DNA of 34,776 nt from the NCBI GenBank assembly GCA_016868785.1, contig VGFS01000023.1, positions 1-34,776 of the forward strand, given 5' to 3'. Origin of the DNA: Bacteroidota bacterium (GTDB lineage Bacteria; Bacteroidota; Bacteroidia; NS11-12g; UBA955). The notes below the pieces were generated by a model. That model worked only from the letters and a program-made list of their open reading frames with translations, was not told where the DNA came from and ran no database searches. The position numbers and the translations under genes are program-made. The number at the start of each line of letters is the position of its first letter. Positions within the stretch are counted from its first letter, which is position 1. This document shows positions 1 through 34,776 of the stretch, in pieces.

Positions 1-108
1 CCGCGGATGGGGGTGATGGTGAAGTCGTATGACAAGATGGATTCAGAAAAGCGGGCGCGATTGTCGCTGTCGGCCGAGACATTTTTGGAGGGATTAAACG
101 ATGAATAA
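1..108 (+). CDS. C-terminal end of an unidentified protein (partial)
   Basis: An open frame enters at base 1 and ends at the TAA at 106-108, giving the last 35 residues of a protein that is otherwise outside the window. The tail is charged and ends in FLEGLNDE; I do not recognise the family. Its stop codon overlaps the ATG of the next gene by 8 nt, so the two are probably co-transcribed and translationally coupled. Because the next four genes form a photolyase-associated cluster, this gene is likely a member of the same operon, but its function cannot be inferred from what is visible. Confidence 0.6.
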   Translation, partial: PRMGVMVKSYDKMDSEKRARLSLSAETFLEGLNDE

Positions 109-544
109 GCAGGCGTTCATATTGGGAATTAAGGACAAGGACAAGGATGCTTTATTGGCTCGGGTGGCTCCGGCTGCAGCGGCAGGTTCTTTAGAGTTGG
201 TGGGCAAGGTTTGGGTGGCGAACGAGAGAAATTCGAAGGTGGCTGCGATCCCTCAGGGGTTATCGGACAGTGAACAGAGGGCCATCATGGAGGACAGAAT
301 CATAGAGATGGCCTGGGAGGATAGAACGCCATTTGAGGCAATCAAGGCGCAGTTTGGGTATTCGGAATCGCAGGTAATTGCGCTGATGCGCAGGCAGCTG
401 AAGCGCAGCAGTTTCAATTTGTGGCGCAAGCGGGTGAACAGTGGGGCGAGCATCAAGCATTTAAAGTTGCGGAGCGAGGCGGTGAATCGGTTTCATTGCA
501 GCAGGCAAAAGTCAATTTCCAACAACAAAATCAGCAAGCGATGA
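101..544 (+). CDS. TIGR03643/DUF2805 family protein of photolyase cluster
   Basis: 147 residues. The core, about residues 63-115, has the hallmark DRIIEMAWEDRTPFEAI, then FGYSESQV and MRRQLKRSSFNLWRKRV, which I recognise as the TIGR03643 (DUF2805) family: small, helical, possibly HTH-like, and commonly encoded beside photolyases in Bacteroidota and marine gammaproteobacteria. The biochemical role is unknown. The first ~60 residues are not part of the usual core; an in-frame ATG at 287 would give just the core and is an alternative start. The ATG at 101 overlaps the preceding stop and the TGA at 542-544 overlaps the next ATG, so both junctions suggest translational coupling. Confidence 0.8.
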   Translation: MNKQAFILGIKDKDKDALLARVAPAAAAGSLELVGKVWVANERNSKVAAIPQGLSDSEQRAIMEDRIIEMAWEDRTPFEAIKAQFGYSESQVIALMRRQLKRSSFNLWRKRVNSGASIKHLKLRSEAVNRFHCSRQKSISNNKISKR

Positions 545-1710
545 GTCACGAGGATAAAATCATGGCATTGATGGCGTCAATAGACGTGAAGGGCTATGGC
601 AAATCGCGCAATTATGTGAATGGCAGCGTCACAGAATTGGGTCCATACATATCGCGGGGGGTAATTTCTACCCGGATGATTTGGGAATTTTTGTTGGACA
701 AGGGATACGGTTTTGAGCAGATGTTTGGGTTTGTGCAGCAGTTGGCGTGGCGCGATTTTTTTCAGCGGGTTTGGATGAGTTTGGGCGATGGGATCAACGC
801 CGACATTCGGGGTGCACAGCAGGGGGTGAAACACACCGCGCATCCCGCCGCGATAGCGGCGGGAAGCGCGGGCATTGAAGGCATCGACGTTGGCATACAC
901 CGACTCCTTTCAACGGGCTATCTGCACAACCATCAGCGCATGTACACGGCCTTTATCACTTGCAACCTCGCCGGCGCCCACTGGAAATTGCCCGCCAAAT
1001 GGATGTATGCCCACCTGTTGGATGGCGATTGGGGTTCCAATGCCCTTTCTTGGCAGTGGGTCGCCGGCACCTTTTCCAATAAAAAGTACATCGCCAATCA
1101 AGAGAATATCAATCGATACACCCATACCCATCAGCGGGGTACCTACCTTGATGTAGAGTACGAACAACTCGCCGAGGCACCTGTGCCGTCGGTTTTGAAA
1201 CCTACCTTGGTTGCCGAAGAAGTGCTGCCCTTTTCCGATTGTGATGCAGCGGCTTGGCATAAAGCCATTGAAAAACAGGGCTTGCGCTTGTGGGATCCTC
1301 AGTCCGCATTGATTGAAAATTGCGTGGTGCTTCACAACTATTATCAGTTGAGCCCAAGTTTTGCGGCAGATACAACCGCAACCCGCGTTTTGCTAATTGA
1401 GCCCTCGGTGTTTGCGCAATATCCCATCGCCGCCCATTGTGTGGATTTAATGATGTCGCTGGCCGCCGAGATACCTCATTTACAGGTGTTTGTGGGAGAG
1501 TTTGGCGAATTGCAAGCGCTTTTGCAGGCATTTGGGTCGGTGGAAGTCGTCTACCAAGAACACCCATTGAATCAACATTACACCGGCACAGAAATCGCGC
1601 GTGATTGGCTGTCGCCCGAAATAGAAGGCACTTTTTCGTCGTTTTTTTCCTACTGGAAAAAGGTGGAGAAATCGCTGCGTAAAGAATACAAAGAGGTCAA
1701 CGGATTTTAA
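541..1710 (+). CDS. Photolyase/cryptochrome-like protein with N-terminal FAD domain
   Basis: 389 residues from ATG 541 (ATGA overlap with the upstream stop; the open frame extends to 421 but that would overlap the upstream gene by 124 nt). Residues ~25-215 correspond to the FAD-binding helical domain of photolyases: YISRGVIST, LAWRDFFQRVW, GYLHNHQRMY and WGSNALSWQWVAG. The classical N-terminal alpha/beta antenna domain is missing. Instead residues ~260-389 form a C-terminal stretch with strand-helix character (LLIEPSVF, LQVFVGEF, EVVYQEHPLN) ending in a conserved-looking FSSFFSYWKKVEK. The role is presumably FAD-dependent light sensing or DNA repair. It lies directly upstream of a complete photolyase with a 9-nt gap. 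A perfect inverted repeat with an 8-bp stem sits inside the gene at 844-863. Confidence 0.85.
   Translation: MSHEDKIMALMASIDVKGYGKSRNYVNGSVTELGPYISRGVISTRMIWEFLLDKGYGFEQMFGFVQQLAWRDFFQRVWMSLGDGINADIRGAQQGVKHTAHPAAIAAGSAGIEGIDVGIHRLLSTGYLHNHQRMYTAFITCNLAGAHWKLPAKWMYAHLLDGDWGSNALSWQWVAGTFSNKKYIANQENINRYTHTHQRGTYLDVEYEQLAEAPVPSVLKPTLVAEEVLPFSDCDAAAWHKAIEKQGLRLWDPQSALIENCVVLHNYYQLSPSFAADTTATRVLLIEPSVFAQYPIAAHCVDLMMSLAAEIPHLQVFVGEFGELQALLQAFGSVEVVYQEHPLNQHYTGTEIARDWLSPEIEGTFSSFFSYWKKVEKSLRKEYKEVNGF
844..863 (+). repeat. In-frame GC-rich hairpin, 8-bp stem, GATA loop
   Basis: CCCGCCGC, loop GATA, GCGGCGGG: a perfect palindrome in the coding sequence of the FAD-domain protein, encoding Pro-Ala-Ala-Ile-Ala-Ala-Gly. 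It belongs to the set of stem-loops scattered across this window. Confidence 0.7.
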
Positions 1711-1719
1711 GGATCGCCC

Positions 1720-3261
1720 ATGGAAAACCCCAAACCCCAACTGCAAATTGTCTGGATCAAGCGTGACCTGCGCACCCGAGACCATGCGCCCTTGGCGGAG
1801 GCGGAAGCAACGGGATTGCCGTATCGGGTGATATTCATTTTTGAACCGAGCATGGTGGAGCATCCGGATTGTTCGGAACGACATATGCGCTTTCAGTGGC
1901 AGTCTATTCAAGACATGCAGCAGCGTTTGGGCAGGACGGTGGATGTGTTTTGGGGTGAGGCCGAAACGGTATTTGCCTCGTTGACGCAGTCGTTTGATGT
2001 GCAACGTGTGCTGTCGTACCAAGAATCAGGCATTGAGAAGTCGTTTCGCCGCGACAAAGCCATCGCCCAGTTACTGAAGACGACGGGCGTGGAATGGCAG
2101 GAATTTCAGCGCAATGGGGTCTTGCGGGGCATCAAAGATCGGGTGGATTGGGACAAACGTTGGTTCGTGACCATGTCTGAGCCGTTGATTGAAAAAAGTT
2201 ATCGCAAGTCGTTGCACCCCACGGAACAGGGGTCGTTGTTGGACGTTCTTCAGGGCGATTTTTCTGTGCCAGAAACTTGGTTTACTACCATGAATAGGCC
2301 GGCGCCCGGTATGCAGTTGGGGGGTGAATCTCTGGCTTGGCGATATTTACAGGGGTTTTTGTCGGACCGACATCGAAACTACCATTTCCACATATCAAAA
2401 CCGATGTTGAGTCGGGGTTCTTGTTCTCGTTTGTCGGTGTATATCGCTTGGGGTAATTTGTCGATCAAGCAAATTTATCAGGCCTCGAAATCGCTCAGCA
2501 AAGAGCAAAAAAACGGGAGGGCCATCACGGCTTTTTTGTCGCGCATCAAGTGGCACGACCATTTCGTTCAGAAATTTGAGCAGGAGTGCACGTACGAATA
2601 TCGGGCGGTGAATCGGGCGTTTGAGGATTTGGGGGCGGAGAACGATGCGGGGTTGCTGCAAGCGTGGAAGGACGGTAAAACGGGGTATCCCTTGGTGGAT
2701 GCGAACATGCGTGCGTTGGCGGAAACGGGCTGGATCAATTTTCGGATGCGGGCGATGTTGGTGAGTTTTTTAACGCATCATTTGGACATAGATTGGCGGT
2801 TGGGGGTTTATCATTTGGCGCAGTATTTTTTGGATTACGAGCCGGGGATTCATTACACGCAGTTTCAGATGCAGGCGGGAACCACGGGGGCGAATACGGT
2901 GCGGGTGTACAATCCGGTAAAGAACGGGTTGGAGCACGATGCGGAGGGCGATTTTGTGCGCAGGTGGGTGCCGGAGCTTGCGGGGTTGCCGAACCATTTG
3001 ATCCATCAGCCTTGGACGATGACGGAGATGGAGCGGTTGTTGTATGGAGTGAATTTGGGGGAGGATTATCCGCTGCCTGTGGTTGCGTTGCAGGGGCGAA
3101 AGATTGCGATGGTGTCGAGGATTTACGAAATGCGGAAGTCGGAGTTTGCCAAGCAGGAGAAGGTTAGGGTGTTGAAGAAGCACAGCCGTCCCACGAAGGC
3201 GAAAGCGGAGGGCAAAACATCGGGCAGTGAACCAAAAAGGGGAAGGGGGAAGAAGTCGTGA
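1720..3261 (+). CDS. Deoxyribodipyrimidine photolyase / cryptochrome family protein
   Basis: 513 residues, full-length for the family. The N-terminal Rossmann-like domain starts [18 protein letters not shown] (photolyase WFRRDLR-type signature). The C-terminal FAD-binding domain contains [43 protein letters not shown] and [10 protein letters not shown]. Expected role: FAD-dependent, blue-light-driven repair of UV-induced pyrimidine dimers; a photoreceptor function cannot be excluded. The last ~40 residues are a Lys/Arg/Gly-rich basic tail ([15 protein letters not shown]) that may help DNA binding. The stop overlaps the GTG start of the DUF2256 gene. The third gene downstream in a cluster of small photolyase-associated genes, it is the best-understood member. 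Confidence 0.92.
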
Positions 3262-3395
3262 AGGGTGTGAAGAAGCAGCATTTGCCGAGCAAGGTATGTG
3301 TGGCTTGCGGACGTCCGTTTACTTGGCGGAAGAAGTGGGAGCGAGATTGGACGTCGGTGAAATATTGCAGCGATAGGTGCAGGAAAGTGGGTTAA
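3258..3395 (+). CDS. DUF2256 zinc-ribbon-like small protein
   Basis: 45 residues beginning at a GTG (3258) that overlaps the photolyase stop TGA (3259-3261); a second GTG at 3267 is an alternative start. The sequence contains [18 protein letters not shown] followed by YCSDRC, i.e. two CxxC/CxxxC pairs with the FTWRKKW core diagnostic of DUF2256, a short family regularly found next to photolyases and TIGR03643 proteins. It probably binds one Zn ion. Function is unknown; the overlapping start and conserved neighbourhood suggest an accessory role to the photolyase. Confidence 0.88.
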
Positions 3396-3402
3396 TGCTT
3401 GT

Positions 3403-3427
3403 AATTATGGATAGAATCCATAGTTTT
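3403..3427 (+). terminator. Weak AT-rich hairpin after the photolyase cluster
   Basis: TATGGAT-AGA-ATCCATA forms a perfect 7-bp stem with a 3-nt loop, extendable through a wobble and two A-T pairs, and is followed by TTTTG. It lies 10 nt after the DUF2256 stop. It is low in GC, so termination would be weak; it could instead be an operator. Confidence 0.4.
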
Positions 3428-3444
3428 GTCAAAAAAGGACAACA

Positions 3445-3594
3445 ATGAAAGTAATATTATTAGCATCTATCATGACGGTTAGCTAGTACTTTGGTGCTTC
3501 GGCGGTTAAATCTACCAATGCTGAGGGCGATGCCATCAATGGCAAGTGGTCGTACCAGTGTGTGGACCCGCGTGCAATAAATGGGCAGCCGTAA
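3445..3594 (+). pseudogene. Remnant of a small secreted-protein gene with in-frame amber stop
   Basis: An ATG at 3445, preceded by AAAAGGAC, encodes MKVILLASIMTVS, a typical start of a Bacteroidota signal peptide, and then hits TAG at 3484-3486. The same frame continues for 35 more sense codons (YFGASAVKS, then INGKWSYQCVDPRA) to TAA at 3592-3594. The continuation reads like a signal-peptide end and the beginning of a mature domain. The simplest reading is a decayed gene truncated at both the amber codon and the 3' end. I cannot assign the parent family. Confidence 0.45.
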
Positions 3595-3601
3595 ATAGCT
3601 G

Positions 3602-3609
3602 TATTTTTG
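3602..3609 (+). promoter_or_regulatory. -7 element TATTTTTG upstream of mnmD-type gene
   Basis: Exact match to the Bacteroidota -7 consensus TAnnTTTG, seven nt before the ATG at 3617. No good TTTG -33 element is visible at the usual distance. The implied transcript starts at or next to the start codon. Confidence 0.45.
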
Positions 3610-3616
3610 TGTGGCA

Positions 3617-4327
3617 ATGGGTAACGAAGCTACATGGGCTGATTCAACGAATGACGAGGCGGTTCGGGTATTGACCACGGACGACGGCAGTAAGACTTTG
3701 TATTTGCCGGGGATGGATGAGACGTATCATTCAACGCATGGGGCGATCACGGAATCGAGGCATGTGTATATCAGGCATGGGTTGGATTGTTGGTTGCGGG
3801 AGAATCCGGGCGCGGCGGAGGTTCGGGTGTTTGAGATGGGATTGGGAACGGGCACCAACGCGTTGTTGGCGATGGATTGGAGTGAGGAAACGGGTTGTAG
3901 GGTGGCTTTTTATTCGGTGGAAAAATTTCCGTTGGCGAAGCCTGTGATGCAGGTGTATTGGGGTGATACGGTGTATGCCGAGCGGAGCGAGGCCTTGCAT
4001 GGGGCGGATTGGGAGCAGTGGACAGAAATTCCTATGGCCAATGGCGTTTTTCGGTTGTTCAAGCATCGGAGCGACATTCAATCTGCGGAGATTCCAGCGG
4101 CGATGGATGTGGTTTTTTGGGATGCTTTCGGACCCAAAAAGCAAACTGGGGTCTGGAGAGAGGCATTGTTTCGTCCCATTTATGATTCGCTGGATGCAAG
4201 AGGGTTGTTGGTGACTTATTCATCGGCTGGTGAGGTGAAAAGAGCGCTAAAGGGGGTTGGTTTTGCCTTGGAAAAATTGGATGGTCCGCCTTTTAAGCGA
4301 CATATGTTGCGCGCACGGAAGGGGTGA
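3617..4327 (+). CDS. mnmD: tRNA (mnm5s2U34)-methyltransferase, MnmD-like
   Basis: 236 residues from ATG 3617; a GTG at 3611 is an alternative start. It matches the stand-alone methyltransferase part of MnmC (DUF752): SKTLYLPGMDETYHSTHGAITESRH near the N-terminus in family-typical form, the SAM-binding loop FEMGLGTGTNALL around residue 77, and WDAFGPKKQTGVW near residue 170, where the DAFGP motif is characteristic. The enzyme methylates nm5s2U to mnm5s2U at the wobble position of tRNAs. The oxidase domain of bifunctional MnmC is absent, as usual in Bacteroidota. It stands alone, 31 nt upstream of an aldehyde dehydrogenase on the same strand. Confidence 0.87.
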   Translation: MGNEATWADSTNDEAVRVLTTDDGSKTLYLPGMDETYHSTHGAITESRHVYIRHGLDCWLRENPGAAEVRVFEMGLGTGTNALLAMDWSEETGCRVAFYSVEKFPLAKPVMQVYWGDTVYAERSEALHGADWEQWTEIPMANGVFRLFKHRSDIQSAEIPAAMDVVFWDAFGPKKQTGVWREALFRPIYDSLDARGLLVTYSSAGEVKRALKGVGFALEKLDGPPFKRHMLRARKG

Positions 4328-4358
4328 ACCAAATAATCCCCATATTTGTTGAACCATC

Positions 4359-5744
4359 ATGACCTTGCGATTTACCCCCATTTCAACCATCGAACAAGTC
4401 TATCAACAGCAGCGCACACTGAGCAATCAACGTGAAATTGCATCGCCAAAAAATCGAATCGCCCAGTTAAAGCGACTAAGAAATAGCATCGCCAAGCATG
4501 AATTGGCCATTTTGGATGCGTTGAAACAGGATTTGGGGAAATCTCATTACGAAGGATACCTGACCGAGGTGGGTGTGACGTTTCAGGAAATAGATTTCCA
4601 TATCAAACATGTGAAACATTGGTCGGCCCAGCGCCGCATTTCGACTCCTTGGTTTTTGTTGCCATCGAGCAGCAAGGTGATTCCGGAGCCATTCGGACAG
4701 GTGCTGATCATGGCGCCATGGAATTATCCATTTCAGTTATTGTTGAATCCACTGATTGGTGCGATTTCGGCGGGTAACAGGGCCATTTTACGTCCTTCGC
4801 CTGAGGTGCCCCACGTGGCGGCGGTTATTGAACAAGTCATTGCCGATGCTTTTTCTTCGGAAGAAGTGTTTGTGGTGCAGGGAAGTATCGACGAGAATCA
4901 ATGGCTATTGGCTCAACAATGGGATTATATCTTTTTCACGGGCGGACCGTTTTTGGGAAAAATTGTGGCCAAGGCGGCTGCTGAGAAGCTGATTCCAGTG
5001 ACGTTGGAGTTGGGCGGGAAGAGTCCTGCCATCATAGAAAGGGGTTGCGACATGAAAACGGCGGCCAAGCGGGTGATTTGGGGGAAGTCGGTGAATGCCG
5101 GACAAACGTGCATCGCCCCAGATTATGTATGGGTTCACAGCAGTGAGAAGGAGGCCTTTATTGCCGCGGCGAAGGATGCGTTGAAGCAGATGTATGGCGA
5201 GGATTTGAAGCAGAGTCCAGATTTTGGCAGGATGGTTAACGAGCGTTCGTTTGACCGTGTGAGTGCCTATTTGGAAGGGGCTGACGTTGTTTTGGGTGGG
5301 CAGTTGGATCGCGGGGAGAAATTCATAGAGACTACGGTGATTTCGGTCGATGGTTGGAGTGCTAAGGCGATGTGTGAGGAGATATTTGGTCCGGTTTTGC
5401 CGCTGAGAACCTATGAAACGTTGGAGGAGGTGATTGTCGACATCAATGCGCATGAAAAGCCGTTGGCTTTGTATTTTTTTGGGAGCGATGCGGGGGCGAA
5501 GCGGGTGTTGGCGAAGACGAGTTCTGGCGGTGTGAGCATCAATGACACGCTGGTTCATGTGGCCAACCATCATCTGCCATTTGGGGGCGTGGGTGGCAGT
5601 GGATATGGCAGTTATCGGGGCCGACAGACGTTTGAAATTTTCAGTCACAAGAAATCGGTGATGCGTTCGCCGTTGTGGTTGGATGTGCCGATCAAATATC
5701 CACCTTACAAAGGGTTGGGGTTGCTGCGTTGGCTGTTGGGCTAA
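4359..5744 (+). CDS. Aldehyde dehydrogenase, class 3 (ALDH3-like)
   Basis: 461 residues, typical of the short ALDH3-type family rather than the ~490-residue ALDH1/2 type. Visible active-site elements: PWNYPF with Asn122 (oxyanion hole), ELGGKSPAII with general base Glu217, GQTCIAPDYV with catalytic Cys251, EEIFGPVLP and the C-terminal HLPFGGVGGSGYG. It oxidises fatty or aromatic aldehydes to acids with NAD(P)+; the exact substrate cannot be told. There is no obvious C-terminal membrane anchor beyond a hydrophobic GLGLLRWLLG tail. A -7-like CATATTTG lies ten nt before the ATG, so it may have its own promoter. Confidence 0.92.
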   Translation: MTLRFTPISTIEQVYQQQRTLSNQREIASPKNRIAQLKRLRNSIAKHELAILDALKQDLGKSHYEGYLTEVGVTFQEIDFHIKHVKHWSAQRRISTPWFLLPSSSKVIPEPFGQVLIMAPWNYPFQLLLNPLIGAISAGNRAILRPSPEVPHVAAVIEQVIADAFSSEEVFVVQGSIDENQWLLAQQWDYIFFTGGPFLGKIVAKAAAEKLIPVTLELGGKSPAIIERGCDMKTAAKRVIWGKSVNAGQTCIAPDYVWVHSSEKEAFIAAAKDALKQMYGEDLKQSPDFGRMVNERSFDRVSAYLEGADVVLGGQLDRGEKFIETTVISVDGWSAKAMCEEIFGPVLPLRTYETLEEVIVDINAHEKPLALYFFGSDAGAKRVLAKTSSGGVSINDTLVHVANHHLPFGGVGGSGYGSYRGRQTFEIFSHKKSVMRSPLWLDVPIKYPPYKGLGLLRWLLG

Positions 5745-5802
5745 TGTGGGCAATATTAATCAAAAGTTAACGCTTGTTAAGGTTTGCTTAATCTTTAGGT
5801 AA

Positions 5803-5828
5803 CATGGTGTGGGCAATTTTGCACCATG
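5803..5828 (+). promoter_or_regulatory. Inverted repeat enclosing the promoter and start of the TonB receptor gene
   Basis: CATGGTG and CACCATG form a perfect 7-bp inverted repeat separated by 12 nt. The spacer holds CAATTTTG, a 7/8 match to the Bacteroidota -7 element, and the right arm contains the ATG at 5826. This could be an operator or a 5'-end hairpin controlling the receptor. Confidence 0.5.
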
Positions 5829-8690
5829 CAAATTTCTATGCGCAAAGTTGTTGCCATCGCTTTGTTTTTCTTGGCGATGGACGTTGTTTTGGCCCAGTCT
5901 GCGAAGGGGTTATTGGTAGGCCGTGTGATGTCTGAGACTGGCCGTCCTTTGGTTGGGGCCAAATTGTTTGTTGCCGGCTCTCAAGACTCGGGGGTGACGG
6001 ACGTGGAAGGAAAGTTTTCATTCTCTGTGGTTGTGGGTGCGCGGAAGGTTTTTGTGGAGGCTGAGGGTCATGATGTATTGGAAGACTCTGTGTTCATTGT
6101 AGCAAACAAGGAGTTCTTTTTGAATCCTGTTTTGTCGAAGGTGACACGCATGGAGGGGGCGGAAATCGTGAAGAAAAAGAAGCCAAAAGAAAATACGGTT
6201 GCGGCAGCCATTCAGACAAAGCAGTTGTCGCAAGGAATGGTTGAAGCCATCAGTGCGGAGGATTTTGCCAAAACCACTATTAGAACTACTTCGGATGCGA
6301 TTAAGCGTATTCCGGGGGCAACGATTTCGGAAGGTAAGTTCGCGAACATTCGCGGGATGTTTGACCGTTACAATGCGGGTTATTTGAATGGCGCGCCGCT
6401 TCCGAGTACGGAGAGCGATCGGAAAGCGTTTTCTTTTGATGTGATTCCAGCGGCTTTGTTGGACAACATTGTGGTGATGAAGAGTGCCACACCGGATGTG
6501 ATTGGTGATTTTGGCGGCGGGATTATTCAGATTAATACGAAGAGTGTACCGGAGAAGTTCATCCAAACGGCGTCTATAGGGTTTCAGTATAACAGTATTA
6601 CTACTTTTCAGCAAATGGATGCGTTTGTCTTGGAGGGTCGCGAGTATTTCGGGTTGCCAGGGAGCAAGCGGACCATTCCAGTATTGGATCCTGCCATGGG
6701 GTACGAGCCACACACCACAGCCAAAAACCCAGAATTGAATGCCAGTGAGACTTTGAAGTTTAACAATGACTGGAGTTTGAAACAGGTGAATGTAATGCCG
6801 GCGCCGAGGTTCTCGTATTCTTTGGGTAAGCCTTTCAAGTTGGGCAAGAAGGAGGCGGGTTTGTTGATCAGTTGGAATTATGCGATTTCACCTAAGCGTA
6901 GCGCGGGTTCGGTTGTTTCAAAAGATTACAGCACCAACTACACTTATAAGGAATTCAACGATGATATATTAACCACCAACGTGCAGAATGGTGGCGTGGT
7001 AAATTTCAGCGTGAAATTGAATAAAAAGAACCGCATTGATTTCAGGAATTTGTTGAGTTTGACCTATGATGCGGGATCTACGTTGCGTTCTGGTTTGACC
7101 GATGCAGATAACAATATGTTTGGAGAGGGTTATTCAAATCAGGTGAATTTCAACCGATTGGTGAGCAGTCAGGTGAATGGTTTGCACAGTTTTGGTAAGG
7201 ACAAGAGTAAATTGACATGGGTTGTTAATTATGGTAATACGTATCGCGCGGTGCCAGATTTTAGAATTGCGAATTATGCCATCCCTGATAATGATCTTGC
7301 CAACCGACAGTTGGTGTTAAACGCTTTTTTCAATGCGGGTACGGGTCGATTCTTTAGTTATATGAACGAGACGAATGTATCGGCAAGCGCTGATTATAGT
7401 TATAACATCGCGAAGGGAAAAACCAACCACCAGTTGAAGACAGGTTTGTATGCGCAGGGTCGTAATAGGGATTTCCAAAGTAGACAGTTTGTTTATGCCC
7501 CAGTAGGCAGTTACAAGCCATCCCTGTTTTTGCCTCAGCAAGATTTGGGCGTTTCTGCAATCAATGCCAAAGATTTGTATTTGATTGAAAAGACAGCCGT
7601 TGATAAAGATCTATATGAAGGAAAGAGTGCGTTGGCCGCGGCTTATGTAATGGTTGAAAATCAATTGCCCTTGTTTAAGACGGGTAAAAAAGTGAATTAT
7701 TTGAAGTTGATTTATGGCATGCGCGTAGAGCGATTTAGTCAGAGTTTGAATAACGCATATTTTCGTCAAGCAGGCAAAGTAATGAGTGATTTGGGTGTGA
7801 ATGTAGATTGGTTGCCATCATTGAATGTGATTGCTCCGTTGACCGAGCGCAGCAATTTGCGGATGGCGTATTATCGCACGGTTAACAGACCTGAGTTGCG
7901 TGAAATGGCACCGTTTGCTTTTTATAATTTTAGCATTAACTCAGAAATATTGGGTAATTCTGGATTGACCCGGGCTTTTATAAACAACGCGGATGTGCGG
8001 TGGGAAGTGTTTTCTAACAAACAGGACATGATCAGCGTTGGCGCTTTCTACAAAGAGATTTTAAATCCCATTGAGGTGAATTTGGATGTTTCACAGGCGT
8101 TGATTCGTACTTTTACTTATGGTAACGAATCGAGGGCAACAAACTTAGGGACAGAGGTTGAGATACGTAAAAACCTGGGTTCGTTAAATCGTGGGGTTTC
8201 TTGGTTGCGCGACTTGACGTTCTACGGGAATTTCGCGTTGATTCGTTCTGCGGTTTCATTTACGGGTAGTTCGAGCAGTGTGGCGAATCGTCCATTACAA
8301 GGTCAAAGTCCGTATGTGGTTAATGCGAGCTTGTTTTACGAGCACAAGGGATGGCAGATCAACACAAGCTTTAATAAAATTGGTCAGCGCATTGCCTACA
8401 TCGGTGTAGCCCAGGCCATTCAGCCGTTCGGTGCAGATATTTACGAGTTTGGCAGAAGCATTTGGGATGTACAGTTTGGTAAGGAGTTGGGCAAGGATGG
8501 AAAGTTGGGTACGATAAAATTGACATTGGGAGATTTGTTGGCGCAGAAAACTGTGTTCTTCCAAGATTTGAATGGCAATGGCAGGTATGATGAGAAGGCA
8601 TGGAAGGATGCCGACAAAGACGGTGATAATACGTTGTTTAGCTTCACCAACGGACGTCAAGCGACCATTACGTATACCTTCAAGTTTTAA
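5826..8690 (+). CDS. TonB-dependent outer-membrane receptor with CarboxypepD-reg-like domain
   Basis: 954 residues. Residues 1-23 are a signal peptide (MRKVVAIALFFLAMDVVLAQ). Residues ~28-105 form a CarboxypepD-regulatory-like beta-sandwich (GRVMSETGRPLVGAKLFV, GVTDVEGKFSF), common in Bacteroidota receptors. A plug domain follows (TTIRTTSDAIKRIPGATISEGKFANIRGM; IQINTKS), then a ~700-residue barrel. From D914 there are two acidic loops, DLNGNGRYDE and DADKDGDN, of the EF-hand/dockerin calcium-binding kind. No SusD gene follows; the partner is the beta-helix T9SS protein 164 nt downstream. The substrate is unknown. It may be autoregulated through the inverted repeat over its start. Confidence 0.93.
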   Translation: MQISMRKVVAIALFFLAMDVVLAQSAKGLLVGRVMSETGRPLVGAKLFVAGSQDSGVTDVEGKFSFSVVVGARKVFVEAEGHDVLEDSVFIVANKEFFLNPVLSKVTRMEGAEIVKKKKPKENTVAAAIQTKQLSQGMVEAISAEDFAKTTIRTTSDAIKRIPGATISEGKFANIRGMFDRYNAGYLNGAPLPSTESDRKAFSFDVIPAALLDNIVVMKSATPDVIGDFGGGIIQINTKSVPEKFIQTASIGFQYNSITTFQQMDAFVLEGREYFGLPGSKRTIPVLDPAMGYEPHTTAKNPELNASETLKFNNDWSLKQVNVMPAPRFSYSLGKPFKLGKKEAGLLISWNYAISPKRSAGSVVSKDYSTNYTYKEFNDDILTTNVQNGGVVNFSVKLNKKNRIDFRNLLSLTYDAGSTLRSGLTDADNNMFGEGYSNQVNFNRLVSSQVNGLHSFGKDKSKLTWVVNYGNTYRAVPDFRIANYAIPDNDLANRQLVLNAFFNAGTGRFFSYMNETNVSASADYSYNIAKGKTNHQLKTGLYAQGRNRDFQSRQFVYAPVGSYKPSLFLPQQDLGVSAINAKDLYLIEKTAVDKDLYEGKSALAAAYVMVENQLPLFKTGKKVNYLKLIYGMRVERFSQSLNNAYFRQAGKVMSDLGVNVDWLPSLNVIAPLTERSNLRMAYYRTVNRPELREMAPFAFYNFSINSEILGNSGLTRAFINNADVRWEVFSNKQDMISVGAFYKEILNPIEVNLDVSQALIRTFTYGNESRATNLGTEVEIRKNLGSLNRGVSWLRDLTFYGNFALIRSAVSFTGSSSSVANRPLQGQSPYVVNASLFYEHKGWQINTSFNKIGQRIAYIGVAQAIQPFGADIYEFGRSIWDVQFGKELGKDGKLGTIKLTLGDLLAQKTVFFQDLNGNGRYDEKAWKDADKDGDNTLFSFTNGRQATITYTFKF

Positions 8691-8761
8691 ATTTTTCTTA
8701 CAATCATTGGGCTTTGTTCTGGAGCCTTTGCGATGGGGTAGCAAGATGTTGTTATCCCATT

Positions 8762-8837
8762 GTTAATTAATCATAGTAGAGTTAATTATTGTTTAACGCT
8801 ATGGTTAATTTGGCGTAAGTGTGTAGATAGAATTTTG
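8762..8837 (+). promoter_or_regulatory. GTTAATT direct repeats and promoter of the beta-helix gene
   Basis: GTTAATT occurs at 8762, 8781 and 8804, spaced 19 and 23 nt, about two helical turns each. TTTG at 8809-8812, a 17-nt gap and GAATTTTG at 8830-8837 form a plausible -33/-7 promoter (6/8 match at -7), giving a start near 8841 and a short leader to ATG 8855. A similar GTTAA-N5-GTTAA lies at 5766-5779 before the TonB receptor, suggesting a shared regulator. Confidence 0.4.
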
Positions 8838-8854
8838 TGAGGAATAATTAAACT

Positions 8855-10621
8855 ATGAAGAAAATTACTCTTTTATCAGTTGTTGCGGCGATGGCCTGCC
8901 AATTGAACGGTCAGTTCATCCAAATGGTTAACTACGCAGGTGCTTTGAGCAGTGATGCGAGCCAAGATTGGACAAAAGGATGGGCCGAGTGGAATCCCAA
9001 GCAAGCGTCATACGGTGTTGCCACCGAGACCACCACATTGAACGATGCGTCTGGCATCAAAAACATCACAGGTACGGTGACATTGGATGCATCGAAGGTG
9101 TATTTGTTAACCAGTACGTGCGTCGTTCGATCTGGTGGTAAATTGATTATACCTGCTGGTACTGTGATTCGCGGTGCAGCAGATTTGACTGCTACGCCAA
9201 AATTGTATGCCATTTTGGTGGTTGAGCGCGGTGGAATGATTGAAGTAAATGGTACTTCAAGCAATCCAGTAACTATGACATCGAACAAAGCTGCCGGTTC
9301 ACGTGATCGTGGCGATTGGGGTGGATTGGTGCTGTGTGGTAAAGCGGTGAACAATCAGGGTGTAGATGCTCAGTTGGAAGGCTTTAACAACGTTGCTGTC
9401 GATAACACTTTGGGTAAATTTGGTGGTACAGACGATGCCGATAACAGCGGTGTGGTGAAATATGTACGTATTGAGTTTGCGGGTTTGGCTTTCGAACCAA
9501 ACAAGGAGGTGAATTCATTGACCATGGGTTCTGTGGGTTCTGGAACCATCATCGAGGGTGTTCAGTGTTCATTTGGAAACGACGACGCGTTTGAGTGGTT
9601 TGGTGGTACTGTAAACTGTAAAAAGTTGATTGCTTACAAAACAACCGATGACGATTTTGATACAGATTTTGGTTACAGAGGCGCGGTTCAATTTGGCATT
9701 GCAGTAAAAGATACTTCGTACTTTGATTTGAGCTGGAATGCACCGTCTGGAGCTTCTACTTCTGAGACTTTTGAGAGCGATAACGATGCTGCTGGTTCAG
9801 GTAAATTGCCTTTGACTTCTGCTGTATTCTCCAACATTACGTGTGTAGGTCCAATTCCTTTGGACAAAACCTACGCCGATTTGAGTGCTACCCACAAAGG
9901 CGCGTTCCGTCGTGGTGCTCGGATCCGTCGCAACAGTCGTTTGAGCATCGTGAACTCCGTGTTCATGGGCTACAGAAATTTTATCATGTTTGACGGTGAC
10001 AGTGTATTGGTTGCCTCTGGAGTGAAGTCGAGCGTATTTAGCGAGACCTCAAACGTTCTTCGCAACAATTACATCGCCAATACCACTGCGGCCGCTGCTG
10101 CCGGAGCCACAAATACAGGATTGGTGGAAGTAGATAGCAAGAACACGCCTGCTGCATTTGATGCTTGGTTGCGCGATGCCAAAAACGGAAACAAAGTGGA
10201 TGATGCGAATTATGCCTCTGGTGCTATCTTGGTTGATCCTAAGAATGCTACCGCCCCTGATTTCCGTCCTGTTGTTGCTTCAAAAATCAATACCTTGGCC
10301 AATTACGATGCCGCTGTATTGACAAAGTTTGGTAAGTTCAGCGCTGTGAATACCGTGGGTAATGTAGTGGTAACCAATGCGTATCCAGTTCCTGCAGCGA
10401 ATAACGTAAATGTTGAGTTGTATGCTCTGGCTTCTGATAATGTGTCTGTGAGCATCGCTGATATTTCAGGTAAAGTGGTGAAGTCTTTGGGTAACCAGAC
10501 TTTGGTCAACGGTGGTAATTTGATCACTGCAGATGTGTCTGATTTGAACAATGGTTTGTATTTCTTGAATGTGGTTTCAAACGGTTCGAAGAGCACATTC
10601 CGCTTCACCGTGGCTCACTAA
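8855..10621 (+). CDS. Secreted beta-helix protein with T9SS type A sorting domain
   Basis: 588 residues. It starts with a signal peptide (MKKITLLSVVAAMACQLNGQ). Residues ~70-460 match a widespread but uncharacterised beta-helix family, sometimes mis-annotated as multidrug transporter: RDRGDWGGLVLCGKAVNNQG, DNSGVVKYVRIEFAGLAFEPN, DDAFEWFGGTVN, TTDDDFDTDFGYRG, ETFESDND and RRGARIRRNSRLS. The acidic motifs suggest metal binding. The last ~75 residues (NAYPVPAANNVNVEL to the C-terminus, with GLYFLNVV) are a type A C-terminal sorting domain, so the protein should be exported across the outer membrane by the type IX system. It follows a TonB receptor, the usual partner, and probably captures a ligand at the surface for it. 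Confidence 0.88.
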   Translation: MKKITLLSVVAAMACQLNGQFIQMVNYAGALSSDASQDWTKGWAEWNPKQASYGVATETTTLNDASGIKNITGTVTLDASKVYLLTSTCVVRSGGKLIIPAGTVIRGAADLTATPKLYAILVVERGGMIEVNGTSSNPVTMTSNKAAGSRDRGDWGGLVLCGKAVNNQGVDAQLEGFNNVAVDNTLGKFGGTDDADNSGVVKYVRIEFAGLAFEPNKEVNSLTMGSVGSGTIIEGVQCSFGNDDAFEWFGGTVNCKKLIAYKTTDDDFDTDFGYRGAVQFGIAVKDTSYFDLSWNAPSGASTSETFESDNDAAGSGKLPLTSAVFSNITCVGPIPLDKTYADLSATHKGAFRRGARIRRNSRLSIVNSVFMGYRNFIMFDGDSVLVASGVKSSVFSETSNVLRNNYIANTTAAAAAGATNTGLVEVDSKNTPAAFDAWLRDAKNGNKVDDANYASGAILVDPKNATAPDFRPVVASKINTLANYDAAVLTKFGKFSAVNTVGNVVVTNAYPVPAANNVNVELYALASDNVSVSIADISGKVVKSLGNQTLVNGGNLITADVSDLNNGLYFLNVVSNGSKSTFRFTVAH

Positions 10622-10647
10622 TTGACATTAGTTTTAATATTTTAAGC

Positions 10648-10684
10648 AACAGGGGAGGACATGGTCCTTCCCTGTTTTGTTTTT
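10648..10684 (+). terminator. Rho-independent terminator of the beta-helix gene
   Basis: AACAGGGGAGGAC, loop ATG, GTCCTTCCCTGTT: a 13-bp stem with one G-T wobble, followed by TTGTTTTT. It begins 26 nt after the stop codon. This is the strongest canonical terminator in the window. Confidence 0.9.
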
Positions 10685-10706
10685 ATGGTTAAGGTTGTTT
10701 GGTTGG

Positions 10707-12266
10707 TTATGGAATCAAAGAAATCCAGGGCGTTTGAATGGTTTCGCCGTGGTGATTGATTTGGATGGTGTATTGTCCTGCCGATAAGCTGCTCAAATCT
10801 ATGTGGACTTGCTTGGCATTGGCGCCGGTGTGTTGCACCTTGGTTTTTCTACCCTGTAAATCGATTGCGAAGACGCTGAAATCGCTTTGCCATGTTTGGA
10901 GTCGCTCATGTTCAATGGTTAGGTAGCCGAGACAAGGATTTGGGTAAGTATTGGGTTTGGCAGGAGGGAGTGAGATGGTTGCGGCAAAAATCATTTGTTG
11001 ATATGCGCTGTTGGTTCTGGTGCCGATGAAGGGCTTGATTCCGTATGGTACGTGATTGCCCCACGGATGGCTGTAGCTGTATTTCCAAGCGTTGTAGGTG
11101 AAGCCATAGTCGGAGGTGAATTTGCCGGAGTAAAACGGATCGCTGCTCATGGATGTATCGATAAGTGCGGCGATGTAATCCAACTCCTTGTAAAGGCTAT
11201 CAATGTGATAGGGGTCTTTGAGGTGTTCCCGAATGTAAAATTCGTACATGCGTTTGTACTGTGGGATGGCGAATAATTTATAGGTAAGGGGGGCTGCACT
11301 GCCGGCTTTGTTGCCCCAGTCATGGATGTTTCGATTTGCGCCGTAGCCTCCCCAATGAACGCCAAAGGTATTGTCCATGTCGTAAGGCAAATACACAAAC
11401 TTGCCAGTTTTCATGTTGTGGTACAGCCAATAGTTGTTTTTGTTGGCGAAGTAGTTGTCCCAATGTCCAATCAGCACTTCCATGGCCAAGGTTTTCAAAT
11501 AGGCTTGTACATCAAACAGGCGTTCGATGCGGGGGATGAATGAATCTGTTGGGGAGTTGTTGATGGCGTTGATGAAGTTAATCAAATCGGTATAATCGTC
11601 GGCCGTTTCGTTGGTTTTCAAGTCGTAGGCTCGATCGGTGCCATTTAGGATGTTTTTATAGGTTAGAGGGTCGGTCCCTTTCCAGGTGAGGTCTGCTGGC
11701 CAGGAACATTTATAGAGGTTGCCGGTATTGTCGCCGAAGCGCGATTGAACAAAGGTTTTGTCGATGAATTCACTGTTGTTTCTCACACCCCAGTATTCGC
11801 CATTGATGTATAGTCTTACGAGGTTGCCTCGGATGCTTGGGTTATAAGCTTGATTCATGGCATGAGCGGAGAGGTATTCACGCGTCATGGATGGGTCGTT
11901 GTGGTTGCCGTTGATGTTGAACTTCCTGAGACCTTGGAATGTTTGTGCAGCGAATTCATTAAAGTCGATCCGAAATCCTTTTCGTTTGGCCGACCGAGAG
12001 GTGTTGCCTTTCAGGCGCATGCCTACTTTGTGGAGGGTGTCTACGTTGTCGTAAATGAACATGGCTGGGTAGCTATGGTCGGAGTACCAGTTTTCTTTCA
12101 GCAACATTTGGTTCAGCGAATCGGGGTGGATCCACAGTTGGATACTGTGCAGTTTGCGATCGAAAATGGTGCCGGGTTTGGGATAAACGGCGGATTGTGC
12201 GTTTGCTTGCGAGGCAAGGCAAATGGCGATGAGGGCAATGAGTATAGGTCGAAGGCAGGTGCGCAT
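10707..12266 (-). CDS. Secreted CotH kinase-family protein with T9SS sorting domain
   Basis: 519 residues from the ATG at 12266 (MRTCLRPILIALIAICLASQANAQ signal peptide; the open frame extends further upstream but without a sensible start). Family features of CotH (spore-coat-protein-kinase fold): GMRLKGNTSR, FRIDFNEF, FNINGNHNDPSM, GNLVRLYINGEYWGVRNNSE and LPYDMDNTFG with the DxD-like Asp296/Asp298 expected to bind metal-ATP. A C-terminal domain (NTYPNPCLGYLTIE to the end) is a type A T9SS signal. Secreted CotH proteins are thought to phosphorylate or bind surface proteins, but the substrate here is unknown. A TATCTTTA -7-like element lies at 12302-12309 on the minus strand. It is divergent from arsR. 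Confidence 0.88.
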   Translation of the reverse strand: MRTCLRPILIALIAICLASQANAQSAVYPKPGTIFDRKLHSIQLWIHPDSLNQMLLKENWYSDHSYPAMFIYDNVDTLHKVGMRLKGNTSRSAKRKGFRIDFNEFAAQTFQGLRKFNINGNHNDPSMTREYLSAHAMNQAYNPSIRGNLVRLYINGEYWGVRNNSEFIDKTFVQSRFGDNTGNLYKCSWPADLTWKGTDPLTYKNILNGTDRAYDLKTNETADDYTDLINFINAINNSPTDSFIPRIERLFDVQAYLKTLAMEVLIGHWDNYFANKNNYWLYHNMKTGKFVYLPYDMDNTFGVHWGGYGANRNIHDWGNKAGSAAPLTYKLFAIPQYKRMYEFYIREHLKDPYHIDSLYKELDYIAALIDTSMSSDPFYSGKFTSDYGFTYNAWKYSYSHPWGNHVPYGIKPFIGTRTNSAYQQMIFAATISLPPAKPNTYPNPCLGYLTIEHERLQTWQSDFSVFAIDLQGRKTKVQHTGANAKQVHIDLSSLSAGQYTIQINHHGETIQTPWISLIP

Positions 12267-12377
12267 GGAGTGCTTGGGGTTTTGCGTTGAATCGCGGTTG
12301 GTAAAGATACGAACAGAATCCTGATGCTCGATTGGTGATTTTTTGGGTGTGAGGTTGTTTATAAAAAATAAATTGTT

Positions 12378-12389
12378 ATATTGCAATAT
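12378..12389 (+). promoter_or_regulatory. Distal ArsR-type operator palindrome
   Basis: Perfect 12-bp palindrome ATATTGCAATAT, identical to the copy at the arsR start 88 bp downstream. It lies upstream of the divergent CotH-family gene. Confidence 0.7.
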
Positions 12390-12439
12390 GTAATGATTGT
12401 AAATGGGCCAAAATTTCAGGGGCGTTGATTTTTTTCGGG

Positions 12440-12477
12440 TTTGTTTGGTTTGTTTTTATAATGTAATATTGCAATAT
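12440..12477 (+). promoter_or_regulatory. arsR promoter with overlapping proximal operator
   Basis: TTTG at 12440-12443, a 20-nt gap and TAATATTG at 12464-12471 (7/8 match to TAnnTTTG) form a promoter. The palindrome ATATTGCAATAT at 12466-12477 covers the -7 element and runs into the ATG (12476). Repressor binding here would block the polymerase directly, the classical ArsR autoregulation. Confidence 0.7.
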
Positions 12478-12811
12478 GGGATTAAGTAAGACTGAATTGT
12501 TTGACGACAGAGAAAATGCTGTGGCCGATATTGCCCGGGTGTTGTCGCATCCTGCCCGCGTGGCCATCCTACAGCACATCATCAATACAGGAAAGTGCGT
12601 AAACAGTGAGCTGGTGAAAGATTGGGGCCTTGCACAGCCTACAGTAACCCAGCATTTGAAAGAGCTTAAGGCATTGGGGTTGATTAAAGGTCGCGTACTC
12701 GGAAAACAAGTCAACTATTGCATCGACCAAGTCAAATGGAAAGAATTCCGCACTTTGCTCGTCGATTTTTTATACCAAACACCTCCAGAAGATATTTCTT
12801 GCGACTGTTAA
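12476..12811 (+). CDS. arsR: ArsR-family metalloid-responsive repressor
   Basis: 111 residues with an ArsR winged helix-turn-helix: ADIARVLSHPARVAILQHI, then recognition-helix region LAQPTVTQHLKELKALGLIKG. The standard ELCVCDL metal motif is replaced by GKCVNSEL (Cys41), while the C-terminus ends ISCDC (Cys109, Cys111), so an alternative thiolate site is likely. The ATG lies within the proximal operator, leaving essentially no leader. The arsC-like gene starts 3 nt after the stop, forming a two-gene operon. No arsB or acr3 efflux gene is in the window. Repression is expected to be lifted by arsenite or a related thiophilic ion. Confidence 0.88.
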   Translation: MGLSKTELFDDRENAVADIARVLSHPARVAILQHIINTGKCVNSELVKDWGLAQPTVTQHLKELKALGLIKGRVLGKQVNYCIDQVKWKEFRTLLVDFLYQTPPEDISCDC

Positions 12812-12814
12812 ACC

Positions 12815-13564
12815 ATGAAAAAAACACTCTTTGCTATCATCGCCATCGCCATGAATCATTTGCCTCTTCAAAGTCAGTCTTTTGATGTGCTTGATACCTA
12901 TTGGACAAAAGTTGAAGCCAATTTGTCGGCCGTTCCGGCCGACCGACAAGATGAACTGAAATCACTCGCCCAGTACATTGCCAAGTCAATCAAGGCCGAT
13001 GGTACCGCCGATTTAATGTTCATTTGCACGCACAACAGTCGTCGGAGTCATTTCGGACAAATTTGGGCTGCCGCTGCTGCGCATCATTTGGGAATTTCTG
13101 GTGTTCGTACCTACTCTGCGGGTACCGAAGCCACGGCATTTAATCCGCGAGCGATTGCTGCGGTGGAGAGAGCGGGCATGATTGCCGAACACATTCCCGA
13201 TCCCATTTTGTTGCAGCGGTTAGACACCAGCAACAAGCAACTTCGGTTTGTGAATGCTGTTGATCTCAACAACAAAGTGATGATGATCACCGCTGGCAAA
13301 GGCGCAGCCCCCATTTTTTGCTTTTCAAAGACATTGGATCACCCGGTGAATCCAACGGCGGATTTCGCGGCAGTGATGACTTGTTCCTCGGCCGATGCTG
13401 CTTGTCCAACCGTACGTGGAGCCAATTTTCGTGTGGCCATTCCCTACGTTGATCCCAAGGTATCTGACGGAAAAGCAGAGGAGGCCGCCACTTACGATGC
13501 GCGTTGTTTTCAAATCGCCACTGAAATGTTTTGGGTGATGAAGGCCGTCCAAAAGCAGTTGTAA
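12815..13564 (+). CDS. arsC: LMW-PTPase-type arsenate reductase with N-terminal signal-like segment
   Basis: 249 residues. The phosphatase P-loop CTHNSRRS (Cys71-x5-Arg77) is followed by SHFGQIWA. Cys190 and Cys197 in TCSSADAACP reproduce the C-x6-C redox pair of thioredoxin-coupled ArsC, so the full three-cysteine relay is present. HPVNPTADFAAVMTC and YVDPKVSDG also fit Bacteroidota ArsC-like proteins, which reduce arsenate to arsenite. Unusually, residues 1-22 (MKKTLFAIIAIAMNHLPLQSQS) look like a signal peptide; an internal ATG at 12851 could give a cytoplasmic form. It is operonic with arsR. A perfect 8-bp-stem hairpin lies in the N-terminal coding region (12925-12943). Confidence 0.85.
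   Translation: MKKTLFAIIAIAMNHLPLQSQSFDVLDTYWTKVEANLSAVPADRQDELKSLAQYIAKSIKADGTADLMFICTHNSRRSHFGQIWAAAAAHHLGISGVRTYSAGTEATAFNPRAIAAVERAGMIAEHIPDPILLQRLDTSNKQLRFVNAVDLNNKVMMITAGKGAAPIFCFSKTLDHPVNPTADFAAVMTCSSADAACPTVRGANFRVAIPYVDPKVSDGKAEEAATYDARCFQIATEMFWVMKAVQKQL
12925..12943 (-). repeat. In-frame hairpin, 8-bp stem, GAA triloop on minus strand
   Basis: On the plus strand GTCGGCCG-TTC-CGGCCGAC, a perfect palindrome; on the minus strand the loop reads GAA. It lies inside arsC and encodes Ser-Ala-Val-Pro-Ala-Asp, in a helix-linker region. Confidence 0.7.
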
Positions 13565-13663
13565 GCCCCTGTGGATTTCATGAAAAGTTTTCAGTCTCAG
13601 ACTGATACCTTGGGTTATGGATTTTTTTGGCTTTGTCGTTGGCGAGTCATAGATTGGCTTATA

Positions 13664-13698
13664 AATAAGGGGGGGCCGCTGCGCGGCCCCCTCTTATT
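13664..13698 (+). terminator. Bidirectional terminator hairpin between arsC and fhs
   Basis: A 16-bp stem (one G-T wobble) runs from AATAAG through a GGGGGG/CCCCC tract to CCGC-TGC-GCGG. It sits between two convergent genes and its A/T-rich outer arms give U-containing tails in both directions. Its core and TGC loop match the hairpins found inside coding sequences here. Confidence 0.75.
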
Positions 13699-13750
13699 GT
13701 TGTCATAAAATTTTTCGCGGGGGGTCAAAACTCACCCACGTTCGCATGGG

Positions 13751-15415
13751 TTAACTCAAACCGGTGATGATGCCATCTTTTACATCCATTCCCATGGCAG
13801 CCGGTTCTTTGGGCAATCCTGGCATCCGCATGATATCACCTGCTACGGCCACCACAAACCGGGCACCGGCGTTTACAATTAACTTCTGAATGGTGATGTT
13901 GAAATTTGTGGCACTGCCCACCTGTTTGGCATTGTCGGTAAAGGAAAACTGGGTTTTGGCGATACAAACAGGCCAATGATTGGCACCCAATGCGTCGATT
14001 TCCTTCAAACTTTTCTTGGCACTATCGGCCAGGATTACACCATTTCCACCGTATACTTTTTGTACGATTTTGTTGAGTTTATCGGCCACAGAATCTGTGA
14101 GTTCATAGGTGTGGTTGATGGGTTTGCTTGGGTATTTTTCTACGATTTCTACCACTATGCGGGCCAAATCTGCAGCGCCTTCACCACCTTTGGCAAATCC
14201 TTGATTTTCAGCGTAGTGGGCGTTGCGCTCAGCACACCAGCCACAGATCATTTGCAATTCATCCTCGGTATCGAAATGGAAGCGGTTGAGGGCAACCACA
14301 ACGGTCTGACCGAATTGCTGTAGGTTGTTTACATGTCGCTCCAAGTTCAACAAACCTTTGTTCAAGGCTTCTTTGTTGGGGAGTTTGATTTCTTTTTCTG
14401 GGCAGCCACCGTGAAGTTTCAAACTCTGGGTTGTGGTCACTAACACCGTGGCGGCGGGCGTGATGCCCGCGGCTCTGCACTTGATGTTTAAGAATTTTTC
14501 GGCACCCAAATCTGAACCAAATCCCGCTTCAGTTACGGCATATTCGCCATGTTGCAAGGCGGCCCAAGTGGCCATGATACTATTGCAACCGTGAGCGATG
14601 TTTGCAAATGGTCCTCCATGCACGAAAGCAGCGCCGCCTTCCAGGGTTTGTACCAAGTTTGGCTTGATGGCGTCTTTCAACAGAATGAGAATGGCGCCAG
14701 TGGCGCCGAGGTCTTTCATGGTAAATGGACTTCCATCGTAGCGGTACCCCAACAAGATGGCATCGATGCGATTGCGCAAATTCTCTAGGCTGGTGCTCAA
14801 GCACAAAATGGCCATGATTTCAGAGGCCGGTGTGATATCAAATCCAGTTTCGGTGGGAATGCCATTGGCCGATCCACCCATGCCCGAATTGATCAAACGC
14901 AAGCTGCGGTCGTTTACATCGAGCACCCTGCGCCACAAAATTCTTTTCAAACCGTTGGGCGTGCCTTGGTTGTTGTAATGGTAGTTATCAAGCAGTGCCG
15001 CAATGGTATTATTCGCTGAAGTAATGGCGTGAAAATCACCCGTAAAGTGGAGGTTGATGTCCTCCATGGGCAGTACTTGTGAGTATCCGCCACCGGCAGC
15101 GCCACCTTTCATCCCGAAACAAGGTCCGAGCGAAGGTTCGCGAAGGGCCACAATGGCTTTTTTGCCGATATGGTTCAATCCTTGCGCAAGGGCCACGGAG
15201 GAGGTGGTTTTTCCACTGCCACTTTTGTTTGGAGTTGTGGCGGTGACCAAAATGAGCTTTCCTTGTCCGATGCGATGGGCATCCGGAGTGAAATCTACTT
15301 TGGCTTTGTACTTGCCGTATTGTTCAATGTTTTCAGTGTCTATGTTGTTCTCAGTGGCAATCGCCTCGATGCGCTTCAAATTCGCCTGCTGTGCAATTTC
15401 AATGTCTGTAAGCAT
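13751..15415 (-). CDS. fhs: Formate--tetrahydrofolate ligase
   Basis: 554 residues, full length. It ligates formate to tetrahydrofolate with ATP, giving 10-formyl-THF in the cytoplasm. Visible motifs: ATP-binding loop TPNKSGSGKTT (residues 61-71; most relatives have GEGKTT), REPSLGPCFGMKGGAAGGGYSQV, MEDINLHFTGDFHAI and GGAAFVHGGPFANIAHGCNS, followed by DIMRMPGLPKEPAA near the C-terminus. It is a single-gene unit, convergent with arsC and divergent from HMG-CoA synthase, with a 182-bp shared upstream region. TATATTTA on the minus strand (15437-15430), 14 nt before the ATG, is a candidate -7 element. Confidence 0.97.
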   Translation of the reverse strand: MLTDIEIAQQANLKRIEAIATENNIDTENIEQYGKYKAKVDFTPDAHRIGQGKLILVTATTPNKSGSGKTTSSVALAQGLNHIGKKAIVALREPSLGPCFGMKGGAAGGGYSQVLPMEDINLHFTGDFHAITSANNTIAALLDNYHYNNQGTPNGLKRILWRRVLDVNDRSLRLINSGMGGSANGIPTETGFDITPASEIMAILCLSTSLENLRNRIDAILLGYRYDGSPFTMKDLGATGAILILLKDAIKPNLVQTLEGGAAFVHGGPFANIAHGCNSIMATWAALQHGEYAVTEAGFGSDLGAEKFLNIKCRAAGITPAATVLVTTTQSLKLHGGCPEKEIKLPNKEALNKGLLNLERHVNNLQQFGQTVVVALNRFHFDTEDELQMICGWCAERNAHYAENQGFAKGGEGAADLARIVVEIVEKYPSKPINHTYELTDSVADKLNKIVQKVYGGNGVILADSAKKSLKEIDALGANHWPVCIAKTQFSFTDNAKQVGSATNFNITIQKLIVNAGARFVVAVAGDIMRMPGLPKEPAAMGMDVKDGIITGLS

Positions 15416-15548
15416 AGGATAAACGTGGTAAATATAGGAAACATATTAACGAACAGACGGAAATCCCGTAGCATTTTTGAACACGTGACCAATCTGTGAT
15501 ACACAGTGTTCATCGGAGTTACCGCGTTGTGCATCGACAAATTATTAA

Positions 15549-15585
15549 GTGTCAAAACGACACCAACTTTATTCTCCTAACTTTG
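15549..15585 (+). promoter_or_regulatory. HMG-CoA synthase promoter with upstream inverted repeat
   Basis: TAACTTTG at 15578-15585 matches the -7 consensus exactly and lies 12 nt before the ATG at 15598. GTGTC-AAAAC-GACAC at 15549-15563 is a perfect 5-bp inverted repeat where a -33 region would lie, so it may be an operator. Confidence 0.5.
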
Positions 15586-15597
15586 TTACATTCACTT

Positions 15598-17037
15598 ATG
15601 TCTATGACAAACATTGGAATCGACGCCATTGCCTACAGTGTGCCAGAGCACCAGTTGCCGATCAAATCGTTGGCTGAGGCGCGGGGTATCGCACCGGAAA
15701 AACTCAGTTTGGGATTGGGTTTGCAATCGATGGCAGTTTGTGCCCCTGGGGAAACCGTGGATCTTTTGGCCGCGCAGTCTGTGGTGAAGTTGATCACAGA
15801 GAATGGCATCGACCCCGCCTCAATCGGTAAAATCTACCTCGGTACAGAATCTGCCTTGGATGGGTCAAAGCCAACAATGACGTATGCGCTAAATCATGTG
15901 GAAGCCGCTCTGGATTTGGAGGGCAGCGCTGTCTTTAAGAATACGGATGTGGTGGACATGACATTTGCTTGTATTGCTGCATTTGATGCGATGTTGTTAT
16001 GTATCGATTGGATTCGCAGTGCTCCAGGACAAGGTCGTATGGCTATTGTTGTGGGTGCGGATATTGCCAAGTATGATTTGCTGTCGAGCGGTGAATACAC
16101 ACAGGGTGCTGGTGCCGTGGCGGTATTGCTGAAAGAGGATCCGCGCATCATGGTGTTGGGGGATACGGTTGGCATCGGGCTCAAAAGTGAATTGGATTTT
16201 TACAAACCATTGCGGTCTTTCAACAAGCTTCAGGCGCTCAAGGACGCCGCAACTTTGCTCGGTGTATCTGTGACGGAATCTGAACTTCAATCAAAAATTG
16301 ACGGGGCGGAATCGGATCGATCAAGTAGTATCGCCAAGAATCCTACCCAACTCAATGTGGATGCCGATCAAATGATTTGGTCTATCCCGGGGGAGACCTT
16401 GAAAATCAGTCGGACGGAACCTGTTTTCGACGGATATTTTTCCAATGAATGTTACCGTGCACGCCTTGAAGAGGCACTTGCGCATTACGCTGAACAGGTG
16501 TCTGATTGGCGGGTGAGTGACTGGTCGACTTGGATTTTTCACCAGCCTTATGCCTATCAGGGGCGCAGGATGGCGGTGAGATTTTGGATGGATGCGGTGC
16601 TCAAGCCTTTGGTGGAATTGGGCGATTCGGCTGCATTGAATGATATGGGATTGTCGGAATTGTTGGGTTTGTCTTGGTCTGAGGTTGGCGGGAATGCTGA
16701 TTTGGAAAAAGTGATTGCCAAGAGTGTGGCGTATAAATCTTTTGTGCTATCGGTGATTGCTCCTGGGGAGCGTGCCTCATCGCAGTTGGGCAATTTGTAT
16801 ACGGGTTCAGTGCTGATGAGTTTGTTGTCGGTGTTGGCCGATGCCCACGAGCGGGGTGTGATTTTGGGTGGAAAAACTGCAGGATTCTTTGCTTACGGCA
16901 GTGGAAGCAAGGGCAAGGTGGTTGCGGGTCGATTCGTTGATGGCTGTGAACATGCGGAATCAGCAAAGCGATTGTTTGCGGATTTGGCTGCACGCAAGGA
17001 GATTGATTTCAGTACTTACGAGCGTTGGCACGCTTGA
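15598..17037 (+). CDS. mvaS: Hydroxymethylglutaryl-CoA synthase
   Basis: 479 residues from ATG 15598 (a second ATG at 15604 is possible). It condenses acetyl-CoA with acetoacetyl-CoA to HMG-CoA, the entry to the mevalonate isoprenoid pathway. Thiolase-fold features: GIDAIAYSVP at the N-terminus, IYLGTESALDGSKP with Glu84, DMTFACIAAFDAML with nucleophile Cys125, SGEYTQGAGAVAVLL, and WIFHQPYAYQGRRM supplying the catalytic His. GERASSQLGNLYTGSV near residue 425 is the conserved C-terminal signature. Bacteroidota lineages differ in using the mevalonate or MEP route; this gene points to mevalonate. The 3' end is 14 nt from the convergent decarboxylase gene. Confidence 0.9.
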   Translation: MSMTNIGIDAIAYSVPEHQLPIKSLAEARGIAPEKLSLGLGLQSMAVCAPGETVDLLAAQSVVKLITENGIDPASIGKIYLGTESALDGSKPTMTYALNHVEAALDLEGSAVFKNTDVVDMTFACIAAFDAMLLCIDWIRSAPGQGRMAIVVGADIAKYDLLSSGEYTQGAGAVAVLLKEDPRIMVLGDTVGIGLKSELDFYKPLRSFNKLQALKDAATLLGVSVTESELQSKIDGAESDRSSSIAKNPTQLNVDADQMIWSIPGETLKISRTEPVFDGYFSNECYRARLEEALAHYAEQVSDWRVSDWSTWIFHQPYAYQGRRMAVRFWMDAVLKPLVELGDSAALNDMGLSELLGLSWSEVGGNADLEKVIAKSVAYKSFVLSVIAPGERASSQLGNLYTGSVLMSLLSVLADAHERGVILGGKTAGFFAYGSGSKGKVVAGRFVDGCEHAESAKRLFADLAARKEIDFSTYERWHA

Positions 17038-17051
17038 TTTTGGGCTCGGCG

Positions 17052-17816
17052 TTATTTGAACGAAACGCTGACTTCACCCAGTGACGCTACTGTGGCGGAT
17101 GCAGATTGGTTGGCTTGAATGAATTCGGCGTTGGTGGCGGCACCGGCCATGATGTACATACCTTTTTTGATGGGTTCACCGTACAGGGCTGCCAATCGCG
17201 TAGCGGCTGCAAGACTTTTCCAGGGGTTGTTCATGATGTCGTTGGAGGACCCTTCGGCCACTGTTTTTCCATCGATGGTTAATGCCATGGAGAGGTTGTT
17301 GAGGTTTTCTTTCACGGGCATCCATTCGCCAACCACAAATCCGATGGAGGAGCAGTTATCGGCCACCACATCTTCCAGGGAAAATTTGAAGTTCTCGTAG
17401 CGCGAGTCGATGATTTCGATGGCGGTTGCTACGGCATCTACATAGTTGATGACTTCTGTTTCGTTGAGTTCTCCGGGGATGTCTTTGGCGATGCGAAAGC
17501 AAATTTCGGGTTCTACGCGGGGGTGGATGTATTGGCTTCTGGCGGTGGTATTGTTGTTGGGGATGAGCATGGCTGAGGTAAGTCGGCCCCAGATAAGGTC
17601 GTGCACACCCATTTGTTTCATTTTCGCTTCGGAGGTAAAGCCCATTTTGAGTCCGATCAGGGTTTCTCCTTCTTTCAGGCGAAGATCGATTAGTGCTTTT
17701 TGCACTTGGTAGGCTTCCTCCAGGGAAAGGGGTTGTTGGAGGCTAATTTGTGCGATGGGTTTGGTTTGGTGGGCAGCTTGGTGCAGTGACTGTGCGATTT
17801 CTTCGATGTTGGGCAT
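17052..17816 (-). CDS. dmpH: 4-oxalocrotonate decarboxylase (2-oxo-3-hexenedioate decarboxylase)
   Basis: 254 residues from the ATG at 17816. It belongs to the fumarylacetoacetase-like hydratase/decarboxylase family. IGLKMGFTSEAKMKQMGVHDLIWGRL and HPRVEPEICFRI (metal-binding Glu-x-Glu), then IIDSRYENFKFSLEDVVADNCSS and MAGAATNAEF fit DmpH/XylI rather than the hydratase. It decarboxylates 4-oxalocrotonate to 2-hydroxypenta-2,4-dienoate, which the divergent neighbour hydrates. DmpH and DmpE enzymes are known to form a complex, so the divergent pairing makes sense. Minus-strand TAACTTTG (17829-17822) lies 5 nt before its ATG. Confidence 0.9.
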   Translation of the reverse strand: MPNIEEIAQSLHQAAHQTKPIAQISLQQPLSLEEAYQVQKALIDLRLKEGETLIGLKMGFTSEAKMKQMGVHDLIWGRLTSAMLIPNNNTTARSQYIHPRVEPEICFRIAKDIPGELNETEVINYVDAVATAIEIIDSRYENFKFSLEDVVADNCSSIGFVVGEWMPVKENLNNLSMALTIDGKTVAEGSSNDIMNNPWKSLAAATRLAALYGEPIKKGMYIMAGAATNAEFIQANQSASATVASLGEVSVSFK

Positions 17817-17821
17817 GGGTG

Positions 17822-17854
17822 CAAAGTTAGGATGAAATTGTTGTGTTACCTTTG
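17822..17854. promoter_or_regulatory. Back-to-back promoters of the meta-cleavage genes
   Basis: Minus strand: TAACTTTG (17829-17822) then CACCC then ATG (17816). Plus strand: TACCTTTG (17847-17854) then GGGC then ATG (17859). Both are exact TAnnTTTG matches and both would give transcripts starting at about the start codon. The 42-bp intergenic gap means the two polymerases compete for the same DNA. Confidence 0.65.
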
Positions 17855-17858
17855 GGGC

Positions 17859-18641
17859 ATGATTTCGCAAGAAGTGATTGAGGCAGCCGCTGCGCGGCTG
17901 CGGGAGGCACAAGCGCAAGGCCTGCCTTGCGCGCCTGTGAGAGAATTGATCGGAGATACCGATATCGCTGCGGCGTATGCCATTCAAAAAGTGAACAACG
18001 ATTTGCGTGTGATGGAAGGTGCGGTGGCGGTTGGACAAAAAATCGGGTTGACATCCTTGGCGGTGCAGAAGCAATTGGGGGTAGACCAGCCCGACTTCGG
18101 ATTATTGTTTGCGGATACGGCAGTGAAGAATGGCGGAAGTTTGCCTGCAACGGCCATTTTGCAACCCAAAGCTGAGGCGGAAATTGCGTTTGTTATGAAG
18201 TCGGACCTTAGCGGCGAAATCAATGAAGATACAGTTGCGGCAGCGGTTGACTATGCGGTTGGTGCCATTGAAATTGTGGGGTCAAGGGTACTAAACTGGG
18301 ACATTCGCATTACGGATACGGTGGCCGACAATGCCAGCGCCAGTCATTTTGTGTTGGGGGATGTAAGAAAATCACTGGATGAAGTGGATTTGGCCAGTGT
18401 GAAAATGAACCTGTACAAAAACGGGGAACTGGTTTCTGAAGGGGTTGGTGCGGCATGTTTGGGAAGTCCATTAAAGGCACTGACTTGGTTGGCGCAGACC
18501 TTTGCGAATTTGGGAACGCCGCTGAAAGCGGGAGATATTGTGCTCAGTGGCGCTCTCGGGCCAATGTGCGCCGGCGAAGCCGGCGACACCTTTGTGTCCC
18601 ACATTGAATCTTTCGGTGAAGTTTCTTTTTCCTTCAATTAA
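17859..18641 (+). CDS. dmpE: 2-keto-4-pentenoate hydratase
   Basis: 260 residues from ATG 17859, chosen because an exact -7 element ends 4 nt before it; ATG 17832 would lie upstream of that promoter. MhpD/DmpE signatures: AYAIQKVNN, VGQKIGLTSLAVQKQLGVDQPDFGLLFAD, LQPKAEAEIAFVMK with metal-binding Glu-x-Glu, GAIEIVGSRV and DTVADNASASHFVLG. It hydrates 2-hydroxypenta-2,4-dienoate to 4-hydroxy-2-oxovalerate, the aldolase substrate. The gene is 15 nt upstream of the acetaldehyde dehydrogenase in one operon. Three perfect palindromes lie in it, two in its first 75 nt. Confidence 0.92.
   Translation: MISQEVIEAAAARLREAQAQGLPCAPVRELIGDTDIAAAYAIQKVNNDLRVMEGAVAVGQKIGLTSLAVQKQLGVDQPDFGLLFADTAVKNGGSLPATAILQPKAEAEIAFVMKSDLSGEINEDTVAAAVDYAVGAIEIVGSRVLNWDIRITDTVADNASASHFVLGDVRKSLDEVDLASVKMNLYKNGELVSEGVGAACLGSPLKALTWLAQTFANLGTPLKAGDIVLSGALGPMCAGEAGDTFVSHIESFGEVSFSFN
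17883..17901 (+). repeat. In-frame hairpin, 8-bp stem, TGC loop
   Basis: GCAGCCGC-TGC-GCGGCTGC, a perfect palindrome encoding Ala-Ala-Ala-Ala-Arg-Leu at the start of the hydratase. On the minus strand the loop is GCA. Confidence 0.75.
17913..17932 (+). repeat. In-frame hairpin, 8-bp stem, CCTG loop
   Basis: GCGCAAGG-CCTG-CCTTGCGC, a perfect palindrome 11 nt after the preceding hairpin, encoding Ala-Gln-Gly-Leu-Pro-Cys-Ala. Confidence 0.7.
18569..18585 (+). repeat. In-frame hairpin, 7-bp stem, GAA triloop
   Basis: CGCCGGC-GAA-GCCGGCG near the 3' end of the hydratase, encoding Cys-Ala-Gly-Glu-Ala-Gly-Asp. The core GCGAAGC is the well-known exceptionally stable DNA mini-hairpin. Confidence 0.75.
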
Positions 18642-18656
18642 CGTTGCAGAACCCCC

Positions 18657-19604
18657 ATGAATCAAGAAAAATTAAAAATTAAAGTAGCCATTATTGGCTC
18701 TGGGAATATTGGGACCGACCTGATGATCAAGGTGATGCGTACTGCCAAATACCTTGAAATGGGCGTATTTGTGGGGATTGATCCGCATTCGGATGGACTT
18801 GCCCGTGCCGAGCGCATGGGTGTCGCCACCACCCACGAGGGCATCGATGGATTGCTCAATCATCCCCTTTGGTCTGAGATCGGTTTCATTTTCGATGCTA
18901 CCTCGGCCAAGGCACACCTTTACAATTACGACAAAATAAAAGCCATCGAAGGCAAGCGTGTCATAGATCTTACACCGGCTGCGATAGGCCCATTTTTGGT
19001 TCCGCCGGTCAATTTCGACACCCTACAAGATGTTCCCAATGTGAACATGGTTACGTGTGGCGGACAGGCAACGATACCCATGGTGGCGGCCGTAAACCGC
19101 GTGGCCAAGGTGCACTACGGTGAAATTGTGGCAAGCATCGCTTCAAAAAGTGCCGGTCCGGGTACCCGTGCCAACATCGACGAGTTCACGGAAACCACGT
19201 CTCACGCCATCGAACAGGTGGGTGGTGCCACGAAAGGAAAAGCCATCATTATTTTGAATCCCGCAGAACCGCCCTTGGTGATGCGAGATACGGTATTCAC
19301 CTTGAGCGAACCGGGCGATCGGGAATCCATTAGGGCAAGCATTCACCAAATGGTGGAAGAGGTGCAACAATATGTTCCGGGTTATCGCCTGCATCAGGAA
19401 GTGCAATTCGAGGACATCGCACCAGAAAATGCAGTATTCATTGAGGGGTTGGGAAAAGTGAGTGGATTGAAAACCACTGTGATGTTGCAAGTGCGTGGGG
19501 CGGGTCATTATCTGCCAGAATACGCGGGGAATTTAGACATTATGACCAGTGCTGCCCTGGCAACTGCCGAGCGCATGGCCAGCATACAAGGAGGTAACGC
19601 ATGA
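18657..19604 (+). CDS. dmpF: Acetaldehyde dehydrogenase (acetylating)
   Basis: 315 residues, standard length. NAD-binding loop [14 protein letters not shown] at residues 12-25; catalytic Cys134 in [36 protein letters not shown] and [20 protein letters not shown] are conserved in DmpF/MhpF. It converts acetaldehyde plus CoA and NAD+ to acetyl-CoA. In known systems it is physically joined to the aldolase DmpG, channelling acetaldehyde; here the aldolase ATG overlaps this gene's stop (ATGA at 19601), consistent with equimolar expression. Confidence 0.96.
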
Positions 19605-20611
19605 AAAAGGTATACATTCAGGATGTAACATTGCGCGATGGTCAGCACGCCATCAAACATCAATACAGCAAAGAAAAAATGACAGAAATCGCTTTGGCGT
19701 TGGATGCGGCCAAAGTAGATGCGATAGAAATTGCCCACGGTGATGGACTGGCGGGCGCGAGTTTTAACTACGGCTTTGGGGCTCACACCGACTGGGAATG
19801 GTTGGAAGGGATCTCAGAGAAATTGCAACACGCGCGATTGACCACTTTGTTGTTGCCCGGCATAGGAACCATTGATGATTTGAAACGGGCGAGGGCTTTG
19901 GGTGTTGAGAGCGTTCGTATTGCAACGCATTGCACCGAAGCGGACATCGCGGCGCAACACATTGAAGCGGCGAAAAATTTGGGAATGGACGTGGGAGGAT
20001 TTTTGATGATGGCCCACATGAATGAGCCCCAAAAATTGGCGGAACAGGCCAAGCTGATGGAAAGTTACGGGGCGGATTGTGTGTATGTCACTGACAGTGC
20101 CGGTGCTTTGTTGATGAATGATGTGGCGGAGCGGATCAAGGCATTCAAAAATGCGCTGAAACCGGAAACGGAAATAGGCATTCATTGTCACCACAACCTG
20201 AGTTTGGGTGTGGCTAATACCATTGTGGCCTTGGAGCATGGCGCCACGCGTTTGGACGCCTCGTTGGCAGGGATGGGAGCAGGCGCAGGAAATGCGCCGT
20301 TGGAAGTGTTAATTGCTGTGTTGAATCGCATGGGTGTGGCACACAACAGCGATTTGTACGCTTTGATGGATGCAGCCGATGATTTGATTCGTCCATTACA
20401 GGTGAGACCGGTGCGTGTAGACCGCGAAACGTTGAGTTTGGGCTATGCGGGCGTTTATTCGAGTTTCTTGTTGCATGCCGAGCGGGCTTCCGAGCGATAT
20501 GGCATCGATACCCGCAGTATTTTGGAGGAGTTGGGTCGGAGAAAAATGGTGGGTGGTCAGGAGGATATGATCGTGGATGTGACCTTAGATATGAGGAAAT
20601 CTGTGGAGTAA
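19601..20611 (+). CDS. dmpG: 4-hydroxy-2-oxovalerate aldolase
   Basis: 336 residues. It is a DRE-TIM metallolyase: [15 protein letters not shown] at the N-terminus (Arg12, Asp13), [26 protein letters not shown] and [16 protein letters not shown] with the metal-binding His pair. It splits 4-hydroxy-2-oxovalerate to pyruvate and acetaldehyde, the latter passed to the coupled dehydrogenase. The C-terminal helices ([30 protein letters not shown]) correspond to the DmpF-contacting domain. It is the last gene of the hydratase-dehydrogenase-aldolase operon. Confidence 0.96.
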
Positions 20612-20672
20612 CGACCAACGGCGGTGTTTACTGGATGGAATTTTGTCATATCTCGATCACTGTGGAATAGTT

Positions 20673-20707
20673 TTTGATATTCAGGACTTCTAAGCACCTT
20701 AAATTTG
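20673..20707 (+). promoter_or_regulatory. Promoter of OmpA-like lipoprotein gene
   Basis: TTTG at 20673-20676, a 23-nt gap, and exact -7 element TAAATTTG at 20700-20707, nine nt before the ATG at 20717. The gap is slightly longer than usual. Confidence 0.55.
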
Positions 20708-20716
20708 CAAAAAACT

Positions 20717-21367
20717 ATGAAGAAAATTCTTTTTATTGGCGCCGTATTGGTTTCAGCGATGATTGGAACTACCGGCTGTGGCATCAAGTCCAAAGAGGCC
20801 TACCAGAAATCTCCTTTGAGTGGATTCGTTGCGGATCAAACCCAATTGATGATTGAGGAAAACAATGTTAAAATGAACAAAGGCGATGGAGGCATCGGCA
20901 AAGTGGTTGAAGAAACCAAAGTGAAAGTGGCGGCCATTGATGCGGATTTGGCCCAATCCAAAGCAGAAATTGATGCGTTGGAAGCCAAATTGGCGGCTGT
21001 TGAAGCTTTGGAAAAGGAGAGCAAAGCAGAATTTGAGCGCAGCAATGTGACCACGTTGTTCTTCGCCTTGAATTCTTCTCAGTTGACAACAGATGGTATG
21101 CAAGAGTTGTATCGTTGGAAAGTGGGTGCTGATCGTTCAGCGACTGCCTACGACTACACCATTGTAATTTATGCTTCTGCTGATAAGACAGGTTCTGATG
21201 TAACCAACGCCAAGTTGCGTGAGCGCAGAGCCAACACTGTGAAAAACTTCATGGTAAACTCTTTGGGCGTGAATGCGGCCAAAATTCAAATCGTAACCAC
21301 ACAACCTGCTTACACTGGTACCAATAACTTAGACCGTCGTGTAGTGGTGGGTGTAGTTGTGAAGTAA
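20717..21367 (+). CDS. OmpA-family lipoprotein
   Basis: 216 residues from ATG 20717 (MKKILFIGAVLVSAMIGTTGC). The Cys after TTG suggests a lipoprotein signal, though the lipobox is not perfect. Residues ~60-115 form a Lys/Glu/Ala-rich coiled coil (DADLAQSKAEIDALEAKLAAVEAL). The C-terminal part (VTTLFFALNSSQLT, VIYASADKTGSDVTNAKLRERRANTVKNFMV) is OmpA-like, binding peptidoglycan. Expected role is envelope anchoring. It has its own promoter and is separated from the aldolase by 105 nt. Confidence 0.82.
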   Translation: MKKILFIGAVLVSAMIGTTGCGIKSKEAYQKSPLSGFVADQTQLMIEENNVKMNKGDGGIGKVVEETKVKVAAIDADLAQSKAEIDALEAKLAAVEALEKESKAEFERSNVTTLFFALNSSQLTTDGMQELYRWKVGADRSATAYDYTIVIYASADKTGSDVTNAKLRERRANTVKNFMVNSLGVNAAKIQIVTTQPAYTGTNNLDRRVVVGVVVK

Positions 21368-21386
21368 CCCCCAGATTGTATCTTCG
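21357..21386 (+). promoter_or_regulatory. Candidate promoter of the GH92 gene
   Basis: TTG at 21357-21359, a 19-nt gap and TATCTTCG at 21379-21386 (7/8 match to TAnnTTTG), six nt before ATG 21393. It overlaps the end of the OmpA-like gene. Confidence 0.4.
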
Positions 21387-21392
21387 TGAGTG

Positions 21393-24300
21393 ATGCTTGG
21401 TCATACTCATCAGAAGAAATCTATATTGTCCATCGCCAGGGTCGTGAAAACGACCCTGGCGATGTCATTTTTGGCCTTCGGCCAATGCCAATTACAAGCC
21501 CAAACGGAAGCAGCCCCCGCCGATTATGTGAATCCTATGGTGGGTACTGGCGGACATGGTCATACCTTCCCTGGTGCGGTGTGGCCCTTTGGTATGGTGC
21601 AATTGTCCCCCGATACCCGCATCGACGACAGTTGGGATGGTTGTGGTGGCTATTACTACGAAGACAGTTTTATTTACGGATTTTCACATACCCACCTCAG
21701 TGGTACCGGGGTGAGTGATTATGGCGATGTGTTGATGATGCCCACGGGCGGACCTTCATCACGGTTGCCAAGTTTCAATCCCTATGCGTATCGTTCAAGG
21801 TATAGCCATGCCAGCGAAGTGGCCGAAGCAGGGTATTATTCGGTGTATTTGCCGGTGTATGAAATCAAAGTGGAACTTACGGCTACCGAGCGGATGGGGG
21901 TGCATCGCTACACGTATTACAGCGCGATGAATCAGAATAAGTATACCGCCAGGGTGCTGATTGATTTGAATCATCGCGATAAGCTGTTGTCGCACGGCAT
22001 AGAGCAATTGGATGAGCGCAGAATTGGTGGGTGGCGACAGAGTAAGGCTTGGGCCAACAACCAGTGGGTGTATTTTACCATGGAATTCGACCATGAAATT
22101 GCGCGTGTGATCACCAGTCAAGACGGCAAACAAGCCATCGTGGAATTCGATTTCGAGCGTAATGGGGGCGAAAAATCGAACCCAGTACAATTGGAAACGT
22201 TGGTGGGTATTTCTTTCACCGATGCCAAGGGCGCCCGGGGCAACTTGATTTATGAAAAGGACATGGCGGTGATACGTTCTGAGGGAAAGGGTGCTGTGCG
22301 CTTTGAAACCTATCGTGCTCAGGCAAAGGCGGCGTGGAATCAAGAACTCGCCAAAATCAAAGTCACCAGCGATTACGAAGCGCAGGCATTTAGGGTAGGT
22401 GCAGAGTCGGCGAAGCGCGATTTAGAAAAACGCAAATTTTATACGGCTTTATACCATTGCATGATCCATCCGAGTTTGGCCAGCGATGCCGATGGGCGAT
22501 ATCGGGGGAGAGATCAGCAGATTCATCGGGCGGGCTTGTACAAAGAAAATGCACCGCCTTATCACAAAGTGTATTCGGTATTCTCATTGTGGGATACATA
22601 CCGGGCCTTGCATCCGCTGTTGAGTATTGTGGATCCCGAGAGAACCATAGACTTTGTTCGCACCTTCTTGCTGCAATACAAGCAGGGTGGAAAATTGCCG
22701 GTGTGGGAGTTGGGCAGTTGCGAAACGGAATGCATGATTGGGTATCACAGTGTGAGTGTGATTGCCGATGTGATGATGAAGGAAATTGGGGTAACGCGCG
22801 ATGCGATGGGACAGCCGAAATATCCTTTTGACTATAAGTTGGCCTTGGAGGCGATGATGCATAGCGCGCGGTTGAAGGATTCGGCTTTTTTGGATTTGTA
22901 CGGACAGAAGTTGGGGTATATGGGCATTGAGAACACGGCAGAAAGTGTTTCTAAGTTGCTGGAATACGCCTACGATGATTGGTGTATTGCCAGGGTGGCA
23001 CAGGCTTTGCCATCGACCCCGCAATCGGTGGTTCAGGAATTTTACGCCCGCAGTGAGCGTTGGAAGAATTTGTACGATGAGAAGACCGGGTTCATGCGTC
23101 CGCGTGTCAATGGAGGATGGCTATCGCCCTTTGATCCCAAAGAGGTAAACAATCATTTTACAGAGGCGAATGCTTGGCAATATTCGATTTACGTACCTCA
23201 TGATATTTTGGGGTTGATGGACAAGTTGGGTGGGGTGAATGCCACGGAAAAACAGTTGGATTCGTTGTTTGGAACGGATTCTCGCACCACGGGTCGTGAC
23301 CAGGCCGATATTTCAGGGTTGATTGGGCAGTATGCCCACGGGAACGAACCGAGTCATCACATGGCGTATTTGTACAATTATTGTGGCAAGCCGGAGAAGG
23401 CTCAGGGGATCATTGACTATGTCTGCAAGCAATTTTATAAAGACAGTCCGGATGGGTTGATTGGCAATGAGGATTGCGGACAGATGAGTGCTTGGTATGT
23501 GATGAGTGCAATGGGTTTTTATCCAGTATGTCCGGGCAGCAATGTATACACCACGGGTGTGCCTCAGTTTTACGAGATTGAGATTGCGAGGGAGGGGAAA
23601 TCGGGATTTTTAATCACGCGGGGGGAGATCAACAGGAAAGAGGACCGAGCCGGGCCGAAGATGTATCCGGACGTTGTGACGGTGGCGGGTGCTAAAAACA
23701 ATGTGGGTGTTAGCGAGGGTGATGTGCTCAAGCCGGAGGCGTTGAAAAAGCCATGGGCGGCGCACCAGATGGAGAAGGCGAAGGCTTCGGAGTTGCCGCC
23801 ATTGCCTACGTTGAAAGATTTGAAAGGCACGCCCGCTGCGCGGGCGGCCGCTTTGCAAGAATTGCAATTGCAGCGGGAGATGGAATTGCGCAGCATGCGC
23901 AAGGTTTATGCAGCGGCAGAACTCACGGTAACGCATCAGCAATTGATGCAATCGGATGGGTTGGTGTTTAGCGAGGTGGAGGATGCTGACAGGGATAAGC
24001 TGATTTTGAAAACTGCCAAGCAAACGGTGTCTACAGCGTTTGTGGCGGTGCCGGTGATTGAGGGTGCTCGCACGTTCAAAGACAGTTTGGTTATACGGGT
24101 GTCTGTCGCCAAGGGCACCAAAGGAATATTGGAAATCCGAGTTTCGAATCGTGAGCGCGTGGCGTTGGACAAAAAAGGCAAACCCGTTAAGCAGGCCAAG
24201 GGTAAGGGTGGCGAAAAATCGGCCATCGTATCGGCTTTGGTGGTGAAGCCAGGCACAATGGAAACCATCACTGCGGAGGCCGATGGGGCCAAGCCTTATG

Positions 24301-24968
24301 AATTTGTGGTGGCCTATGATGCTGTTGTGAGTGCGAGATTGGTGAATACGGAAGTGTACGGCGGTTTGCCGGGGTCGAATCCGGCCGGTGGCAAGGGCGA
24401 TGGGCTGGGTTCGGTTACTTTGGGACAGAGTGATTGGGCTACGGGGGAGTTTAACAAAAAGGAAAATAATTATTCGATTATTTTGGGGGATGGTGTAATT
24501 CCGCACCCCCAATACAGCGCCGGCGGAGCCGGCGCGCTGGTCGACGAGATACGGGGCTCCAAGGAATGGCGAGCAGGGGGATGGATGGGCTTTTATGATC
24601 AAGATTTTTCGGCGGTGATTGATTTGGGTTCGGTGCGATCGGTAAGCGAAGTGTCGGCCCGTTTCTTACAAGATTCCAGGGCTTGGATTTTGATACCAAG
24701 GTCGATGCAGGTATGGTCATCAACCGACGGAGTGAAATATACCCCTTGGGCGCAGGAAGTCGCTTTTAAAGACGATTGGGAGAACAACGAAACGCTGATT
24801 GATCCGGTGGCCATTCAACATACCGATGGCAAAGCCGGAGTGAAGCCAATCAAGGCGCGGTATATCAAAATTGGGGCTGCGAAGTTTGGTAAATTACCGG
24901 AAGGACATTTGGGCTACCCGTACAACGGCAGTGGTTATATTTTCATCGATGAAATTGAAGTGCGATGA
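21393..24968 (+). CDS. GH92 alpha-mannosidase with C-terminal F5/8C-type domain
   Basis: 1191 residues, longer than the ~750-residue GH92 core. The signal peptide (MLGHTHQKK to QLQAQ, ~40 residues) is long. GH92 motifs: DYVNPMVGTGGHGHTFPGA, GFSHTHLSGTGVSDYGDV, YSVFSLWDTYRALHPL, VNNHFTEANAWQYS and NEDCGQMSAWYVMSAMGFYP. GH92 enzymes are Ca-dependent exo-alpha-mannosidases acting on N-glycans. After an Ala/Glu/Arg-rich linker (~residues 800-860) and an Ig-like segment, residues ~1040-1191 (ALVDEIRGSKEWRAGGWMGFY) resemble an F5/8 type C/CBM32 domain. The stop overlaps the CutC start. Four inverted repeats lie inside the gene. Confidence 0.95.
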   Translation: MLGHTHQKKSILSIARVVKTTLAMSFLAFGQCQLQAQTEAAPADYVNPMVGTGGHGHTFPGAVWPFGMVQLSPDTRIDDSWDGCGGYYYEDSFIYGFSHTHLSGTGVSDYGDVLMMPTGGPSSRLPSFNPYAYRSRYSHASEVAEAGYYSVYLPVYEIKVELTATERMGVHRYTYYSAMNQNKYTARVLIDLNHRDKLLSHGIEQLDERRIGGWRQSKAWANNQWVYFTMEFDHEIARVITSQDGKQAIVEFDFERNGGEKSNPVQLETLVGISFTDAKGARGNLIYEKDMAVIRSEGKGAVRFETYRAQAKAAWNQELAKIKVTSDYEAQAFRVGAESAKRDLEKRKFYTALYHCMIHPSLASDADGRYRGRDQQIHRAGLYKENAPPYHKVYSVFSLWDTYRALHPLLSIVDPERTIDFVRTFLLQYKQGGKLPVWELGSCETECMIGYHSVSVIADVMMKEIGVTRDAMGQPKYPFDYKLALEAMMHSARLKDSAFLDLYGQKLGYMGIENTAESVSKLLEYAYDDWCIARVAQALPSTPQSVVQEFYARSERWKNLYDEKTGFMRPRVNGGWLSPFDPKEVNNHFTEANAWQYSIYVPHDILGLMDKLGGVNATEKQLDSLFGTDSRTTGRDQADISGLIGQYAHGNEPSHHMAYLYNYCGKPEKAQGIIDYVCKQFYKDSPDGLIGNEDCGQMSAWYVMSAMGFYPVCPGSNVYTTGVPQFYEIEIAREGKSGFLITRGEINRKEDRAGPKMYPDVVTVAGAKNNVGVSEGDVLKPEALKKPWAAHQMEKAKASELPPLPTLKDLKGTPAARAAALQELQLQREMELRSMRKVYAAAELTVTHQQLMQSDGLVFSEVEDADRDKLILKTAKQTVSTAFVAVPVIEGARTFKDSLVIRVSVAKGTKGILEIRVSNRERVALDKKGKPVKQAKGKGGEKSAIVSALVVKPGTMETITAEADGAKPYEFVVAYDAVVSARLVNTEVYGGLPGSNPAGGKGDGLGSVTLGQSDWATGEFNKKENNYSIILGDGVIPHPQYSAGGAGALVDEIRGSKEWRAGGWMGFYDQDFSAVIDLGSVRSVSEVSARFLQDSRAWILIPRSMQVWSSTDGVKYTPWAQEVAFKDDWENNETLIDPVAIQHTDGKAGVKPIKARYIKIGAAKFGKLPEGHLGYPYNGSGYIFIDEIEVR
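21431..21470 (+). promoter_or_regulatory. Terminator-like 15-bp hairpin inside the GH92 signal-peptide region
   Basis: CATCGCCAGGGTCGT-GAAA-ACGACCCTGGCGATG is a perfect 15-bp stem with a GAAA tetraloop (21431-21464), followed by TCATTTTTGG. It has the anatomy of an intrinsic terminator but lies in the first 25 codons of GH92, 63 nt after the OmpA stop. It could terminate ompA or attenuate GH92. Confidence 0.6.
21471..21485 (-). repeat. In-frame hairpin, 6-bp stem, GAA triloop on minus strand
   Basis: TTGGCC-TTC-GGCCAA, six nt after the larger hairpin, encoding Leu-Ala-Phe-Gly-Gln in the signal peptide. On the minus strand the loop is C-GAA-G. Confidence 0.6.
23830..23846 (+). repeat. In-frame hairpin, 7-bp stem, TGC loop
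   Basis: CGCCCGC-TGC-GCGGGCG in the Ala/Glu-rich linker of GH92, encoding Thr-Pro-Ala-Ala-Arg-Ala. Confidence 0.75.
24517..24535 (+). repeat. In-frame hairpin, 8-bp stem, GGA triloop
   Basis: GCGCCGGC-GGA-GCCGGCGC at the start of the F5/8C-type domain of GH92, encoding Ser-Ala-Gly-Gly-Ala-Gly-Ala. Confidence 0.75.
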
Positions 24969-25666
24969 AAGGGGTTGAGGTTTGCGTATTCTCAGTGGAT
25001 GACGCCTACGCGGCAGAGGCGGCGGGCTGCGCCCGCCTTGAACTGTGCCAGGATTATCAACTGGGAGGCATTACACCCTCGCTCGAAGATTTGCAGAAAA
25101 TGAGCCCCACGAACATTGTGAATGACGTTCGACACGGACTCCGCGTAACGGCGGTGGTGATGGTAAGGCCCCGCGGGGGTGATTTTCTTTACAGCAAACG
25201 CGAGAAAAAATGGATGCTTACCACCATCAAGCAAGTCGCCAAATTGGGTTTTCAAGGGGTGGTTTTAGGGGCCCTGTTGAAAAGGAATGGGCGGTGGCTG
25301 CTCGACAAAGAATTTTGTATGCAGGCTTGTGAACTGTCGCACTCGCTGGGATTGGAGGCAGTGCTTCACCGGGCATTTGATGAAATTGCGACCCCATTGA
25401 ATGCCGTTTCTGAGGCCGAAGAATGTGGGTTTGATCGCATCTTAACCGGTTGGGGCAGTATCAACATGGAAACGCTCAAGATGCTGAAGTGGCATGCCGA
25501 GGCCATCGATGTTTTGCCGGGTGGTGGAATCCGGTCAGACAATGTACAATATTACCGGGATTTGGGATTTTTGGAGGTGCACACGTCCGCCCGCGGAGCG
25601 GGCGGACAGCTCGACATCGACCAACTCAAACAGATGGTTGAGGTGATGAAAGGGGTGCCGCTTTGA
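24965..25666 (+). CDS. cutC: CutC family TIM-barrel protein
   Basis: 233 residues, typical CutC size. Motifs: VEVCVFSVDDA at the N-terminus, ARLELCQDYQLGGITPS (family consensus GGADRIELC, here AGCARLELC), VMVRPRGGDFLYS, VLHRAFDE, FDRILTGWG and LPGGGIRSDN. CutC was named for copper homeostasis in E. coli, but the enzymatic role is uncertain. Here it is sandwiched by overlaps: ATGA with GH92 upstream and a shared A of TGATG with GH2 downstream. That placement between two mannosidases suggests a function in glycan breakdown. Two perfect palindromes lie in the gene, one replacing the conserved GGADR segment. Confidence 0.93.
   Translation: MKGVEVCVFSVDDAYAAEAAGCARLELCQDYQLGGITPSLEDLQKMSPTNIVNDVRHGLRVTAVVMVRPRGGDFLYSKREKKWMLTTIKQVAKLGFQGVVLGALLKRNGRWLLDKEFCMQACELSHSLGLEAVLHRAFDEIATPLNAVSEAEECGFDRILTGWGSINMETLKMLKWHAEAIDVLPGGGIRSDNVQYYRDLGFLEVHTSARGAGGQLDIDQLKQMVEVMKGVPL
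25021..25037 (+). repeat. In-frame hairpin, 7-bp stem, TGC loop
   Basis: GGCGGGC-TGC-GCCCGCC in cutC, encoding Ala-Gly-Cys-Ala-Arg-Leu where most CutC proteins have Gly-Gly-Ala-Asp-Arg-Ile. Confidence 0.75.
25585..25607 (+). repeat. In-frame hairpin, 10-bp stem, GGA triloop
   Basis: GTCCGCCCGC-GGA-GCGGGCGGAC, a perfect 10-bp stem in cutC, encoding Ser-Ala-Arg-Gly-Ala-Gly-Gly after the conserved HTSAR. Confidence 0.8.
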
Positions 25667-28446
25667 TGCGACCCTCGATCTCTGTCCCGTCGAAGATGTT
25701 CAGGGGTATTTGTTTCGTCGTGTTGATGCTCGGCAACACAAATCTCTTCGCCCAGCCTTCAATTCAATTGCCTCCACCCGATGTTTACCAGGCCACGGTG
25801 AATCAATCATCCAAAAGCCATCGCATCGAACAATGGGAACTGTTGGAAGAGGATTTCTCCATGGCCATCGTGAACAATGAAGCCCATGCGGACCAATTGC
25901 ACGAGTATGATTCTACCGTTTCGGGTCGCGGTTGGATTCCTGTAAAATATACCCCAGCCATCAACGATTTGTTTTGCCCGCACCCATCGCCCTCGGCTTG
26001 CAGCGAAAATTGCGGTAAAAATCCGCTGGCCTGCGATCACATACGGCTTACGTCCTGCAACAGTCACTGCAACAGTGTGGAGTGGCGACGGTGGACCTAC
26101 CGGGCAGCGTTGTTCGAAAATGCGGAAGCAGCCCAGCAAGAGGAACACCATTTTTTGCAAATCAAGCAGTGGGAAGGTGCCTATATTGAGGTTAGGATCA
26201 ACAATAAATTGGTGAAAGAAGTGAATCCGCTACTCAGCAGTTTCGCCGATATTACCATTGATTTGGATGGTCTCATTGAAAAGGATGGGAAGGATTCTGT
26301 CTATATTTTCTTCGATTCTCCCAGTCAAATTGGTGCCCTGTATAGCGAGCGGTCGAGGATGGTGTTTCCGGCCGATAATGAAGCACAAATCACCACTTTT
26401 GGCAGTTATGGGTTGGATAAGGAGGGTAAGCCTGCGGCCAAGGCGAGTCCGTTCTTGCGTAAGCCCATCGTGCAGTATGGTTGGGATATTGCGCCCCGCA
26501 GGGTGTTGGTGGGTTTGGGCGAGGGCGTTTTTGTGCATGGATGGAGCGACAACCACTTGCAAACGCTGAACATTACCGAAGACTCCTCGTGGATGGGGGT
26601 TGAATCAGGTAAGCCGGTGGAATATGTTTACGGATATGCCGAGTTGTATTATCTGTGCGATACGATGCGAGGTCGGCCCGATTTTGTGCGTGTGACATCG
26701 GGGAATTTGCCCGACATGTACGACGATATTGAATGGGATGTTGTGCGATTGGGCGATAAGGATGAGGACAAGGTCATCGTTTCGGCGAATGAATTTGGGG
26801 CGGAAGCCAGGTATCGCAAGTTTGCGTTTCGGGTGAAAAATCCCAAGCATTGGTTTCCGAATGGGCTGTATCAACAATTGAATCAGGATTCGCATCCGGC
26901 GCTGTATCATATAGAGATTTCGGCGCATCAGCTGGACAAAAATGGCCGCAATCAGATTCATAGCATTGAACGAAATTGGGGTATTCGGTCGGTGAGGTTG
27001 GATACTACTGGCGGACGATTTGCGTTTTCCGTCAATGGGGTTTCTGTATTTGCGATGGGTGCAAATTTGATTTGGGCGAGGCAGTTTGGCGACAGTGCAA
27101 GTGTGTATCCGGAGCGACTGTTTTTGGGTGATCCTGGCGATTTGAGTCAGTTAGACATCATGCGTGCCCAGGGTTACAACATGGTGAGAATTTGGGGCGG
27201 TGGGGCTTATCCAAGTGAGGCGTTTTACGATCGATGCGATGCCTTGGGAATCATGGTTTGGCAGGATTTGATGTTCAATGGAACGATGTACCCTGATGCC
27301 GCCAATTTTCTTGAAGCGGTGGAGTCGGAGGTCTTGTCGCAGGCAATGCGGTTGAACAATCACCCGAGTTTGGCTTTGTGGTGTGGCAACAATGAGATCG
27401 AAGTGGCTTGGCACAATTGGGGCTGGCAGCAGAAGTACAACATCCACGGGCTGGATAGCGCCAGGATGTGGCATGCGTATTTGACGCTGTTTGATACGGT
27501 CATTCCGGAGGCGTTGGGGGTATGGTCGGGCAGTGTGCCTTACTCCCGAAGCAGTCCGATTGGCAATTGGGGCAATTTGCAGCAGATGAAACGGGGCGAT
27601 AACCACGATTGGGGTGTCTGGCATGGGGAGCGTGGTTTTACGCATTTGGATTCGGCGCGGATGCCGTTTTGCAGCGAGTATGGATTACCGAGTCCTGCGG
27701 AATGGGATTGGCAAGAGGATGTTTCGCCTTGGGAATCAACGCTGTTGAGTTATAAGGGGCCCAAGTTATTGCGCAAATATGTGGAAACGGAGTATCCCAA
27801 ATCTTGGCCGCATCGGGGTATTGAATCGGTTGAGAAGATGGATTTTGTGGATTCCGCGGCGGTGGTGCAGGGTGAGTTTTTATGTAGGGCGATGATTAGT
27901 CACCGGATGGCATCGCCGTATTGTATGGGGTCGTTGTATTGGCAGTACAATGATATTTGGAACGGAACGACTTGGAGTGTTGCGAATACCGAATCTAGGT
28001 GGAGTATGTTGAAATCCTCGCAAGGAAAGGTGGCCGAGGCGATGTTGCCGGTGGTGATGAAGTTGATTCCGAGTGGATGGTGGGGCGTGAAGGATCAGTT
28101 TTTTATACAATTAAATTCTCGGTTGATCGATAATGGCAAGGTGCCGCTAGAGATTTCTGCCTATGATTCATTGGGGCGGCTGTTGTTTGAGAAGGCGTTA
28201 GAGGTCAAATTGCCGGGGAACTGGCAAATTCTGGCTGATGGATTATCAACGACCCGGGTGATTCCTATTTCTTTTGCGGGCAAGCGTAAATACCAGAAAA
28301 AGATGGACCGGGTGAGTTATTATTCGGTTCGTTTGATTCAGCCAGCAGCCGCGCAGCGGCTGCTGGACCTAATACCAGAGGGTAAACACTTTTATGAGGG
28401 TTATCCGGTGCTGGAGGAATGCCTTTGGGTTGGTGCTCCGCGATAA
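25666..28446 (+). CDS. GH2 beta-mannosidase-like glycoside hydrolase
   Basis: 926 residues from ATG 25666 (TGATG overlap with cutC); ATG 25696 would give a tidier signal peptide (MFRGICFVVLMLGNTNLFAQ). N-terminal jelly roll, Ig-like region and TIM barrel of GH2 are present: GANLIWARQF, YNMVRIWGGGAYPSEAFYD, WQDLMFNGTMYP, HPSLALWCGNNEIE with acid/base Glu577 and MPFCSEYGLPS with nucleophile Glu671. GANLIW and the WCGNNE form point to beta-mannosidase, expected to cleave the core Man-beta-1,4-GlcNAc of N-glycans. Six cysteines at residues 104-135 form an unusual insert in the N-terminal domain. An 11-bp-stem palindrome lies near the 3' end. Confidence 0.92.
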   Translation: MRPSISVPSKMFRGICFVVLMLGNTNLFAQPSIQLPPPDVYQATVNQSSKSHRIEQWELLEEDFSMAIVNNEAHADQLHEYDSTVSGRGWIPVKYTPAINDLFCPHPSPSACSENCGKNPLACDHIRLTSCNSHCNSVEWRRWTYRAALFENAEAAQQEEHHFLQIKQWEGAYIEVRINNKLVKEVNPLLSSFADITIDLDGLIEKDGKDSVYIFFDSPSQIGALYSERSRMVFPADNEAQITTFGSYGLDKEGKPAAKASPFLRKPIVQYGWDIAPRRVLVGLGEGVFVHGWSDNHLQTLNITEDSSWMGVESGKPVEYVYGYAELYYLCDTMRGRPDFVRVTSGNLPDMYDDIEWDVVRLGDKDEDKVIVSANEFGAEARYRKFAFRVKNPKHWFPNGLYQQLNQDSHPALYHIEISAHQLDKNGRNQIHSIERNWGIRSVRLDTTGGRFAFSVNGVSVFAMGANLIWARQFGDSASVYPERLFLGDPGDLSQLDIMRAQGYNMVRIWGGGAYPSEAFYDRCDALGIMVWQDLMFNGTMYPDAANFLEAVESEVLSQAMRLNNHPSLALWCGNNEIEVAWHNWGWQQKYNIHGLDSARMWHAYLTLFDTVIPEALGVWSGSVPYSRSSPIGNWGNLQQMKRGDNHDWGVWHGERGFTHLDSARMPFCSEYGLPSPAEWDWQEDVSPWESTLLSYKGPKLLRKYVETEYPKSWPHRGIESVEKMDFVDSAAVVQGEFLCRAMISHRMASPYCMGSLYWQYNDIWNGTTWSVANTESRWSMLKSSQGKVAEAMLPVVMKLIPSGWWGVKDQFFIQLNSRLIDNGKVPLEISAYDSLGRLLFEKALEVKLPGNWQILADGLSTTRVIPISFAGKRKYQKKMDRVSYYSVRLIQPAAAQRLLDLIPEGKHFYEGYPVLEECLWVGAPR
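28342..28366 (+). repeat. In-frame hairpin, 11-bp stem, GCA triloop
   Basis: CCAGCAGCCGC-GCA-GCGGCTGCTGG, a perfect palindrome near the 3' end of the GH2 gene, encoding Pro-Ala-Ala-Ala-Gln-Arg-Leu-Leu. Its core is the reverse complement of the one at 17883. Confidence 0.8.
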
Positions 28447-28526
28447 AAAACTTTTTGCGTTTTTCGCATTACAATCAGGTGCCCCCGTTTTGGATAGGGA
28501 TGTAATATTGATCGAGATGAGAATGA

Positions 28527-29561
28527 TCAATCCAACAAATAACTCGCTTTGCGTACTTCGGCCATATCGCCTGTTTTTACGGCATAGGTAAAGCCCGGAC
28601 GCAATGCATACGCCCCGATATCGCCATGGGGATTGATGGCAATGAACCCGATTTGCGTGTTGCTCCAATCCTTGCCGCGCAATACAAATTTGTCGCGGAT
28701 GGCCATGACTGCTTGCTCGCAGGCTTCTTGCGGACTTGCCCCATGTCGCATTTCTTCCACCACCCGGAACGAACCCACCACGCGGATGACTTCTTCGCCT
28801 TGACCAGTTGCGGTAACAGCGCCCACTTCGTTGTCGACGTACAAACCTGCCCCGATGATGGGAGAATCGCCAATCCTGCCATGCATTTTAAACGCCATGC
28901 CTGAGGTGGAACATCCGCCCGATAAATTGCCGCTGGCGTCCATGGCGATCATGCCAATGGTATCGTGGTTTTCGATGTTGATGACTGGCGTATATTCGGC
29001 TTTTTTGAGCCATTCTTTCCATTCGCGTTCGCTGTCTGGTACCAACAAATTCACTTTTTCAAACCCTTGTTCTACCGCGAATTGGGTGGCCCCTTCTCCT
29101 GCCAGCATAACGTGGGGCGTTTTTTCCATCACGGCACGGGCCACACTGATGGGGTTGGCGATGTGTTCCATGCAAACCACGGATCCAATGTTGCCTTTTT
29201 CATCCATGATACAAGCATCCAAGGTAACGTGTCCGTCGCGATCAGGTCTTCCCCCGAAACCCACACTTCTCTCGGTAGGATCGTTTTCGCACTGACGGAT
29301 TCCTTGTTCAATGGCATCCAAGGCTCTGCCTCCCGCGGCCAACGTAGGCCAAGCAGCTTCGTTGGCTTGCAATCCGAAGTTCCATGTGGTGACAATCATG
29401 GGGGCGCCTTGTTTGCGCTTGGGATTGCCCTTTTTTGTGCCTTTTTTCTTGTTGGAATCGTATGGCGATATCAAGTCAGCAGCGGCGATGCCTGCGGTTG
29501 GAAGTCCCACCATGGCCGCCAAGCCAGAGAGTTGTTTGAGGAATTTTCTGCGGTTGTTCAT
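28527..29561 (-). CDS. N4-(beta-N-acetylglucosaminyl)-L-asparaginase (glycosylasparaginase)
   Basis: 344 residues. MNNRRKFLKQLSGLAAMVG is a twin-arginine signal (RRKFLK), so the folded enzyme is probably exported to the periplasm. The Ntn-hydrolase body includes TLDACIMDEKGNIGSVVCMEHI, the autocleavage site ENHDTIGMIAMD with nucleophile Thr201, and GRIGDSPIIGAGLYVDNEVGAVTATGQGE. It hydrolyses the GlcNAc-Asn bond, the final step in N-glycoprotein breakdown. A Lys/Gly-rich stretch (residues 38-51) follows the signal. It is 27 nt downstream of the GH20 gene in one operon and convergent with GH2. Confidence 0.93.
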   Translation of the reverse strand: MNNRRKFLKQLSGLAAMVGLPTAGIAAADLISPYDSNKKKGTKKGNPKRKQGAPMIVTTWNFGLQANEAAWPTLAAGGRALDAIEQGIRQCENDPTERSVGFGGRPDRDGHVTLDACIMDEKGNIGSVVCMEHIANPISVARAVMEKTPHVMLAGEGATQFAVEQGFEKVNLLVPDSEREWKEWLKKAEYTPVINIENHDTIGMIAMDASGNLSGGCSTSGMAFKMHGRIGDSPIIGAGLYVDNEVGAVTATGQGEEVIRVVGSFRVVEEMRHGASPQEACEQAVMAIRDKFVLRGKDWSNTQIGFIAINPHGDIGAYALRPGFTYAVKTGDMAEVRKASYLLD

Positions 29562-29588
29562 GATGAAATGGTGCTGTTTGGCCGTGGA

Positions 29589-31187
29589 TTATTTTTTGTT
29601 GCCGTTGCGGAAGAACGTGGCTGGTTCGCCGAAGACAGTGGGACAATAATTGATGTTGTTCCAATCTTTTCGATGCACTGACAGGCGGCGTTTGAAATCG
29701 GTAAAATCTTTTTGTTGGGGGTTGGACCACAATACTTCGCTCAAGGCAGGCATTCGGGGCATGACCATGTATTCAACGTGTTCGGGGCTGAGTATGTATT
29801 CCGTCCAAACGTTGGCTTGAGCGCCCAAAATGTATTGATGCAGGCTATCGGGCAGTGTTGCGGGAATGGGTTCGTAGGCGTACACGTTTTCGATGGGGTT
29901 GTAGCCGCCAATGGCATGAGGTTCTGTGCTGTCTTTGCTTTGGTAATGGTCCCAATAGAGGGGCTTGCCGGGGGTCATGATGGCATTGTGGTGCTGCTGG
30001 GTCGCGGCGATGCCTCCTTCGGTACCCCGCCAACTCATCACCGTGGCTTTGGGTGCTAGTCCGCCTTCCAATATTTCATCCCAGCCAATGATGTTCCGTC
30101 CCTGAATGGTGTCACCGGTAGCATTTACATACCATCCCGAATCTTGCAAATACTTTTCGATGCGTTGTATGAAGTAGCTCTGCAGTTCGTGCTCGTCTTT
30201 GAGGCCATGGTCTTTCATGCGTTGTTGGCATTTGAGACAGTGTTTCCAGCGTTCTTTCGGACATTCATCGCCGCCGATATGGATATAGGGCGAGTTGGGG
30301 AAAGTGCGCATGGTTTCTTGCAAAATGTTCTGCAAAAATGTGAAGGTGGCTTCGTTGCCTGCACAAAATACATCATCGAAGACGCCCCAGCCTTTGGCAG
30401 TTTCAAAGGGTCCGCCGGTGCAGCTTAATTCGGGGTAGGCCGCGAGCGCAGCGAGCGCATGGCCGGGCATTTCAATTTCGGGGATTACTGTGATGTTATA
30501 ATGTTGGTCACAAGAGTTGGCAAATTCTTGGAGGCACACTTGGCTATAATTCCCGCGGTAGGAAAAAGTGTCGAAATGTTGCAGAGAATAGGGTCCTGTT
30601 TGTGTGCCGTTGCGGGTTGAAGAAATGGTATTGAGTTTGGGGTATTGTTTGCTTTCGAGCCGCCATCCTTGATCATCGGTGAGGTGGAGGTGGATTACAT
30701 TGAAGCGATATTTTGCAGCCATTGCGGCGTATTTATAGAGGAAGGAGCTATCGAAATAATGCCTCGATACATCCAAGTGCATCCCCCGGTAACGGAATCG
30801 GGGGTAATCGGTGATGGTCATGCACGGGATTTTTCCATTATATAATTTGATAAGTTCTGAAAGCGTATGGCCTCCGTGCATTAAGCCATTTTGATCGGCG
30901 TATTCGAGCGTGATGTTTTTTCTTTTAATGGATAATTTATATCCTTCGGCAGGAAGATTTGGGTTTTTTCGTGGCTCGTCTATGACGAATTTACTGTAAC
31001 CGCCTCGGGGCGACATCTCAATCATTTGGGGCGCAGGAATGATGCCTGGGTTGAGGGCAGGGTCGTAAGTGGGTGCAGAGGGAGTTTGTGCAGACGCTTG
31101 GCTTGTTGCAAAGGCCATCACACAGAAAACGAGGCAGGGCATCACCCTGAAAATCAAACCGAAAAACATCGAAAAGAAACCCCGCAT
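29589..31187 (-). CDS. GH20 beta-N-acetylhexosaminidase
   Basis: 532 residues from ATG 31187 (MRGFFSMFFG, signal peptide ending SQASAQ), 16 nt after the upstream gene's stop; ATGs at 31169 and 31142 are alternatives. GH20 motifs: GMHLDVSRHYF, FNVIHLHLTDDQGWRLES, IPEIEMPGHALAALAAYPELSC, YIHIGGDECPK with catalytic Asp307-Glu308, WDEILEGGLAP and QANVWTEYILSPEHVEYM. It removes terminal beta-GlcNAc/GalNAc residues. A tandem 9-nt repeat (GCGAGCGCA twice, 30442-30459) encodes the ALAALA run. It is the middle gene of a minus-strand operon ending in glycosylasparaginase. Confidence 0.95.
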   Translation of the reverse strand: MRGFFSMFFGLIFRVMPCLVFCVMAFATSQASAQTPSAPTYDPALNPGIIPAPQMIEMSPRGGYSKFVIDEPRKNPNLPAEGYKLSIKRKNITLEYADQNGLMHGGHTLSELIKLYNGKIPCMTITDYPRFRYRGMHLDVSRHYFDSSFLYKYAAMAAKYRFNVIHLHLTDDQGWRLESKQYPKLNTISSTRNGTQTGPYSLQHFDTFSYRGNYSQVCLQEFANSCDQHYNITVIPEIEMPGHALAALAAYPELSCTGGPFETAKGWGVFDDVFCAGNEATFTFLQNILQETMRTFPNSPYIHIGGDECPKERWKHCLKCQQRMKDHGLKDEHELQSYFIQRIEKYLQDSGWYVNATGDTIQGRNIIGWDEILEGGLAPKATVMSWRGTEGGIAATQQHHNAIMTPGKPLYWDHYQSKDSTEPHAIGGYNPIENVYAYEPIPATLPDSLHQYILGAQANVWTEYILSPEHVEYMVMPRMPALSEVLWSNPQQKDFTDFKRRLSVHRKDWNNINYCPTVFGEPATFFRNGNKK

Positions 31188-31203
31188 GAACGCGAAGATA
31201 GGG

Positions 31204-31959
31204 TTAAGCGCGGTTACTTCTCCAGGTGGCGAGGGCTTTGTGGAGGTGGTAAAAGGCGAAGAAATGCAGGATGATGGCGAATTCCAAGCCCAATATGTAC
31301 CAAGGCCATTCTCCGATGACAAAGGGGTTATCGGCCGTGGGCTTTTGGCACAGATACATGTAGTTTCCGCCGGTGAGGTAATTGGCGCCGCCGATCACGG
31401 GGATGGTGAGCTGGGTATAGAGGAAAACCTTCCACCAAGAACCAGGTCGGGGCGTATAGCCCAATCGCATCGTAGCGTACATAGATCCCAGGATGATGAT
31501 GCCATGGGAGATGCTGTATTCGATGTGGTTGTAGAGGGAGGATCCGTTGGTGATTTCCGGCGTGAGGAAGGCATGGATGGCGCCCGCGCCCCAATAAACT
31601 AGTAACTCATAGCTGAGTTGTGAGCCGCGGATGAGGAGGTAGGCAGCGATGAAGGCCGACATTCCACACAGGTGTAGGGGTAGGCTATTTTCGATGTACC
31701 ACGTGTGGTCGAGGACCATTTTGATGTTGGAAGCCGCGAAGTTGATCAATGACAGTGCGCCCAAGAACCAGCCCAAAGATTTGCGGTTTTTTTCGGTTTG
31801 ATTTTTTGAGGCGATGAGGATGAGCAGGAAAAGGCCCCAGAAGATGCCGTTCATGGAAATCCAATCGGGGGAGCCCAATGGAACTGTGTGGTGAAGGTGG
31901 TTTAGGTCGAGGGGTTTGGTAGCCATACCTTGCGGATCTGCGATTGAAAGTGTATCCAT
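31204..31959 (-). CDS. YwaF/TIGR02206-like integral membrane protein
   Basis: 251 residues from ATG 31959. About six membrane helices are visible (e.g. GIFWGLFLLILIA, LGWFLGALSLINFA, LCGMSAFIAAYLLI, WPWYILGLEFAIILHFFAFY). LPLHLCGMSAF, YWGAGAIHAFLTPEI and GGANYLTGGNYMYLCQKP are the conserved motifs of the YwaF family, related to TMEM164. The function is not established. It is first in the operon with GH20 and glycosylasparaginase, and divergent from the sugar permease. The open frame extends upstream to 32220 but that would overlap the permease. Confidence 0.8.
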   Translation of the reverse strand: MDTLSIADPQGMATKPLDLNHLHHTVPLGSPDWISMNGIFWGLFLLILIASKNQTEKNRKSLGWFLGALSLINFAASNIKMVLDHTWYIENSLPLHLCGMSAFIAAYLLIRGSQLSYELLVYWGAGAIHAFLTPEITNGSSLYNHIEYSISHGIIILGSMYATMRLGYTPRPGSWWKVFLYTQLTIPVIGGANYLTGGNYMYLCQKPTADNPFVIGEWPWYILGLEFAIILHFFAFYHLHKALATWRSNRA

Positions 31960-32110
31960 AGAAGTGCGCAAGATAAAAGTTATTGGTTGAAAAAAACCAA
32001 GCGACGAGAGATTATTGTCTTTTTTACAATATTTCTTCACGAATTGGTTGGCGGTGTTGGATTTGCCGTGAAAAAGTTGTTTTTTGCCACCTTGCTTTAA
32101 ATCGAATCGA

Positions 32111-33535
32111 ATGACACAAAACAACACTACCCGTGCGTTTGCCACTTTGGTCAGCGTTTTCTTTTTCTGGGGCTTTGTAGCGGCCAGTAACGACATTCTC
32201 ATCCCAGTTTTCAAGGACAAATTGCAATTGGAACAATGGCAGAGTCAGATGATATCTTTTGCTTTTTACGTGGCATACACGCTGGGTGCATTGGGATATA
32301 TGTTGGTGAGTTTTCTGATGAAGTGCGATTTGCTCGGTCGTTTGGGCTACGGCAAAGGGATTGCTTTGGGCTTGGTGATTAGTGCGATTGGCAGTTTATT
32401 GTTTATTCCAGCGGCGGATTCGGCCTCGTTTCCGATGTTGCTGGGTGGATTGATCATTGTGGGATTGGGTTTTTCGCTGCAGCAGACAGCGGCAAATCCT
32501 TTGGCCATTGGTTTGGGGTCGCCTGAAACTGGCTCTCAGCGTTTGAGCATGGCCGGTGGGGTGAATAATTTTGGTACTACGATTGGACCTTTGCTGGTGA
32601 CTGCGGCCATTTATGGCTCGATGGGTTCGGGCTCTGGTACGGAATTGGATGTAAGCGCGGTGAAGGTGCCTTATTTGGTATTGGGCGCGTTGTTTATATT
32701 GTTTGCCGCGATTTTTTATCGTTTGGATGTGAAGGTTGAGGCAGCAGAATCGGTGAGTGCGGGTGAGGACGACGGCAAATCGGTATTGTCTTACAAGCAA
32801 GTGTGGATGGGTATGATTGCAATCTTTTTGTATGTGGGGGTTGAGGTAAGTACCGCGGGCAATTTGAGTGAATATTTGAAGTCGAATTTGAATGTGGCCA
32901 CCCGCGACGCGGCGCCTTATATTTCTTTGTTTTGGGCGAGTTTGATGATTGGTCGGTGGACCAGCTCTGCGGGTTCGTTTAATGTGAGTGATACTTGGAA
33001 GAAGGCTTTGCGTTTGTTGTTGCCATTGGCTGCATTTGCCGTGTATTTGGGGGTGAATACCAAAGCGGGTTACCAAGTAGACGGGTTTTATCCTTATTTG
33101 GGCATGATTGGGGTGTTGGTGGTGATGGACTTCTTGAGTAAGGGAAATCCGGCCCGACAGTTACTGATTTACAGTTTATGTGGCATGACTGCGTTGGTGG
33201 TAGGAATTTTCATGGGCGGACATATCGCGGCGATGGCGTTTGTGAGTGTGGGGTTGTTTTGTTCGACCTTGTGGCCTTGTATTTTCACTTTGGGAATTGC
33301 TGGGTTGGGTAGCAAAATGCCCAAAGCCTCGAACTATTTGATCATGATGATCATGGGTGGTGGGGTTGTGAGTGTTTTTCAGGGTAGTCTGGCCGATGAA
33401 AAGGTATTGGGAATTTTGAATAGTTACTGGGTGGGTGTGGCGTGTTTTGCTTACTTGGCCTATTATGCGGTGAGCATGACGGCTCACTTCAAAAAAGAGG
33501 GAATCGAGGTGGGTGCGCCGGTTGGCGGCCATTAA
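32111..33535 (+). CDS. MFS sugar permease, FucP/NagP family
   Basis: 474 residues from ATG 32111 with about 12 membrane helices. The start RAFATLVSVFFFWGFVAASNDILIPVFKDKL is typical of the FucP/GluP/NagP group; LGFSLQQTAANPLAIGLG and GGVNNFGTTIGPLL match the helix 4-5 region. These are proton-coupled symporters for fucose, glucose/galactose or N-acetylglucosamine. In this neighbourhood of N-glycan hydrolases, GlcNAc (NagP) or mannose is the most likely substrate, by inference. It is divergent from the YwaF-like gene with a 151-bp shared upstream region. Confidence 0.88.
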   Translation: MTQNNTTRAFATLVSVFFFWGFVAASNDILIPVFKDKLQLEQWQSQMISFAFYVAYTLGALGYMLVSFLMKCDLLGRLGYGKGIALGLVISAIGSLLFIPAADSASFPMLLGGLIIVGLGFSLQQTAANPLAIGLGSPETGSQRLSMAGGVNNFGTTIGPLLVTAAIYGSMGSGSGTELDVSAVKVPYLVLGALFILFAAIFYRLDVKVEAAESVSAGEDDGKSVLSYKQVWMGMIAIFLYVGVEVSTAGNLSEYLKSNLNVATRDAAPYISLFWASLMIGRWTSSAGSFNVSDTWKKALRLLLPLAAFAVYLGVNTKAGYQVDGFYPYLGMIGVLVVMDFLSKGNPARQLLIYSLCGMTALVVGIFMGGHIAAMAFVSVGLFCSTLWPCIFTLGIAGLGSKMPKASNYLIMMIMGGGVVSVFQGSLADEKVLGILNSYWVGVACFAYLAYYAVSMTAHFKKEGIEVGAPVGGH

Positions 33536-33548
33536 TTTTCGATTTTCA

Positions 33549-33579
33549 TTTGGCAAGTTCAGAACATTTCTTATTTTTG
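33549..33579 (+). promoter_or_regulatory. Consensus promoter of tRNA-Phe
   Basis: TTTG at 33549-33552, a 19-nt gap, and exact TATTTTTG at 33572-33579. This is the best match to the Bacteroidota -33/-7 consensus in the window, implying a ~44-nt 5' leader before the mature tRNA. Confidence 0.8.
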
Positions 33580-33626
33580 CAGCCCGTTTGACAGGAAACT
33601 CTTCGGAAAATTCTGTTTGACATGTT

Positions 33627-33699
33627 GGTATCGTAGCTCAGTTGGTAGAGCAAAGGACTGAAAATCCTTGTGTCGACGGTTCGATTCCGCCCGATACCA
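33627..33699 (+). tRNA. tRNA-Phe (GAA)
   Basis: 73 nt, folding as a cloverleaf: acceptor GGTATCG/CGATACC, D-arm GCTC/GAGC with AGTTGGTA loop, anticodon arm AAGGA/TCCTT with loop CTGAAAA (anticodon GAA), 5-nt variable loop and T-arm GACGG/CCGCC with loop TTCGATT. CCA is not encoded. The second T-stem pair is an A-C mismatch, whereas G-T or G-C would be usual. The adjacent integrase indicates that this tRNA is an integration site. Confidence 0.96.
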
Positions 33700-33733
33700 C
33701 AAAAACGAAGTTTATCCACATTCAATTTTGTTC

Positions 33734-33757
33734 AGGGCCGTTCATTTGAGCGGCCCT
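33734..33757 (+). terminator. Hairpin downstream of tRNA-Phe
   Basis: AGGGCCGTTC-ATTT-GAGCGGCCCT, a 10-bp stem with one G-T wobble and a 4-nt loop, 34 nt after the tRNA. The tail (AACTGTTTG) is only moderately T-rich, so it may be a tRNA terminator or part of the attachment region. Confidence 0.5.
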
Positions 33758-33772
33758 AACTGTTTGATTTCA

Positions 33773-33802
33773 TTGGGCTTGACGTTTAACGATGTAGTTT
33801 TG
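33773..33802 (+). promoter_or_regulatory. Candidate integrase promoter
   Basis: TTG at 33773-33775, a 19-nt gap and exact TAGTTTTG at 33795-33802. This leaves a leader of ~160 nt before the integrase ATG that includes the palindrome at 33852. Confidence 0.5.
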
Positions 33803-33851
33803 TGTCGTTATAGGTCAATCATGTTTATACACATCCAAAACACCCCAATGA

Positions 33852-33863
33852 GACAAATTTGTC
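33852..33863 (+). promoter_or_regulatory. 12-bp palindrome in the integrase leader
   Basis: GACAAATTTGTC is perfectly palindromic. It sits between the candidate promoter and the integrase start, with a related GTCACAT-T-rich sequence at 33862 and 33929. It is a possible repressor or recombinase arm site. Confidence 0.4.
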
Positions 33864-33948
33864 ACATCCATTTTTGTCCCTTTTTTGCCTTTCAGTTCGA
33901 TTCCGGGAAAACATCCCAAAATCGAAAGTCACATTTTTCAAGTCTGAG

Positions 33949-33956
33949 AAAGGAGG
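33949..33956 (+). promoter_or_regulatory. Strong Shine-Dalgarno sequence of the integrase
   Basis: AAAGGAGG, ten nt before ATG 33967. It is the only full-strength SD I see before a gene in this window and fixes the integrase start. Confidence 0.8.
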
Positions 33957-33966
33957 TTTTTGCGTC

Positions 33967-34776
33967 ATGATAACGTATTACCTCAGAGCCGCAAACAAAA
34001 GCCTAGAGTGGGCTGACGTATATGCGAACTTTCAATTCTCTTCCACCGATCGCTACAGGAAGAGCACCGGGCTGAGAATTAAGATGTCACATTGGGACCC
34101 CGTAAAAATGCGCATGAAACCCAATACACCTGGGAGCATGGAGATCAATTTGCTGTTGGCAAAATTTGAGGAACGCAAGGCGGAACTCCAGTATACACTG
34201 AAGATCGCGAAGAAAACGGCCGATACGGTGATGGTCGATGATTTTATTTTTGGCAAGCAACATCACTCTTTAAAGTCCAATAAAAAGCAGAATCTGGAAT
34301 CGAACTTGGAGGAATACAAGGAAAAAATGCAGTCCACGATCTCCAAAAATTCGATAAAATCCTATGTCTCGAGTTTTAATCAAGTGCGCAAATATGCAAA
34401 GTTCCATGGACTCAAATTTGACTATGCGTTGTTCGATGAATCGTTCGAGCATCAGTTTGTAGATTATTTGATCAATGAACAAAATATCTCCAACAACACC
34501 ATTGGTAAGTACTTCATGAGCATCAAAATCTTTTTGAAGAAGATGGAGAAAAGCGGGTTTATGATCAACCCCGTTTATAAGGATTACAAGATCCTATCGG
34601 CCCCTGTTGATTTTGTGTATTTGACATCCAAAGAACTAGACGCGCTGCTCGAATTGGATTTGTCGTCCAGGCCGCATTTGGAGCCCGTGAGAGACATGTT
34701 TGTATTTCAGTGTGGTTGTGGGTTGCGTTACGGGGATTTGGGGCGCATCACTTGGGATGATATTTATTCAAACCGC
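33967..34776 (+). CDS. Tyrosine site-specific integrase (partial, 5' part)
   Basis: 270 codons to the window edge with no stop. The N-terminal arm-binding domain begins ITYYLRAANKSLEWADVYANF and includes RYRKSTGLRIKMSHWDP, typical of Bacteroidota phage/ICE integrases. A SAM-like core-binding domain follows (SIKSYVSSFNQVRKYAKFHG, NNTIGKYFMSIKIFLKKME). The catalytic domain begins VYLTSKELDAL and contains CGLRYGDLGRITW with the first catalytic Arg; the HxxR and Tyr are beyond the window. Position 268 nt after tRNA-Phe, same strand, marks the edge of an element integrated at that tRNA. Confidence 0.92.
   Translation, partial: MITYYLRAANKSLEWADVYANFQFSSTDRYRKSTGLRIKMSHWDPVKMRMKPNTPGSMEINLLLAKFEERKAELQYTLKIAKKTADTVMVDDFIFGKQHHSLKSNKKQNLESNLEEYKEKMQSTISKNSIKSYVSSFNQVRKYAKFHGLKFDYALFDESFEHQFVDYLINEQNISNNTIGKYFMSIKIFLKKMEKSGFMINPVYKDYKILSAPVDFVYLTSKELDALLELDLSSRPHLEPVRDMFVFQCGCGLRYGDLGRITWDDIYSNR

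Follow-up and report, generated by a model that had tools for sequence, protein, structure and literature searches.

Short perfect inverted repeats capped by a C(GNA)G triloop have accumulated inside the protein-coding genes of one group of freshwater Flavobacteriales bacteria, and their features point to a DNA-level process that rewrites genes. The hairpins exceed chance, are specific to one loop class, favor neither strand, have replaced sequence in place, invert their loops, persist, and are restricted to one clade. Their best explanation, to which we give about an even chance, is that the polymerase switches template via inverted repeats whose folding is made possible by the C(GNA)G cap. 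The sequence d(GCGNAGC) forms a very stable DNA mini-hairpin, of which C(GNA)G is the cap. Creation and inversion of short repeats by template switching is already known; the accumulation seen here is genome-wide and confined to a single bacterial clade and a single, exceptionally stable class of DNA loop. With its amino-acid changes in enzymes such as MurD, it is naturally suited to studying under which conditions DNA folds into hairpins inside living cells and what a mutation bias of structural origin does to proteins.

The window, that is, the whole stretch of DNA analyzed (34,776 nt), contains every palindrome listed in the original prediction, with the terminator core that had been placed at 13664 lying at 13671-13691. 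GNA triloops had been described nearly throughout, and 10 of the 11 listed palindromes do have one on one strand; the palindrome at 843, with its GATA loop, falls outside the set. The closing pair on the GNA strand, described as usually C-G, is so in all of the listed GNA palindromes but 12925. The palindromes at 17913-17932 and 23886-23902 were absent from the list, as was the long hairpin at 21431-21464. No strand is assigned to any of these features.

843-864: palindrome outside the GNA class, stem 9, loop GATA, in a photolyase-family gene; relatives have a GATC-centered palindrome or a variant of it.
12925-12943: GC-rich hairpin, stem 8, loop TTC (GAA on the minus strand), in an LMWPc-like gene (12815-13564); found in its own genome and G009 only.
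13671-13691: intergenic hairpin, the non-coding example, with a terminator-like core, stem 9, loop TGC (GCA on the minus strand).
17883-17901: hairpin near the start of an FAA-hydrolase gene (17832-18641), stem 8, loop TGC; the loop is GCA in G002, G009, and G004, AAA in G007, and TGC in others.
17913-17932: palindrome, stem 8, loop CCTG.
18569-18585: hairpin in the FAA-hydrolase gene, stem 7, loop GAA; the stem is perfect in most of the clade and imperfect in G006, G008, and G013.
21431-21464: hairpin in the signal-peptide part of a GH92 gene, stem 15, loop GAAA; the outer arms vary in concert (CATC..GATG, but AAAC..GTTT in G009/G002).
21471-21485: hairpin in the GH92 gene, stem 6, loop TTC.
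23830-23846: hairpin in the GH92/F5-F8C gene, stem 7, loop TGC; in G004, G005, and G007 the version is imperfect and T-rich, and its loop is GCA.
23886-23902: palindrome, stem 7, loop GCA.
24517-24535: hairpin in the GH92/F5-F8C gene, stem 8, loop GGA; a replacement in place, YSAGGLGALVDE to YSAGGAGALVDE.
25021-25037: hairpin in cutC, stem 7, loop TGC; the stem is unchanged with loop GCA in G004, G005, G007, and G014 and with GCG in G002.
25585-25607: hairpin in cutC, stem 10, loop GGA; a replacement in place, TSSRNAEG or TSSRNHQG to TSARGAGG, likewise in G012.
28342-28366: hairpin near the end of a GH2-like gene, stem 11, loop GCA; perfect in its own genome, G007, RH59, and G012, and near-perfect in G003, G006, and G014.

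Abundance was assessed by counting GC-rich perfect hairpins in coding DNA with a stem of at least 7 and a C(GNA)G triloop. Across 1.38 Mb of the host genome and six congeners, the window excluded, 44 such hairpins were observed versus 0.55 in synonymous-codon shuffles, an excess of about 80-fold; codon-preserving shuffles fail to reproduce the set, and one of the two refuting tests named in the original prediction thus turned out in its favor. In the same sample, coding hairpins with tetraloops show no excess (10 observed, 11.7 expected from shuffles), and those with loops of 5-8 nt are depleted (10 observed, 39.8 expected). Within the window itself, 9 GC-rich (at least 0.75) triloop hairpins with stems of at least 7 compare with 0.18 in fifth-order Markov sequences, and 7 coding GC-rich GNA hairpins compare with 0.10 in synonymous-codon shuffles. 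The sampled rest of the host genome (800 kb) holds 16 of the latter kind versus 1.3 in shuffles.

Wherever a coding site has an ungapped ortholog, in comparisons that cover a minority of the hairpins outside the window, the hairpin is a length-preserving replacement and not an insertion, which is what had been proposed. One arm was replaced and the other kept at 12925, at L046:5677 of G007, and at L210:9071 of G012; in the first of these, the left arm is new and the right arm (VPADR codons) is common to relatives. Amino-acid changes are tolerated in arms and loops, and they fall in enzymes such as MurD. Stem positions have near-even G and C and the flanks contain no motif; as the original prediction held, the hairpins have a common architecture rather than one repeat sequence. 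They sit in unrelated genes, at all positions. Within genes, 28 hairpins present GNA and 34 present TNC on the coding strand, and this indifference to the coding strand indicates that they are DNA-level, not RNA-level, features.

Comparisons of aligned GNA hairpins show the triloop changed to its own reverse complement (TGC to GCA or the opposite) in 13.8% of cases; triplets without a stem show such a change in 0.07%. Loop differences involving all three bases are the exact reverse complement in 72% of cases, compared with 2.7% in triplets without a stem. Inversion was seen at five sites, at one of which the stem was remodeled. At the FAAH site (17883), the tree forces at least two independent appearances of GCA, and the loop differs among G004, G005, G007, and G011 on short branches. 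Of orthologs about 75% identical in DNA, 39% keep the perfect stem, compared with 6% where the loop is 4-8 nt long, and non-GNA loops (AAA, GCG) occur on kept stems. Identity at synonymous codons is 96% within kept hairpins and 63% in their flanks, the former value being biased upward because "kept" is defined by pairing. Paired double changes preserve pairing at a rate of 0.52, only slightly above the 0.40-0.43 of controls, and thus the stems are not clearly drifting together. In close species pairs (at least 86% identity), clusters of at least three substitutions in inverted repeats versus mirror repeats, the control, numbered 27 versus 23 (arms of at least 6), 8 versus 8 (at least 7), and 6 versus 1 (at least 8) in the little sequence sampled.

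In the proposed mechanism, a 5'-C(GNA)G-3' cap would let short, imperfectly matched inverted repeats fold or extrude during replication, and the polymerase would change template via the hairpin, recopying one arm so that it becomes the reverse complement of its partner. Such recopying would make the repeat perfect with its length unchanged and could later repair it after an arm mutation; a switch between strands would sometimes invert the triloop, and protein function would filter which events survive. We infer that template switching is the main generator and keeper of the hairpins and that ease of folding is the reason for the loop class. DNA folding energies are alike for GNA and other triloops in the energy model used. 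Template switching had been put forward in the original prediction as a process that would fit, and triloop flips are its expected mark; one-arm replacement and the coordinated arm change at 21431-21464 also speak for it. Against it, the close-pair cluster excess and the paired-change excess are both slight, the synonymous identity also fits selection, and the absence of a repair gene does not account for the restriction to the clade.

Several known systems resemble this one. In E. coli, template-switch mutation at quasipalindromes makes imperfect inverted repeats perfect by copying arm from arm (PMC7202029); the arm copying is alike, but those sites are mutational hotspots, whereas here there is genome-wide accumulation in one loop class and one clade. 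Arm homogenization and spacer inversion by template switching are established in yeast coding genes (PMC8604942), where, as here, there are multi-base changes within genes, full spacer inversion, and amino-acid replacements. The yeast cases comprise 39 genes across strains, with spacers that reach 70 nt and invert only where the arms exceed 9 bp; the hairpins described here are bacterial, have 3-nt GNA loops, and flip with arms of 7-11 bp. RNA hairpins formed by template switching (PMC8794818) share the creation and upkeep of perfect stems and the diagnostic loop inversion, but they belong to rRNA and microRNA genes and their inversions are rare, in contrast to strand-neutral protein-coding DNA. 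Hairpins of the GNA type at phage N4 promoters, with a GC-rich heptamer, a 3-nt loop, and a sheared G:A pair, extrude from duplex DNA at physiological superhelicity (PMC4496689). By analogy with these N4 virion RNA polymerase promoters, which share the GC-rich stem and C(GNA)G cap, the hairpins described here may extrude as well; the N4 elements are phage promoters of conserved sequence, however, whereas stems here vary, lie inside genes, and show no sign of promoter function. Nematomorpha mitochondria likewise have lineage-specific perfect inverted repeats in genes with both arms coding, but these reach 284 bp and loop class is no feature there (PMC6649704).

No hairpin excess is seen in E. 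coli, in a pair of distant congeners, or elsewhere in the family. Genus g10 shows the pattern in whole-genome counts and has no SbcD-like gene. Perfect versions are missing from the distant congeners G008 and G013 and from the rest of the family; thus, protein conservation alone is insufficient, and the second refuting test of the original prediction also came out in its favor. Near relatives with and without the trait make its cause tractable in principle. Loss of ExoVII (XseA) is patchy and not specific, since the host and most of the clade lack XseA, genomes without the trait lack it too, and three members with the trait have it. The SbcD-like gene is also rejected as the cause because it accompanies the pattern in genus g1, whereas g10 has the pattern alone.

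A serious rival, given that multi-base mutations at hairpins are hardly in excess between close species, is that selection keeps the hairpins: a structure-specific protein would use the extruded C(GNA)G in either orientation, and switching would supply only occasional flips. We consider this possible, though a minority prospect. The retention of perfect stems, the synonymous identity within kept hairpins, and the depletion of GC-rich longer-loop hairpins all favor it. In addition, 11 of 12 clade members have an SbcD-like gene, with no match of that strength in G008, G010, or G013, and an SbcC-like frame adjoins the gene in three genomes. Candidate proteins would be this SbcCD/Mre11-Rad50-like pair or a nucleoid or SSB-type protein. 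However, the hairpins lie in unrelated genes without regard to position or flanking motif, AAA and GCG loops are tolerated, genus g10 has the pattern without the gene, and co-occurrence within one clade amounts to a single evolutionary event. It is rather unlikely that selection maintains these mini-hairpins throughout the coding DNA as sites where a structure-specific DNA protein, perhaps the clade-specific SbcCD-like complex, acts on C(GNA)G in either orientation. If selection does keep the hairpins, they would constitute an undescribed genome-wide DNA structural code.

Selection at the RNA level, in which hairpins would affect mRNA stability, pausing, or translation control or would be terminators, is improbable. 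T runs follow some intergenic members, and the terminators, too, have GNA triloops (13 GNA to 4 TNC in RNA orientation). Nevertheless, this reading is disfavored by the strand neutrality of the coding hairpins and by the lack of enrichment of tetraloops, including stable RNA loop classes, in genes; moreover, no Rfam family matches at the hairpins, tRNA being the sole match of the search.

Insertion of mobile or REP/RAYT-like palindromic elements into genes is very improbable. The palindromes are dispersed, and two window hairpins, 17883 (in relatives) and 28342, share the core CAGCCGC-GCA-GCGGCTG, but preserved length refutes insertion at sites having orthologs, there is no common sequence or flank motif, and a look-up of the Y1 (TnpA-REP-like) transposase suggested by the original prediction found none in the host genome. 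Rickettsia palindromic elements and REP-RAYT are inserted mobile sequences, similar in placing palindromes in or near genes; the hairpins here are replacements without common sequence or transposase. That GC-rich Ala/Gly/Arg codon runs simply yield palindromes has next to no probability: the encoded peptides are Ala/Gly/Arg-rich, but the shuffles, which keep proteins and codon use, refute it, and other loop lengths are not enriched. The window makes up 35 of 835 kb and holds 9 of the 31 GNA hairpins, which makes it about 9 times denser than the rest; the original prediction was thus made on a stretch where a genome-wide feature is unusually concentrated.

Every palindrome listed in the original prediction is found in the window sequence, and 10 of the 11 have a GNA triloop on one strand, the exception lying at 843-864. 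A further hairpin, absent from that list, has a 15-bp stem at 21431-21464. GC-rich triloop hairpins with stems of at least 7 bp number 9 in the window, compared with 0.18 in fifth-order Markov sequences. The hairpin-bearing genes of the window include:

photolyase-family gene
LMWPc-like gene
FAA hydrolase gene
GH92 gene with F5/8C domain
CutC gene
GH2-like gene

Beyond the window, hairpins occur in MurD, a second Mur ligase, FtsW/RodA, an aromatic amino acid lyase, RsmF and others. The lyase gene has a 13-bp-stem hairpin over its ITHAAGVGNP stretch (sampled stretch L195:2364-2392). At L038, around 6293-6341, an inverted repeat of about 49 bases matches its own reverse complement at the same place in several relatives.

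The host genome comprises 2.07 Mb in 79 contigs (the window is contig C23, 1-34776), and among named genomes of the collection the MAG Flavobacteriales bacterium RH-18aug17-59 is its nearest relative. Fourteen congeners (G001-G014) were searchable, together with genomes from other genera of the family and order; these relatives are probably MAGs, many of them incomplete. Sampling reached about 40% of the host genome and a smaller share of the others.

The excess is specific to the C(GNA)G cap, a GNA triloop closed by a C-G pair, as indicated by shuffle counts for each loop class and by control genomes. Synonymous codons were permuted inside each ORF, retaining protein and codon use, and GC-rich (at least 0.6) coding hairpins with stems of at least 7 bp were counted; ORF calling was mechanical, and a few of these may lie in spurious ORFs (the hairpin at 17883 was initially placed in an antisense ORF). 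The shuffles do not reproduce the set: C(GNA)G hairpins number 6 versus 0.00 in the window, and 44 versus 0.55 in seven genomes of the hairpin-bearing clade within the genus (1,376 kb, without the window). In the same clade DNA, other GNA loops give 7 versus 0.95, other triloops 16 versus 7.75, tetraloops 10 versus 11.65, and 5-8-nt loops 10 versus 39.75, a strong depletion also seen elsewhere in the family (1 versus 5.5). Controls, which are smaller samples and in part of lower GC, contain no C(GNA)G hairpin in E. coli K-12 (250 kb; 0.65 in shuffles), other genera of the family (333 kb; 0.15) or the distant congeners G008 and G013 (136 kb; 0.05). Other Bacteroidota with GC of at least 0.44 (303 kb) have 3 versus 0.30, few but above zero.

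The distribution of a 13-mer, GCCGCGNAGCGGC, and of a 15-mer version indicates that the trait marks one clade of the genus, and perhaps also a second genus of the family, g10. The host has 10 copies of the 13-mer, the eleven other clade members 3-7 each, the incomplete G010 one, and the g10 genomes G023 and G033 5 and 4; G008, G013 and the rest of the 58 relatives have none. The reversed control pattern is absent from every carrier, G023 and G033 included. About 31 kb sampled from g10 contains no such hairpin despite the 13-mer matches. The 15-mer is found 4 times in the host; of 296 other phylum members, 14 have it, none more than 3 times.

The proposal that hairpins replaced, rather than interrupted, ancestral sequence is borne out by codon alignments, where every ungapped site is free of insertions. 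CutC at 25585 reads TSARGAGG in the window and TSSRNAEG or TSSRNHQG in relatives; GH92 at 24517 reads GGAG versus GGLG or GGMG. (G012 carries two distinct CutC copies, on C173 and C83, 85% and 87% identical to that of the window, which suggests paralogs or strain mixing.) At 18569 most of the clade has a perfect repeat where the outgroups G008 and G013 have an imperfect one, and at 12925 the left arm alone is new. At L046:5677 the left arm of G007 matches its right arm while that of G014 is A-rich; G012 L210:9071 shows the converse. The two outer arms at 21431-21464 change together between the host and G012 versus G009 and G002.

Loops also invert. Among all triplets aligned between clade genomes, GNA or TNC (GNA read on the other strand) flanked by a stem of at least 6 bp was exactly reverse-complemented in 176 of 1,278 comparisons (13.8%), versus 470 of about 717,000 (0.07%) for triplets lacking a stem. 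Where all three bases differed, the change was to the reverse complement in 72% versus 2.7%. Because comparisons share ancestry, the number of sites, five, is the safer count:

17883, FAAH, window: loop inversion
25021, CutC, window: loop inversion
23830, GH92, window: loop inversion, stem remodelled
L196:18283, MurD, outside window: loop inversion
L236:19484, intergenic, outside window: loop inversion

A FAAH tree with hairpins masked requires two separate GCA appearances, and short branches separate G004 (GCA), G005 (TGC), G007 (AAA) and G011 (TGC).

Template switching, documented in yeast genes (PMC8604942) and at E. coli quasipalindromes (PMC7202029), accounts for the arms replaced in place, the amino-acid changes tolerated and the inverted loops. 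With a C(GNA)G cap, short repeats would be able to fold or extrude. Extrusion is known from N4 promoter hairpins, which combine a GC-rich heptamer with a sheared G:A pair in the loop and leave the duplex at sub-physiological superhelical density when Mg2+ is present (PMC4496689). That flips are frequent implies that switching through these hairpins is frequent too, and such switching would also restore pairing to arms that have mutated. Counting against template switching, close species pairs show no broad excess of multi-base changes tied to inverted repeats, and arm covariation is weak. For these reasons selection for a DNA structure remains a serious, though less likely, rival. An RNA element is argued against by strand neutrality: coding-strand loops read GNA in 28 cases and TNC in 34, with the C-G closing pair on the GNA strand in 53 of these 62, unlike terminator-like hairpins of the same genomes, which favor GNA in the RNA sense 13:4 and frequently have tetraloops. 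A mobile sequence is likewise argued against, since 36 distinct coding hairpins have near-even G/C at stem positions, no flank motif and positions spread along ORFs; the architecture is common and the sequence is not, as originally proposed. In the papers searched, no loop-specific set of this kind is described, which is not proof of absence.

When GC-rich GNA hairpins are compared with orthologs of about 75% DNA identity, 46 of 117 comparisons (39%) show a perfect hairpin and 30% show one with less than half of it paired; the perfect share for loop 4-8 hairpins is 6%. GC content may contribute to persistence, because other hairpins of higher GC are also often kept (38% for other triloops with GC of at least 0.5, 26% for GC-rich hairpins with loops of 4-8; small samples of 12 and 6 sites). 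Synonymous codons are 96% identical in kept hairpins versus 63% in flanks, a figure inflated because "kept" presupposes pairing.

Of the 12 clade members, 11 have an SbcD-like frame, matched at E of about 1e-12 to 1e-13 and so short of the family cut-off; no match of that strength occurs in G008, G010, G013, the g10 genomes or other genera searched:

G000:C57:110-385, SbcD-like gene, host
G002:C153, G009:C96, G012:C36, SbcD-like gene, frames of 379-397 aa in relatives

In G002, G009 and G012, a weakly matching SbcC-like frame, 829 aa long in G002 and G009, is encoded on the same strand at a distance of about 1.1 kb, an arrangement limited to the hairpin-bearing clade among the genus and family relatives searched. 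In G048, an f2 genome, the SbcCD pair is complete and the 13-mer has no match. Loss of XseA was rejected as the cause: most of the clade lacks the gene, and so do genomes without the trait. These patterns are leads, not explanations.

The window also contains a tRNA gene (33627-33699; Rfam RF00005), and its positions 300-920 are 94% identical to C58:6092-6712 of the same assembly, perhaps a strain variant or recent duplication.

Follow-up and report, generated by a model that had tools for sequence, protein, structure and literature searches.

What would a protein with a copper label do between two mannosidases? This question is raised by a locus in a Bacteroidota bacterium (assembly GCA_016868785.1), in which the gene for CutC overlaps glycosidase genes at both of its ends. 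Many genomes, human included, list CutC as a copper protein, and the copper label goes back to older genetics; to our knowledge, no reaction has been assigned to the family. The window analyzed here is the whole of a 34,776-nucleotide stretch (contig VGFS01000023.1, positions 1 to 34,776, forward strand), and the features of its glycan cluster are as follows.

21390..24968, forward strand: exo-alpha-mannosidase of family GH92 with an N-terminal signal and, at the C-terminus, an F5/8 type C-like domain; its start codon is uncertain
24965..24968, forward strand: ATGA start/stop overlap of GH92 with cutC, read from the sequence and present also in L033-L037
24965..25666, forward strand: cutC, a divergent CutC-family TIM-barrel protein (fold by homology) without an export signal
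25663..25668, forward strand: overlap TTGATG of the cutC stop and the GH2 start (TTG at 25663, ATG at 25666)
25666..28446, forward strand: GH2 beta-mannosidase-like protein with an N-terminal signal and a Pfam GH2 galactose-binding domain
28527..29561, reverse strand: glycosylasparaginase (AGA) with the twin-arginine signal MNNRRKFLKQL; Asparaginase_2 PF01112, 4e-74
29589..31322, reverse strand: GH20 beta-N-acetylhexosaminidase; Pfam Glyco_hydro_20, 1.4e-95
32084..33535, forward strand: sugar MFS transporter of the GluP/NagP/FucP type, a candidate importer of the released sugar

The cutC gene, its neighbors and its two junctions

The GH92 protein matches Pfam Glyco_hydro_92 (1.3e-141) and, above cut-off, NCBIfam TIGR01180, and the top 12 solved-structure matches of GH2 are beta-mannosidases (best E 7.9e-64). 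Against solved structures, the AGA reaches 1.3e-129 with the bacterial glycosylasparaginase 1p4k and 1e-39 with L-asparaginase/isoaspartyl peptidase; solved AGA beta chains align from its residue 201, within NHDTIG. It is therefore a glycosylasparaginase on two counts, being closer to bacterial AGA and having the nucleophile threonine at the start of the beta chain. The GH20 start is probably a signal-bearing ATG internal to the listed open reading frame. The transporter matches NCBIfam gluP (1e-46) and NagP (2.7e-41), both under the curated cut-off. As judged from these assignments, GH92, GH2, GH20 and AGA would make a plausible set for complete N-glycan breakdown to the GlcNAc-Asn link. Among the genes scanned by Pfam at 17052-31322 there was no SusC/SusD pair, and the cluster does not qualify as a PUL of the SusC/SusD type.

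The CutC protein itself is a clear member of its family, with a match to Pfam PF03932 at 3.6e-39 (134.8 bits, gathering cut-off 23.3). All 19 residues that are invariant in an alignment of 13 CutCs from several phyla, including E5, R24, E26, R68, F74, H135, D139, G188 and H206, are kept in it. Like other members (human 3iwp; enterobacterial 1twd; 2bdq; 4r9x), it gives a full-length match and has no export signal. It shares only ~30-37% identity with other CutCs, forms a long branch, and, unlike those members, is encoded between two mannosidase genes. Its score of 130.6 bits with the E. coli-type equivalog NF008603 is below the 311-bit cut-off. We infer the TIM-barrel fold from the solved homologs; an AlphaFold model built on a 7-sequence alignment reached a pLDDT of 59.6, too low for use. 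The glycine-rich GGGI followed by HTSA near the last strands resembles the phosphate-binding loops of other TIM barrels, and a phosphorylated substrate is possible.

Both overlaps described in the initial annotation can be read directly from the sequence. The GH92 open reading frame, 21390-24968, has the 3' end ...GTGCGATGA, and the ATG of cutC at 24965 produces a 4-base ATGA overlap, which is kept in five relatives (71-85% protein identity). At the other end, cutC is closed by the TGA at 25664-25666, and an in-frame GH2 ATG at 25666 produces a 1-base overlap (TGATG). In the relatives, a TTGA or GTGA overlap is conserved at this second junction but lacks the ATG, which is seen in the window alone; thus, GH2 may in fact be translated from TTG 25663 rather than from ATG 25666.

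The initial annotation further held that such coupling is hard to explain for a copper protein, and this argument did not survive. Overlaps occur in 3 of the 13 same-strand neighbor pairs listed for the window, one of which is an unrelated pair (19604/19601, 4 bases). We have therefore dropped gene overlap as evidence by itself. Overlap alone is weak evidence; the conservation of the arrangement and the neighborhood statistics far exceed chance.

The same CutC was found in 8 loci of related freshwater or metagenome Bacteroidota at 70-89% identity. GH92 is directly upstream of cutC in all 8, GH2 is directly downstream in the 4 loci with sufficiently long contigs (4/4), and AGA and GH20 occupy the same position in 3 of those 4. 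The protein is evidently under purifying selection, with pairwise dN/dS between the window and five relatives of 0.07-0.13.

Linkage and co-occurrence of CutC with glycosylasparaginase

We sampled 296 Bacteroidota genomes, of which 92 contain CutC, and examined 94 CutC loci including that of the window; to tell AGA from isoaspartyl peptidases, we used the window AGA as the query and kept high-identity matches. The initial annotation had staked its reading on an enrichment of cutC beside glycan-degrading genes in other genomes, and this enrichment was found and is very large. In 46 of the 94 loci, an AGA gene is no more than 2 kb from CutC, compared with ~0.15 expected from an analytic chance level of ~1.1 AGA per 4.2 Mb genome. 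The linkage spans 11 families and 29 genera; AGA is upstream of CutC on the same strand in 39 of the 46 linked loci, and the spacing is 30 bp or less in 18 of the 34 measured. The L182 AGA (G179:C1:669230-670093) is within an open frame of ~1060 residues, possibly a fusion.

Co-occurrence leads to the same partner. In the class of the window, 60 genomes have both CutC and AGA, 2 have CutC only, none has AGA only and 11 have neither; among all 296 genomes the corresponding numbers are 84, 8, 36 and 168, both sets of counts being uncorrected for shared ancestry. The phi coefficient with CutC in the class is 0.90 for AGA, 0.26 for GH92, and 0.35 for NagB, for which weak matches, mostly from one family, were scored absent. 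No single recurrent candidate was found to replace CutC beside AGA in the genomes that lack it. On the CutC tree, the linked/unlinked label takes 19 changes, at least 9 of which are forced by well-supported branches. Since the window and its relatives are set apart on this tree by a long branch of their own, it is probable that their lineage either entered the pathway independently or underwent strong divergence.

A similar arrangement is that in Hymenobacter tibetensis (L157), where CutC, glycosylasparaginase, GH92 and a sugar MFS are also in one cluster; the Hymenobacter gene set consists of GH92, ROK, AGA, CutC, NagB and MFS. As in other Bacteroidota pairs, AGA is immediately upstream of cutC in L157, whereas in the window it is found 2.9 kb downstream of cutC, on the opposite strand, and the genes coupled to cutC are GH92 and GH2.

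This coupling could mean that the substrate of CutC is mannose or a mannosyl compound and that its place between GH92 and GH2 reflects mannose use. Indeed, in the window and in its relatives alike, cutC is directly coupled to both, and a GH2 beta-mannosidase is found within 2 kb in 10 of the 94 loci, including other families in which GH2 is likewise downstream of CutC; GH20 lies within 5 kb in 9. However, GH92 is within 2 kb in just 2 of the 94 loci, 24 genomes with CutC and AGA contain no GH92, the mannosidases are exported and CutC is not, and the neighbors beyond Bacteroidota are GlcNAc genes (see below). We regard a mannose substrate as quite improbable. The specific partner of CutC is AGA, not the mannosidases. 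The earlier proposal that CutC works in the same pathway as its neighbors thus holds for glycan breakdown, with AGA and GlcNAc metabolism taking the place that it had given to the mannosidases. We have found no paper in the open literature that links CutC to glycosylasparaginase or to nag genes.

Amino-sugar neighbors in other phyla and the copper label

Other phyla were viewed through plasmid and chromid records, a non-random set without a matched control, and in this set CutC lies beside or near amino-sugar genes in Qingshengfaniella, Paracoccus (two), Kozakia, Sinorhizobium, Loktanella, Sphingomonas, Asticcacaulis and Pseudoalteromonas. The gene types there are ROK/BadF GlcNAc-type kinase, NagA, NagB, SIS isomerase, GH20, MurQ and sugar ABC transporters. 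Two BadF neighbors match the GlcNAc kinase model NagK, and two ROK neighbors tested have a GlcNAc kinase as their best match, in each case below the curated cut-off. GH20 and MFS genes are near CutC in Peteryoungia, PTS and SIS genes in Listeria, and fucosidase and ROK genes in Alkalihalophilus. The locus on Sinorhizobium meliloti pSymB (L146; ROK, SIS, NagA, GntR) resembles the window in that CutC stands amid amino-sugar genes. Alphaproteobacterial GlcNAc loci such as this one have no AGA or mannosidases nearby, unlike the window, and the genome of the window differs in turn by having no detected ROK, BadF, NagA or NagB. CutC was not detectable in viral contigs; the phage records H61-H77 that carry CutC look like host chromosome fragments in phage preparations.

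No sugar genes were found near CutC in E. coli, E. faecalis, Cetobacterium, Entomospira and Parabacteroides. CutC could be a metabolite-repair or housekeeping enzyme of general function, without a pathway of its own, which joins operons opportunistically. Such a role would suit these genomes without sugar context as well as the sporadic distribution of CutC in Bacteroidota (92/296), but it does not fit a distribution that in one class matches that of AGA almost perfectly, or a linkage that changes again and again on the tree, and we consider it quite unlikely.

The neighborhoods also bear on the copper label. If CutC were a copper-binding or trafficking protein, its co-transcription with glycan genes would be mere happenstance. 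Apart from the family name, the alignment offers the cysteines C7 and C28, present in nearly all members, which have been proposed as Cu(I) ligands in human CutC. The copper phenotype of cutC in E. coli is attributed to the small RNA at the 3' end of the gene, a link for which we have found no paper in the open literature. A regulatory small RNA gene at the 3' end of E. coli cutC is on record (PMC6358824). The sharing of that 3' end with a small RNA gene, the sugar-gene neighbors in many unrelated lineages, and a dedicated Cu(I) ATPase on another contig of the window's genome all argue against a copper protein, which we hold to be very improbable. A sugar-salvage enzyme is the more likely identity for CutC.

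A possible role in amino-sugar salvage

A twin-arginine-like RR-x-[FL] motif is found near the N-terminus in 45 of 47 AGAs, and a hydrophobic N-terminal stretch in all 47; the window GH92, GH2 and GH20 likewise have signal-like N-termini. The CutC of the window begins directly with the first barrel strand, without an export signal. Because export signals are present on the glycosidases and AGA and absent from CutC, we infer that CutC is cytosolic and acts on an imported product. The initial annotation had suggested a TIM-barrel hydrolase or isomerase acting on a sugar product. This suggestion is still the best reading, with the exception of ManGlcNAc, which would be a substrate beside the exported glycosidases, where a CutC without a signal is not expected.

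The twin-arginine-like motif of the AGAs would also be expected if CutC were no enzyme at all and served instead as a cytosolic folding or quality-control helper of the twin-arginine-exported glycosylasparaginase, and the adjacency and co-occurrence of the two genes would follow as well. Yet some bacteria have CutC together with GlcNAc kinases and NagA and no AGA nearby, and CutC has kept enzyme-like invariant charged residues; a helper function seems to us extremely improbable.

The reading that we prefer makes CutC a cytosolic enzyme of amino-sugar salvage whose job is not copper; with localization and catalysis both deduced, we consider it reasonably probable. The exported GH92, GH2 beta-mannosidase, GH20 and glycosylasparaginase would strip glycopeptides to mannose, GlcNAc and aspartate, and the sugar MFS transporter would take the products into the cell. 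There CutC, presumably the sole non-exported soluble protein produced alongside the hydrolases, would process an amino-sugar product, GlcNAc or a derivative, as a TIM-barrel enzyme.

It is doubtful that CutC is a mere servant of the NagA/NagB route. None of the NagA, NagB, Glucosamine_iso, ROK and BadF models found a match in the genome of the window (2.07 Mb, rated 100% complete), which does have GH20, AGA and a NagP-like transporter, and a NagB match is also absent in seven other genomes with CutC and AGA. Since NagA, NagB, ROK and BadF are all missing from its own genome, CutC would not simply serve this route.

Because AGA is the tightest partner of CutC, our leading guess is an enzyme that acts on the amine released by AGA or on carbon 1 of GlcNAc. 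Glycosylasparaginase, which is lacking in aspartylglucosaminuria, frees aspartate and 1-amino-GlcNAc in its first step, and the latter hydrolyzes spontaneously to GlcNAc and ammonia. The end products are aspartate, ammonia and GlcNAc (review, PMC5134220). CutC might hydrolyze 1-amino-GlcNAc to GlcNAc and ammonia, a guess at the reaction that we would still call unlikely; given the spontaneous hydrolysis, an enzyme for the amine product of an exported AGA may not be needed. Counting against salvage are also the 36 sampled genomes with AGA and no CutC, the 8 with CutC and no AGA, the CutC genes of E. coli, E. faecalis, Cetobacterium and Parabacteroides that have no sugar genes nearby, and the lack of NagA, NagB, ROK and BadF matches in the window's genome. 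In its broadest form, the proposal would be that the CutC family, across its range from bacteria to humans, consists of 1-amino-sugar hydrolases, or of comparable enzymes at carbon 1 of GlcNAc derivatives, which complete the glycosylasparaginase reaction, and that the copper label is wrong family-wide; this seems rather unlikely. The partnership of AGA and CutC, together with the amino-sugar neighbors beyond Bacteroidota, gives an orphan family a short and testable list of substrates, and an amino-sugar role, if true, would correct the widespread copper annotation of CutC.

Several other features were noticed in the window. Two adjoining open reading frames at 421-3261 have photolyase FAD-binding domains, with no N-terminal photolyase domain detected in the first. 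Upstream of the glycan cluster, a coupled trio of the meta-cleavage type (17856-20611, with ATGA at 19601) encodes an FAA hydrolase/2-oxopentenoate hydratase, an acetaldehyde dehydrogenase and an HMGL-like/DmpG aldolase, and homologs of all three are near cutC in a few relatives. At 33630-34776, a putative tRNA-Phe (anticodon GAA, by eye) is followed by a tyrosine recombinase-like open reading frame that runs past the window end, and this region is probably an element integrated at the tRNA gene.
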